From Alitta virens (taxonomy: Eukaryota; Annelida; Polychaeta; Phyllodocida; Nereididae): a stretch of DNA of 64,000 nt. Below, piece after piece: positions 1 to 64,000 of this stretch. Each line of letters begins with the position of its first letter. The first letter of the stretch is position 1. The notes under the pieces were generated by a model. It worked only from the letters and a program-made list of their open reading frames with translations. It was not told the DNA's origin and did no database searches. Position numbers and translations under genes: made by a program. Where the stretch lies: assembly GCA_932294295.1 (NCBI GenBank), contig OW028576.1, forward strand, positions 22,141,227 through 22,205,226, read 5' to 3'.

Positions 1-663
1 CGGTGTGGTCTAAATCTTTGGCAATTTTGATAAAAGAGGCAAATTTTCAATTGAAGTCTTACATATAAGTGATTTCGTTGCCCCGGAGTCAAATAATGTC
101 AGCAACATTTCCCTGTTGGGTAGAGTTGACATTGTCATATTCTGTTTTGACAATTGCAGTGTCATAGAGTCATCTTCGTCCAGAATATGGACGATGAATA
201 CTCATACATTTTTCATTGTCATTCATACAGTTTGAACCCCTACTGGGTTGTTTACATACATTTTCATCTATTCTAGATTTACTACATTCATTTGCTACTG
301 ATTATTGAAATTCTACATTTGACGGTTGCAATGATGATAGTTTTTGTTCTCCTGACTTATAGGAAGCTGAGCGAAAAGCTCGGAAGCGGTCAGTATGTAG
401 GATGTTCTTCACAATCTGGTCTGAAGCATAAGTTTCAGCTTTTCAAAATCTTCGCCAAATTCTTGTTTATTTTCCTCATACCACTCTCTAGGTGTAGAGC
501 CAAGTGGTAGGCGAAAGCAGTCACAGGCTTTTTTCTGATCTGTGATATTATTTTCTTTCAAATAATCATCACAACGTAACAAGTGAACAGTGACACTTTC
601 ATGGGATTCCCCATTGTAAGTTACAGGCATACAATCATGCTGAAGCATATACTGTACGGCCAT
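1..663 (-). pseudogene. LTR retroelement gag-protease remnant
   Basis: Reading leftward from 663, an open stretch of 84 codons resembles the C-terminal part of a Ty3/gypsy-type Gag; it contains the words HLLRCDDYLKENN and TPREWYEENKQEFG. In the same frame, past several stop codons, lies LLTLFDSGATKSLI, with the DSGAT codons at 90-76. LFDSGAT is the active-site signature of a retroviral-type aspartic protease. Gag and protease in one frame fit a gag-pro fusion whose polymerase would lie beyond the left edge. Stops at about 406, 306 and further on show it is dead. No LTR is visible in the window. The protease motif is the firm part; the Gag assignment rests on position and style. Confidence 0.6.
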
Positions 664-1520
664 GATAACAATAAGTAACTTTCTAAATACACAGAAACAA
701 TTTGTTAAATAACTGAGTACTGGACTATAATTAACAGTAAGCCTATACTAGTTTGACTGTGTGACTTTGAGTAAAAAGTTATAAAAATTATTTTTGGAAA
801 ATGTTGGCTATTTAAAAATGTAATTGGCTTGGTTCTTGGTACTTTATGCAAATGGATATTTAACAAGATATGATGTTTTAAATACAATGTGGATTTGTTA
901 GTGCTTAATTCGGTGATAATTTAGATTTACAGAAAAGGTAAAATGTGAAAAATTTTGGAATATATAGTATATTGTAAAAACTTGGTTTATAGTTCTATAA
1001 AAGTGCATAATTTTCGTGGAAAAATGGCACATATAAAAGTTTGATTGACCCTGCTAAAGCATGAAATTTATGCTGAATAAAGTGTAAATAACAGAGTGAA
1101 TATATCGTATTTGGTTGTAAAACTAGCTTCAAAATAGATACATGTAATACCCTTTCAGTTCATTTAGCATTGAAGCAAGAGCTCATTGTACCTTAAAGTA
1201 TTAGTAGAGTGCTGTCTGCCTGATGGCTCGTCGCTGTTGGATGGATTCTGTCACCATATAGAATGAATATGGAGCCAGGGTAGTAGTGTTGTGATGAAGC
1301 CTTAATTCCGAAACAAAAAATGTCAACATGGCTGACGTGTGAAAAGGGCGTATTAACGACTGAATACAAGTACACAAATGGTATATAGTAGATTTAAATC
1401 CATGCATTTTGGCACTGGTGCAAACATAGGCAAAGAATGATCTAACCACCATGCCGATACAAATTTAGGTTACTGTAATGGGTAAGCAGGAGAATGATGG
1501 TTCATTTGTCTCTCTAGGCC
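664..1520. other. Gene-free AT-rich stretch
   Basis: No coding region, RNA gene or clear repeat is visible. The short open frames here (for example 1201-1452 on the minus strand) show no recognisable protein features. Confidence 0.5.
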
Positions 1521-1523
1521 TTA

Positions 1524-2181
1524 AGGGGCGTTCACACTATCACGTATAAGACCTAGGTATGACCATGTACGTCAAAAATTGGCTATACGTGCTCACTCGT
1601 GGCTCTGTTAATCACGTATAACTTCTTTCTATGAGCGAACCTGGGGCAATTGTAGTTCGCTTGCCGAACGTCCATAAAACGCTCGCCGGACGTCTGTAAA
1701 GTGCTCGATGGATGTCCATTGACAAGCATACATAAGGCTTATGTGAGGCACTCGTAGACCGATCGTAGATCGCTCACATAGAGGAAAACGATGGAGTAGA
1801 TTGCGAGTATATATGGACTGACAGTGGCTACGTATAGCTACGTTTGGCCAAGGATGGCCACAGACGTACATAGAACATACGTAGAACGTACGTAGGATGC
1901 TCGCCGAGTGACCCCCGAGTGACCCCCGAGCAAGTAACGTAGCTAATATAAACAATTTACTCGTAGAAGGTCCACCAAAATTTTAAACAAGTTTAAAAAT
2001 GTTGTCCTGCTCACGTTTGCTCTTGAGTGGTCAGTTCCGACCAGGAGCGATCTAAGAATAGGCACGAGTATACTTTAAACGCCTGGCGAGTGAATCACGT
2101 ATGGACAAGGATGAGCAAGAGTAAAAAAAAATTCTTTCGTCGTCATACGTAGGTCTCATACATGATAGTGTGAACGCCCCT
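1524..2181. mobile_element. 658-bp MITE with TTA target duplication
   Basis: The left end AGGGGCGTTCACACTATCA is matched by the inverse of the right end (TGATAGTGTGAACGCCCCT, 2163-2181). TTA flanks both sides (1521-1523 and 2182-2184). The interior is rich in CACGTA, TACGTA and CTCGCCG words and encodes nothing. The 3-bp TTA duplication fits the PIF/Harbinger superfamily, but the terminal sequence differs from the AGCCCC-type elements elsewhere in the window, so this is a separate family. Confidence 0.8.
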
Positions 2182-2184
2182 TTA

Positions 2185-5177
2185 CAGTTGCAGAGAAGAA
2201 AATCAGTGTCACTGAGATTAGCTCCTGACAGCAGGGCTACAGTGCCAACGCATTGAAAACCTGGTGATCATTTGGACTGGTATCTGGGAAGGCCAATCCA
2301 AAACTTTCAAACTGCTTTTTGCCCCTGTTATTTGGGTTATAGCACTTTTTGATGAAACTAATGAGATTGGAAAACTCGGAGCAAGAGGTTTACTTTTATG
2401 CAATTTCTACATCCTCATGCAGTATAAATCAATACATTCAGTGATTCGGCTTGGGAGAATATGGAAAAAACGGCAAAATGAATCACTATCATAATTTATC
2501 AAAACTCAGCAGAAACTGCTTTTTGTGATGTATGAAATAGACTAAACTGGATAGTTTGTGTTTGCTTAGTGTTAGAAATACATTCTCATGCTAAAACGTT
2601 TTTGTTACGAGATTAATTTTTATTTTCGGGATTTATGTTTACATCTCCTGACGAAAATGGCGACAAGGATCAACTTGCTCACTCCAGATCTTCCAGGAAG
2701 GATTTTAAAGGCTGTGGGTAATGATAACTCAGCATCTCAGTGACAATGAATTCAGTTTAAGGTGTAGCATTGATGAGGCAAGTGTGAATTTGGCCAGATC
2801 AGCAATTGAATCATTCGCCAATTCTAGATAGGCCAGAACCGTGGCTAGGGACAATATATATTTCACCATAATTAAGCTGTTGCAATGTAGGCCGATAAGA
2901 AAAGAAAATGCTAATGATTTGGCATAGGGTTACATAGCATTTCATAACTCAGAAAAAATCGGTAGGTTCGTAATAACGTTCCGTAGGCAGTAGGAAGGCC
3001 AAAATTCGGCAGCCTACAAATATGGTACATATGTATGGTAGGCCTATATATGCCCAAGAACCTTGCATTGACTGTGCATTGGGCAGAGCCAAGTGCGACA
3101 TGTTGGCCACCAGCGATTCAATGTCATCACCATACAACACAAGTGGCACCATGCCCCACACCATACAATATAACTGACCACTGTTTTAATCACCTATGCA
3201 GTCTTCACCTTAGCATGATCTACCTCCTTGGGAATTTCTCTGCCATAGTATTAGCGACACTTCTGTAACACATCTCATCGCGAGAGTCTTAATGCTTTGC
3301 TTTATATCACACAATGTCACACATAACACCCTCCACACTCTCAATGCTGCAATCCTTCCCTCCATAAACTGGGTTCAGGTATCTCCTGTTGCATTCTAAT
3401 TGGCCAACCACATCTGTCAGTCTGCCTTGGTGTTCTGTTCTAGTACAAGGCTAGCCAATAGGCAGCACAGCAACAAAAAAAAGAAGAAAGATGTTTTGTC
3501 ATAATCGCGATACATCTTGTGCACTGGAATTTTGAGGTAGATATTGAATAACTGCACAAAGTATATGCAAGTATATGTTTTTAATTGGCTGACTTTAGCC
3601 ATCTCTCGATTCTACCAACTCTAGGTCTCGGTACCTCATAACGCTATCGTTTCCTAGGTTCAATTGACAGGTAGTTTTTAATGAAACTGACTGTATATAT
3701 ACAATTCAGAAGTCAGAACTTACATATTTACAGTAAAATAATACACATGAATAACAAGAAAATTATAAAAAAAAAAAAAAAAGATATCTGGCAACGTAAA
3801 CAATAATAGCAATAGACAGATGTCATTGTACATGATATTGGGACCATGGAGCCATCAGAAGGCTCAATGATGGCACTGAGCAGATAAGTTAGTGTTGAAT
3901 GATCCGGGGTGAAATGAAAGGAATGTAAATACAATACAATATAAACAAATGTATAAAAGTACATATTATATAAATATAAAAGATGTAACACCTCGTTACT
4001 GGTGGGCAGAACATGTATAATTGACTTCCCTTGTTGTTCAACCATGAGGCACTTTCAAAGGGTCACTTTTGTAAACAATCACTATTTGAAGAATAATGCC
4101 ATTTTTCGTACACAATCACTCAAGTCATAATTGTGGGCAATATATTTCTCTATTTCTGTGTGTGTTTATGCTGGTCACTGAGTTGGCTTAATAACCACAC
4201 AATAATGCAAAGATTACGACGAAATCACAATAAAAAATTTGTGATAGTCACGCCGTCCTCAAAAATATCAACAGAACAGTGAATCGACGGGAATGACGTC
4301 ACAGGCCATTCCTCAGAATTAACAGCATTTTGCGTCACAGAACTAACTATCTTAATGTTTAACACATCAATTATAGCATCAACACAATCTAAATACCTTG
4401 AAAAATACTATATATATCGTTTTAAAGTTGTGAATCAGTAGCATTCCATTTTTTTACTTGCTCATGACATAGCGTCGTGGTTGCACGTGCGTGATCGTTA
4501 GAGATTATTTGAGTTTGAAACACACTTTATGTATTAAAATGCGCAAGATATAAAAATCTTACTTTCATAAGTTATAAAATCGAATTTGATGCAACACACA
4601 TACAGTAAAGCTTTTGTAAAAAAGCAATAGAGATTATCTATTCTCAGAGGGCGCAGCAGTGAAGTGACAGGTGCGCCACCACGCATACAATAAATATCCT
4701 GAAATATACGATTTTTAGCTCTGAAGTAAAGTAGCACTAATATAGTGGATTTATTTTATTGTAACAATTCTAGAACAAAATAAAAAGAAACAATGTCCGT
4801 TTCTTAGAAAAACATTAACCGTCAAGTTTGTTTTTATCATAGACGAATTGTGTGTGGACGATTTGTACGACATCAAAAAATCACGGCTTTTGCAAGGCCT
4901 GAATATGTACTATAATCAAACTTTTCTCGGCTTCTACTAGTCAGATCTTCACAAAATTTGGTTTTTAAGTTGCACTTTTGTATCGCGGTTCTAATGGTGT
5001 TTCATTTATAGCTGTACTCCCAAAACTGTACGAAAGCGCAGGTTAAACCGTTTTGGCAGGATTTCCCTATGTTGTGAAACCGCGCTAGTCAGGATAGTAG
5101 AAAAAATATTTTGTCTTTACAAATTATTAACAGTCATATAGTATTATGTGACTGTCTCTTTGATGAAAGAAAAAAAA
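2185..5177. other. Gene-free stretch with possible short exon
   Basis: Mostly AT-rich sequence without supported genes. At 2657 an ATG in a favourable context (AAAATGGCGAC) opens 27 codons before a stop. A GGTAATG at about 2716 could be a splice donor. This is only a weak first-exon candidate. A poly(A) run lies near 3769-3782. The 105-codon minus-strand frame at 3728-4045 is low-complexity and looks spurious. Confidence 0.35.
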
Positions 5178-5249
5178 ATTCACTGAGCTGGCTTCGAATC
5201 ACTGTCACCACACTCAGCATTGCGAGCGCTCTATCCATTGGGCCACCAA
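5178..5249 (-). repeat. tRNA-Arg-like SINE head or tRNA pseudogene
   Basis: On the minus strand the segment reads GGTGGCCCAATGGATAGAG, an A-box-like tRNA D-arm. About 30 nt later comes GTGATTCGAAGCC, a B-box-like T-arm. The order and spacing match an internal RNA polymerase III promoter, and the D-arm resembles tRNA-Arg. The acceptor ends do not pair, so I call it a tRNA-derived SINE head or pseudogene and not a working tRNA. Confidence 0.55.
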
Positions 5250-6119
5250 ATGTGTTTACCTTGTTTTACTACAGTGAAACTCCATAGTTACAAGTTCAAT
5301 TATGCTTAATCTTTAATTTATAAACTTTGGAAGTTGTAACCAAGGACTTCCAAAATTAAGGTGAATACTGCCTAGGTTAGTTGTGCATGAGCATTTCTGG
5401 GTCAAAAACATTAAAATAAGTGAAAAGGCCCCCAACGGGTTCTTCATAATTGAACAACCAATCAAATCAAAGAGTCATCAAAACTACCACTCCTGGGTCC
5501 TTGACCTAATTACCTTCACCCTCAAACATAGTGTTCCTAATAAATATCTGGCATTGAAAACAAACCATATCAGTTATAGATATATTGTGTCATAGGTCTA
5601 GACGCCAGATATAAAAATACAAATATAGGCCAGACAGGTGACTGACAGGTTTACTAAAAAAGGTTATACATATACTACAATCATAGAAGTGACATAGGAT
5701 CTTGGTCTGGGAAAGGAAGTAGGACTGGTAAAAAGTAGGCAAACAGCAAGAAAAAAGAAAAGAAATCCAGATTATCCGGCCTGGAATTCCAATATCTGTG
5801 CCCTGTCGGTGTCGTGTCTCTTTGGATTGGACAAGATGTTGCCAATAAGCCAAAGTTGCTTGACGCATCACCCAGATACTTGTCACTACAGGTTAGTCCT
5901 ATTGCATTTGACAGACGTATTTTTCCAATTTTTCCACATATTGCATTCCACTCATGAAGAGCTATGAAGTTTGCTTATCACAAGCCATCAAGGTGTGACA
6001 TGTGTCCAACAGAAGGTTGAGGACATTTTCCCACTAGTTTTTACGATTTTTGTTGTTGTCATAGTTGTGCATAGGAGCAAGTTTGTTCTCTGCATACGAG
6101 TATAACATTTAGATATAAT
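5250..6119. other. Gene-free stretch
   Basis: Nothing recognisable. Open frames at 5383-5595 (plus) and 5590-5886 (minus) have no motif or family resemblance. Confidence 0.4.
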
Positions 6120-6500
6120 GTAAACAACATTTAGGTCTGGTAATCAGATTTATTTCTTTTTCTCTTTTTTTTTAAAAAGTTTGTGAAACACAGCTGACAT
6201 ATGTCAATGTTACCATCAAAGGCACAGCTAAGCTATGTTAGAGTTAACTAGTGCATTAGTGCTAGAGGTCTGCTCCAAAAAGTATTTAAAACTAATTTTA
6301 GCATTTTGCCAGATGAAAATGAAGTTAGGAAAGTGGAAATACTATAGTTTTTGCCTTATTTTAAAAATGTTATTTATAGCCACGAGACCCCCAAAAGGCA
6401 CCACTAAGCCATTTTAGACATACAATGACAAGGTTTTAAGCATGTAGTTGTATAAGTTTCAGAGTTCTCCTCTGCTTTTCAATTTTTTGCAAATTTTGTA
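6120..6500 (+). repeat. Old dispersed repeat, family R2
   Basis: The words GTGCATTAGTGCTAGAG, GGAAATACTATAGTTTTT and AGACCCCCAAAAGGCA recur in modified form at 7240-7500, 18800-19010 and 20080-20650. This shows a degraded interspersed family. Boundaries are approximate and no coding capacity is visible. Confidence 0.55.
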
Positions 6501-7036
6501 AAACATAATCGACATTTGCCAATGTGACAGTATTACTGTACGGATTTTTGTACAATGATGGAGCAACCCAGTCAACAGTTTTCGTTTATAATTAGCTATT
6601 TCATAATAATCATTTGCATAATCTATATTACATAGACTTTTACAGCACTCTAATACTTATAATTGTCTTGATATAATGTAATTAATACACCTGTAAAGTG
6701 TTTGGGTATAGATATATATAATATAACTGACTAAATGCCGTAGATTTGATGCAAATCAACAACCCAGTAGTCCAGTTACTGTTGAAGTGAATGGAAATTG
6801 AAGATGTAAAGTTCCTACAGTTGCCAATTAAAAGTAATAAGTGTGAAAAATATTTTGGCTGATGAAGGCATGAAAAATGAGTTTGTTGAGTATATTTCCA
6901 TATAAAATATACCTTTGAGATTTGTATGTATTTGTATTTAACTTATAAATACAAATCTGAAAGGTTTTTTTTTTTACGAAATTATACCCGACACTTTCAT
7001 GTATATATTCCTTAGGAAGCATTGTAATTTTTTTCA

Positions 7037-7085
7037 TTCGTGGTCATATGTAGGTCTTATCAATGACAGAGTGAACGCCTCTTTA
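7037..7085. mobile_element. Right-end remnant of the 1524-type MITE
   Basis: The end GACAGAGTGAACGCCTCTTTAC (read as two parts, GACAGAGTGAACG and CCTCTTTAC) and the preceding GTAGGTCTTAT match the right terminus at 2145-2184. It is a solo, mutated end with no partner end in range. Confidence 0.6.
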
Positions 7086-7239
7086 CTGTGCATAAAATCT
7101 TTGAAACAAGACAAATGGCAGGATATACAATACTTTTGATGTTCAATTGGTCATCGTAGCCATAAATGGTGGTCTTGGATGACTGCATACCACATATTTG
7201 AAACACTGATTGTCAAATTCTACTCTGGAAACAAAAAAA

Positions 7240-7500
7240 GATTTTTTTTTCAAATTTTGTAAAACATATCTGAGACATGTCAATGTGACTATTAAAAAGC
7301 ACCACAAGGCCATATAGAGTGTTACTGTATGCAATTTCATTAGGGTAAGTGCATTAGTGTTAGAGTTCTGCTCCAGAAATGAAAGTGTAAGGCCCACCTT
7401 CCCTGCCTGTCGGAAGAACACTGAAAATTTTTAATTATGCCTGTGTGCATTGTGGGATTTGCTGAGGATTTAGCTGCAGCGCAGCCTATTTTGTTTGGTC
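7240..7500 (-). repeat. R2 repeat copy
   Basis: This segment is the reverse complement of 18800-19010. Both share AGGCTGCGCTGCAGC, CACACAGGCA, the TCCGACAG boundary and AATGCACTTA words. It sits directly beside the MITE remnant at 7037-7085, so nested insertion is possible. Confidence 0.65.
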
Positions 7501-8589
7501 AATATCATGACATTGTGTATGTGCCATCTTGAAGTTCAAACACATGTCAGGATGGTTTTATTCACCAAGGACTGGTTTTTATGAAACAGCTTCCCTGATG
7601 CTGTTATATATTATACTGTTTACAAGGTGCGGCTTTAAAACTTATACCAGGCATCTCCTCTTTCGGGATTGCTCTAGGTTACTCAAATGCTTATGAAGTC
7701 TTTTAAAGTTTTGCCACATTTAGTCAGGGGTATATGCAATTGGTCATTGTGATATTTTTGATCTTATAATGTCAGACAATATCAGTATCTGAATTATTGG
7801 GAGGGTTCATGCTGCTGGGCTTGTTCGGAGTGACACACATCAAAGAAGTCAAATTTCTATCTGCTTCCATGGTGTCACTAGTTGCAGAAAGTTTACAAAT
7901 TAGAGATTTCCTAGTTACTACACCTCTGAAGCCACAGAAAATATAATATTTGCGCAGAATCCTCCTTCAATGTTTGTTATATGTGCAAATATATATCATG
8001 GTATTATATGATTATAAGGTTGGTTCCAGTTTTGATTCAGCAAGGTCATGAAATTAAAATGGAGAAATATAACGGCATTCCAGAGGGTTGTTTTGAATCT
8101 ACAACTAATCTGGAAATAATCACGTGATTTTCAGGAGGATTGGCCAGTTAATTAAACAGAAAAGACAAAAATTGACCAAAATCCAAAAATTGCACTTTCC
8201 ACCTCAAAGGTGTAAATGCTCTACCTTCTTATTAAAAATGAATCTATTTGGCCTATTTTTGGTGGCAAAGGTCAAGAAAGGTGTCTGTAATACATATGTA
8301 TTGTTCAGTGACATAATCTAATGCTTATATTGCAAAAGCCGAGGTGAAAATCACCCGAAGGTCTGATAAATGTGCATGTGCTATATTTAGATTCATATTA
8401 TCTATAATTCTTGGGGAAGCAAGAAAATATATTTATAAAGATAATTTAAGACTATTATTTATTCCTTGTGTATGATTGCAGCTGCATGCGATCACTGTCA
8501 ATTGAAACAATAACAAAAAAAGGTAGCAGAGCTGCTGGTGCAAGTTTTTATGCCACACATTGTTGTTTTAGATAAAATGCTATATGCAA
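7501..8589. other. Gene-free stretch
   Basis: AT-rich sequence with no recognisable gene or repeat. The 65-codon frame at 8124-8321 has no family resemblance. Confidence 0.4.
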
Positions 8590-8644
8590 CAGTTTTAATT
8601 TTATCATTCTAGCTAAACAGCTAGAATGATATAAATTAAAACTG
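8590..8644. repeat. 55-bp near-perfect hairpin
   Basis: CAGTTTTAATTTTATCATTC is followed after a short AGCTAAACAGCT centre by its near-perfect inverse, ending AATTAAAACTG. The arms are about 25 bp with one or two mismatches. It could be a miniature foldback or a structured RNA; nothing here decides which. Confidence 0.7.
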
Positions 8645-9071
8645 AAACTCAGACCATTACAAAACACATCTAAAATTGATCATTCATGTAAAACTTACTG
8701 TATTTAATTATCTGGATGTTTTTATTCTTGCAAATTATTGTCCATACCTATACATTTAAAATATGTGAAGTAAATAGAATCAAGGGCCCTATATAAATAA
8801 ACCCCAGAGTAGGGGTCTCCTTAAATAAGCCCCTGTAATCACAGTAAATGCATATCGCAACTCTCTTAGATTTCCCCCCCCCCCCAAAAAAAGCCTAGCT
8901 CATTTTTTCTCTACTCCAATCAAAAATATCGCCCTCTTTATACAGTCTGGAATAAGATTCTATGTAAAAATGTAAAAAAATTAACAGATAAAAAAACAAT
9001 AATAATTTTCAAAAAAACATTTATTCCAAAAATTACATGGTATATATTACTCCTGAAATAGACCCCTGGGG

Positions 9072-9235
9072 CTTATATCAGGAGTAGTATATAAGGGTTG
9101 TTTTTATTGCAATTAAATCTAGTTTTTTGATAAGAATTGTTTAATATATGTATATATTTATATTACTCTTATATCAGGAGTAATATGCAAGGGTTGTTGT
9201 TAGTGCTATTAAATTTCGTTTTTTTTATAATAAAC
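9072..9235 (+). repeat. Imperfect tandem pair, about 99-bp period
   Basis: CTTATATCAGGAGTAGTATA at 9072 and CTTATATCAGGAGTAATATG about 99 bp further on each precede AAGGGTTGTT and an AATT-rich T run. It is a diverged two-copy duplication. Confidence 0.5.
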
Positions 9236-9832
9236 GGACTATGTATAACTACTGAAATTATTTCATAGGTCAATATTACTTTAGTTTAACAAATTTATTT
9301 AACTTTGTTTATTCATAATAAACACATAGACTATCTAAAAGAGAAAACATAAAGACTTTGTTTTTGGAGACTTTTTCTAACTGTAACAAGGAAAGAGTAA
9401 ACCAGTGAAACCATGTTAAACTGTCAGTGTCTCGGCTACTTATACAAACTGTTAGTACCGTTTTTTCATTGTTATTTTACTAAAGATTTACCTTTTTATC
9501 AATATATCAATATTTTTGTATTATGTAGTTTCTTAACAAGACCATACAGTTAGTTTTAAAAAATACGGTTGGAATACAGACGAAAGCTGTCTGTAGTGAC
9601 CTGTACCTGGCTGTGGTCTAAACATGCTAAAGCAGCTGCTTCTGTCATATTCTATAGCTAATAATCAGCTTACATCTCTCACCGGATAAATATAAACCTT
9701 GGTAAATGTAAGAAATTAATCTAATATATAATAAATATGTACTTTTAGATCCAGTTTTGAGTAGCCAGCTATGACAGTTTTGTTTAGTTTCAATTTGATG
9801 GGCCAGTTTTAATGGAAATAACTGTATTTAGT

Positions 9833-10662
9833 AACAGAAATTATTCCAGTGCCATTTAAACCCCAATGGCCTTTAGAAACACATACTAAAAATCATGGAA
9901 AATTCCAGGTAGTGGAACACCCCCAAATTCAGTGGTTTGATTATACCCATAATGCACTAGGGTGTTCACTCTCCAATGTGGGAGGCAAATAGTGCGGCAG
10001 AAGTCTAAACTTTAACACGGCGGTAGTGGGGAACGGAACAAAAAAACTGCTGTCAATTATGTTAAGCACTCAAACATACATCAAAACTGATATCCTAGTG
10101 CAGCTTGGGGTCTAAGCTGTTCATATCTGAACTTGTTTTTCAAGTACAGACAATTAAACAGTATCTGAGAGCCTTTTTTTGTAGTCACCCATGCTTTCCT
10201 CCGAACTGAACTCTATCAATCCAAGTAAACATTGACCAGACTCCAGCACTGGAAAGCAGACAGCGGAATACTGAAAGAAACATCATGGGCCAGCTATTAG
10301 CAATGCAGATGATATCACAAGGCCAAAGTTGAAATTTCTCTTCAAATCAGGCTGTCGCATAAAAATCAGAAACCATTAAGGTGCCATATCTCAAGAACTA
10401 TAGCAGAAAGAACTATAGCAGATAGAGACATGCTGTTGGTACCAAATATCCCCAATACCAAAGTTTATAATCATCTTCCTACATATTTGAGTCGAACTCC
10501 ATTAGTTCCTTAGTTATTTGGGAAAAATTCTTTTTTTTTTTTAGGCTGCCAACTTGGATTTATGCTAATTTAGGGGTATTTCACTACTTAGAGTTTCCAT
10601 GATTTTTATTATGTGTTTCTAGAGGCCATTGGGGTTCAAATGGCGCTGGAATCATTTCTGTT
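9833..10662. mobile_element. Foldback element with about 100-bp inverted ends
   Basis: The left arm begins AACAGAAATTATTCCAGTGCC and is mirrored at the right end by GGCGCTGGAATCATTTCTGTT. Identity continues inward for about 100 bp through AACCCCAATGGCCT, TAGAAACACATA and AAAATCATGGAAA. The 620-bp interior is non-coding. No clear target duplication is seen, so the exact ends and superfamily are undetermined. Confidence 0.65.
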
Positions 10663-12185
10663 GAGCCCAATATTTTCATATCTCTACTAGCCTAATTGTA
10701 AAACATGTTTTTTTTTTAGCTTTATATATTAACCCTGAATGAATATGTTAATAAATAAAAATAAGACTGAAATACATGTGTGAAAAGCTTGAAATTCAGA
10801 TGGAAACTTGACCTGTCTCAGGTTGTGAGACACAATTTAAAGAACTGTCAAAAGTCAGTGATGGGATTGCTACCTGAAGACTGTACAGTGTACATACAGT
10901 GTACTGATCGTATTAATTTCGTTTGTGTTATTTAATGTTTGTCAATTTATGATAAACTCACACATTTAGAATACACATAATTGAATTTCCATATGTATAT
11001 CATTAGTATGAATAAAATGGTAAAAAAAAAACACAAAAAGCACACTACTTATATTTGCAGATATTTGGTTACATATTTGGATGAAGTCAGAGTAAGACTA
11101 AGTCTTAGACATTTTAGCTGCTGCTATTCAAACAAGGGAAAAAAACATTAAATAGCAAAACTCCTAAATTACATTTATGGAAGAACAAATTGTATTAGAT
11201 GCATAATAAATGTCCAAGTTCAATGTTTGAATTACAACATTTTCCACAAAAGAATCCAAAAATTATTACCCAAAAAGGAATGACTAATGACCTCGGATGT
11301 TTTCTGGTGCCCTGGTCTGACAAAAAGATGCCCTTATCAGACTCAAACAGGCTGAGAAAAAGTCAGAGTGACCTTTCATTACAATAGACAAAATTGTATG
11401 GGCTGCTGTAATCAGTCGAAAAGACTCATAGATCGACTAAAATTAAGTTGGAATTTATACTGCAGCTAAGCAGCTATCTTCAGCACCGTCAGCTTTCAAA
11501 ATTGTCCAAAGCCCATTTAGCGTTGCAATTATGCCGACAAATGACTCAATGATACTATACTGTTGTGTCATTTTATCATGATGAGATGATAAGGCTTGGA
11601 TTCCACACCATGTTATACATTTAACGCATGAGTGGGAGCCTTATCACTTACCAGGATAGACTTTAAGTACAAGGCACCACCAATTTAACATCATACAGCA
11701 TTGGCAAGACGTTTTCGGACACTTTAAAACACTTACATTTTGGTCTTTCATACTTCATGGCACCTTTTCTTGAACCGTTTTCTTTATGGATCACAAATAC
11801 ATTTGCAAAATAACCAAATCAATACATAAATACAATTACAGTTGGTCAGAGGGAAGAGTCTCATTGTTCACATGCTCTGCTGGCAAAAGTTGAGTGAAGA
11901 GCCAGAAGGTTCTGGATGAGTTTTACCCTTGTCGCCCAAAAAAACTGTCTAAGTTGTCAACTATTTATACTAATTTAAGGTCATCCTCTAAGTTTTATTA
12001 CCCGTAGTTCCTTAAGCTTAGCATCAATAGACCTGAAGTTGTCATGTCCATAAGTGTGGTTTATCGAACGACAGAGAGACAAAAGGGAGGGCCAAACTGA
12101 CCAACATTCAGGCCATTGCACCATAGTCCCCATCTACAGCAAGTGTCCGAAAACTTATGGCCACAGCTGTATGTGACTGACATCT
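10663..12185. other. Gene-free stretch
   Basis: No supported gene. The open frames at 11199-11387 and 12061-12288 have no recognisable features; the second overlaps a SINE. Confidence 0.4.
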
Positions 12186-12189
12186 TACT

Positions 12190-12304
12190 CACATGTAGCT
12201 CATGAAGAGAGCCTGGTCTGAAGATTGAACCTGGGACCTTCAGCAGAGCTGGCCAAAGTGATATTAGCAGACGGCTTATTATCACCACTAGGCCAACCAG
12301 CTGC
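12190..12304 (-). repeat. tRNA-derived SINE, copy 1
   Basis: On the minus strand: TTGGCCTAGTGGTGATAATAA (A-box region), then CCCAGGTTCAATCTTC (B box), then a tail containing CTCTTCATGAGCTACA. The tail and B-box region match the second copy at 42903-42985, which defines a SINE family. The copies differ at many sites and are therefore old. Confidence 0.65.
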
Positions 12305-12716
12305 TCTTAAAGTGTCAGTTATGTGTCAAATACTAAAAAAAAATACGAAGTTGACTAATATACATTGATGCATGGCATTTTATTCATATCAAATAGATAT
12401 ATTAGAAGTACAGACTGAAAGCATCAATTTCATGTGTCAGCATTGTCTGGCTTTTTTCCGATTCTACATTAATTTAGAAGATTATAGAACAGCTCCTTAT
12501 AATTATCCAGCTTTCCTTCAATCGCCTTTTGTGGCAAAATCTAAAACAGAAGTAATCACTGAGATGTAAAATGACAAAATATGACTAGAATGTTTTATGA
12601 CATACATGTATACGAACTAAAGGTAAGTAGATAGACGAGTCTATGTCTTTAAGTCTTAAGCCCCTGTCACACTAGGCTGTTTTAGCCGTAGTGAACCCGT
12701 AGAGTGACGTAACAGC

Positions 12717-12756
12717 TTTTTCCGCCAGGTTGGCGACGGGTTCTGGCGGCAAAAAA
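12717..12756. repeat. Transposase-side subterminal hairpin
   Basis: TTTTTCCGCC and GGCGGCAAAAAA face each other across a 20-bp GC-rich spacer. The same arrangement occurs on the transposase side of A (about 24407-24447), B (about 38108-38150), C (about 53096-53135), E (about 56438-56478) and F (62417-62454). Confidence 0.6.
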
Positions 12757-12774
12757 GGGGCGGGGCAGCACCCG

Positions 12775-13070
12775 ATGGGTTATCCGCCGGGTTCTCCGGG
12801 TTACTGCCGGGTTCTACGGATATCCCGCCGGGTTTCTATGGATTACCCGCCGGGTTCTACGGGTTACCGCTGGGTTCTACGGGTTACCCGCCGGGTTCTA
12901 CGGGTTACCCGCCGGGTTCTACGGGTTACCTGCTGGGTTCTACGGGTTACCCGCCGGGTTCTACGGGTGACTCAGCAGGTTCTACGGGTGACTGGGTGGG
13001 TTCTACGGGTGACTCGCCGGGTTTTATAGGTGACTCGCCGAGTTGTAGGAGTAAGCCGGCGGGTAGTAGG
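12775..13070 (+). repeat. 21-bp subterminal tandem array in MITE D
   Basis: About a dozen copies of a 21-bp unit with core CCGCCGGGTTCTACGGGT, drifting toward GACTCGCCGGG at the inner edge. Related arrays lie inside every AGCCCC-type element of this window. Such subterminal repeats are candidate binding sites for the element's Myb-like protein; that role is inferred. The long open frame across the array is only a consequence of the 21-bp period. Confidence 0.8.
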
Positions 13071-13084
13071 AGTAGCTCGACGGC

Positions 13085-13640
13085 TTCCAGGAGTATACTT
13101 TAAAAGGCTGCTGCTCCCCTAATATTAGTCCTCTTTTCGTCAAATAAGATTGAATTGTAGTATAGTTTATACTGATTCCATACGTGTTTTTGGATCGAAA
13201 ATATACCAAATATAAGGCGAGTTATTTTTCTGAGAAGGTAGCTAGGTTGGCGGAGGCAAACAGTGGTGCTCTCGCAGACGTCCGCGCCGGGACTGTATCA
13301 ATGCTGAGCGCTTCTTTAAAAGGCTGCTGCTCCCCTAATATTATTCCGATTTTAGTCAAATAAGACTGGATTGTAGTAAAATTCATACTGACTCCATAGG
13401 TGTTTTCGCATTGAAAGAAGCGCTCAGCTCTGCCTGCATTGATACTGTCCGGGCGCGAATCTTCAGGGCGCACCACTATTTGCTGCCTACCTGCCTTCTC
13501 AGACGTATATCTCGCTTAATATTTGGTCTATTTATGATCCGAAAACATGTATTGAATCAGTATGAACTATACTACAATTCAATCTTATTTGACGAAAATC
13601 AGACTAATATAAGAGGAGCAGCAGCCTTTTAAAGTATATA
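13085..13640. repeat. Inverted pair of M modules
   Basis: Starting at TATACTTTAAAAGGCTGCTG, the sequence runs through GGACTAATATTAG-type and ATATTTGGTCTATTTT-type blocks in reverse orientation. It turns around near 13418 and runs out in forward orientation to GGAGCAGCAGCCTTTTAAAG. Related M copies lie at 23375-23416, 41527-41605, 56635-56780, 57525-57920 and 62725-62870. No coding capacity is visible. Confidence 0.75.
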
Positions 13641-13800
13641 CAACCCCCCTCCTTGCCTACGCTGACGCTGGTAGCAAAAAGCTGGCGAGTTACCGTGGAA
13701 GATAAACCGCCGGCTTCTACGGGTCACCCGCCGGCTTCTACGGGTCACCCGCCGGCTTTCACGGATATTTTTCATTTTTTGGACACCTGGGAGATTTCCA

Positions 13801-13830
13801 CGGTTGTGCCATGCAAGCGTGGCACAACCG
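13801..13830. repeat. Partner-gene-side 30-bp dyad in MITE D
   Basis: CGGTTGTGCCATGC and GCGTGGCACAACCG are inverted repeats with one mismatch around an AA centre. The core GCCATGC/GCATGGC is shared with A (29009-29024) and C (48593-48614), always at the end next to the MADF-like gene. Confidence 0.65.
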
Positions 13831-13999
13831 GCTACCGGGCCCGAAACTCCCGGCTTGGCCAAGGGTCCCACGGGTGCTTGCCGGGTATCCACGGGTAGCC
13901 GTTTTGTAGCCGCGGGGTTGGAGCCGGGTAGCGCATTGCGTAACAATTACATAATACTACGGGTTCACTGCGGCTAAACTAGTGTGACAGGGGCTTTAA

Positions 14000-15017
14000 G
14001 GAAGTGTGTAGGGATTGTGTAGGAACTACACAGTGTGCACAACTATTATGCAGGTGTGTTATTTTTCAATAATTCTGAAAGTTAACAAGCAATGCTGTCT
14101 ACAATAAATCCCAATCTCTACCCAGCAAAACACTTTGCTTGATGACAGAAAAAATCGAATTGCAAGTACTAAATGTGAAATAAAGCAAAAATTAAGAAAT
14201 TTGTGTGTGCATAATTATTAAGCAACTCACCACCTTATCACTGTTCACCTATATTTTGAACAATTAGTGGAACGATAACTTGGTGAATAGTAAGACATAG
14301 ATGGAATAATATCTATAAAAGCATTTAAAATAATTTTGATTACATCTATTTTATATATTTCAAGTCCCAATTTTGGGCTTATAAGGTGAAATGATTCCCT
14401 GCAGCCTCATCATGACTGTCCAATTCCAACCCTCATTGATGATTTTCCAACGTTTTATGGATGTCTCACTTGTCAATTTTTTAGTAATCAGTAATACAAT
14501 GAGCCTATGCTTTGATGCACATATAGTTTGAATTTTTCTAGCAGTGGCAAGAGTATTTGAAGTAGATATTTATTTAACTATATCAGATAAATAAGTTTAT
14601 GTTTTGGTCTGAAATAGCAACATTGATGTATTGAATGTAAGTGAACTGCTATCACAATCCCCAAATAGCTGCACAAAAAAAAATTGGAATATATCATTTT
14701 TCCCACCTTACAGAACTTCATCAGCAAAGGCAGTTTTTTGTGTATTTTATACTCATGGACACTTGGCCAGCAGATCAATTAATCTGCTTCATTTTGCTCG
14801 ATTTGTTTTTCATTGTGCAGAACATCATTAAATAGTCAATCTGCACAACTCGATGCTTGGAGCTATATGTTGAGTAATAACCCGATCCGGAGGTCAGACT
14901 GGGTTTATCAATTGTGCAGTGAATTAGATGTCATTAAAACGTAGAGTAAGCACACCTGAACCTTCTTAAATGCTACAAATAATTGAGAATAAAACTAAAA
15001 ATGGCATTGGAACAACA
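14000..15017. other. Gene-free stretch
   Basis: AT-rich. Overlapping short frames at 14578-14835 on both strands have no recognisable features. Confidence 0.4.
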
Positions 15018-15164
15018 TGGCCAAATGTGCCAAGTGCAATTTCCATGTGCTTGGATAAACGCATTGGAAAATGCATGATTTTCGCCTGATTATATTTACA
15101 CGAAAACCTGGTGTTTTCCATGCGTTTATCCTTCTCATGGAAAATGCACCTGGCACATTTGGCA
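15018..15164. repeat. Miniature foldback (about 147 bp)
   Basis: The left arm GGCCAAATGTGCCAAGTGCA continues to GGATAAACGCATTGGAAAA. The right arm is its diverged inverse (TTTTCCATGCGTTTATCC to GCACCTGGCACATTTGGC), with about 30 bp of loop. It looks like a small foldback MITE or a hairpin-forming transcript unit; flanks show no clear duplication. Confidence 0.7.
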
Positions 15165-15326
15165 ATGAATATATTACATTTTTTCGTCTAGTTTACATAA
15201 AATATTTTACAATTAAATTATGTGTTTATCAAACATTATGATAACAGTTTGTGACATAAACAAGAGTTACATACACTTCAATAATGTGCGTTTGTTCTGG
15301 TCTGATATGTATTTTGCCATATTCAA

Positions 15327-15581
15327 TCATTTATTCCAATGTTCATCAAACTTTCTGGTCATTTCCGACTCACTACACATACCTGCACAATAATTGTGCA
15401 CACCTAAATTTGACCAAATATTCACTTTATAGAGAACCCCTGCTTTTACAGCCATGATATTTACAGAAGGTTTCTTTACACCTTTAACAGGATAAAAAAA
15501 CGATTCCAAGTCACACTGACACTTTATTGCTGAAACATCTTCAAAAAAGGAACTTATGCATGTGGTGTATGTGGAAACCAT
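15327..15581 (-). other. Unassigned 84-codon open frame
   Basis: An open frame with moderately protein-like composition (acidic and hydrophobic alternation, several Cys) that ends at 15327. I do not recognise a family. Its 5' edge touches a short tandem repeat, so it could be an exon fragment, a transposon remnant or chance. No splice evidence is convincing. Confidence 0.2.
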
Positions 15582-15672
15582 CTAGGAACTATCTAGGAAC
15601 TATGTAGGAACTAGGATCAAAACATATAGGAACTAACTAGGATCTATCTAGGAACTGGAACCTAGGAACTGA
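15582..15672 (+). repeat. Short tandem repeat, CTAGGAACTAT units
   Basis: About seven degenerate copies of TAGGAACTA(T/G) spaced by 11-15 bp. Confidence 0.7.
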
Positions 15673-16855
15673 GTTCAGACAACTAGCCCAGTTTAGAGTG
15701 CACAATTGCCATCACTCTCCATAGCCATAATATTAATTGCAATTCATTGTCCTTTCTGTAATTAATTATTCATTCTATTTTGGCTCTTAAGCTTTTATTT
15801 CAATTATTAGATTTCTACTTTGAATCCTATAAGATGATTAATTCAGCTAAGAATTAAAATTACCACCAACAACTGAATGCTCAAGATAACCATAGCACCC
15901 AATGGAATTTAAAATGTTATTTGTCAAATTTTTTAATCAAAATAATTTCTCAAAAACTTTCTGTGAAATATATTTAAATATATTGTAAAAATATGCCATT
16001 TGTAATAGAGCTTCTTGTTGTTATTACGAACAATTATTTTTTGGTGAGCAATGAAAAATATAAGCAATTGGTAAATCTTCGGCTTTATATCTTGATAATA
16101 TGATTTCTTTTATGATTTAATTCTTAGAATCTTATTCATTTCATCAAATAATGAAATGTCAAAAAATGTATCAGCTGTAAATATATGCAATAGTAATGTC
16201 AGGTAGTTTCTTTTTATTGAAAAACTGAAGTGTAAATCTTTATCAAGCCATGTAGCAAAGTGATAGCACAAAGGTTGAAAACATCAAATGCCAACAGACA
16301 TACGATACAGGGCTCTGAGCAATGCACACAAATAAAGCCTGTCTGGCCATCCTTGCATAGACATAAAGGATCTTACAAGTTAGAGTTGGTAGAATTGATG
16401 TGTAAACTTTTCCTATCTTCTTGCACTAAAGACTGCATTGATGAGTCATCCAGAGTCACACTCCTATGTTTTACTATAGCTGGTCTATCCTATGATGACT
16501 CATTGGTAGTAATGACTCATCTTTGGGTAATTGAAAGGTCAATCACTGTTACCTGAGTTTTCTATCACTAGAGGACTGGTGGTGTCACTATAGCTAATCC
16601 TTGTCATCAGCAAAACCATGAATGCCAACATGAGTCATCAAGTGAGCTTAAACTTCAACACAAAATATTGGTGTATGTATCACCAAAGACTCATCAAGCA
16701 CAATTTTCACTCAACAAATGAACAAAAGTTTACATATCAATTCCATGGACTGTAATATATCGCTAAACAAAATGTCAATCACTCCATCTTAACTGAAAGA
16801 AGTAACTGCTATTTTAGAAAAAAATTAGTTTCTTAATGCAATTAACATGGATTCT
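15673..16855. other. Gene-free stretch
   Basis: The 98-codon plus-strand frame at 16260-16556 has no domain or motif I can recognise. The sequence around it is AT-rich and unremarkable. Confidence 0.35.
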
Positions 16856-16861
16856 CTTCAA

Positions 16862-17080
16862 GAGGTTTTGCCCCCCTACAGTAGAGGTTTTGCCCCCCGA
16901 CAGTTGAACCTTCGCCCCCCGAAAGTTGAGCTATCGGACTGCGACAGCACCTACTTTCGCCCCACGACACCTTCGCACCACGACAGTGATAGTATACTGT
17001 CGTACCACAAAAGTAATAGGCCTACAGTCCCCCGACAGTGTAGGTTTCGCACCACAAAAGTGAAGACTGATTCACTAAAC
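16862..17080 (+). repeat. Degenerate minisatellite, TTTTGCCCCCCGACAGT type
   Basis: Repeated units of 17-24 bp alternate TTTTGCCCCCC or TTTCGCACCAC with ACAGT, AAAGT or GACAGT. About ten copies are recognisable with decreasing similarity. GC content is clearly above the neighbourhood. Confidence 0.65.
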
Positions 17081-17103
17081 AGCAGGTATGCAACTTTGTA
17101 AGA

Positions 17104-17205
17104 GTGGCTAAATTTCCTCCTCCTCCTCCTCCCCCTCCTCCCCCTACTCCCCCTCCTCTTCTTCCTCTTCCTCCTCCCCTCCTCCTCCCCCCCCCCCCTC
17201 CTCGG
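17104..17205 (+). repeat. CCT-rich polypyrimidine tract
   Basis: About 95 bp of almost pure pyrimidine on the plus strand, mostly CCT and CCCCT runs. The mirror-like homopurine/homopyrimidine character could permit triplex DNA. The proline-rich frame across it is a composition artefact. Confidence 0.8.
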
Positions 17206-17334
17206 GACTGTCATGGTGCAAAAGTAGCTGTCTCCCCACGAAACCACGAGACCGCGAAGTGTACTCCTCGGCCACCATACAACCATGGAAAATTGATCAT
17301 TGTCTCACTCTCCAAGCCAGTCTTTTGTGGATCC

Positions 17335-17470
17335 CAAACATCACAAACACAATATAGTGCCCTTTGGCTGCCAGTCCCACAAGCAGGCTATATTGTAATC
17401 TGATTGGCCCCTTTCCAGAAGGTTCTAACTTTTTTAGGGTTCCTCTTTTCAGAGGCGACAATGCTGCTTT
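17335..17470 (+). repeat. Dispersed repeat R4, copy 1
   Basis: GTGCCCTTTGGCTGCCAGTC, CAAGCAGGCT and GTAATCTGATTGGCC recur with substitutions at 40018-40140 in the same orientation. The element type is not evident. Confidence 0.6.
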
Positions 17471-18799
17471 TGTTGCAGTTTCACTCGACGGGAATACAAC
17501 ATATCTTGTCTGTTAGCCACAAATCAAAAACTATTCAATGGTCTAAGGATTGTGTAAAATATATTATTATTAGTGAATACAAATGTAGGCAGAAATAATA
17601 ACATGACGAGGAGTCCAAAAAGAGTGTTGTTATATGTCAACTTCACTGCAAGCAATGTTGTACTATGTTATGATACACGCCTTAGTGAGTTTCTACTGAT
17701 CACATAGAGCTCTGCGTAATATGCACACTGGCTGGCTCTCCCTACACCTGGCTTACCTGCAAGTCTTGCTTTAAATTACCTCTAATGTTAATGTAGCATA
17801 CATTATTCAAAGGCATGATTCACAGACACACATACACACACACTAGATTATGTACCCTTTGTCTTTCTTTGGAAACCCAGCTCTGTACCCACTGCTGGGT
17901 AGGTCACTGACCTCAAGTACAACCAGAACTAGACAATGATAAATTGACGATCTGTATGATAGATCACCTTGCTGACGTCAATTTTTCTTCTACATTGATT
18001 ATTTCTGATTGATTAAGAAACAACATCCAGCTGCAATTCAGAGTTATTGCGACAAGATTACCATAAGATACATTTCCTGGCAGTATTCAATATTCTACTC
18101 AAAACTAGAAAAGATCGAGGGTTTTGATTTTCTGTACCCATCATTGTCATTCCCCATCCCTGGAAAAATGCAAAAAAAATCCCTATCTACGAATAGTAGT
18201 ATTAAAACATTGCTAATAATATTCTGGATGATAACTGCTACAGATTTTGATGACAATTAGATACACAAGTCTGTTTGATATATAATCAGTTGCTGCTGCA
18301 GTTGTCCCTCTGTGACTAGGTTTGGAAATTATGATATGAGATTAGTGTATAGGGTAGTTCAAGTTAACATGTTTTAAACTATAAGGTCATTCAAATGTTA
18401 AAGCTTTGAAGCAACAGAAAGCATGTCATGCCGGACGAGTGTCAAAAGTGCAAGATATTGTTCCTTACTAAGCATGTAAGGCTCAATAATCTGGCTGACA
18501 ACATATGGTATGCACAAAATGAAGGAATATTTTGAGTCTTTCCAGCAATCCAGGACTCGTAATTTTCTTTGTTAGCTTTGAATGCACCCGCTCATGCTAT
18601 TGATGTTATGTTAAACAAGAGTTCCAAGAAAGTAAGCGTAAATATATAAAAAGGGATCAAAATTTCAACTACATACATATTTATATCATCCAATTTTGTA
18701 TGCTGCACGCAGTGCACAGTCGTGACAGGACAGGAAACTCGAAAAACTTAATGAAATAGCAATCCGTTTGGAATGTAATGATTATGAAAGTTCATATAA
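17471..18799. other. Gene-free stretch
   Basis: No supported gene or repeat. The 83-codon frame at 18009-18260 has no recognisable features. Confidence 0.4.
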
Positions 18800-19010
18800 A
18801 CATAGGCTGCGCTGCAGCAAAACCCTCAGGCAATTCCACATAGCACACAGGCACCATTAAAATTGATTAGCGTTCATCCGACAGAGAGCAGAACTCTCAA
18901 TACTAATGCACTTAACCTAACAAAATTGCATACAGTAATATTCTATGTGACCTAGTGGTGCCTTTTGATGGTCACATTAACCTAATATCAGCTTTGTTTT
19001 ATAAAATTTA
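18800..19010 (+). repeat. R2 repeat copy, opposite orientation
   Basis: It matches the reverse complement of 7240-7500, including GGCTGCGCTGCAGC, ACACAGGCACCAT and CATACAGTAATATTCTATGTG-like words. Divergence indicates an old copy. Confidence 0.65.
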
Positions 19011-20079
19011 GATAAAATTAAAAACATATTGTTTTTTTTTTTACTTTTGTCTTGGAAGCCGAACTCAGACACTGAGTGTTCACAAATAGCAGTACCCAGT
19101 TGTCTGAGATAACCATTTGCACCTAAGGATGATCAATTATACAAACCAGCTAGTTCGTAGGATGACCAATTTTTTTACTGAGTGCTTTAGTAGTGTGTGT
19201 GATCAACCTAAACAATGGCGACTAGGCCATTAAGAGTCCAAGATGTCCCCATTTTTTAACTCCTGAATTTCTCCATGTTTCAATAGCATTTGGACAGGTG
19301 TGAATATATGAACAGCAATCAATCATGTTCAGATTAAAGCCAAATGAGCATCAAAAGTATTGTTTATCCAATCTTCCTAAAGCTAACCCACCGTCTTTGC
19401 ATAGCTACACTAGGCGGCCTTGCTGGATTTTACGGCAAAGCAGTGGTTTCTTTTTGCAGTGGCCCTCTAAATAGGTGTGTGACTAAGTAGGTCAACCAAT
19501 CCAAGCGACGCACCAATGTTTCAAAAGACTCAACGGTCACTCCACGTTGCTGTTCTAAATACACTGTATATATAAATTTCGTAAACACTGGTGCTGATTT
19601 GGCACTCCACAGGTTGTCCCAACCAATCAGACTGATCTGTATAAACCAGGTAATTAAGCCTATTTATAGCAAGGCTGCATAGCATAGCTATGCAAAGATG
19701 GCAGGCTTGCACTGGGAATATGTGTATATTCATTTCCTGCCATTTAATTTGTTTGTTTCAGAGGTTTTATGCACAGTAAGGAGTATTCAGTTCACTAGAA
19801 TTAGCAATACAATAGCATACATGGGCTATGACAATGCTTCCAAAGGATTATATGAAATTCAGCAATTATACTATAAAAAATTAAAAATTATTAAAGAATA
19901 TATCCTAAATGCGCCAGGTATAACTCCATACAAAATAAATCTGTTAGATTTGCATTTAATGGGTATTTAAATGGACCTTTGCAGTTTAAATACAAATAAA
20001 CACAAATCTTAAAGGTATATTTTGCATGGGATTATACTTAGCACACAAATATTCATACTGTCATTGATATGGGGGTTTG

Positions 20080-20650
20080 CAAGAGTACCATATCTTCAAA
20101 CTTTCCCCTCAAAATGTGTATATATCATTAATGGTCATGAAACCCCAAAAATGTATCTCCACACTGTTTTAGACATATTATGACAAGTTTTTGTATTCAT
20201 TTATGTACAGCAGTGAGTGATTCTGGTCTGGAATTTTATTTTATTTTTTTAAACACGGCCGAGATATGTAATACCATATGAAATGTTGTTGGTTAAGTGC
20301 ATTAGTGCCAGAGTTTTGCTCCAGAAACACAATTAAACACAATTTTAAGAATTTTTTCAGATTTTCCATTATTATAAAAACAGCATGAAATGAATGTCGA
20401 AATGAAGTTTGAAAAATGGAAATACTATAATTTAGATGTTATTAACAAAATTTCACTCATTTAGGGTAAAAAGTGCCTTTGATATGAAGGCATGTAAAAG
20501 TAATAATTTTCACTATTTTTACCTAGTTTTAATAATTCTCTGGTATTTACAGCCCTTAGACCCCCTAAAGGCATACTATGGCAAAGTTTTAAGCATGTAG
20601 GTGCAGTAGTGTCAGAGTTCTGCTTCGGAAACGTAGCCAACATATGTAAT
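20080..20650 (+). repeat. R2-related repeat block
   Basis: It shares GTGCATTAGTGCCAGAGTT, GGAAATACTATAATTT and AGACCCCCTAAAGGCATAC with 6120-6500. Both blocks carry two successive copies of the 'recorded' GTGTCAGAGTTCTGCT-type end, so the ancestral element may have been internally repetitive. Confidence 0.5.
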
Positions 20651-20879
20651 CTGTTAGACGAAACAGAAAAAATTTGTTATACGCTGTAAGAAAAATAAAT
20701 TTTGCGGAATTTGCTTATACATAATACGACATGAGGGATAATTACGAATTAGTAAAAGCACCATTCAATACAATGAAATATGGTATGAAATCAATAGCAT
20801 ATCAAGGTGCCTTATAGGTATACATATTAAGGTAGTTGATGAATTCTCTAATTTCAAGCAATTATTAAGAAATAGTGAT

Positions 20880-21125
20880 CAGTGTAAGAATTGTCAATGT
20901 GGATCTTGTATTATGTGTATATGCAATTACTTATAAATTATTCATATTTTTTTAAAGAAATGTTTACATGTCAATATCTTTCCATGTGTATCTCATCTGT
21001 TAATATTATATTCTTGTTGTTTTATTTGTCGGTCAAAAGCTATTGCAATTTGTGTGCAATGTTTTTATATCATCACCAACTGTAAATAAAGTTTTATCTT
21101 ATCTTATCTTATATCTTATCTTAAT
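20880..21125 (+). repeat. LINE-like 3' tail with TTATC microsatellite
   Basis: CTGTAAATAAAGTTTTATC followed by five or six TTATC or TTATA units is the usual form of a non-LTR retrotransposon 3' end: AATAAA plus a short tandem tail. The upstream 200 bp are non-coding and T-rich, like a LINE 3' UTR. No reverse transcriptase is visible. Confidence 0.5.
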
Positions 21126-21432
21126 GTGCCCTTAAAAGTCCTAAGCCTCCTTGTAGCCTCAAACTCACATTGACGTCCGAGTTCACGCGGTTTTTACAGC
21201 CTTCCTACCTCTCTGAATCTATTTTATACCGAAAAATAATGTGTGCACACACTATTTATAATTTTTACATGCTGTTATTTTTCCACAATCATCATTACTC
21301 ATTTTCAATGATGTGAAATGGTGATAGTTGGTACTGGGTGTATACTATCCAGACAATATTTATTCATCAAATGCACATGCTGGACATTTACACCAGGATA
21401 TACTTTCGAGAGTTTGGATATGTACCGTTTAT

Positions 21433-21483
21433 TTACATATATATATAGACAGATACATATATATATATATATACATATATATT
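21433..21483. repeat. TA/CATA microsatellite
   Basis: A run of alternating AT and ACAT units with one GACAGATAC interruption. Confidence 0.85.
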
Positions 21484-21804
21484 AGGGTGGTCCAAGAAAA
21501 AAAAGTTTTTTATTTTGCTGCTCCACAAGGCTGCCCCTGTTCCTAATGACCAACTGAACATATTCCTGAAGTTTCAAAGAAATTGGACAATATTTAGAGG
21601 TTGCTACTGAAATGCACTTTATTGTGAAAGGTAGTAATACAAACGTAAATAGGAACGATATGTGCTTGTCAATGTATATATACTCTTAGAACACCTATTA
21701 CCTACTGTACATAAAATGTCCAACAAACAGAACCTTATACAAGGTTTATCTTATGTATTTCTAATTTACATGTATTTCCAATTTACATGAACATTTTTAC
21801 AGAT

Positions 21805-22935
21805 TTAATCATGAAGCAGTCTTGCCTTGTTTGACGAGGGAAACTTATTTCTGTGCAAGCGAACAGTTTGTAGAAGAAACTGCTTCTGTTCTTCATTTTT
21901 TGTCAAAGAGCTATTGTACTTCTCAATGAGACTAACTCCTCTCTCTGCACAGTCATTGACCACTTTTAAGCCATGAGCCTTTCTTTGCAAAGACAGGTAG
22001 TCTTGATCATCTGTCCATGTGCTGGGATCTTTCACAAGGAATTCTGCATCCTTAGAGTCATTGGTCAGAAAGTTTAACATTATTTTGGACCTGCTTGTTA
22101 TATATTCTTCTAGTGGCCTACTGATTTCAAAGTCATTGGCTGCAATACAATGTGCACAGTCTTCATTGGGTGGCCTTGTCAAGTTAGCTACCATTGCCTT
22201 TTTTGTGGCATCATTAACAGAGTCGTCGAAAAAGGCAAGTGCTGACGAGTGTTCAGAAAGATACCACAGGTGTCTCTTCAAGGCTTTGGAAGCGACAACT
22301 TTTATAGTATCTTCTGGATATGTTTCTAACAAGTGCAGAAACTGCAGATCATTGAGTGAAGCTTTCTCGGGAACTGGTGCCTCAACAGTGAAACAAAAAG
22401 GCCAATTTTTAGCAAGCCTTTATATTTATGAGTAGTGAGTTTCACTTGACTTCTGAAAAGTAGCATCTTCAGTGCATAAATTGCCTTCATCATCCAGCGT
22501 GCATGATGTACTGCACCTGGAGCACGAAAGGTTTATCCTTCTAAAGTTCCTCCTAGAAAAAGAATGCACAGCTGTAGAAGTTCCTTGTAGTCTTCACGAG
22601 GGTGATGTTCATTTACAGCTTTCTGATAGTAGGTGATCATTTCCTCATGTTGTATCAGCTGCTCTGGACTAAACATATCATCAGTAGCTGGGAGAAACTG
22701 CTCAGTTTTGACATCTGGCCAACACTTTTGAAACCGTTTGAACAATTATAATATAGGGTCCACTTGTTGGCCCCAGAGATGACTTTACAACATCAGATAA
22801 TATCACTTCAAGGATATGGTGACGGCAAGCCAGCCATAATAGTTCAGTGTTCAATGCATGTTCTATAATTGTACAGGCACCTGAGTGTAACCCAGTAATT
22901 GAGGCAGTGGTATCAAACACTAAAGCCACTGTCAC
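21805..22935 (-). pseudogene. Uncharacterised transposase-like gene, truncated
   Basis: Reading leftward from 22935 the pieces are: FDTTASITGLHSGACTII with LLWLACRHHILEVIL; a frameshift near 22745; LFKRFQKCWPD to LGGTLEG; FRAPGAVHHARWMMKAIYA (22510-22450); damage near 22400; then an open 175-codon end with HLWYLSEHSSALAFFDDS and KVVNDCAERGVSLIEKY. The gene ends at 21805. I recognise this architecture from repetitive uncharacterised proteins of many invertebrates; the early FDTT and late D-AERG motifs could belong to an RNase H-like transposase core. That is inference. The N-terminal part is missing because a Harbinger MITE starts at 22924. At least two frame breaks make it a pseudogene. Confidence 0.6.
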
Positions 22936-23416
22936 ATGAGCCGGTTTTGCCGTAGTGAACCCGTACTATTACGTAATAGTTGCGGAAATTGCTACCCGGC
23001 TCCAAGCAGGCGGCCCCAATACGGCCACCCATGGATACCTGTGGATACCCGGCAAGCACCTGTGGGACCCTTGGCCAAGCCGCGAAACCCAGCCCCGGTA
23101 GCCGGTTGTGCCATGCTCACGGGTGTAAAAAAATAAAAAATACCCGTGGAAGCCGGCGGGTGACCCATGGAAGCCGGCGGGTGACCCGTGGAACCCGGCG
23201 AATTATCCGGCTCTAATTTCACCCCGGCGGCTTGTTGAAGGGTTCTACGGGTAACCCGGTGGCTTTCACGGGTAACCCGGTGGCTTTCACGGGTAACCCG
23301 CCGGCTTTCACGGGTAACCCGCCGGCCTTTTGCTACCAGCGTCAGCGTAGGCAGGGAGGGGGGGTTGTATATACTTTAAAAGGTTGCTGCTCCTCTAATA
23401 TTAGTCCGATTTTCCA
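22924..23416. mobile_element. Truncated Harbinger MITE, partner-gene side
   Basis: It begins AGCCACTGTCACATGAGCC after TAA (22921-22923) and continues into GGTTTTGCCGTAGTGAACCCGTA, the A/C-type terminus. A half dyad, 21-bp array units (23145-23320, core CCCGCCGGCTTTCACGGGTA) and the start of an M module follow (23375-23416). Similarity then stops at TTTTCC, so the right half is lost. The insertion interrupts the transposase-like gene at 22935. Confidence 0.8.
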
Positions 23417-23499
23417 ACATCATAGAGAGAAAAACATCGTTCATGCCATAATGCTTTTATCCGTTAGCTTCTTTATCACTTCTTGAGTTATGTTTCATC

Positions 23500-23705
23500 T
23501 GGCAAAAGCAAAAGTGTCTGACAATTGCACAACAGGAAAATTGCCCACATTCATAAAGGTGACGATTGCTCTAAACATGAGATGAATACAATTCACTTTG
23601 GCATTGCGTGTTTCCAGTGAATAAACAGCTAAGAATAACAACAGGCAAAGTGGTAGGTCCCTGAGTGACTCCTTTTCGTGCATTTGTATTATGTACACAT
23701 CTAGG
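23500..23705 (+). repeat. Dispersed repeat R3, copy 1
   Basis: It shares GCCCACATTCATAAAGGTGA, GGCATTGCGTGTTTCCAGTG, AATAACAACAGG and ACACATCTAGG-like words with 30858-31085 in the same orientation, with about 20 percent divergence by eye. Open frames on both strands of either copy are short and do not agree in translation, so it is probably non-coding. Confidence 0.7.
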
Positions 23706-24334
23706 TCAGTGGCTGAGCTCGGTGAGTATTTAGATTTTTCATCTATGGTATGCCAATCAGGTCATTGGCAAAGTCAGAATTCCAGGCATGCAAATACAGC
23801 AACGAACAAGACCACTTCCCTAACAAGACGTACAGTGGCTGCAAAATTACACTCAAGATACGTTGGCCATGTTTCGCCAAAACATAGGCATAAAAGACAA
23901 ATTCTTGCTCATTTCATGCCGGCTAGAAACTTTTTTCCACCACTGCATAACATATATAACACATTTAGAAGGACAACAAATTACACACAGACAGTTGTTG
24001 TGATGATTGACTGACAAAACACATCGAAATTTGGAGTCTTAAAAAGACATACCTTATTCAGTGCAGCGCTTTGATGTGGGAAGTGGTCCAGTTCAATTTA
24101 GCTGGCATTGATTAGAGCAAAGATATTTGTTATAAATTGAGCCCAGGTCCCAGGATATTTGCTGTTATTATTGCAACAAGAAACGGACAGGGATACAAGC
24201 TAATCTGGAAAGTTGAAGGACAAAATAATGATGTGTACACGACATGCAATGTGGCAAGTACTCATGAACATTGCAGGAGGAGCGGTAATAACATTGTGCA
24301 TGAAGACTCAGAATTAAGCTCAATACAATGTGTG
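23706..24334. other. Gene-free stretch
   Basis: The 107-codon frame at 23691-24014 begins inside repeat R3 and has no recognisable features. Nothing else is supported. Confidence 0.35.
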
Positions 24335-24424
24335 TAAAGCCCCTTGCACACTTAGCCAGTTTTGCTGTAGTGAACCCATAATGTTACATAACGGTTATGC
24401 AACAGCTTTTTTCGCCGGGTTGGC

Positions 24425-24640
24425 AACGGATTGTGGCGGCAAAAAGGGTTCTACGGGTGACTTGGCGGGTTCTACGGGTAACCCGCCGGCTTCCACGGGT
24501 GACTCGCTGGGTTACGGCCACTTAGTGAACAAATTCCAGGGGTGACTCGACGGCTTCCATGGGTGACTCGCTGGGTTCTACGAGTAACTCGACAGCTTCT
24601 ACGAGTAACTCGACGGCTTCTCTGGGTAACTCTAATTTTA
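24425..24640 (+). repeat. 21-bp subterminal array, element A left end
   Basis: Degenerate copies with core GGGTTCTACGGGTGACT changing inward to CGACGGCTTC and TCGACAGCTTC variants. It lies between the TIR and the transposase promoter. Confidence 0.7.
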
Positions 24641-24730
24641 AAATATAACGACGGGAAAGCCAGCGGGTTTAAAGTAGTAGCTGTCGGGTACCCGTACAAC
24701 ATGTCGAGTGTCTCCTGGAATTTACCAAAA

Positions 24731-24740
24731 TATATAAATA
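24731..24740 (+). promoter_or_regulatory. TATA box of element A transposase
   Basis: TATATAAATA followed by GGGGCTGCATCTCTTGCTC lies about 60 bp before the start codon. The same TATA and downstream block occur upstream of the B and C transposase genes. Confidence 0.7.
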
Positions 24741-24797
24741 GGGGCTGCATCTCTTGCTCTTGATCATTCTGTCTCCAGCTGCAGAAGAGGAAAGACC

Positions 24798-26118
24798 ATG
24801 TACATGCATCAACAAGAACGAAATAGAGCCTTGCTACTAGTAGCTGCTCAGGCCAATTATACATTTAATTTACATCTTGCTTGTGTGATAACAGCTGAGG
24901 AGGAGGAGAGGAAGGGAGAAGAAGAAAGAAAACTGGCAGCCATGAGGAGGAGGAGGAGGAAGAGGAGGCTTTGGGTGAGACCCTGGCTGTTGAGAAGACC
25001 TCAGGTGGGATATTATGAGTGTCTACTGAATGAATTGCTCGTCAAGGATCCCCAAAGTTACACCAACATTATGAGAATGGAACCAGCCATGTTCCAAGAG
25101 GTCCTTGGCAAAATTGGTCCTAGGATTACCAAAGAAGACACCTTCTGCAGGAAAGCTTTGGAGCCAGGACTCAGACTTGCCATCACCCTCCGCTATTTGG
25201 CAACTGGAGACAGCTACAAGTCCCTCATGTATGGCTTTAGAGTGGCCCACAACACCATCAGCTTGATAATTCGAGAAGTCTGTGAAGCCATAATTGCAGA
25301 GTATTCCGATGATCTCCTGGCCTGCCCCACAACTCCAGAAGAGTGGAGACCAGTCGCTGAACTATTTTTTTCGAGATGGAACTTTCCTCATTGTGTTGGA
25401 GCCATTGATGGAAAGCATGTGGCCATCAGATGTCCTCCCAAATGTGGTTCCGTGTACTACAACTAGGGATACCACTCCATTGTACTCATGGCTCTTGTGG
25501 ATACTGACTACAAGTTCCTCTAGGTAGACTGTGGAGCTAACGGAGCTGGATCAGACGGAGGAGTTTTTAGCACGACAGTCCTGAGGGAAGCACTTGAAGA
25601 AGGGACCCTTGGGTTACCTCCACCTGAACTAATTCTTCCTGGTGGCAGACGTCTTCCCTACTTCATTGTCGGAAATGATGCCTTTCCTTTGAGAACCTGG
25701 CTGATGAAGCCACTGCTCCCCAGAAACATGACCAAGGAGCAGAGGATATACAATTACTGACTCTCCTGGGCAAGAGGAATTGTGGAAAATGCATTTGGGA
25801 TCCTTGCAGCAAGGTTCAGGTGTCTCCTGACTACCATGACACAGAAAACCAAGACAGTGGAATCCATAGTCATTGCATGCCTCCACAATCTGATGAGAAT
25901 AAGGTATCCAACTGCCCAAAACAACATGGTGGACCAGGAAGATCCAATCACACATGTAATTACCCCAGGAAATTGGAGGGCAGCTGGAGAAATTGATGAA
26001 ATGCCTCCACCCTCTAGAGGCCATTCTATGACTGATGCAGCCAAGAATCAACGGCAGTACTTGGTTGACTGTTAATTCAGAGGAAGGAAGTGTGCCATGG
26101 CAAGATGACATGGTATAA
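24798..26118 (+). pseudogene. PIF/Harbinger transposase pseudogene, element A
   Basis: It encodes a DDE_Tnp_4-type transposase that would cut and rejoin the element ends in the nucleus. The start ATG at 24798 matches B by the following MHQ-ER context. A Glu/Arg-rich helix precedes the conserved MRRRRRKRRLWVRPWLLRRP basic segment. GAIDGKHVAIRCP (first Asp), SDGGVF (second Asp) and GIVENAFGIL (Glu) are all present. Three in-frame stops interrupt it: TAG at 25464, TAG at 25521 (where B has Tyr) and TGA at 25758 (where B has Arg). Two Cys codons of the ACCCLHN motif are deleted, and a frameshift near 26072 precedes the final VPWQDDMV. Non-functional. Confidence 0.92.
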
Positions 26119-26137
26119 AGATACTACAAAACAACCC

Positions 26138-26153
26138 GGCCTTTTTCAAGGCC
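26138..26153 (+). promoter_or_regulatory. Histone-type 3' stem-loop, A transposase
   Basis: GGCCTTTTTCAAGGCC forms a 6-bp stem with a UUUC loop, starts 19 nt after the stop codon and is followed by ACCA. It meets the metazoan histone 3' stem-loop consensus (GGYYYU-loop-ARRRCC-ACCA). CCGAAAGAGCA about 12 nt downstream resembles a purine-rich histone downstream element. An AATAAA at about 26199 offers an alternative polyadenylation signal in this copy. Confidence 0.65.
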
Positions 26154-26350
26154 ACCAAATCCTCCCGAAAGAGCAGACCATGTACACTTCTTGTGTTAAT
26201 AAAAAAAAATAGTACCTGTCTGACCCACCCAAAATAAACACCATCCCAGGTGGATTTCGTCTCTCCTGAAATTTGACGTTTTTCCCGTACATTAATTACC
26301 AAAAATATATAAATCATTGTAGTAGTTGTTCAGAACTTTGTATAATTTTT

Positions 26351-26638
26351 TGGCTTCAGAAGTGCCGTAGTTATGTCTTGTTCAGAAGTGCCGTATTTTT
26401 CTTTTGCTTCAGAAGTGTCGTAGTTGCGTCTTGTTCAGAAGTACCGTATTTTTTTTTTGCTTCAGAAGTGCCGTAGTTTTTTCTTGTTCAGAAGTGCCGT
26501 ATTTTATTATTTTTTTCAGAACTGCCGTAGTTTTTCTAGTATACTGTCATGAAAATAATAAAAATAATGAAAGTACTGAACCAAAAAAAAAAGATACGGC
26601 ACTTCTGAACAAGAAAACAACTACAGCAGTTCTGAACC
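26351..26638. repeat. Foldback of TTCAGAAGTGCCGTA repeats, element A
   Basis: Five or six copies of TTCAGAAGTGCCGTA(G/T)TT in forward orientation (26351-26540) are followed, after a TATACTGTCATGAAAATAA centre, by inverted copies (26590-26638). The left arm is longer than the right. It sits between the two convergent genes. The same structure with the same centre occurs in B. Confidence 0.8.
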
Positions 26639-26994
26639 AAAACAATTATGTCTTCTTTGCTCAAAATTATTAACCCTGACACAACCACACTTAAGTTAAT
26701 AGCAATTTTGTTTGCTAAAGAAATATGAAAACTTTATTAAAGTGTGATGATGAGCAATTTACTGAAAGTGTAAAATAAAGAAATATTACAAAATAATGGA
26801 CCAATACGTATTTGTGCTCTAATCAAAAGGAAATATGAACAAGTTACTTGATGTGAAGAAATTGTTTTTGGACTAAAATATTACACTTTCTTGGACGAAG
26901 ATAGAGAAAAGTTTGGAGGGTTTTGGAACTTTTTTTTTATTGATTGTTAACACAAATATATGTACAAAGGCGTGCTCTTTTGGGAGGATTTGGT

Positions 26995-27072
26995 GGCCTT
27001 GAAAAAGGCTGGGGTTGTTTTGGGTGGCCTTGAAAAAGGCCGGGGTTGTTTTGGGTGGCCTTGAAAAAGGCC
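26995..27072 (-). promoter_or_regulatory. Three tandem histone-type stem-loops, A MADF gene
   Basis: On the minus strand, GGCCTTTTTCAAGGCC occurs at 27072-27057 and 27041-27026; a third copy with one changed base lies at 27010-26995. The period is about 31 bp and ACCCAAAACAACCCC links them. The first lies 17 nt after the stop codon. The last is followed by ACCAAATCCTCCCAAAAGAGCA, as in the other gene ends. Confidence 0.65.
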
Positions 27073-27089
27073 GGGGTTGTTTCAAGTTT

Positions 27090-28685
27090 CTACAGGTTGA
27101 GAAACTGACTCATATTCATTGATGGAGGAACCGACGGAGGAAGTGAAAAAGGTCCAGCTACTGATGAGGATGGCCAATTCTTTTCCGTACTTAATATCGA
27201 CTGGCTGTAGTGCAGCTGCTGATGAGGCCCAGGAGGAGGAGGAGGAGGGTAGTACTGCTGCTGGTGCTGCTGCTGATGCTGCTGGGGTTGCTGCTGGTGC
27301 TGATGCTGCTGGGGTTGCTGAAGCTGCTGGGGTTGCTGCTGGTGCTGATGCTGCTGAGGTTGCTGCTGCTGGATTTTTGCTCTCTGAATATTTCCTTTCA
27401 GTTGCAAAAACATTGGCTGCAGTTGGGCATGCAGCTCATCGAAGGACTCGGGATCCAAAGTCATGCATATAGCAACCAAGAAGTCACCGAGTACCCAGAT
27501 TCGTCTTTCTGTAAGATCCTTTGGAGGAGGACCAGCCATTTGCTGCATCATAGCCTGCAGCGCTCCTGAAGATGACTGGCAAAATGGACTAGCTTATCTA
27601 TCCCAGTTTGCTGCTGTTCCGATTCCTTTCTCCTTTTCTTGTAGGGGCCACCCTTGGTTTGCTCAGCAGGAGGGGCATCCATGGAGATATCTGGATCGGA
27701 ATGATCATGGATCTCAGATTCCTCCGCTGCAGTGGAGCTGTCCTCCTGTTCCTGAGTTTCTTCTTCGTTTTTGCAATGCGCTTTGCAAGCACATTGGTGC
27801 CTTGGCGACTAGGAATCCGTGTGATATGGTTTACCAGGAAACCGAAATTTGCACAAATCCATTGTCCTTCTTTGTAGGATTGCGCTTCGCAGTACCGGAT
27901 GGCCCCTGCTTCACCTGTTTTCCTGCACTGGTCCTCATAGACTCCAGCCAGGTCTTCAGTTGAAATCCATTGCAGGAAACACTGAGTTTGGCAGCCATTT
28001 CATTCAGGAGGGCCGCCAATCTTCCTGCCTGAATCCTTATATTCTTTTAGAGTCCTGTCATAAAGGATAGGATTGTCGCGATACCAGAAGGCGACATCCT
28101 GTTCGTCACTGGTTGGCAGGAACAACTTTTCCTGCTTCTTCCGAGCACCAGGTGCAGCAGACGAGCGAGCAGGGGAAGGTGCTGCAGAGCAACCAGGAGC
28201 AGGGGAAGGTGCTGCAGAGCGACCAGGAGCAGGCGAAGCAGCAGGCGCAGTAGAAGGCAAAGCAGCAGGCACAGGAGAAGGTACAGGCACAGGAGCAGGC
28301 ACAGGAGAAGGTGCAGGCACTCAAGATCGAGCACCAGCCTGACTAGGAGCACGAACACGCACAGGAGCACTTGCAGCAATGGATTCATCAGAGCTGCCAG
28401 CATCTGATTAGATCGTTGGAGGATTTTTCGTTCGTTTCTCAGCAGGCGACTTCGCAGTCCGCTTTGAAGGCGACTTGGCAGGTGCAGGCCGCTTTGAAGG
28501 TGCAGGCTTCTTCAGCTTCGCTTTCACGGGAAGAGCACTCTTCTTCAGCTTATTTCTGATCCTGAAGATCCATCCTCATCGCTGGGTTGATGAGAGGAAG
28601 ACGCCATAGAAGAAGGCGGCTTTTCTGTATCCAAATCAGTAAGTACTGCAGCAGGGATTCTGGATCTAGTCTTTTTCATAGGCAT
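27090..28685 (-). pseudogene. MADF/Myb-like Harbinger partner pseudogene, element A
   Basis: The product would be the DNA-binding partner that helps place the transposase on the element ends. It starts MPMKKTRSRIP at 28685, then shows a Ser/Asp-rich stretch, a frameshift near 28560, a KKSALPVKAKLKKPAPSK and SPSKRTAKSPAEKR basic tail, a stop near 28410, an SPAP-type linker, QEKLFLPTSDEQDVAFWYRD (MADF-like start), a frameshift near 28015, FGFLVNHITRIPSRQ, a stretch of Gln/His repeats (27240-27370), and the conserved end SMNMSQFLNL at 27090. Several frameshifts and stops make it non-functional. The MADF assignment rests on the acidic/aromatic helix pattern and not on a search. Confidence 0.8.
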
Positions 28686-28770
28686 GATGAAAAAATTTTT
28701 GGAGTGGTGTAATAATGGTCTTCACTGTTTGGTAGCAAGATGCTGAATGATCTCATAGCCACTGATCAAT

Positions 28771-28779
28771 CTTTATATA
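28771..28779 (-). promoter_or_regulatory. TATA box of element A MADF gene
   Basis: TATATAAAG on the minus strand, about 86 bp before the start codon, followed by ATTGATCAGTGGC. The same TATATAAAGATTGA block precedes the gene in B and C. Confidence 0.7.
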
Positions 28780-28869
28780 CTGCCTGGATAGTGTATCCCG
28801 CTGTAATGACATAATAAACCCAGTTCGCATTGCATCATAGCTCTAGAGCAAGCATATTGGATCAACAAC

Positions 28870-29110
28870 CTGAACAAGCCGCCGGGTTTACTATGGGTAA
28901 AATTTGGCACCGATAACTCGCCGGGTTCTACGGGTAACCCGCCGGCTTCCACGGGTAATCCGCCAGCTTTTTGGACTTTTTGGACACCCGGGAGTTTGCC
29001 ACGGATGAGCCATGCAAGCATGGCATACCCGGCTACTGGCTCCGAAACTCCCGGGTTGGCCCCGGGTCCCACGAGTGACTCGACGGGTATCGCCGGGTAT
29101 CCATGGGTAG
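28870..29110. repeat. Subterminal array and dyad, element A right end
   Basis: CGCCGGGTTCTACGGGTAAC-type units (28910-28965), then a perfect dyad GCCATGCAAGCATGGC at 29009-29024, then the CTCCGAAACTCCCGGGTTGG block. The dyad is shared with C, D and, in altered form, B, always on the partner-gene side. Confidence 0.7.
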
Positions 29111-29206
29111 CCGTCGGGTTGGAGCCGGAAGCGCATTATGTCACCGTTATGTAATACTAAGGGTTCACTTCGACAAAACCGGCTAAGTGTGAAAGGGGGG
29201 GCTTAA

Positions 29207-32200
29207 CTCTCTTATATTTTACTGAGGTGGACCACTGCTACCTACCACTAAAATATAATTTCTAGCACAGAGTAACTAAGAGGTGCCAGAGTAATTGAAC
29301 CAACCACTGACATGTTTAATCCCACAATCCTTTGCGGATGACTTGTGCAAACCAGGAAGTCTCCAAATCTGTGCAAGTATACTACAAGCTGTATCTGAAT
29401 GTACTCTGGAATGATCAAGATGTAAAAATTCTGTAAATTATACGTTTTTTAAAACACAATTCATATTTACAATTAAGAAATCATTATATAGATGCTTATG
29501 TGTCATTTAAGTTGAGGAATAATAATCAAGTTATGGCTCGGTTTGGCTTGTTATAGCTTCAGGTAGTTTTCACTAGCTCTGGATAATTTACGCGCTGATT
29601 AAACTGACAAATGTGCCATGAAATTCCCAGTCAGATTGTATTCATACGCAATGTATACTTGTTGATCAATTTGCATATCTGTCATCTCATGCTGGTAATG
29701 TAGTACTACATTGTAGTAGTAGATGTACCTATTAAACTTGACAGCTATGCTGAATGGTAATAATCAAAATAGTCAAAACACAATTTGACTGGACAGCTAC
29801 TATTGCAAAGCAATTACATACAACCACAAGCAAAGCCACATAGTCAAGAGAGCTCAATGTAAGTACAGAATAGATTCAATATGACATACATAATTCATTC
29901 TGGTAATTCCCGTATCATTTTACCACACTAGGCTTAAAGTCTTATTCAACCTATCATACAATTGGTGATGCCCAACAGATATGCACAGTACTCGTAGAGG
30001 ACTGTCCACTATATGTATCCAGCAGACATGGATGAAACCAGCTGGAGCTACCGTAGGGAATTCGTTTTTTCTTTGTTAGGTATGTAGGGCTGGTAGGTAG
30101 CTGATTTACTGTCTAAGTTGGTAGTAATTTTGACTTGTCTGAACATTTGTGCTAAACAAGATTAGACTGAAAACCCATCACACTCAAAGCTTCAAAGAGA
30201 CTAGAATAATTGCATGAATTGATAGATGACATTGAAACCAGAAATCCACAATGAAATCTCCTTTGACGCCAAAATAACAACAAATGGGGAATTGATTCAG
30301 TTAAGATTTCAGAATGAACTGCAGTGTGATGATACAAAAGCCCCAGATGCTATGGTGTGTCTGGTGATTTGAGAAATTATAGCAGTATGTCAAATATCAG
30401 TTCTATTGTAAAATTGATGACTTGAATTACTGATTAACATGAAGATCATTGACAATAAAAGGACATTTTCTTTGTTTGGTTGATCATTACCTTTTTAGTA
30501 CTGCAAATTGTGAGAGTCTTGCATAAAATGTGGGAAATTGTGCTGCTACTTCTGTGATTAAATGTTTGCGTCTGTTCTTTTATCAAATGATGACATTGTA
30601 TTTGAGGTGAATATCATCAAATACATTAGCTCATGGTAGAGAATTAGCATATTTACGCATTACTTGTGACGGAAAATAGGACAATAAGTTAACAGAAGTT
30701 TGACAGTACAAATTCACGTACATTTTACCGGATATTACTTTGTTTATTGTTAAATTATTGTCACATAACTTCAATAAAGTGTACAGCAAATCAATTTCAC
30801 GCAGCAATATACCGAATGTAAATGATACCTCAATATGAATTTAATTTATTATGCCTCTATTTCAAAGTAGAAAACCAGTTGCAGTTGTTCAAGGAGATGA
30901 AAATCGCCCACATTCATAAATGTGACAATTGTTCTGAATATGACACGAACACAATTACGCTTCGGCATTGCATGTTTCCAGTGAATAAGCAACTGAGAAT
31001 AACAACAGGTGAAATGGCAGACCCTTGGGTGACTCCACATTTGTTTGTTTTGCATTGTGCACCTCTATACTCATCTAGGAGTTTATATTACTACAGAAAT
31101 GTATTGCGCAGGAATAGACAATATAAGTTTCCACTGTCACCAACATCATGAAAACTTATATGTCTAGGGGTCATAATATTGGGACCCTGGAAAATAAACA
31201 AATTCAGAAATCCAGGGCTGACGTCAAACTGAACGAGGGGAACACTTTTTTCCCTGTGTAAAACGTCAAGATCAATTGAAGGGTTCGGCTGTGGTAGATC
31301 ATTTTATGTTTTTCAAAGTCTGAAGTAAAATGTCCATTCATACTTTCGAACCCTAGTGTTTCCTAGGATAGTGCGCAGCAGTCGTATCATATCCATGTTT
31401 CATCAGTGCTTTTCATAGCGATTTCATTAAAGCTGGGTTATCAGTCAATATGACAGTGGCCAAAATCTATTGATATCACTTCATTGTCATCTTAATACAG
31501 ATTACCTACCACCCAGAGCCTTGCTAGTTCACTATCTCTCTATAAAATTAATAAACTTCACCAGGAATTTCATTTTTCATGCCATCAAAAACTCACTAAA
31601 TTAATAAACCAAGTGATTACATCACAATACTAAAAAAAATAGGTGATGATGCCCTTTCCATTGTATTTCCAATGTTTTGGTCCTGATTTCTTTCAATCTA
31701 TCATTGTGATCAGAGTGTGTATTTCTGTTTATCCCATGACTGAGCATGTTTTTTCCCTGATATTGGTGTTTTTCCCTGGGTGATATTGATCTCAGAGGGA
31801 TGATATAAAAGGCTTGGAGGGACGAAACAGCTTTTCGAGGGATGATACGAGATTCAGCCAATCATACACAAGAACTGCAGGGACGATAAAGCTTTTTAAA
31901 TTTTTAACCAATGAGCAACCAATAAACAGGGATGATATTGATTTCCACCAATCAGAAGTAATTTCAGAGACACGACTCCAAAACTGAACTGGCCAATGAA
32001 ATGCTGTTGCTATCAGTTTGTTTTGTTCAAAACAATGACAAATTTGGGATTTCAGTGTGTCATGAGCGTCATCAGTTCAAATGGCATTTTCTACATAAAT
32101 TAGTGTAACAAAGTTTTCAGACTCATCAAATGGATAAACACTATTTTTCTTTCATTATTCTATAATTACAGAACTCTTCTGAGGGCACTAATACCTTTAA

Positions 32201-32767
32201 ATGTTGTGCAGGAGATCTCAAAAGTGCCACTTGTTGATCCACATCAAGTCACCACTCAAGTGTGACACAGGCCATTTAGGTGAACTGTGTTTGTTCCTGG
32301 GCTTGTAATAGGTCAGAAGTTGTCATATTTCTTGAAATATTTCAAAAACCAATCCACAGGGAATCCACAAACTTAAAAGCATCCAAACACTGCCATTTTA
32401 GCTCCGACTGTGGCATTTAGCTGACTGGAATAGTGACGTTTTTGTGACGTCATCAATGACTTCATAGGCTTGCAGTGCTAAATTTAGCTTCAGCTGCATT
32501 GTAGATCTGAGTTTAAAGCTCTGTATCAGTTGCTCAAGACACCCAAAACATCAGTTCTAGTTATTCAATATTTACGAAATTGCAGGGGATAAATCTTGAT
32601 GTAGTAATTGATCACACCGTGAAATATCAAGCATGAGAAAAATTCATATAAGCTTCATATAACTTGTTCAATTGGAGGAGGCATGTTGGCTACAGACTAC
32701 TGTTATGATGAGTGTATGGTCAAGTTTTTTAAATTTTAGCTATAAAAAAACAGTCATGGGATAAATA
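29207..32767. other. Gene-free stretch
   Basis: No supported coding region. It contains repeat R3 (30858-31085) and four CCAAT or CCAATCA words between about 31857 and 31995, with no associated gene start. Frames at 30152-30337 and 31622-31861 (minus) have no recognisable features. Confidence 0.4.
30858..31085 (+). repeat. Dispersed repeat R3, copy 2
   Basis: Counterpart of 23500-23705: CGCCCACATTCATAAATGTG, GGCATTGCATGTTTCCAGTG and ACTCATCTAGGAG-like words in the same order. The 109-codon plus-strand frame across it is not conserved in the other copy. Confidence 0.7.
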
Positions 32768-32908
32768 GTTATCACAGTGGCAAGAGGCTGTATCTCCCAG
32801 GTATCATCACCCTGGACCTGTATCATCCCTCGACCCTACGGGTCTCGGGATGATACAGAGTCTCGGGTGATGATACCAGGGAGATAGAGCCTCTTGCCAT
32901 GTGATAAC
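32768..32908. repeat. 141-bp near-perfect hairpin
   Basis: The left arm GTTATCACAGTGGCAAGAGG runs through ATCTCCCAGGTATCATCACCC to TGTATCATCCC. The right arm is its inverse, ending GCCTCTTGCCATGTGATAAC, with a loop of about 17 bp. Pairing is broken only by a few small bulges. It could be a foldback transposon or produce a strong RNA hairpin. No target duplication is evident. Confidence 0.85.
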
Positions 32909-32926
32909 CTGTAAGTACAACAAATC

Positions 32927-33079
32927 ATGAAGGAGCGTGAGCAGCAGTGTAAAATGTTGGATGATTGCAGGACTTCCCATACTATATCAGAATTGGCAAA
33001 TTTGAGGGATGGACTGTTTGATTCAATTCTTACTAGACATGAGACTATTGAACTTTTAAATACTCTTTGCTTACAATGA
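32927..33079 (+). CDS. Possible terminal coding fragment (50 codons)
   Basis: ATG at 32927 opens 50 codons ending TGA at 33077. The peptide is helical and charged, with LANLRDGLFDSILTRHETIE and a C-terminal NTLCLQ, and its codon composition is more protein-like than its surroundings. A stop lies shortly upstream in frame. AATAAA at 33157-33162 and a TA microsatellite follow, so this may be the last exon of a gene or the end of a retroelement. The hairpin at 32768-32908 sits directly upstream and could have displaced the rest. Family unknown. Confidence 0.3.
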   Translation: MKEREQQCKMLDDCRTSHTISELANLRDGLFDSILTRHETIELLNTLCLQ

Positions 33080-33156
33080 TTCAATTAATTTATCTGATTG
33101 TAAATTTTTAAATGCGATATAATTATATGACTCAAACTTTGTACCAATGGTGTATG

Positions 33157-33187
33157 AATAAAGATTATATATATATATATATATATT
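33157..33187 (+). terminator. AATAAA signal with TA microsatellite
   Basis: AATAAAG followed by a TA run of about 22 bp. Either a polyadenylation signal or a retroelement 3' tail; it would serve the short frame ending at 33079. Confidence 0.4.
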
Positions 33188-33487
33188 AACTTTTTGTAAT
33201 TAATGCTTGATAGATTCATTAGCTTACACATATTCAGTGTGCCTTGATCAAATCATTTGATGAAGTTTTAGAAAAAAGTAATTTTGACAGTCTGTGGAGC
33301 TTAAAGCCCCGTTCCCACATAGCCGAGTTACTCGTAGTCAGCTCGTAGTATTACGTAACACGCCTCTCGGGCCCAACTCTTACTAAACTCTGCGATTACT
33401 CCTCGCACTCGAGAGATGTTCGGCGAGAAACTCCTGTGTCTCGTAGCGAACTCGTGAGATTTGGAGCCGAGTTTGCCGAGTATCCCG

Positions 33488-33512
33488 AGTATGCCGTGCT
33501 GCACGGCACACT
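33488..33512. repeat. Partner-gene-side dyad, element B
   Basis: TGCCGTGC and GCACGGCA around a single T, extended by GAGT/ACTC. It occupies the position of the GCCATGC/GCATGGC dyad of subfamily 1, with changed but still symmetrical bases. Confidence 0.6.
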
Positions 33513-33559
33513 CGGCGGATTTTCAGGAGTTTCAAAATCTTGGTCATGTCTCGCCGAGT

Positions 33560-33790
33560 ACCAGGAGTCACTCGGCGAGTAACTCCTCTAACTCGCCGAG
33601 TAACTCCTCTAACTCGCCGAGTTACTCGCCGAGTTACTCGGCGCTAATTTCACTCGTATTACACTCGACTGGATGTTCAGGAGTGCGAGGAGTAATTCGC
33701 CGAATTGTAGGAGTAATTCGCCGAGTTGTAGGAGTAATTCGCCGAGTTGTAGGAGTAATTCGCCGAGTTGTAGGAGTGCCAGAATTCAGT
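33560..33790. repeat. 21-bp subterminal array, element B left end
   Basis: Two sets of units: ACTCGCCGAGTAACTCCTCT-type outside, and four near-identical GGAGTAATTCGCCGAGTTGT-type units (33688-33776) inside. The period equals that of subfamily 1, but the sequence differs at matching positions. Confidence 0.8.
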
Positions 33791-33925
33791 CGAGGGGGTT
33801 TAAAGTGTCACTCCGTGGGTTTAACCAGTGAATGATGTAGATCCAACGCGCTTGGACTAACTGCAAATGACGCAATGGTATCTGGGTTTGTTATGTCATC
33901 ACAGCGGGGTACGCTCTCTAGGTAG

Positions 33926-33934
33926 TATATAAAG
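33926..33934 (+). promoter_or_regulatory. TATA box of element B MADF gene
   Basis: TATATAAAG followed by ATTGACCAGTGATCAG, about 82 bp before the start codon at 34016. Confidence 0.7.
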
Positions 33935-34015
33935 ATTGACCAGTGATCAGGGGATCATTCAGCATTTTGCTAACACACATAGAAGACCAAAAGACCGCTC
34001 CAGAAATTTTTTATC

Positions 34016-35704
34016 ATGCCGATGAAAAAGACCAGGTTCGCCAAAAGGCCTGCAGTGGACACAGAACTATCTGCTGGATCTTCTGATGACTCTGAAAACC
34101 CGACAAAGACATCGCAGAAGAGTGCTCTTCCTGTGAAGAAAATGAAGAAGTCTGCTGCAAGATCTCCTGTCAAGAAGACTGCTGCTGCCAAAAGATCTCC
34201 TGGCAAGAAGACTGCTGCTGCTGCAAGATCTCCTGCCAAGAGGACTACTGCTGCTGCAAGATCTCCTGCCAAGAGGACTGCTGCTGCAAGATCTCCTGCC
34301 AAGAGGACTGCCAAGACGCGTCTGCCAGTGCCAACAAGAACGTCATCAGATGCTGGCAGTAGTAATGATGAGCCCCAGGTTGCTACTCCTGCGTCTGCTG
34401 CAGCACCTGCTTCTTCTTCGCCTGCACCTGCTCCTTCGCCTGCTCCTTCGCCTGCTCCTTCGCCTGCTCCTTCGCCTTGTCCTTGGCCTGCTCCTTCGCC
34501 TGCTTCTTCGCCTGTTCCTTCGCCTGCTCCCTCGCCTGCTACTTCACCTGCTACGTCCGAAGTGCCTGCTACACTTTCCTATGTTGCCAGGAAAAAACAG
34601 GAAAAGTTGTTCCTGCCAGCCACTGATGAGCAGGATATCGCTGACTGATTTAGAGACCATCCCATTTTTTATGACCGGACCTTGAAATCCTACAAGGATT
34701 CAGGCAAGAAAATGGCCCTCATCAATGAGATGGCAAGGAGACTGAGTGTCCCCTGCACTGGATTCCAATTGAAGACCTGGATGGAATCCATGTGGACTGT
34801 CGCAGGGAAACTAGTGCGGCAGGGACCATCTGGAACTGCGAAGAAGAACCCCACAGAGAAGGAGTTGTGGATCATAACGAATTTTGGATTCCTTGTGGAC
34901 CACATAACACGCATTCCAAGTCGCCGGGGGAACACTGCCCTTCAGAAGAAAATTGTCAAGACACGGGAGACACTTAAAAATCTCGAGGAAGAAGAAGGGA
35001 GCTCTACTCCAGCTGATGATTCCGGGCCCCAGGAAATTTCTGATCCGGACATTTCTATGGATATCCCTCCTGTCCGGCAGACGAAGGGTGGTCCATACAA
35101 GAAAAGGAAAAGGTCCACGCCACCGCAATCTGGCATAGAAAATCTTGTGAACATTGCCAGAGAGTCTACTGGAGTCATCCAGCAGACTATGCAGCAAATG
35201 GTCGTTCCTCCAAAGGATTTGAAGGAGAGGCGAATCCGGGCGATGGGGGAGTTCATTGTCATGGAATGCCTGTCCATGGATGATGAAGCATTTGAAGACC
35301 TGCACAGCAACCTGATCCCCACATTCATGCAGCTCAAAGCGAATGCCATTAGAGCCAGGTTCCAGCTGCAGCATCAACCCCAGCATCAACCTCAGCAATT
35401 CATGCAGCACCAGCAGCATCACCAGCAGCAGCACCAGCAGCAGCACCAGCAGCAGCACCAGCAGCACCAGCAGCAGCACCAGCAGCAGCACCAGCAGCAC
35501 CAGCAGCAGCACCAGCAGCAGCACCAGTTCTATCCTCCTTCTGGGTCCCAGCATCAGGTGCACTTCCCACCAATGATAAGTCCAGAAAAGAATTGGCCAG
35601 CGGGAACCTCAGCAATGCCTCCTTCCGGACCTCCATCCATGATATCCGAGATTCCCACCACTTCAACTCCTTCTTTGAACATAAGCCAGTTTTTGAATGT
35701 TTGA
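34016..35704 (+). pseudogene. MADF/Myb-like Harbinger partner, single premature stop (element B)
   Basis: A 562-codon frame broken only by TGA at codon 211 (34646-34648), where the other copies have Trp. Order: an SPVKK/SPGKK/SPAKR repeat tail (residues 45-100) like histone H1 tails; an SPAP-rich linker (about 125-182); KKQEKLFLPATDEQD, then the MADF-like three-helix region (about 200-275) with DHPIFYDR, MALINEMARRLSV and FQLKTWMESM; NFGFLVDHITRIPSR; a basic PYKKRKR patch; KDLKERRIRAMGEF; a Gln/His run (about 450-505); and the conserved end SLNISQFLNV. It probably binds element DNA in the nucleus and recruits the transposase. TATA box upstream, stem-loop downstream. One base change separates it from an open frame. 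Confidence 0.85.
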
Positions 35705-35729
35705 AGACAACAGTTTTAAAACCATCCCC

Positions 35730-35745
35730 GGCCTTTTTCAAGGCC
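35730..35745 (+). promoter_or_regulatory. Histone-type 3' stem-loop, B MADF gene
   Basis: GGCCTTTTTCAAGGCC begins 25 nt after the stop codon, followed by ACCAAATCCTCCCAAAAGAG. It is a single copy, unlike the triple in A and C. No AATAAA follows within about 100 bp; ATAAAC is the nearest. Confidence 0.65.
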
Positions 35746-36005
35746 ACCAAATCCTCCCAAAAGAGCACGCCTTGTACACATATCTGTGTATAAACAATCA
35801 ATCAAAAAAAAAGTTCCAAAACCCTCCAAACTTTTCTCTATCTTTGTCCACGAAAGTATAATATTTTATTCCAAAATCAATTTCTTCACATCAAGTAACT
35901 TGTTCATATTTCCTTTTCATTAGAGCACAAATATTGGTCCATTTTTTTGTAATATTTCTTTTAATAAGGGTTAATAATTTTGATGAAAGAAGACATACTT
36001 TTTTT

Positions 36006-36287
36006 GGTTCAGAACTGCCGTAGTTTTTTCTTGTTCAGAAGTGCCGTACTTTTTTTTTGTTCAGAAGTGCTGTAGTTGTGTCTTGTTCAGAAGTGCCGTA
36101 TTATTTTTTTTGCTTCAGAACTGCCGTAGTTTTTTCTATTATACTGCAATGAAAATAATGAAAGTACGGCACTTCTGAACAAGAAACAACTACGGCACTT
36201 CTGAACAAGAGAAAAAATACGGCACTTCTGAACAAAAAAAAAAGTACGGCACTTCTGAACAAGAAACAACTACGGCACTTCTGAACC
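36006..36287. repeat. Foldback of TTCAGAAGTGCCGTA repeats, element B
   Basis: The left arm has five units (GGTTCAGAACTGCCGTAG to CTTCAGAACTGCCGTAG). The centre TATTATACTGCAATGAAAATAATG matches the centre in A. The right arm has five inverted units ending CACTTCTGAACC. The arms are about 130-150 bp each. A transcript reading past either gene end would fold into a long double-stranded RNA. Confidence 0.85.
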
Positions 36288-36375
36288 AATAAAATATTTT
36301 GTGTGGGTCAGACAGGAACTTTTTTTTTTATTACACAAGAAGTGTACATGGTCTGCTCTTTTGGGAGGATTTGGT

Positions 36376-36391
36376 GGCCTTGAAAAAGGCC
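36376..36391 (-). promoter_or_regulatory. Histone-type 3' stem-loop, B transposase
   Basis: On the minus strand GGCCTTTTTCAAGGCC begins 20 nt after the stop codon, followed by ACCAAATCCTCCCAAAAGAG. An AATAAA lies about 45 nt further along. Confidence 0.7.
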
Positions 36392-36411
36392 GGGGTTGTT
36401 TTGTGGAATCT

Positions 36412-37737
36412 TTATACCATGTCATCTTGCCATGGCACTCTTCCTTCGTCTGAATTGACAAAGTCCACCAAGTACTGCCGTTGATTCTTGGCTGCTTCAG
36501 TCATAGAATGCCCTCTATTTGTTGGTGGCATTTCAGCGATTTCTCCAGCTGCCCTCCAAGTTCCTGGGATGATACGATGTGTGATTGGATCTTCATGGTC
36601 CAGCATGATGTTCTGAGCAGTCGGATAAGTTATTCTCATCAGATTGTGGAGGCAGCAACATGCAATGACTATGGATTCCACTGTCTTAGTTCTTTGTGGC
36701 ATGGTAGTCAGGAGACACCTGAACCTTGCTGCAAGGATCCCAAATGCGTTTTCCACAATTCTTCTTGCCCGGGAGAGGCGGTAATTGTATATCCTCTGCT
36801 CTTTGGTCATGTTTCTGAGAGGCAGTGGCTTCATCAGCCAGGTTCTCAAGGGGAAGGCATCATCTCCGACAATGAAGTAGGGAAGAGGTCTGTGACCAGG
36901 AAGAATTGGTTCAGGTGGAGGTAATCCAATGGTCCCTTCTTCAAGTCCTTCTCTCAGGAGTGTATCATTAAAAACTCCTCCATCAGATCCAGCGCCGTTT
37001 GCTCCACAGTCTACATAGAGGAACTTGTAATCAGCATCCACAAGAGCCATGAGTACGATGGAATGGAAGCCCTTGTAATTGAAATACACTGAACCACCTT
37101 TTGGAGGACATTTGATGGCCACATGCTTCCCATCAATGGCTCCAATACAGTGAGGAAAGTTCCACCTTGAATAGAACAGTTTCGCAACTTCTCTCCACTC
37201 TTCTGGAGTTGTGGGGCATGCCAGGACATCTTCATTATACTCCGCAATGATGGCTTCACAGACTTCTCGAATTATGTTGCTGATGGTATTGTAAGCCACT
37301 CTGAAGCCATACATGAGGGACCTGTAGCTGTTTCCAGTTGCCAAATAGCGGAGGGTGATGGCAAGTCTGAGTCCTGGCTCCAAAGATTTCCTCCAGAAGG
37401 TGTCTTCTTTGGTAATCCTATGACCTATTTTGCCAAGGATCCCTTGAAACATGGCTGGTTCCATTCTCAAAAAGTTAGTATAACTAGAAGTGTCCTCTTG
37501 CATCAGTTCAGTCAGTAGACGCTCATACTGTCCCATCTGAGGTCTTCTCAGCAGCCAGGGCCTCACCCAACACCTCCTCCTCCTCTTCCTCCTCATGGCT
37601 GCTAATTTTCTTTCTTCTTTCTTCTTACTCTCCTCATCCTCAAGTAATGCTGCTGCAACAACAGCAAGTTGCAGATTCGCATGAGCAGCTAGTAGTACCA
37701 AGACTCTATTCTGATGTTCTGTCTGATGCATGTCCAT
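36412..37737 (-). CDS. PIF/Harbinger transposase, intact (element B)
   Basis: A complete 441-residue DDE_Tnp_4-type transposase that would excise and insert the element at TTA/TAA sites. Start MDMHQTEHQ at 37737; an ATG two codons on (MHQ) is the alternative and is where C starts. A Glu/Lys-rich helix (30-50) and a basic patch RRKRRRRCW (49-57) precede a helix-turn-helix-like region (about 85-160, RITKEDTFWRKSLEPGLRL, RYLATGNSYRSLMYGFRV). Catalytic candidates are D202 (GAIDGKH), D252 (SDGGVF; D243 is also conserved) and E329 (RRIVENAFG). CCCLHNLMR is at 360-368. The C-terminus EGRVPWQDDMV is conserved in A and C. No intron is needed. It is TATA-driven from its own end of the element. Confidence 0.95.
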   Translation of the reverse strand: MDMHQTEHQNRVLVLLAAHANLQLAVVAAALLEDEESKKKEERKLAAMRRKRRRRCWVRPWLLRRPQMGQYERLLTELMQEDTSSYTNFLRMEPAMFQGILGKIGHRITKEDTFWRKSLEPGLRLAITLRYLATGNSYRSLMYGFRVAYNTISNIIREVCEAIIAEYNEDVLACPTTPEEWREVAKLFYSRWNFPHCIGAIDGKHVAIKCPPKGGSVYFNYKGFHSIVLMALVDADYKFLYVDCGANGAGSDGGVFNDTLLREGLEEGTIGLPPPEPILPGHRPLPYFIVGDDAFPLRTWLMKPLPLRNMTKEQRIYNYRLSRARRIVENAFGILAARFRCLLTTMPQRTKTVESIVIACCCLHNLMRITYPTAQNIMLDHEDPITHRIIPGTWRAAGEIAEMPPTNRGHSMTEAAKNQRQYLVDFVNSDEGRVPWQDDMV

Positions 37738-37794
37738 GGTCCTCTCTCTTCAGCAGCTACAGACAGAATGATCAAGAACAGAAGATGCAGCCCC

Positions 37795-37804
37795 TATTTA
37801 TATA
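37795..37804 (-). promoter_or_regulatory. TATA box of element B transposase
   Basis: On the minus strand TATATAAATA followed by GGGGCTGCATCTTCTG, about 58 bp before the ATG. Confidence 0.7.
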
Positions 37805-37869
37805 TTTTTGTAATTAAACACAGCTATTTGCATAATAATTTAAGTAATAACCCTGATGAGTATCATGAG

Positions 37870-38110
37870 TATAACTCGTCGACTTTACGAGTTACTCCTG
37901 GTACTCGGCGAGTTACTCCTGGTACTCGGCGAGTTACTCCTGGTACTCGGCGATTTACTCCTCTAACTCGCCGACACTCTCCTCGAAATCGTTCACTAAT
38001 TGGCTGCAACTTGGCGAGTCACTCCTGGTACTCGGCGAGTCGCTCGCTGAACCCGCCGAGTAACTCGGTGAGTAATTCGGTGAGTAATTCGGCGAGTCAC
38101 TACTGGTCAC
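37870..38110. repeat. 21-bp subterminal array, element B right end
   Basis: Units of the GAGTTACTCCTGGTACTCGG type (37885-37960) and GTAACTCGGTGAGTAATTCG type (38050-38095). Confidence 0.75.
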
Positions 38111-38339
38111 TTTTTCCGCAAAAATTCGTCGCCAACTCCTCGAATTTTGGGTGTTACGTAATTTTTGTTATTACTACGAGTTGACTACGAGAAACTCGGC
38201 TATGTGGGAACGGGGCTTTAAGCATATTAGTAATCTCACGTAGCATGAATGGAAGAGTGGGTGGGTGGTTCTTTTAGAAACTTACTGCATGGGGACCAAT
38301 GGGACAATAAGGGCAGAGTACGCTGGGGCAGTATCCTGA

Positions 38340-38640
38340 TGGACTATTGAATTGAATTGAATTGAATTTATTTAGCATCCTGATATCATACATGCATGTA
38401 CATACATCAGTTATTACAATAACACTTTTCATATGACTTTAAATTATTAATTATTATGTAAAAACTAGGACGCTGGGTCAGGCATCTGAGCTATAAGCTA
38501 TATAATTAACTATCATTCCTTGGAATATCACAGGTCTTTTAACTAAGTAAAATATACACTAGGCAAAGAGTTCAAGATCTACTGGCGAAATGCATACATC
38601 CAGCAAGTCCATTTTTCATCTGATGCTTTATTCTATCAAG
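38340..38640 (-). repeat. LINE-like 3' end with GAATT tail
   Basis: On the minus strand, GATGCTAAATAAATTCAATTCAATTC ends the segment (written as GATGCTAAATAAA plus four TTCAA units). AATAAA plus a short tandem tail is typical of non-LTR retroelement 3' ends. The 91-codon minus-strand frame at 38755-39030 could be the matching coding end but shows no recognised motif. Confidence 0.45.
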
Positions 38641-39030
38641 TTTCAAATTAGGGCTGGGATGTTTATCAGTGTCATACTTTGCAGTATCAACCAATTTCTA
38701 TGTTATTGAGAAACTGCATGAGAGATATTTCGGTTTTTTATTGTTAAACACAGTTTACTTTTTATAAGCATTAGGAAGTTCAACATTTTTAAAGTTTAAA
38801 TGGTGCGCATCCAAGAACGATAGTAGATCATTGATCTTATACCTGTCTCTGTGTGAGTAACAATTTACAAACTGAGTCAGTTCAATGCAAAATAAAGTAC
38901 AGACATTGCTGTTTTCAATGTACCAATGGTCCCCTGGGTACCATTGGGACAAGTTTAAGATCACAAAAATGCTGCCTGACCGAATGAGACCAGAAAATAT
39001 CCATGTTTTGCTGCTAAAGAACTGTTGCAT

Positions 39031-40017
39031 ACATATCCCATAAAATGATAAATGTCTCCCCTATACAATTCTTGGATAAGATAACGATTGAAAAGGTGCA
39101 ATTAGTTCTGAGATGTTTATTACGAAAGAAACGTCCAGGTATTTTTTAACAATAATCTTTAAATGAATTTAGATGTTCCAAGTATTTTGTGCGAGTTATG
39201 TGTGTTTTCCTGGTGACATCAGTTTAACATTTTTGAGATATACAGTGGATACTTTGACATAAGAACTGTAAGATGCACTGTCATAGCCTTGGTAACTTTA
39301 ATTCTAGCATTTTTGCCGACGTGAATAAAAGCTGGCAGAACCATTATTGCCCTTTCATCCATTGGAAAGTTTTATTTGTACATTCGATTTAAGTATAATG
39401 CCTCCCATCACATTTGGAAGTAAATTTGCCAGTCTGGGCCAATTGCTTGTCTTTGATTTGTGAATCCAATGGTTGACTCTGGTATTGCCTCTTTATGCCA
39501 ATGCAGCTGAATTCCTCCGACATGTCAGTCCCTCATTCGTCACAATTTATACCAAATAAAAGGCAGGGTGCTGCTCTTACAAGTTGATGCTCTCTATATG
39601 TGGTAATTAATAAAATGATTATGTGGATGCAGAGATAGGAAATACAGAATGACGATTTATTTTAGATCACTATTTGGAATTACACAAATACAATGCCAAA
39701 TGGGGTTGACAGAGTGGTCCTCAGACCAACATTGATCTATGTCAGTCCTCCAACTTTGGCCCAATTTGTCATGCTTTCAGGGCAATGGGCTCTAGGCATC
39801 CTTACCACGAATACAAAAACGTATTTTAAATATTTCACAAAGATATGAAACTTATGTCTTAAAAACAAAAAAAGCACAATAACAAGACTCCAGTTTGAAA
39901 AGTGCCGCACCTTGCATGGTAAATCTCACATTGTATTTGATTGCTTTCAATGTTTTAAATATTCTTTGCAGTAAATATAATTAGGTCCTAGTTCTGGTTG
40001 GTCCCATTTAATCATTC
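39031..40017. other. Gene-free stretch
   Basis: No recognisable gene, RNA or repeat. Confidence 0.4.
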
Positions 40018-40140
40018 TAAAAGAATACAGTGCCCTTTGACTGTCAGTCCGACAAGCAGGCTCCATCGTAATCTAATTAGCCTCTTGCCCAGAAGTCCTC
40101 ACCCCTTTCATCTTTTTTCTTGAAAGCTAACAATGTTGCA
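40018..40140 (+). repeat. Dispersed repeat R4, copy 2
   Basis: GTGCCCTTTGACTGTCAGTC, ACAAGCAGGCTCC and GTAATCTAATTAGCC match 17335-17470. Confidence 0.6.
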
Positions 40141-40834
40141 ACTTATATTGATGTCATGGTTTTGAACCATGGTAACTTCCGGTATTTTAATTTTAGAACA
40201 CAACGGAATTCATCATTTGCTAGAAAATGCATCGTTTTCATGACTAAATTGCTTGTGTTGCAAGCTCATATATACATCTGAAGTGTTGCTATATAAGGAA
40301 TAAAATATCTTGTTTTTACACTCGATCGGACTTCAAGCCTCAGTCATGACCATGTTTCACACTGATTGATGCTACTGAGCCTGCCATTTCACAATTACAT
40401 CTTTATTGACATCAAAACTACAGGCAAATAGAAATCAATTAAACTTTAACCAAAATACCAGCCTTGACATTTGAACAACAGAGGGGTTTCTGCAATTTTT
40501 TTATTAATGACAAAATATAAATCATAATCACAATTAAAAAAAAACAATAAAGACTTTCACAATAGTAAATAAATATTGTTGTGTGTCTAATCCATGACTG
40601 GACAATCTTTTCTCCATATATTGACATAATATCAATTTACATGACAATTTAAATATTGTGCAAATAATTTGGTAATATCTTTGGGGAATATTATCTTAAA
40701 TATTGCTGAATGTTTTAGGAGGCCATGTGAAATGTGTATTAATATTTAGTTTTTTATCTAAATACACAAATTTATTAGTAAATAAAATATAAATTAAAAC
40801 AAACATAAATGTTAGTTTTATTTGTGTTTCACAT

Positions 40835-40960
40835 GTAATCAAGTAATATCAAAACATTTCCAATTGCATTCAATTCAAGTAATATCACAAAGTTGTCTAT
40901 TTATTCTTTCTTTATTATTTCAAGTAATATCACAAAGCATTTCCAATTGCATTCAATTCT
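40835..40960 (+). repeat. Tandem CAAGTAATATCACAAAG repeat
   Basis: CAAGTAATATCA(C)AAA occurs at about 40840, 40876 and 40921, and CATTTCCAATTGCATTCAAT occurs twice (40855 and 40938). It is a two-fold duplication with a nested third partial copy. Confidence 0.65.
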
Positions 40961-41385
40961 TTCTCTATTCCTTTATCAATGGAAACCGATTCCTTTTATT
41001 CTAGATTGCACTTAAAAAAGCAGAAGGCCGAAACGACTCAATTAAACGGCCGAACCGTCTCGTCTCGTCTCGACAAGGCATTATCGCCACATGCTAAATG
41101 ATGAATCAGGCAATTTTGATTTATTATTATTATGCAGGAACTTATTAATTTGTTTGTAGACTCATCTGTCAATTATGTTTTGGGATTAGATTATCTTGCC
41201 GTCAATAGTTATAGAGTTTTAAATTTTCACGCAGACTATCGTCAAGTTAATTTGCCTTGTTTTACAGTTTGATGTGAATGTGATGAATATATCAAGAGAA
41301 TAATTCATATATTTACAATTAAATAATGATAATAACAAAGCTTTTAAAGGGACATGCAAAAAAAAAAAAAGAAGTTTTTCTCTTC

Positions 41386-41452
41386 CTCGCAAATAATTTT
41401 CAATCCCTCGCAAATATTTTCGTTCCCTCGCAAATTTTTTCTTTCACTCGCA
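41386..41452 (+). repeat. 21-bp tandem repeat CCTCGCAAAT
   Basis: Four copies of (C)CTCGCAAATATTTTC-type units with a period of 20-21 bp. Confidence 0.75.
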
Positions 41453-41526
41453 AATACGGCTACACCCAAAACGTCAACAACAAAACGTCTACACCAATTA
41501 TATATATATATATATATATTACACTT

Positions 41527-41605
41527 TCCTGAACAATTCAGTCTTTATTTGACGAAAAATCGGACTAATATTAGGGGAGCAGCAGCCTTTTAAAGTATAT
41601 ATAAA
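41527..41605 (+). mobile_element. M-module element fragment outside Harbinger
   Basis: CTTTCCTGAACAATTCAGTC is followed by the M arm ending GGGGAGCAGCAGCCTTTTAA. Here M is not flanked by any AGCCCC-type terminus, so the module also exists as part of a different mobile family. Confidence 0.65.
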
Positions 41606-42499
41606 AAATGAAAATAAAACAATGATAACATTGTGAGACATGAGCTATCCATACTCCCATGCAGCTTTGACTTGTCAGGGTGGAGCTATCATAACATAAG
41701 TAATTCAATTCAATTAGCCAAATGTTAAGAAGTCCTTCACAAAGGTTAATTGTCATTAGTCAATTGCAATTAACCTGGATTACAGGTTTAATGTCATGTC
41801 CTATTCAATTTACAATTTAAAAAAAAAACACTTTGAACATCACACATATCTGAGTGTAATAGATGAATCGGCATTCCTATGTATGATACTAAATCTTATG
41901 TTTTTATCATAAGAGGTCAGAGGGCAGCACTTGAACTGTCAAGGGGTATAGCAAGGAGACACAAAGAATTTGGGCAATGTTGACATGTGGTGACCATTGT
42001 AAGTTAGTTTTTTTGTCTTATAATTATCAATTATGAACCCATTTATATTACTGGTATATTCAGTTAAATTTGCTGCTCACATTGGTATACTTGTACATGA
42101 GTAAATTGACATTTGTAAGACATTTATTGAGATTTAAGATAATCTAGGTCAAACATGTGCTCAGTGCATGTGGCCATTCAGGATGTCACATTGTGCATGA
42201 TCAAGTATTTGCATGGAAAGAGCATTTTCTTGTAGTTTATGGTTGTTTTAGTGATAACTAAATTAGACTTGGTATTGCTTTGTAGGTTGAACCTCATCAT
42301 ATGCTCAGAACTCATAGAACTCACAACTCTTAACTGATAACCTTATGATGTACTCTTCAAGCAAGACAACAAATAAATGAGTGTTTCAACACACCACATG
42401 GTTTGACCTTTGTCATTGAATGCCAAAGTGAGAAAACAGAAATTGCCACTTACACTGAGTGTCAATTGTCATTTAGTATAACGGTCATAATGAATTGTA

Positions 42500-42590
42500 T
42501 ATAGTCCGATTTTCGTCAAATAAAATTTATATAATAGATAAGGTAAGGAAAATTAATGGAGTATACTAGGCAAAAACAAGAATTGTTAGA
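42500..42590 (-). mobile_element. M-family fragment, internally deleted
   Basis: The reverse complement reads ATTCTTGTTTTTGCCTAGTA to TTATCTATTATATAAAT and then jumps to TTATTTGACGAAAATCGGAC. The first part matches 63027-63085 and the second part matches the M module. It is a shortened copy of the family seen at 41527 and 63027. Confidence 0.6.
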
Positions 42591-42902
42591 ATTCACTATG
42601 AAATTGCTGAAGTAGTTCTGAAATTACTTGCTCCTGACATTTTCACCTACTTTTCATTAAAACTAATAATTATGTCGCATATTGTAACAAAATTGTATAA
42701 AGTGCAATAAGTACAAAAAATTCCAATATATAAGATGAGTTAATTTCCTTAAGTTTTCTTTTATTCCGTGTTTTTAGACCGTACCCACTCTTCATTATGA
42801 TTGCATATGACAGTTGACACCAAATTTTGATGACTGTTCATAGGGATAATATTGCAATCTATGCACTGTAAATTATTTTTTGTAACACTAAGTTATGTAT
42901 TA

Positions 42903-42985
42903 CTAGCATCCAGTTGAGCTGTAGCTCATGAAGAGTGCCAGGTTCACGATTCGAAACCTGGACCTACAGCAAAGCTAGCCAGGGT
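42903..42985 (-). repeat. tRNA-derived SINE, copy 2
   Basis: On the minus strand it reads TAGCTTTGCTGTAGGTCCAG, GGTTTCGAATC (B-box-like) and CACTCTTCATGAGCTACAGC, matching copy 1 at 12190-12304. The A-box part is more decayed. Confidence 0.6.
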
Positions 42986-43885
42986 AATAACTACTAGAAC
43001 TCCATCCCAGTCCCAGTCCTGTCGAATGAGATTCATTCAAAATCAGCTTATTCTTCACCTTCATATGGATAAATAATGACCTTGCCGGTAACTGTTGCCT
43101 ATTATACTATCAAGGCATAACCTCCCACTCAGACAGCAGACTGAGAAGCTTAGAGACCTTTCGCGTGTTGAGTAATAAATCCTACCTTGTAGTTCAATTG
43201 CATTCATTCATGCATACACAATTAGTGAGAAAGTACCTTTCTGTGTGCTCTGAGAACATTTGCAGAATTTGGGACGCCGCATCTGATAGAATTAGCATGA
43301 GCCTTATTAAGCGGCAGATTAAGGTGACTCTCCGTCAATTCAGCAGCCTCTTCAGTATCCATGAGATTGGAGTGCAGTGTGCAGAACACAAGTGCGTGGT
43401 AGCTTCATGACCCAAATAATCTAAAGGTATCAAAGTTGTATGTAATAAGTTATTATATCAAGTTCATGTATTTAAAGATCAATTTAACTATTATGATATT
43501 TTATTTTTCTGGCTATATGCATTCTATATTATTCTGACTGGTTCTTAAGTCTCCATGCACGTAATTTTTCTTTACAAAATTTGAAAATTGATGAGTTTTA
43601 ATGCAAGCTTTAAGTCTGCTTTTGAAATGATGAATATAATTAAAAGCTGATTATATGATACAGTTACAATGATTCAATAAAATATACAAAAATAGTATGA
43701 CTTTCTTGATAGTTAAACGCCTTTCTAATGGTGCATAATCATCAAGAGAGTAGATCATGCCATAACAGTTATTGCGTTAACCTAATATGCATAGTATTTG
43801 CAGAACGGTCAGTTCCATGCAAGCATCCTTAACGCTATGACATGTTAGGAAAAGGCAACATCAAAACATACTTGTTGTGTATGAC
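42986..43885. other. Gene-free stretch
   Basis: The 81-codon frame at 43165-43410 has no recognised motif; the words GATAGAATTAGCATGAGCC and TTAAGC loosely recur near 59945-59980, perhaps an old repeat. Confidence 0.35.
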
Positions 43886-44363
43886 TTATATTTTAGACAA
43901 AAGCCACTTTTGAAATGAATCTGAGGCAGTCTTTTCTGACAAAGCTTCAGTCGTCAAATTACACAATTTAAATCCCTGCCAAGAGGCAGTGGTGGGAATG
44001 TAAAGGACTGAAATTTGAAGAGAAAGGACTTGGATGTCAAAATTTAATCTTCGAATTTTCACATGTGGGTGTTGTGCAGCTGTCAGACTCGAGTTGGAAC
44101 AAGACGAAGTCGAAACCCCTGATGAGATGCAGACGCTTGATGGAGCTTTGTTGTCAGTGGCACACACAGCTGCTGCATACATAACTATTGCTTCACACAT
44201 AAAAAACACAATATTGAAGTATTTGAAAGTAAATAGACAATTCTCACTGATGGGTAATAATGATAATGCCATTTCAATCATTGTCAAATTTGATAATAAA
44301 AATATGAATCAAAATATGAATATTCAGCTTACTTTCTACAGTGTATGTAAAAACATTGGTTGA
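43886..44363. other. Two overlapping unassigned open frames
   Basis: A 133-codon minus-strand frame (43886-44287) and a 109-codon plus-strand frame (44034-44363) overlap. Both are long for AT-rich DNA, and neither has a recognisable family. The minus frame has a Cys/Ser-rich middle; the plus frame has an acidic EQDEVETPDEMQ stretch. One of them might be an exon. I cannot choose. Confidence 0.2.
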
Positions 44364-46229
44364 ATTGTATGTTAAATATGTGGCGTTTCCCTGATATGTT
44401 CATAAACAAATGATTTAAAAAGAGTGGTTGTGGTGTATGTGATGTTGTAACTAAGATCAAATTGGGTTCAAAATGTTCTGATGGCCCTGATATTGGGGTT
44501 AACCTTATTGCAACAATGGAGTTAGGTCAACAATTCGATTTTCATGATTTTGTATGCATTCTCGACAGTTTCTTTTAATTGAAGTTACTTAGGGGACACC
44601 ATCTATGATGGAGGTGGACACTCCAGCATTGTGTTTCTGTTCTTCATTCTGATTCATTCGAATTTATATATGGATTCAGCTTCAGCAAGAAGCAGAACTC
44701 CTTCTCCAGGTTGCATCACTCTGACTGGGGTCAAACTAATCCAATATTTTTGGGTTGGGTCATTTAATTATTTTGGCAAATATAAAAGGATTTGGAACGA
44801 AGGCAACAATTCTCAGAGATGACACTTTAAACTTGTCATTTTGACCTGAATTTCCAATGTAGTCATTTATTTTCTGCCCATAAGACATCACTTCTATCAC
44901 AGGCGTTTGCCAACATATATGACATTGCTCAGAGATGACACACTCATACTTTAACTAATACCAATGCTACTGACTGCCTTAATTGGCTTCTCATCTCAAG
45001 AGCCCCCTATGTCATTTGCAACTGCCAATCAGAATGTAGCTGAATACATTAGGAAATGCCCTGAGCTTGATGGCAATTATTTTACTAGTTTACCAGTTAG
45101 ACTTAAATGGAAACAAATTTGCCTAATAACATATAGGCTGGCTTATGACATTGAATGTCTAAAATTTTAAGAATGAAATTGCATATTAATTAGTATTGTT
45201 TGCAATGAGTACACTCAAGTCTTAAACAAAGATTGCTCAGTTAGGTCACTCGATTGGCTTAAAGCTGACAGCACACTGTGCTTGAATAATATTGGCCAAT
45301 CAGGAAGCACCATCATGTGTGTAGATGGTGACATATGCAAATTAGCTGCCATTAGAGATGAGAATTGAACATTCCCAGCATTCATGCAAGGAATTCCCCC
45401 CAAAAAGGTGGTAAATACCCAAAAATAAATAAAGTTATCACTAAGAATAAGAAGGAAAATTATTTTTGTGTAAAATATTGCCATTTTTGAAGTGTAATAT
45501 GATGTTATTGACTGAAACTGGCCCCATCGTTAAAGGCAGTTGCACAGGGGGAGTAAAAGCTGTTTTTGACAAAGTCAGTAGCCTTGGTCTTATTGTATGC
45601 TAACTTGCTTGTGCGGTCATGATGGAAAATGCCTGTGCTTTGATCTTGACTGTGGGTGGCCAGACAAAATGTATACTTAAGTCAATTTTCTTGAGCAGTC
45701 TGGATTCTTAAATGCAAACAAAGTCTATTGTAAATGTTTAATGCCTAAGAAATTGCAATTACCATGATAAAAGCAGTGTTATAATCCTTGAGGAGTAAAA
45801 ACTGATTAACAACTGATGTTTAGATGACAATAGTATTAATATTTCAGCTGTATACTATATTAAATTTCATAATGGCAAAATATTCTTGAGAAATAAAATT
45901 GCTGATAGGAGACACATAAAATAAAAAGACCAATCATTTTGTTAAACACTCTAATCATATTTTGGCTGTAATCTACTTTCACAACCTCAAAGTTTTATTT
46001 CACAATTACAAAAAGTTCCCAAGAAATGGAATAATCGCAATACACTTTGAGACATCATGGTAAGGTAAGTATACCCTTTGAAATCTTCTTAACATTTTAT
46101 GAGCTCAGCCAAGCGCTAACGCTATATATCTTATAACCAAATATATCACCAAAGTATATGTTTTCAATTCAGCTCTGCTATTCATACAGCTAATTCAATC
46201 CAATACAATTGGCAAGTCACAAAACTCAG
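44364..46229. other. Gene-free stretch
   Basis: No supported gene. Frames at 44631-44822, 44964-45170 and 45215-45484 show no recognised features. Confidence 0.35.
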
Positions 46230-46445
46230 TATACAGATGGTTCGCAGTTCCAGCTTTATAAAATGTACACAATCGAGATGTCTGGGGCATAATACTTCTC
46301 GTCCAGTGCCTATTCACGTCATTCACACCGTCCGAGCCCCATTCAGACCTTTGCAGCTTCAATTCACCTCAGATAGGTCCAATTACAAGATTCCTTCAGG
46401 ACATTTGCGGAAGCCAGACAGTCTTAGATGTCACGAATCACGTTA
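46230..46445 (+). repeat. Dispersed repeat R5, copy 1
   Basis: CATTCACACCGTCCGAGCCCCATTCA (parts CATTCACACC and CGAGCCCCATTCA), CACCTCAGATAGGTCCAATT and AGCCAGACAGTCTTAG-like words match the minus strand at 63425-63600. Confidence 0.65.
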
Positions 46446-48415
46446 GACGGCTATATGCAAATACTTGTCTTATATAACAGTTGCATTGTTGTACTGCTGA
46501 AAAGGGTTTGTATTTTGGTATGCAGTAAACTGCAACAAACCCTACCCTAGACCGGTCCATCAATCACTACATCAGAGAGGTACGTACTGCCTAGTCTGGT
46601 ATGTCCTACATGTGGACAATCGTTGGATAATTTTTCTCAGAAACCACTCATAAAAACTTCACAAAATACCTTTCATTATAACGGTATTTCACATAGTAGT
46701 GCTTTATATCAAATCAGGCCCACCTGGAAAGCAAACTTTTGAAATCCCTTTGGAATAACATTGCCGAACGTTTTAGTGGTAAGCTGCATGCTGGATTCAT
46801 TGTAGACACCATTGCTACGCAACTATATTTGGTCTTTTCTAGTCATTAGCGCCGTTACCAGACCAGTCTAAGACGTCATGGCAAGCTAGGGAACTGTAGT
46901 GTAGATCTTTTAACACTGAAATGCTGCGAAATGGACAGTTTAAATATTTAAAACAAGTAACAAGCAAAGCTCTCATCAAAAAGAGACCTGTACCAGACTT
47001 GTGTGACAGTATATTATAATAGTCAATAAATGATTCTACAAAACTCATACTCCACAATGACAAATTGATACTCCTGAATAAATAAGATGAAATCAAGATA
47101 AATTTTGTGAAAGATCTTAATTTTCTAGGTATGTATGTGGCTTCATCCATACATAGCACTGACCCATAATTTCATTTTTTTTTTGTTGCACCACACCACA
47201 TAATTAGTCCAGATTTTGTTTTCCTTGATAATTGCCTTTTACGTGAGCACTTCCATGACCCCTGGAGTGGAGTTTCCTGCAAATTGTTGAGTGATAGAAA
47301 TGGATGCCACGCTTGCCTCAAAATGCTTGTAAATTTTTTTCTATGAAATTTTAGGGTTAGAAGATAGTTCACAAATATATTTCTGGCTAATCCCTCTAGG
47401 ATATTTTGCAAGGTCGACCACTTCTAAGTAGGGATATTAGCGATCCTGAGCTTCTTACAATGTAAGTTACTTGATATACTTTAAAATCATGAATATGAAA
47501 ACAATGTGAGATGGGTTTTAGCCCTGTCCCAATTGATTAGTATTGATTATTCTTTTTTTGTGATGCATCTGACAGCTCTTTTGATCCTGGCATTGTTAGT
47601 ACATTTAATATCATACGCAATGAAAATTACAAATATTTAGATAATCATTGCGTTGCTTTGACTAGATATCTAAAAAAAGTGCACTGCTTTCTAAGCAGAA
47701 TATGAGCTTCAAAATCAGCAGATCAGTTTGAAAGACATGGTTAACTTATTTTTGCACAACTCCTTAAGCACAATTTATTTACTTATCTGTTACATAATTG
47801 ACAAACAAGCCGAAACCATTTAAAAACAGTGCACTAATCAAGGCAGATCCAACACTGACTGTCAAACTTCATCTTGAATTTCCATGGTCTGTGATAAACC
47901 AAAAAAAAATCTCAAGGGAGTTCATATACTTTCGAGCCCAGTGGCTTTTGATTAGGCTTTTTAAGTTGACAGCTATACGGTGCCATGTGCCTCCATGCCT
48001 CGTTAAAAAATGCGATAAACATAATTGTCTTATTCTATGACATTTGCCGTTATGCATAATAATAATGACCAACCTTGAATAATAATAACAATGACCGCAA
48101 TATCAACATTGATGAAGCATTTTGTCTTTTTTATTTAAGATTATGATTGTTTATCACAGATTGAGTTTTTGCTCTTCAGGGAGAACTGCGTGATTATCAC
48201 AATATCACTATGGTAACTGTAACAGCCATTTTCAGGCTATAAGCAATTTGTTAATTACACTGACAGGCAGGTTGTCTGCTAAGTAAAGAGCAACTTTCTC
48301 AGTAACTTGCTTGAAACCAATTACAAAATTTCAACGAGGTACCAACAACCTACTCTGAATGAGTTTCGCTGTACAATTTCCTGCAATAGAATGTCCATTC
48401 TAATCTTTTACACAG
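46446..48415. other. Gene-free stretch
   Basis: AT-rich. Open frames at 46839-47159 (minus), 47172-47411 (minus) and 47798-48040 (plus) have no recognisable features. Confidence 0.4.
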
Positions 48416-48592
48416 TAAAGCCCCCATCTCACATAGCCGGTTTTGCCGTAGTGAACCCGTAGTATGACATAACGGTTACGTAACACGCTTCCCGGCTCCA
48501 ACCCGACGGCTACCCGTCCATACCCGGCGATACCCGTCAGGTCACTCCTGGGACTCGGAACCAACCCGGGAGTTTCGGAGGCGGTAGCCGGG

Positions 48593-48614
48593 TATGCCAT
48601 GCTTGCATGGCATA
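48593..48614. repeat. Perfect 22-bp dyad, element C
   Basis: TATGCCATGC and GCATGGCATA around a TT centre, without mismatch, on the partner-gene side. Same core as the dyad in A and D. Confidence 0.75.
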
Positions 48615-49064
48615 CTGTGGCAAACTCCCGGGTGTCCAAAAACCCTTCATAAGCCCGTACAACTCGGCGGATTACCCGTCGAAGTCGGCGAGTTATCCGT
48701 CCCTAATTTTAGTCGTAGTAAACCCAATGGCTTGTTGAGGGGTACTAGGGGTAAGTCGACTAGTAGTAGGAGTGACTTGACGGCTTCCATAAGTAACCCG
48801 TTGAGTTAGTCGAGCACTCCTATGGTTTAATACGACTGAGTCGCTTTGGTGCAATAAGCATAATGATGCAATGCCATCTGGGTATCAGATGTCATCACAG
48901 CGGGGTACGCTATCCAGGGTGAGTCTAGGGCTTCATAATTTAGCCGTCAAGTTTGCCCAGTGCCAGGGTTACTCGTGTTGATCCAATACACTTGAACTGA
49001 TTGGTAGTGCAAAATGCGATCTGGGTTTATTATGTCATCACAGATGGGTACACTATCCAGGCAG

Positions 49065-49073
49065 TATATAAAG
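49065..49073 (+). promoter_or_regulatory. TATA box of element C MADF gene
   Basis: TATATAAAG followed by ATTGACCAATGG, about 82 bp before the ATG. A related upstream stretch (ATGTCATCACAG, TACGCTATCCAGG) occurs twice at 48890-49060, suggesting a local duplication of promoter sequence. Confidence 0.65.
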
Positions 49074-49154
49074 ATTGACCAATGGGTTAAGAGATCATTC
49101 GGCATCTTGCTATCATACAAAGAAGATGAATACACCGTTCTAAAAATTTTTATC

Positions 49155-50715
49155 ATGCCGATGAAAAAGACTAGGATTACCAGGAACCCTGCACTTCATA
49201 CTGAGGATGCAGAAAAGTCGCCTTCCTCTATGGATTCTTCCTCATATCGTCCAAGCGATGAGGATGCATCTTCAGCATCAGAGAAGACTTTAAAGAAGAA
49301 TAAGAAGAGTGCTCTTCCTGTGAAGGAAAAGATCACGAAGCCTGCACCTTCAAAGTCGCCCGCAAAGCGGACTGCACCTTCAAAGTTGCCCGCAAAGCAG
49401 ACTGAACCTTCAAAGTTGCCCGGAAAGAAGCGTTTGAGAATTGCTACCAAGTCATCATCAGATGCAGGCAGCACTGATGAGTCACAGAAATCAACTGCTG
49501 CTAGTGCTCCTGTTCGTGCTCGTGCTGCTACTCATTCTCGTGCTCCTGCATCTTCTCCTGCTGGGAATGTACCTTCAACTGCTGGTTGGAGAAAACAAGA
49601 AAAGCTATTCCTGCCAGCCAGTGATGAACAGGATGTCGCTTACTGGTATCACGACAATCCTATCTTTTACGACAGGACCTTGAAGGAATACAAGGATTCA
49701 GGCAGGAAGATGGCCCTCCTCAATGAAATGACTGGCAAACTGAGTGTCCCCTGCAATGGATTCCAACTGAAGACCTGGCTGGAATCAATGAGGACAAGTG
49801 CAGGCAAACTACTTAAACAGGGGCCATCTGTTACTGTCAAGAGGAATCCCACGGAGAAAGTGGATATGTGTAAATTTTGGATTCCTGGTGGACCACATCA
49901 CGAGAATTCCAAGTCGCCAGGGCAGCAACATACTTGCAAAGCGAATTGCCAAGACCAGGAAGACACTCCGGGAACTGGAAAACAGCTCGACTGCAGCTGA
50001 AGAATCTGGGCCCCAGGATAATTCCGATCCGGACATGCCCCTCCTGCCGAGCAATCCAAGGGCGGCCCCTACAAAAAGCAAAGGAAGGAAGGTCCGCAAA
50101 GTGGCATTGATCAACTCATTGATCTTGCCAAAACTTCATCTGGAGTCCTCCAGGCAACGATCAAGCAAATGGTTGCTCCTCCTCCCAAAGACCTGACTGA
50201 GAGACGAATCCGGGTGCTGGGAGATTTCTTGTTTCGGAGTGTTTGACGCTCGACCCGGAATTGTTTGATGAGCTCCACACACAACTGCTGCCAATGTTCA
50301 TCCAACTCAAAGCAAAGGAAACATTCAGAGAGCCGAAGTCCAGCAGTAGCAGCAGTAGCAGCAGTAGCAGCGGTAGCAGCGGTAGCAGCGGTAGCAGCGG
50401 TAGCAGCGGTAGCAGCGGTAGCAGCGGCAACAGTGGCAACAGTGGCAGCCACAGTTCTTCGGTCCTCCTCCTCCTCCTCCTCCTCCTCCTCCTCCTCCTC
50501 CTCCTCCTTCTCCTCCTTCTCCTCCTCATCCTGGGCCTTATCGGCAACACCAGCTCCACGACACCCAGCCACTTCTTAGTCTGGAGAAGACTTGGCCATC
50601 TGCAACAGTACCTGGACCTTCATCAGTACCTCCTACTGGACCTCCATCCATGATATCAGAAATACCAGGCAGTACCTCAACAACGATGAATATGAGCCAG
50701 TATTTGAACCTCTAG
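49155..50715 (+). pseudogene. MADF/Myb-like Harbinger partner pseudogene, element C
   Basis: It starts MPMKKTRITRNPALHTED. A Ser/Asp-rich stretch and the lysine-rich KKSALPVKEKITKPAPSK and KSPAKRTAPSK tail precede KQEKLFLPASDEQDVAYWYH, DNPIFYDRTLKEY and MALLNEMTGKLSV, the MADF-like region. A frameshift near 49870 moves FGFLVDHITRIPSRQ to another frame; further shifts occur near 50035 and 50235. The Gln-rich segment is replaced by AGC/GGT and CCT microsatellites (50338-50517). The conserved end MNMSQYLNL closes at 50715. Non-functional. Confidence 0.82.
50338..50517 (+). repeat. AGC/GGT and CCT microsatellites in element C
   Basis: About 100 bp of AGCAGT and AGCGGT triplets are followed by about 50 bp of CCT triplets, at the position of the Gln/His run of B. 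Triplet expansion after loss of coding constraint is the likely explanation. Confidence 0.8.
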
Positions 50716-50733
50716 ACACTACAAACCATCCCC

Positions 50734-50812
50734 GGCCTTTTTCCAGGCCACCCAAAACAATCTCGGCCTTTTTCAAGGCCACCCAAAACAACCCCCGGCG
50801 TTTTTCAAGGCC
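50734..50812 (+). promoter_or_regulatory. Three tandem histone-type stem-loops, C MADF gene
   Basis: Copies at 50734-50749 (GGCCTTTTTCCAGGCC, one stem mismatch), 50765-50780 (perfect) and 50797-50812 (GGCGTTTTTCAAGGCC, one mismatch), each followed by ACCC or ACCA. The first begins 18 nt after the stop. CCCAAAAGAGCAGGCC follows the last. Confidence 0.65.
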
Positions 50813-51387
50813 ACCAAATCCTCCCAAAAGAGCAGGCCTTGTACACATATTTGTGTTAACAATCAATTAACAAAAAGGTTCTAAAACCCTCCAAACTTTT
50901 CTCTATCTTTGTCCAAGAACTTTGAAAAGTATAATATTTCTCAAAAATTTTTTTTTTTTAATTCAAGTAACTTAATCATATTTCCTTTTAATTAGAGCAC
51001 CAAAAGGTATTGGTCCATTATTTTGTAATATTTTTTTAATTTTACACTTGGACTATTTTTCTGTAAATTTCTTATTATCACACTTTAATAAAGTTTTCAT
51101 ATTTCTTCAGCAAACAAAATTTCATTTAACTTAAGTGTGGTGTCTTTCAATTGCCTCAGCATTGACATTGAGTAAAAGGACCCATCCATGTTGCACATTG
51201 ACCCCTCAGGTGGACTCTTTTCCTTGCCTCAGGAAAGACACAGAGTATAATGGACCAGCAATTTAACGTACAATATTCTGAACGAAATCCAGCTGGGATG
51301 GTGCTTATTTTGGGTGGGTCAGACAGGAACTAATTTTTTTTTTTACACAAGAAGTGTACATGGTCTGCTCTTTTGAGAGGATTTGGT
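50813..51387. other. Intergenic spacer of element C
   Basis: The spacer between the convergent genes lacks the TTCAGAAGTGCCGTA foldback of A and B. It keeps the common GGTGGGTCAGACAGGAAC block near the transposase end and an AT-rich stretch with AATAAAG at about 51087. Confidence 0.6.
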
Positions 51388-51403
51388 GGCCTTGAAAAAG
51401 GCC
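51388..51403 (-). promoter_or_regulatory. Histone-type 3' stem-loop, C transposase
   Basis: On the minus strand GGCCTTTTTCAAGGCC begins 20 nt after the stop codon and is followed by ACCAAATCCTCTCAAAAGAG. Confidence 0.68.
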
Positions 51404-51423
51404 GGTGTTGTTTTGTGGAATCT

Positions 51424-52723
51424 TTATACCATGTCATCTTGCCATGGCACACTTCCTTCCTCTGAAGTAACATGGTCGACCAAGTACTGCCGTTTAATCT
51501 TGGCTGCATCAGTCATAGAATTGCCTCTAGTGGGTGGTGGCATTTCATCAATTTCTCCAGCTGCCCTCAAAGTTCCTGGGGTGATTCGATGTGTGACTGG
51601 TTCTTCCTGGTCCACCATGGTGTTCTGGGCAGTGAGATACCTTATTCTCATCAGATTGTGGAGGCAGCAGCATGCAATGATTATGGATTCCACTGTCTTG
51701 GTTTTCTGTGGCATGGTAGTCAGGAGACACCTGAACCTTGCTGCAAGGATCCCAAATGCATTTTCCACAATTCTTCTTGCCCGGGAGAGTTGGTAATTGT
51801 ATATCCTCTGCTCCTTGGTCATGTTTCTGAGGGGCAGTGGCTTAATCAGCCAGGTTCTCAAAGCAAAGGCATCATCTCCAACAATGAAGTAGGGAAGAGG
51901 TCTTTCACCAGGATGAATTGGTTCAGGTGGAGGTAACCCAATGGTCCCTTCTTCAAGTGCTTGCCTCAGGAGTGTCGTGCTAAAAACTCCTCCGTCCGAT
52001 CCAGCTCCGTTAGCTCCACAGTCTACATTGAGGAACTTGTAGTCAGCATCCACAAGAGCCATGAGTACAATGGAGTGGTATACTTTGTAGTTGTAGTACA
52101 CGGAACCACCTTTGGGAGGACATCTGATGGCCACATGCTTTCCATCAATGGCTCCAACACAATGAGGTAAGTTCCATCTTGAAGAGAATAGTTAAGTGAC
52201 TTCTCTCCACTCTTCTGGAGCTGTGGGGCAGGCCAGGACATCATCGGAATACTCTGCAATTATGGCTTCACAGACTTCTCGAATTATGGAGCTGATGGCC
52301 ATACATGAGGGACCTGTAGCTGTCTCCAGTTGCCAAATAGCGGAGGGTGATGGCAAGTCTGAGTCCTGGCTCTAAAGCTTTCCTCCAGAAGGTGTCTTCT
52401 TTGGTAATCCTGGGACCAATTTTGCCAAGGACCTCTTGGAACATGGCTGGTTCCATTCTCAAAAAGTTGGTATAACTTGGGGGTGTCCTCGTGGAGCAGT
52501 CCATTCAGCAGACGCTCATAATATCCCACCTGAGGTCTTCTCAACAGCCAGGGCCTCACCCAGAACCTCCTCCTCCTCATGGCTGCCAGTTTTCTTTCTT
52601 CTCTCTCTTCCTCTCCTCCTCCTCCTCAGCTAGTGCTGTTACACAAGCAAGTTGTAAATTAAATGTATCTTTGGCCTTAGCAGCTAGTAGTAGCAAGGCT
52701 CTATTTCGTTCTGGTTGATGCAT
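51424..52723 (-). pseudogene. PIF/Harbinger transposase pseudogene, element C
   Basis: It starts MHQPERNRALLLL at 52723. A frameshift after KKENWQP (about 52580) moves MRRRRFWVRPWLLRRPQVG to another frame. A second shift near 52500 restores TNFLRMEPAMFQEVLG, and a small deletion near 52300 removes the FRVAYNT segment. An in-frame stop near 52194 precedes LFSSRWNLPHCVGAIDGKH. The downstream 236 codons to EGSVPWQDDMV are open and keep IDGKH, SDGGVF and RRIVENAFG, so the catalytic core reads through but the protein cannot be made whole. Sequence agrees with A more than B. Confidence 0.9.
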
Positions 52724-52781
52724 GGTCCTTCCTCTTCTGCAGCTGGAGACAGAATGATCAAGAGCAAGAGATGCAGCCACC

Positions 52782-52791
52782 TACTTATATA
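52782..52791 (-). promoter_or_regulatory. TATA box of element C transposase
   Basis: On the minus strand TATATAAGTA followed by GGTGGCTGCATCTC, about 60 bp before the ATG. Confidence 0.6.
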
Positions 52792-52839
52792 TTTTTGGTA
52801 AATGTACGGGAAAAACGTCAAATTCCAGGAGAGACTCGA

Positions 52840-53110
52840 CATGTTGTACGGGTAAGCCGACGGCTAGAAGTTTTAACTCGCCAAAGTTCCTGTCGTTATA
52901 TTTTAAAATTAGACCAGGCGACGTACACGTTGAGTCACTCGTAGAAGTCGTTGAGTACTCGTGGGACCCGTCTAGTCACCCCTGGAAGCCGTCGAGTCTC
53001 TCCTGGAATTCGTCCACTAATTGTTCGTAACCCATCAAGTCACCCGTAGAACCCGTCGAGTCACCCAAAGAACCCGTTGAGTCATCTGTAGAATCCTTTT
53101 TGCTGCCAGA
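52840..53110. repeat. 21-bp subterminal array, element C right end
   Basis: Units such as GTCGAGTCACCCAAAGAACC and GTTGAGTCATCTGTAGAATC with a 21-bp period, more degenerate than in D. Confidence 0.65.
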
Positions 53111-53207
53111 ATCCGTCGCCAACCAGGTGAAAAAAGCTGTTGCATAACCATTACGTCATACTACGGCTTCACTACGGCAAAACCGGCTATGTGAGATGGG
53201 GGCTTAA

Positions 53208-55384
53208 CTTCTAATTCCCTGCCACGCTCTTATTTGCTTTCTTGGCTTCATTAGAAGCGTGCCACATTTTTGTGCAGGACGAGAGAATCATTCAACCGTT
53301 AAATGTAAGTCACCCATCACCTGACCTCTACAGCAACATGTTTGATTTCTCGAAATGTCAACAAAGTTATTCTTTTGCATGTCCTGGATTATATTTTTGG
53401 TTTCACATTATTTTTTTTCTACATATTATACATGTTAAACATTCGCCATTTTCTCAGCTTACAGATGTCCTAACGAAAGGTTCAGCCTATCACAAAACAT
53501 TTTGTCAGCAACAGTTTCATTTCAGTTTTTTACTGAATTCTTATCCGTTCTTGATTGAGAGCAAAACATTTACACACAAGTCACAGAGCAAATTCTTCAT
53601 TTGCAATTGTGGAAAAATGAATTATCATTGCACCTTGTAGATAATGTTGCTGCCTCCATTTATTAATTCACAACTTATTTCATGAATCCTTTCATGTACA
53701 TATTCTAGGTTACCTGTGTTTCATCCTACATCAAACTGTTCTGTAAACTACATTATCTTCTTTTTCAGTTGCTTGTAGAACAATTAACAAAAAAAGTACG
53801 CCCTCATTTGCCACCAAACTCGCCTAATCATTGTGTATCATGGCACTAATCCGAACCTCTTTTTCTCGTGCACTTTCATTGCAATAATCAACAATTATCA
53901 AATATGATCACGATCAATTGCCTTTCCGGAAGTCAGGTCGGTTTAAATGCAGACCATGCGGACCAGTGGTAAACCAATCTAAAATGCGGGTAGAGAGTAG
54001 CAGGATAGCGAATAGACGCGAATAAGTGTGGTGCCATATATACATTTGATTGTATATGGCTTGTATGATATAAAACTACCATAACTTCACTTCTAGTTAA
54101 AAAATTAGTATGAGTAATTTAATACCAACTTATATATAATTATATCAATTTTGTGTTTCATGATATTAGTAGTTATAAAAAAAGTTGTTTATCTTCTGTG
54201 CAAATCCAAAAAATTGAACCATTTTTTTTTTATTTATTTACATGTCTTTTATCTGATAGCATCTAAATCCTGAATTTTACTGTCTCTCACCTTTTCCCAG
54301 CCATGGGAGTTACAACAAATGAATAAATACATAATGAAATTACTGTTTAATTTAATAGAAATTATACATAAGGCTATTGCAAACTTATTTAAATATAGCC
54401 TAATTTTGAATTGGTCTAACATCACAATTTTGTTAAAATCCTAATATTTTTTGTGTCATTAGAAAGTTTTATGCTGAAGTTGAACAAACAAAACCATAAA
54501 TACATTGAACAGTCAGCAGAAATTTGACGTTGGTAGTTCTGCAAACACTAATTTATTTATAAGGGGTACTGCCTCGGCCAAAGCTTATGTTGTGGTATTC
54601 TATTTCATCTTTTCAAAATTTAAATATTAAATAATAATTCATGATCCTGCTTTCAGCCTTGTTTAAATGTCTTAAAATATTTCTTTAAAATATTTGTTTG
54701 CTGTATTTTTCCGAGTTTACCCATGATAAGCTGGTGATCATATTCAACACTTCAATCCATCATATGATTTTCCATTACTATAACATGCCTAACATCATTC
54801 ATTACATACCTCTTTTCTTTCAGTTTTATTATGCACCCTATATCAATTTACCCCTGTTTTGCATTGCTTGTTGCAAAATGTCTATCATTTTAATTTCATG
54901 TTCTGTCTCCACAGGTATTACTATTATTATTTTTTTTTTTATTTTGGGTCCATATACCTGCTGTATCATCAGTCCTATTCTATATCATCACTGATGTCTT
55001 TGGAGTATTTCATTCTTTATTATCAATTTTGTGAATAATAACTACTCTACTGTAATTCAATAAAAATTCTGGATTTAATATATCCATGTCGTATTGTTCA
55101 ATAATATTTATACTCTATATTAATACAATTGTTCTCTACTTCACTGCAATTTTTTGTTGTATTTTTATGTCATGTTGGCCTCTCTCTCAATACCTCTTTT
55201 TCTGCTGAGGCTATCTACTATATACTTTAATCTAAATACACTGGGTAAAGTCATATGCTGCATTTATTTTATTTTATTCTGTTTAGCTTTTATCGTTGTC
55301 AAGTGTGACTGATATATGTTATTTAGTTGCCATCTCAACAATACTTATATTTCATATTTTGTATTATTATTTGCTGCCATTTTG
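53208..55384. other. Gene-free stretch
   Basis: AT-rich. The 132-codon plus frame at 53242-53640 and the 98-codon frame at 54698-54994 are hydrophobic and low in complexity, with no recognised family. Confidence 0.4.
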
Positions 55385-56340
55385 TCTGCCTCGCAACAAG
55401 CCTTCTTCAATGCTGCTACATCCATCCATCTATCTACTAGAGGTTACATCAATCCGTCTATGTGAGGGTAAGTGCAAACAAGGTATGAGGGTCAGTGCAA
55501 ATTGCCTCACAACAAGCCCAATTCTTTAATGCAGCAAGACCCGTCCATCTATGAGATGTTACATCCTCTCTGTCTACCTCCGTGTATGTGAGGGTTAGTG
55601 CAAACTGCCTCACAACAAACCATCTCTGTGAAGTTACATCCATCCTTCTATTATACGTTACATCCATCAGTCAACATTCATCCATGTGTGGGTCCATGTA
55701 TATTGCCTCACAACAAGCCTGTTTCTTCAATGCTGTTACATTCGTCCATCTATGAGATGTCACATCTATCAGTCTACATCCGTCTATGTGAGGGTCTATG
55801 TGAGGGCCGGTGTTGCCTCACAACAAGCCATATATGTGAGGGTGAGTACAAATTGCCTCACAACAAGCCAGTTTCTTCAATGCTGTAACATCTGTCCATC
55901 TATGAGAGGTTACATCCATCTGTCTACATCCGTCTACATCCATCTACATCTGTCTACATACGTCTACATCTGTCCATCTATGAGAGGTTTCATCCATCCA
56001 TCTATATCCATATATGTGAGGCTACACTCGTCCATCTACAAGGGGTCACATCCATCTGTCTGTGAGAGCATCAGTGCAACTGCCTCACAACAAGCCCGTT
56101 TTTTCAATGCAGTTACCATCCTTCTACATTCGTCTATGTGAGGGTCGGTGCAAATTGCCTCACAACAAGCATGTTTCTTCGAAGCAGTTACATCCATTTA
56201 TCAATGAGAGGGGACATCAGTCTATATGATGTTACATCCATGCATCGAAAATGGCCTACATCCACCTGTCTATGGAGGGTCATATGCATCGGTTTATGTT
56301 AGGGTCAGTGTCAAATTGCTTCACACCAATGGGCTGGTAA
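55385..56340 (+). repeat. Complex minisatellite, about 1 kb
   Basis: Repeated order of TGCCTCACAACAAGCC, TTTCTTCAATGCTGTTACAT, CCGTCCATCTATGAGAGGTT, ACATCCGTCTATGTGAGGGT and CAGTGCAAAT. About seven irregular copies (roughly 100-160 bp each) have internal deletions and an expanded CATCTACATC run near 55930-55980. Open frames across it on both strands are repeat artefacts. Confidence 0.85.
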
Positions 56341-57109
56341 ACTTTTTGTGTCTCTCCAATACAGACTATACATGTCTTAAGCCCCGTTCCCACATAGCCG
56401 AGTTTGTCGTAGTCAACTCGTAGTATTACGTAACGGCCAAAATTCGAGGAGTTGGCGACGAATTCTGGCGGAAAAAGTGACTCGGCGGGTTACTCGCCCA
56501 GTTACTCAGCGGGTTTCGGCGGGTCACTCGGCAGGTGACTCGCCGAGTTGTAGGAGTGACTCGCCGGGTTAAGCAAGGTAGCTACGACAGCGGCGAGTCA
56601 CCCGTCGAATGATAGGCCAACGCCAGCCTACCTGCATTCTCAGACGCATATCTCGCTTAATATTTGGTCTATTTTCGATCTGAAAAGACGTGTGGAATTA
56701 GTATGAACTATGCTACAATTCAATCATATTTGACGAAAATCTGACTAATATTAAGGGAGCAGTAGCTTTTTAAAGAAGTGCTCAGCTTTCTGTATTTAAT
56801 TTAATACAGTCCGGGCGCGGACGCTTCAGGGAGCACCAGTATAAGAAAATTAAAGATAGCAAATAAAATCACAGATCAAATCACAAATACTAATTACAAT
56901 ATCAATATTAGATTTAAATTTTACAAAAATATACACAAATTTTTACTGATCATAATATCACAATAAGATTCAAACTAACACAAAAAGATAAGAAAGTTAT
57001 ACAAATATAATCATTCCCTGGTAATTACAATAAAATATATTGCTTTTAATTAATGAAAGCAATTACATATTTTTGTAAATGTGAATGACAATCAAGACAA
57101 TGTCATATT

Positions 57110-57390
57110 ACTGTGTCATCTTTGAACAAACCATGAAATGACAGGTCAAAGAACCCCAATTTAGGCAATTAGGCAATTGACACATGTATTGAGCATTTGC
57201 TGTATTCTCTACACCCATTCTTTGTATCATTCAAAATGCTAATAGCAATTACTGTGTCATCTTTGAACAAACCATGAAATGATAGGTCAAATAACCCCAA
57301 TTTAGGCAATTAGGCAATTGACACATGTATTGAATTTGCTGTATTCTCTACACCCATTCTTTGTATCATTCAAAATGCTAATAGCAATTG
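57110..57390 (+). repeat. 141-bp tandem duplication inside MITE E
   Basis: ACTGTGTCATCTTTGAACAA begins both copies (57110 and 57251) and CAAAATGCTAATAGCAATT ends both. Few differences are seen, so the duplication is recent. Confidence 0.9.
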
Positions 57391-57524
57391 ACATAACAGT
57401 CATGGCAGTTGGCAGAATGAGTAGAAATGAATTGCAATAAAGCTCATCCAAACAATATATATAAAATGGTCAAAAATATTGACCACACCATTCAAGTCAG
57501 GGCCATACACAGAACACCTTGCCG

Positions 57525-57920
57525 CCGCCAGACTACCTGCCTTCTCAGACGAATATCTTGCTTAATATTTGGTCTATTTTCAATCTGAAAATCTATGTGG
57601 AATAAGTATGAACTCGACTATAATTCATTATTATTTGACGAAAATCGGACTAATATTAGGGGAGCAGCAGCCTTTTAAAGTAGCGCTCAGCCTTACCTGC
57701 ATTGATACAGTCTGGGCGCGGACGTCTGCGAGAGCACCACTGTTTGCCTCCGCCAACCTAGCTGCCTTCTCAGACGAATATCTCGCTTAATATTTGGTCT
57801 ATTTTCAATCCGAAAACACCTATGGAGTCACTATGAATTATACTACAAAACAATCTTATTTGACTAAAATCAGACTAATATATTAGAGGAGCAGCGGCCT
57901 TTTAAATTATATACGACCCC
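57525..57920 (+). repeat. Tandem M modules in MITE E
   Basis: Two direct copies with a period of about 237 bp: TGCCTTCTCAGACGAATATC, AATATTTGGTCTATTTTCAA, TATTTGACGAAAATCGGACT and GAGCAGCAGCCTTTTAAA, linked by ACAGTCTGGGCGCGGACGTC. In MITE D the same module is inverted. Confidence 0.75.
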
Positions 57921-57990
57921 CTACGCTGATGATGCATGTACTAAAGGTAGAACTTTACTACGAGAAACTCGGCTATGTGGGAACGGGGCT

Positions 57991-58245
57991 TGAGTGTACT
58001 AAATGACACTTGTCTCCAAAGTGCACCACTTCAAGCTCCTTTCACACCACAGACTGTTATTTGTGAATGGTTATTCTGTTCATTATCCTTCTTTTCCTCT
58101 GATATGGGAGAGAGTCCCTCTGACCTTGAATGAACCCAGCTCTGACTGTCAGCCTCTGGGACTGTCTTCCTTATTGTCTCCCATAGTCAACATTTTTTAT
58201 GTACATATATATTAATTTTAAATTTACACTCACTTTTTACATGTT
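57991..58245. other. Gene-free spacer
   Basis: Nothing recognisable. Confidence 0.4.
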
Positions 58246-58497
58246 CTAGCTATTGTATACTCTTGTATTGTGTTGGCTACTGGGCTTGGGTGTCTTCGCC
58301 CACAGTGTTACCAAATTTGCCATGATGAGGCCCAGGACTTTCAAAGGTGGGACCCCATTGGCTGAAAGGAATGACATACCTGTCATAGTTAAGCAAAAAA
58401 CTACTTCTTTGAGTTTTTTTTCAATGCTCCAGCTTCGAAGTACTTCAGCATTAAAAACTAATAGCTCTATTAAATCTTTAAACACTTTGTGTGTCAA
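58246..58497 (-). other. Unassigned open frame, possibly repetitive
   Basis: An 83-codon frame with fairly protein-like composition (VFCLTMTGMSFLSANGVPPL). Part of its DNA (CCACAGTGTTACC, GAGGCCCAGGACTTT) is loosely repeated at 60309-60385 (CCAGTGTTACCACC, GAGGGCCAAGGATTT), so it may be an old repeat or two related exon remnants. Function unknown. Confidence 0.2.
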
Positions 58498-58499
58498 GT

Positions 58500-61400
58500 C
58501 ATTTATCTAGTTTAAGGAAATTTTGATGATTTCTTGTCACTGAATTACATCATAAAGCATTTGACTGCCACTGTAATTTCCCCACACCTCATTATGACCG
58601 TTTTTCATTTCTTACTATTTTCATAAGATCGAAAATTAATGTCCAAATTATTTTTCTCAAAGCATGATACAACACATTTCTTGCACCATTAACGTAATTA
58701 TTTATCTTCCAATGATATATTATTTTCTTCCTGTCATCAGTTTGACTACAGATAAGCGGCTGAACTCAGAACTCAGAATTAATTAATTTACAGCTGAGAC
58801 TACAGCAAAGAATAAATAAGATGATTATGGACTACAGAGGTCTTATTGTTACTTCCAAGTAGGGGTTTGAATTATCGTTAAAATTTCGTTGACTTCCATT
58901 TTGTCCTACCCATGCTTTTTATGGAAACATACTATGAAAAAAAATATATATTTGGATTATAATTGTTAATTGTCACCTTTCTCTTGAATAAATCCAAGCT
59001 TTACTGAGCTGTAGGCTGAACAATGTGATTTACTTCACTGAGATGCACGGTCCTACCCTGTGTATATAATAAATTATCTAGTTATCGCCCTAAACTCTAA
59101 GAGGGTAAACTAATCGCCAATTTAACTCTTCACTGCGTCAATTGGGGTGGTTTATGGGTTTCATTGGCTGAGAATGGCATTGGTGACAGTTTTATGTCTA
59201 GAACTTTATCTGGCTATGTTATAAATGAGTTCTCATTTAATGTCCGTTCATTATGCTACAGGCAAAACCTGCTTGAACATCCATGCTTGAATAAGTCAGT
59301 TTTGCAAAGGTATTGCACGTTCTCTTTTCTCCAAGATTTGAACAAGTCTGAGGTTTTGAATCGTTTATCACTCAAGTGCTTCAAAATCCGGCAACTATTC
59401 AAATTATTTTGGCAAGGTTGTTGACCTCATTCGGGAAGTGACATTTTTGATTTTGACAAGTTCTCTGCAATTTGTATTATGTGTTCTTTACATCCAATTT
59501 TTAAGACACATGAATGTCAAAAAAACGTTTTTTATGTCATTCATTGCTTATCACAGAAATAATTCATTGAATATTCCATATTACACTTTAATTTAACTGA
59601 TTAATTAGACTAAGTGCAGAAAGAATTTGTTGAAAATGCAATTACCAAATCCAGCTGATATTTACCACATATCTCAAAATAACCCTGCATTCAACTTATT
59701 TGATTCACCCATAATTATGATAATGTCCCATAAACTTTCCTTGTGTCATTTATCACTTCATAAATCTTTTTTTATTGATGGATCTTATTAACAGATCCCC
59801 GACAAAGAAAACTTCATGGTCAGGCATGCCCCGTGCACCAAATGACCCATAATGCAATTCAGTGGAGTTCATTCTTGCAAATGCAATCACTGAACATGCA
59901 CCACCCTGTGTACTCTAGGATCGTTTGCAGAATTAGCCTTAGCCGCCTCGATAGAATGAGCATAAACCACGTTAAGCATGGTTTGGCGAATGACCGTGCT
60001 CATCACGTGGACAGAGAGAGGACCTGATCAATGTATGATACAAAATATTCTCATCAGCTTACACCATAGGATTTCTTTGTAATTTTTTCCTTTTTCATCG
60101 TTTGCGTTTTCACTGTTACACTGAATATTAAGGACTATTTTTGTGTGGTATATCATGTTTAATAAATTGTCTTGATATTTTTTTTTTTATTTTTGAGATT
60201 AACGGTTGGAAAAAAGAAAGAATAATAAATCGGATTGAGCTGAACTGAAATAATTTCATATCTGTGATTGGATATCGTTTGATTCCGCTATGTATTGGTT
60301 TTGGCCCAGTGCTTGGGTTTGAAGTTTTACGCCAGTGTTACCACCTGTGCCACGTAGAGGGCCAAGGATTTTAAGAGCTTTATTAGACAAGACAAAGAAT
60401 CATGAATGACCGAAAACATTTTTCTATGTAATACCATAATCATGGCAGGAATACTTTGCAGATAACAACATGCATACTTTCTTTTACATACTTCACTCTG
60501 CATATGTTGACATTTTATCATAATATAGGCAAAGATCGGTTTTTGCACCAAAGCTGAGTAATGGAGTTACATTTGTTTCCCTTCAATTTTTTTCCATTGG
60601 ATAAAATGAATTCCATACCCCATTTTATTTCCAATTTCCCTCCACACGAAAGACAGATTGGTAGGGTGCACCCTCATTCCACTTGAGAATGCAATTTAAA
60701 AGTTAGAGTAGAGTAGCTTAAATACATTTTAAGATAAATGTTTCAAGGTGTAAAGGCTCCTATTATTTCGCTTCGGAATTTGTTTAAATTGATGAGCTAC
60801 AATACTGTAGTTGTGGCTTCGCTTGACACTTCAATCGGTTACAGCAATGAAGGGTTGTGGCCCCTCTGGAAATAGTCAGGCTGTATTACTTTTTGTTTAC
60901 TATTGGTGTCGATCATTGTAACATTGTTTTTTATTGCATGTTCTATCATTGACATAGAGAGGCTAATTGTAAAAGGGAGTTAACTAACATGTTGGATGGT
61001 TAAAATGACCGACAATTATGCTTCAATGATATAAAACATATATGATCCAGCTTAATAAATGAGAATTACACAGTATTCCATCCATACAGGTACAGCCATG
61101 TCTTCATGCTACGTTCCTGTAGCATAGACAGCTCAAATGGCTGACAGATTACCACAGCATGGACGTTCAGTAAATGATCTATCCATTTTATAGTTGGGAT
61201 AAGAATTATTCAACCCTCCTCTCCCTTCCTTGGAATTTGCATGAAAATGTGTCAGCTATAAAATTGCACAGGACATAGATTATAAATGCAATTATCATCA
61301 TTTGGAGGATGTGATAATCTGTCATGTTTTGTTGTATTTACTGCTGTTTTGCAACAGGCTATGTAATGTTGAACTATATATTTGGCATTACATACACTTT

Positions 61401-62343
61401 CAGGCGTAAATAGTAGTTTAAAGAAATTAGTTTTGTTGAATTAGGCTAATATTGTTATGATAGGAAAGTTTTAAAAGCAAGTGATACAGCAATCAGTGAA
61501 CCTTTTTTGGTGAAAATGATATTCAAGAGGATAAAGAATTGGCTGTTATCAGCTTGTTGTATGAACTGAACTATTATTGTGGCCAGATTTGGATTGAGCC
61601 CACCAAAATGCACCAAATGGGCACTAGTACCTATTCAAAATCTAAAATTTTTCTAAATTGACACTCCATAATGTAATTAAACTCTATTCTATATATGTAC
61701 ATATCACCTATCATAAAATATGACATAAAACTTATTGCATATAACATAATATTATACATAACTCACATGTAATACACACTACACTAATAAAGCGTGCAGA
61801 TGTCTGGTTATGTTAAATTACACTTCATCGAATGAGGCACAAGATAGGAAGTCAATGCTTTGTACTGATGTCATTCTATCCCTTACTTCGCGTCTCCCAG
61901 TGTGAGGCATGTAAATTGCAACCGAGAGTAACTAAATGGAATCAGATGAAGACACGAAAGCAAATAAGAGTAAGAACGAGAATTAGAAGTTACTCTGCGA
62001 GCAATTAAAGTGGACATTTTATTGCAGGGAACTCTCCCGGGTGAAATTCATTGGAAGTAATTTGCGGGTCACATCAGCATCACTCCGTAATTGGTTTCGC
62101 GTAAGTTGTCAAGAATCTTGTTCGTCGCGGACTTGTCTATAGGTCTATCTCAGTCATTGTGACTGATTGACATATTTTATTCCCAGTTGGTTTTTTGTTG
62201 GTACAGGGATAAAATATAATATATTGTTGGCACTTCAGTTAATTATAAAAGTTGGTGCTGGAAAGATTTTTTAAAGGACACCCCATATAATAATTCACAT
62301 TTTTTTCACGGGACCTAGTTCTTGATTTATTGGCCAGCTTCTC
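58500..62343. other. Gene-free stretch
   Basis: No supported gene, RNA or young repeat. Open frames at 59164-59424 and 59833-60027 have no recognised family. Confidence 0.4.
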
Positions 62344-62346
62344 TAA

Positions 62347-62880
62347 AGCCCCCATCTCACATACCCGGTTTTGCCGTAGTGAACCCGTAGTATTACATAA
62401 TGGTTATGCAAGAGGCTTTTTCGCCGGGTTGGCGACGGATTCTGGCGGCAAAAAGGGGCAGGGCATCATCCGACGTGTGACTCGCCGGGTTCTACGGGTG
62501 ACTCAACGGGTTCTACGGGTGACTCGACGGGTTCTAAGGGTGACTCGGCGGGTATGGCCAATTAGTGGGCAAATCGCACGGTTGTACGACAGACTCGCCG
62601 GGTTCTAATTTATAGAAGAAGTTAAGCAAGGTAGCTACAACAGCACCGGGAAAGTCGGCCAGTCACCCGTAGAACCCGGCGAGTCACTCGTCGAATGATA
62701 TTTTGTACATGCAGCAGTGGAGGGGGGTTGTATATACTTTAAAAGGCTGCTGCTCCCCTAATATTAGTCCGATTTACGTCAAATAAGACTGAATTGTAGG
62801 ATAGTTCATACAGATTCTACACGTGTTTTCGGATCAAAAATAGACCAAATATTAAGCGAGATATTCTATATTATAAAATA
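62347..62880. mobile_element. One-ended Harbinger MITE F
   Basis: It begins AGCCCCCATCTCACATACCC after TAA (62344-62346), one base from the end of element C. A transposase-side hairpin (62417-62454), 21-bp array units (62470-62690) and an M arm starting TATATACTTTAAAAGGCTGC (62730) follow. Similarity ends near 62870 at an ATCT microsatellite, so the other end is lost. Confidence 0.85.
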
Positions 62881-62889
62881 AGCAATTAA

Positions 62890-62990
62890 ATCTATCTGTC
62901 TCTCTAAACTATCCATCTATCTATCTACATATCTACATATTGACATATCTATCTATCTACATATCTATCTATCTAACTATCTACATTAAA
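62890..62990 (+). repeat. ATCT microsatellite
   Basis: Runs of ATCT with ACAT interruptions, directly at the broken edge of MITE F. Confidence 0.85.
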
Positions 62991-63026
62991 GAACAGCGAT
63001 TAATGTTGGGGGCGTTTTTGACAAGA

Positions 63027-63117
63027 ATATTCTTGTTTTTGCCCAGTATACCTAATTAATATTCCTCTTCTTATCTATTATATAAATTCTACACATTTTC
63101 CTGAACAATTCATATAT
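63027..63117 (+). mobile_element. M-family fragment
   Basis: TTCTTGTTTTTGCCCAGTAT, TTATCTATTATATAAATTCT and TTTCCTGAACAATTCA match the fragments at 42500-42590 (inverse) and 41527. It shows the non-M portion of that family. Confidence 0.6.
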
Positions 63118-63424
63118 TTAATAAAGAGGATATGAACATCTTTGACTCATTCTTCAGACTTGTACAGGTAAATTGTGACCCTGGTTTCATTTGCAAAAGC
63201 AGAAACTACACCACATTTTTGAGACACAAAACGATCTACCACATTACTGAATTTAGAAAACATCTGTAGTTGCACTTGTATATTTTGATTAAAAACATAC
63301 GATTTCATATCAGCTCATAAACATGAGAGTACATAAACCATGAAACTGTTGTTCAACACATATCATAAAGCTCTTTTATAAACATAAACATAGAGTAGTA
63401 TGACATGCATTATAAGTTCTCCAG

Positions 63425-63600
63425 AGTGAGATTAGCTGACTTAGTCTGGTAGGCACAGAAGTCCACAGAAATGTTACAATTGAACGTATCTGAGGTGGAT
63501 GGATAGTGCAAAGGCGTGAATGGGGCTCGAATGGGTGTGAATGCTATGAAAGGGTATTGGACAAGTAGTGTTGCATCCCGGACAGTGGTCATTGTGTACA
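63425..63600 (-). repeat. Dispersed repeat R5, copy 2
   Basis: Inverse orientation to 46230-46445. The minus strand shares CATTCACACCCATTCGAGCC and CACCTCAGATACGTTCAATT. The 141-codon minus frame across it is not preserved in the other copy. Confidence 0.6.
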
Positions 63601-64000
63601 GCAATGAGCATGGCGTTTTGTGACTCATCCACAATGAATTTTGCTTTTCGGTGAATTTGTTGCATACAATTGACTTTGACTTTGTGAAAAGCAAAGTGAA
63701 TTGTATGTGTATGACTGAATTTATGCTGTTAGGTTTACAAACTATAGAGTGAGTGTTCTTGTTGCGGTGAAAGTTGTATTGGTTCTTGCTGAAATATAGC
63801 GTCCAATAGTAGTTCCAAATTAGTTTGTAAATCAATATAAATCAGGGTTTTATAGTTTGATATTACTATATTACAATTGCACCCTTGGCTGGCCTGTTCA
63901 AGCATGAGCCTTGTAGTTTAAGGTTGATCAAGACAGTTCTTCCATATCATGTTCCAGGATTTAATTCTAGAGACTTTCTGATTTGAAGGTGAGAGGTCTA
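63601..64000. other. Gene-free right edge
   Basis: Nothing recognisable. Confidence 0.4.

Follow-up and report, generated by a model that had tools for sequence, protein, structure and literature searches.

Both genes of many Harbinger transposons in Alitta virens carry a histone-type 3′ processing cassette

Many Harbinger transposons in the genome of the annelid Alitta virens carry, downstream of both of their genes, nearly the same 3′ signal as the host histone genes, and so probably make histone-style messages. We estimate at about 80% the probability that both genes end in the 3′ processing cassette of the host replication-dependent histones and that their mRNAs are processed like histone mRNAs. 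The cassette comprises a 6-bp stem, a UUUC (or UUUA) loop, ACCA, and, beyond the spacer AAATCCTCC(C), a purine-rich block of the histone downstream element (HDE) type. The window, which is the whole 64-kb stretch of DNA analysed, contains three such elements, A, B, and C (Table 1).

The stem-loop occurs ten times in the window at ≤2 mismatches, against 0.57 copies expected from 100 shuffles (largest shuffle, 3). All ten copies are in gene-sense orientation, and three of them (26995, 50734, and 50797) have one stem mismatch each. The six hairpins of the initial annotation (26138, 27057, 35730, 36376, 50734, and 51388) are all present where it placed them, and its spacing of 17-25 nt between stop codon and hairpin, read by eye, holds as well, with the spacing in the broken A genes taken from the homologous stop. 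Four hairpins that it had not reported complete tandem triplets with ~31-nt spacing, located 3′ of the second gene in A (27057, 27026, and 26995, minus strand) and in C (50734, 50765, and 50797, plus strand). In these triplets, an HDE-like block is found only 3′ of the most distal hairpin, and the proximal hairpins are followed by ACCCAAAACAA without an HDE. The earlier claim that such a block lies downstream of each reported hairpin is thus correct for 26138, 35730, 36376, and 51388, but not for the triplet-proximal 27057 and 50734. Each of the six window cassettes has an HDE-like block, resembling the host AAAGAGAGC.

Table 1. Harbinger elements, genes, stem-loops, and HDE-like blocks in the window.
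Feature	Position	Strand or gene arrangement	Evidence
Harbinger element A	24338..29203	transposase +, second gene -, convergent	TIRs 86% over 56 nt; TAA-AGCCCC...GGGGCT-TAA
Stem-loop, A transposase	26138..26153	+	pattern scan; Rfam RF00032 28 bits; host-histone model 80.3 bits, E 1.9e-23
HDE-like block GAAAGAGC, A transposase, 13 nt past stem	26167..26174	+	sequence; 41-nt profile scan
Proximal (1st of 3) stem-loop, A second gene, without HDE	27057..27072	-	pattern scan
2nd tandem stem-loop, A second gene, without HDE	27026..27041	-	pattern scan
Distal (3rd) stem-loop, A second gene, AGCC...GGCC, HDE next	26995..27010	-	host-histone model 60.5 bits
HDE-like block AAAAGAGC, A second gene	26974..26981	-	sequence
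Harbinger element B	~33305..38217 (exact end ambiguous by 1-2 bases)	second gene +, transposase -, convergent	TIRs 94% over 54 nt
B second gene, one internal stop	34016..35704	+	translation
Stem-loop, B second gene	35730..35745	+	host-histone model 66.1 bits
HDE-like block AAAAGAGC, B second gene	35759..35766	+	sequence
Stem-loop, B transposase	36376..36391	-	host-histone model 79.4 bits
HDE-like block AAAAGAGC, B transposase	36355..36362	-	sequence
B transposase, 441 aa, DDE_Tnp_4, without internal stop	36412..37737	-	translation; domain search
Harbinger element C	48419..53204	second gene +, broken transposase -, convergent	TIRs 91% over 56 nt; TAA-AGCCCC...GGGGCT-TAA
Proximal (1st of 3) stem-loop, C second gene, one mismatch, without HDE	50734..50749	+	pattern scan
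2nd tandem stem-loop, C second gene, without HDE	50765..50780	+	pattern scan
Distal (3rd) stem-loop, C second gene, GGCG.., one mismatch, HDE next	50797..50812	+	host-histone model 72.9 bits
HDE-like block AAAAGAGC, C second gene	50826..50833	+	sequence
Stem-loop, C transposase; sole window match at RF00032 gathering score	51388..51403	-	host-histone model 75.8 bits
HDE-like block AAAAGAGC, C transposase	51367..51374	-	sequence

TAA flanks are found on both sides of A and C and are ambiguous in B. The DDE_Tnp_4 domain (PF13359) matches at 104.4 bits against a cut-off of 24.8, and HARBI1 is the source name of several of the best protein relatives. The B transposase is the only full-length open frame among the six genes, because the A transposase and the B second gene contain internal stops on translation and the list of open reading frames has no full-length frame for the A second gene or either C gene. 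A MADF/Myb-SANT domain (PF10545) is above the cut-off in a divergent homologue of the B second gene at locus L005 (proteins ~33% identical over 242 aa); two tested pieces of the B second gene gave no match of this type.

The general Rfam model RF00032 taken alone is borderline, since only one of the ten hairpins reaches its gathering score (C transposase, 34 bits). Eight more are matched at E≤5 below that score, with 30.7 to 18.8 bits, and 50734 is unlisted. The comparison with the host is much closer. The host H4, H2B, H2A, and H3 genes end in GGCCTTTTT[C/A]AAGGCC-ACCAAATCCTCC-AAAGAGAGC-AGACC...TGTACAC, with single-base differences from this layout in H3 and H2A, and the transposon cassettes are almost letter-identical to these ends across ~60 nt. 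The stem-loop of the host histone genes is thus that of the transposons, and their downstream block nearly so, as the histone-type assignment predicted. A covariance model built solely from the four histone ends found all six window cassettes (E 1.9e-23 to 5.2e-17), and its best non-hairpin site in the window scored 15.8 bits. The host model accepts all six cassettes, and RF00032 at its gathering score accepts one hairpin of the ten. The host model also exceeds 40 bits in seven of ten given loci (L004, L005, L007, L008, L009, L030, and L064). A 41-nt host-histone profile was also run without gaps along both strands of the window: of a maximum of 162, the six cassettes reached 142-154 and the proximal tandem hairpins 90-98, while no site outside the ten hairpins exceeded 92.

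Genome-wide (671 Mb), the 28-base cassette core has 675 exact copies, against 0 for a reversed control, and we estimate that there are 600 or more non-histone cassettes in this genome. In 25 of 25 Harbinger transposases (18/18 and 7/7) that could be checked against the first 100 core sites, on C1 and on C2 to 33.68 Mb, the cassette is located 24-27 nt beyond the last codon. Most of these 25 copies are young. As a control, none of 19 DDE_3 transposase matches on the same stretch had one of the listed cassettes within 3 kb. Of 30 near-identical copies that were retrieved, 29 have both cassettes. The hairpin is retained but the HDE is missing in L006, L074, and L002, the last being the genome's best RF00032 match (38.9 bits). 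Some Harbinger lineages whose proteins have diverged also have the cassette; the loci where this divergence is clear were identified by the cassette itself or by its Rfam score and are not a frequency sample of distant Harbingers.

Of the first 100 core sites, 62 have a partner less than 2 kb away, giving 31 pairs, all 31 convergent and 514-1201 bp apart. This arrangement, with one cassette per gene and additional tandem stem-loops in some copies, would also fit a benefit other than timing, namely clean 3′ ends made by the histone pathway between facing genes 0.5-1.2 kb apart, which would limit read-through, antisense RNA, or silencing. Ordinary poly(A) sites would serve this purpose too, yet most copies seen retain the whole cassette including the HDE. 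We regard such compact termination as possible though not probable; it is compatible with histone-style processing, and a role in timing remains compatible with it.

In the transposase cassettes of A, L069, L070, L071, and many B-family copies, AATAAA follows ~40 nt after the stem-loop, whereas the host histone rows that we read have no AATAAA at the equivalent place. AATAAA is also found downstream in second-gene cassettes, namely those of A and L004 and one in L005. A polyadenylated form of the element mRNAs is thus possible. According to PMC9756948, histone pre-mRNAs with a stem-loop, HDE, and poly(A) signal can go either route (human H2AC18). Some or most element mRNAs might likewise be polyadenylated downstream, with use of the histone end confined to cycling or embryonic cells. 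AATAAA is absent, however, at the transposase cassettes of C and L007 and at the second-gene cassettes of B and C, and we consider these dual ends, which are also compatible with histone-style processing, rather doubtful.

The cassettes may instead descend from a histone 3′ end captured by an ancestral Harbinger and copied along unused. Common descent is indeed indicated: in alignment A3 (26 rows), C directly precedes the HDE in 17 of 18 Harbinger rows and A does so in all six histone rows. Conservation also extends ~200 nt past the second-gene cassette, as if a whole block had been exchanged, and the HDE losses noted above fit disuse. Against this, the cassette matches at 39-41/42 in seven transposase comparisons, where the next 100 nt are mostly 50-80% identical (85% in L071). 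The A and C second genes compared with B, copies not selected for the cassette, match at 41/42 and 40/42 in the cassette and 68% and 70% in the gene. Two figures count against histone-style processing: in the A and C transposases the cassette exceeds the gene in conservation only slightly (41/42 vs 88%, P about 0.03-0.04), and the second-gene cassette of L007 matches at only 35/42. The cassette is moreover retained at both genes, on the correct strand and near the stop, and in every checkable copy, though these are mostly young. An unused passenger is therefore unlikely. In A3, 98.7% of stem cells are paired, and covariation is nearly silent because the stem varies so little. The one compensated stem pair is found in a repeat without a Harbinger match; this L009-family repeat suggests that mobile DNA may have taken the histone-end route more than once.

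A role apart from histone processing, as a DNA or RNA hairpin serving transposition or simply as an internal inverted repeat, is very improbable: the two cassettes of an element are indeed inverted copies of each other (61 nt, 92% in B), and L033 lacks the stretch carrying both, but the layout equals that of the host histone ends, including parts beyond the hairpin, and the L033 transposase frame is still open despite the loss. Chance similarity, which the Rfam scores mostly under the gathering line might suggest, is ruled out by the counts of 10 vs 0.57 expected hairpins and 675 vs 0 genome copies and by the profile scores of 142-154 vs 92.

Histone-style processing of the element mRNAs would depend on host factors. 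An SLBP RNA-binding domain (PF15247) is above the cut-off in two exons at C8:22055147-22055967 and in 0 of 14 control genomes. Neither Rfam RF00066 nor two sequence patterns revealed a convincing host U7 snRNA gene: RF00066 gave three matches in the genome, all under the cut-off (best 30.8 bits, E 0.024); the same search also gave matches under the cut-off in 6 of 14 control genomes, which are prokaryotes by name; and one pattern had 0 matches and the other 7, vs 7 in the reversed control. The transposon core promoters (TATATAA and GATCATTC) have no clear likeness to the host histone promoters.

In the pathway that we propose, the stem-loop would be bound by SLBP and the downstream element paired by the U7 snRNP, and the pre-mRNA would be cleaved directly 3′ of ACCA to give tail-less messages. 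Like histone mRNAs, these may be made and stable mainly during DNA replication, or stored in the egg together with histone mRNAs. Transposase would then be supplied when a sister chromatid can refill the excision gap, which would favour copy gain. From the sequence layout we infer that the messages are cut, lack a tail, are timed in this way, and bring a selective benefit, and S-phase restriction of transposition is a further prediction of the same kind. We lean slightly towards the broader view that a whole DNA-transposon superfamily in this animal lineage has shifted its expression to the histone pathway, with tail-less, SLBP/U7-processed, replication-coupled, and perhaps egg-stored messages and with excision when sister chromatids allow copy gain.

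We found no description of histone-type mRNA ends on a mobile element among the titles and abstract beginnings that searches of open-access literature listed. In animals, only replication-dependent histone mRNAs are stated to end in a stem-loop (PMC6303110). If our reading is true, this exclusivity is broken, and the elements would supply the first known class of animal mRNAs that have a histone-type end without encoding histones. The elements may then draw on SLBP and U7 in competition with the histone genes, and would provide hundreds of natural variants of SLBP/U7 substrates within one genome. It is not settled how cut-and-paste transposons increase in copy number; PMC10288884 describes experimental support for repair-based copying as far from conclusive and notes that cell-cycle timing may matter for Ac/Ds. 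Takeover of the replication-coupled histone message system would give a transposon a clock of its own, an answer that lends itself to direct testing.

With the replication-dependent histone 3′ end (RF00032), the cassettes share the 6-bp stem, the UUUC/UUUA loop, ACCA, and a purine-rich HDE-like block 12-13 nt past the stem. They differ in being located on transposase and Myb/SANT-type genes, sometimes in tandem, and in the AATAAA downstream of part of the transposon copies. Human H2AC18 (PMC9756948) likewise combines a stem-loop, an HDE, and a nearby AATAAA, but its poly(A) signal and HDE overlap, whereas in the transposons it is further downstream and in part of the copies only. DDE_Tnp_4, a MADF/Myb-SANT second protein (L005 family), TIRs, and TAA flanks are shared with PIF/Harbinger transposons, from which these elements differ in that each of the two convergent genes has a histone-type 3′ end.

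Elements A, B and C, each with a transposase gene and a second gene, are PIF/Harbinger transposons. Their terminal inverted repeats are 54-56 nt long (86-94%), TAA flanks both ends of A and of C, and the transposase is HARBI1-like with a DDE_Tnp_4 domain (the domain was tested on B, and relatives were found by protein search). The second gene faces the transposase gene in all three, and in a diverged relative elsewhere in the genome (L005) it has a MADF/Myb-SANT domain above the Pfam cut-off. In the window, the B transposase is a full open frame, and internal stops are found in the A transposase and the B second gene. Judged by sequence, the B family looks young in this genome; most of the top transposase matches, among the 95 listed, are 98-100% identical, and many are without an internal stop. 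TATATAA and GATCATTC, ~25-30 nt apart, lie upstream of all six genes of the three elements, so that the two genes of each element share one type of core promoter. Neither motif is clearly present in the host histone promoters, and histone-like promoters for the element genes were rejected.

Several side features were also observed (see table). The N-terminus of the B second protein contains repeated SPAK/SPVKK-type motifs, which resemble CDK sites or the tails of histone H1. In A and in B, the two genes are separated by a spacer with TTCAGAAGTGCCGTA copies in tandem and in inverted order; Rfam microRNA matches in these spacers fall in internal repeats, score below gathering scores, are caused by the TTCAGAAGTGCCGTA copies and were rejected. 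Further 21-bp arrays resembling Harbinger subterminal arrays, and two further AGCCCC/GGGGCT ends, are probably partial or non-autonomous elements. A HARBI1-like protein (P0012), 62% identical to the B transposase, is filed under a metagenome bin (MAG) of Candidatus Thiodiazotropha, a clam symbiont, and is probably animal DNA in a bacterial bin.

The six hairpins named in the initial annotation as histone-type stem-loops are all present among ten sites of GGCYYTTYTCARRGCC in the 64-kb window at ≤2 mismatches, where shuffles give an expectation of 0.57. The four additional hairpins complete 31-nt tandem triplets 3′ of the second gene of A and of C, and hairpin strand is the sense strand of the preceding gene in 10/10 cases. 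The block reported downstream of the hairpins, resembling a histone downstream element (HDE), is real, but in the A and C triplets the last hairpin alone is followed by it. The suggested check with RF00032, the Rfam histone 3′ UTR stem-loop model, gave a divided result: one of the ten hairpins reaches the gathering score, whereas eight more appear at E≤5 and one is not listed. Tandem stem-loops, up to three, are also found in L005, and an mRNA cut at the last of them would bear several SLBP sites. A second hairpin 3′ of the HDE (ACACA...TGTGT) was considered and rejected; it seemed possible in single rows, but a fixed-column count, which may misfit rows with shifted loops, gave no support (51% of cells paired).

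In the host genome (671 Mb, 23 contigs), the core histone genes are clustered in tandem, with 15 full-length H4 matches. Among the matches listed, H2B of the worm Urechis caupo is the closest full-length named match to host H2B (97% identical across the whole protein), and unnamed proteins are up to 99% identical; we read the host as a spiralian, perhaps an annelid. The H4, H2B, H2A and H3 genes, in the one unit read, end in GGCCTTTTT[C/A]AAGGCC ACCA[A/T]ATCCTCC AAAGAGAGC AGACC [A/T]TG[T/C]ACAC, with a TTGTG motif after it, and the B transposase gene ends in GGCCTTTTTCAAGGCC ACCAAATCCTCCC AAAAGAGC AGACC ATGTACACTTCTTGTGT. With a profile of the four host genes scanned on both window strands (maximum 162), the six window cassettes (stem-loop, ACCA flank, spacer and HDE-like block) score 154, 150, 150, 146, 146 and 142; the proximal triplet hairpins reach 90-98, and no site other than the ten hairpins exceeds 92. 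A covariance model built from the four host histone ends alone gives the six cassettes 60.5-80.3 bits (E 5.2e-17 to 1.9e-23), and the best non-hairpin site in the window 15.8 bits. This comparison with the host's own histone genes, which the initial annotation proposed as a check, is the decisive one. Because the transposon ends are nearly equal to the host histone ends over all signals, the same machinery is expected to act on both, and we consider it probable, at roughly 0.8, that the histone machinery processes the ends of the transposon mRNAs.

The cassettes extend well beyond the window. The 28-mer GGCCTTTTTNAAGGCCACCAAATCCTCC has 675 sites in the genome and its reversed control none; by our estimate, ~45 of them belong to the histone cluster (~15 units x three genes, as the H3 spacer differs) and ~600 or more do not. 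Among the first 100 exact matches, the set used here, 62 form 31 pairs, 514-1201 bp apart and all convergent, which is the Harbinger layout. Twelve of the 38 unpaired sites were fetched, and nine match Harbinger proteins by tblastn; L075 shows DNA matches to the elements over ~300-nt stretches, L077 resembles, as read by eye, the second gene of L073/L004 upstream of the stem-loop, and L079 is unclassified, with no recognized gene and a cassette with a histone-like TCCA spacer and an upstream GGCCTTTTTCAAGGCC. When transposases were found without regard to the cassette, an exact cassette site lay 24-27 nt past the last codon in 18/18 and a further 7/7; those compared were, of the 95 and 97 listed, the ones on contigs C1 or C2 up to 33.68 Mb, as the list of 100 sites ends just before the transposase at C2:33679478. 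On the same stretch, 0/19 matches to DDE_3, which we take to be a domain of Tc1/mariner-type transposases, lie within 3 kb of a listed exact cassette. Both cassettes are kept in 29/30 fetched near-identical copies; in the remaining one (L033), the transposase copy is 99% identical, the stretch with both cassettes is missing, and the 3′ ends of the genes nearly touch. A rival explanation, to be weighed beside this convergent layout, is that the cassettes provide compact termination for two convergent genes.

Another rival is that the genes have dual ends, with AATAAA used as well. AATAAA lies ~40 nt past many transposase stem-loops, including those of A and B, and none is found at this distance in the C transposase cassette.

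Feature coordinates (window positions unless a locus or contig is given)
Feature	Position	Strand
Tandem stem-loops, A	26995-27072	-
Tandem stem-loops, C	50734-50812	+
A transposase cassette with AATAAA	26138-26212	+
B transposase cassette with AATAAA	36317-36391	-
B second protein, N-terminus	34016-34648	
TTCAGAAGTGCCGTA copies, A	26346-26640	
TTCAGAAGTGCCGTA copies, B	35999-36294	
21-bp arrays	12777-13044, 13707-13758, 23142-23321, 62473-62695	
AGCCCC/GGGGCT ends	13995, 62347	
Stem-loop repeat without Harbinger protein match	L009:1466-1540	-
Copy lacking cassettes (L033)	G000:C2:40319518-40320840	
Unclassified cassette (L079)	G000:C1:31860810-31862210	
Core histone cluster	C12:25.16-25.28 Mb	
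SLBP RNA-binding domain, two exons	C8:22055147-22055967	

That the cassette is an unused passenger is a third rival, to be read beside seven transposase comparisons in which 39-41/42 cassette positions are identical, the genes are 72-88% identical, and identity over the next ~100 nt past the cassette is mostly 50-80%, with 85% in L071. With the A and C transposases alone, the excess conservation of cassette over gene is slight (P about 0.03-0.04). In the second gene, A and C compared with B are 68-70% identical, with cassettes at 41/42 and 40/42; here ~80-90% identity persists for ~200 nt downstream, which suggests that a whole block 3′ of this gene was kept or exchanged. The second-gene cassette of L007 is at 35/42. 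The cassette is also present in lineages with transposase identity to B of ~49% (L076), 57% (L005) and 64% (L078); as loci chosen via the cassette or its Rfam score, they are evidence of its persistence in diverged lineages rather than of its frequency there. A C just before the HDE is found in 17/18 Harbinger rows of the cassette alignment and 0/6 histone rows, which argues that the transposon cassettes share descent and were not taken anew from histones each time. The stem hardly varies, and covariation is therefore nearly silent.

The Rfam search of the genome with RF00032 gave 67 matches (75 candidates scored of 130344; 11 loci read), none of them in the histone cluster; the ends of the cluster genes were not among the candidates scored. 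The best match, L002, and L006 and L074 are Harbinger-type loci in which the stem-loop is kept with no HDE-like block after it. Nine matches, including L009, have the same score of 32.4 bits (E 4.6e-5); four copies were read. L009 is a repeat without a Harbinger protein match, also found at L064, L065 and L066. Its stem-loop GGCCCTTTTAAGGGCC, with one compensated pair, lies ~50 nt past an ORF together with ACCAAATGTTCCAAAAAGGGC, which is related to the downstream block. The ORF is faintly GDSL/SGNH hydrolase-like (Pfam E 0.02, below cut-off) and is not seen in the L065 copy. The host-histone covariance model gives 42.1 bits in L009 and in L064. As GGCCCTTTTAAGGGCC and a related block occur in a repeat without a Harbinger match, the sequences hint that the histone-end device may be wider than one superfamily. 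A pattern scan of IMG/VR for relatives elsewhere gave one match, without a histone-like downstream block, and transposase searches of IMG/VR and GTDB genomes confirmed no relative.

As for the processing machinery, the SLBP RNA-binding domain is encoded in the host genome. No U7 gene was recognized with RF00066 and two patterns: RF00066 gave three weak matches, at which a motif search found no Sm-like or TCTCTTT site; GCTCTCTTTN{5,20}AATTTYTCTAG gave 0 matches; and GCTCTYTTTN{0,20}TTTNTCTAG gave 7 against 7 in the reversed control, of which two were read (L081 and L083), neither convincing. U7 is short and poorly conserved, and the host histones have an evident HDE, so we read this result as a failure to find the gene.

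SLBP and the U7 snRNP direct a cut past the stem flank, leaving a tail-less mRNA tied to S phase (PMC9756948, PMC6303110). If element transcripts follow this histone pathway, the transposase would be made mainly during replication, and the benefit might be that repair off the sister chromatid adds a copy, which fits what PMC10288884 discusses for Harbinger elements. Storage of element mRNA in eggs is a possibility; in oocytes, histone mRNA has to be retained regardless of the cell cycle (PMC12803260). The initial annotation knew of no such ends on DNA transposons, and among the matches listed from the open-access literature, mostly without subscription journals, we likewise found no earlier account of a transposon whose genes end in this histone-like way. 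The parts are known, and the combination of histone-type 3′ ends with a transposon appears to be new.
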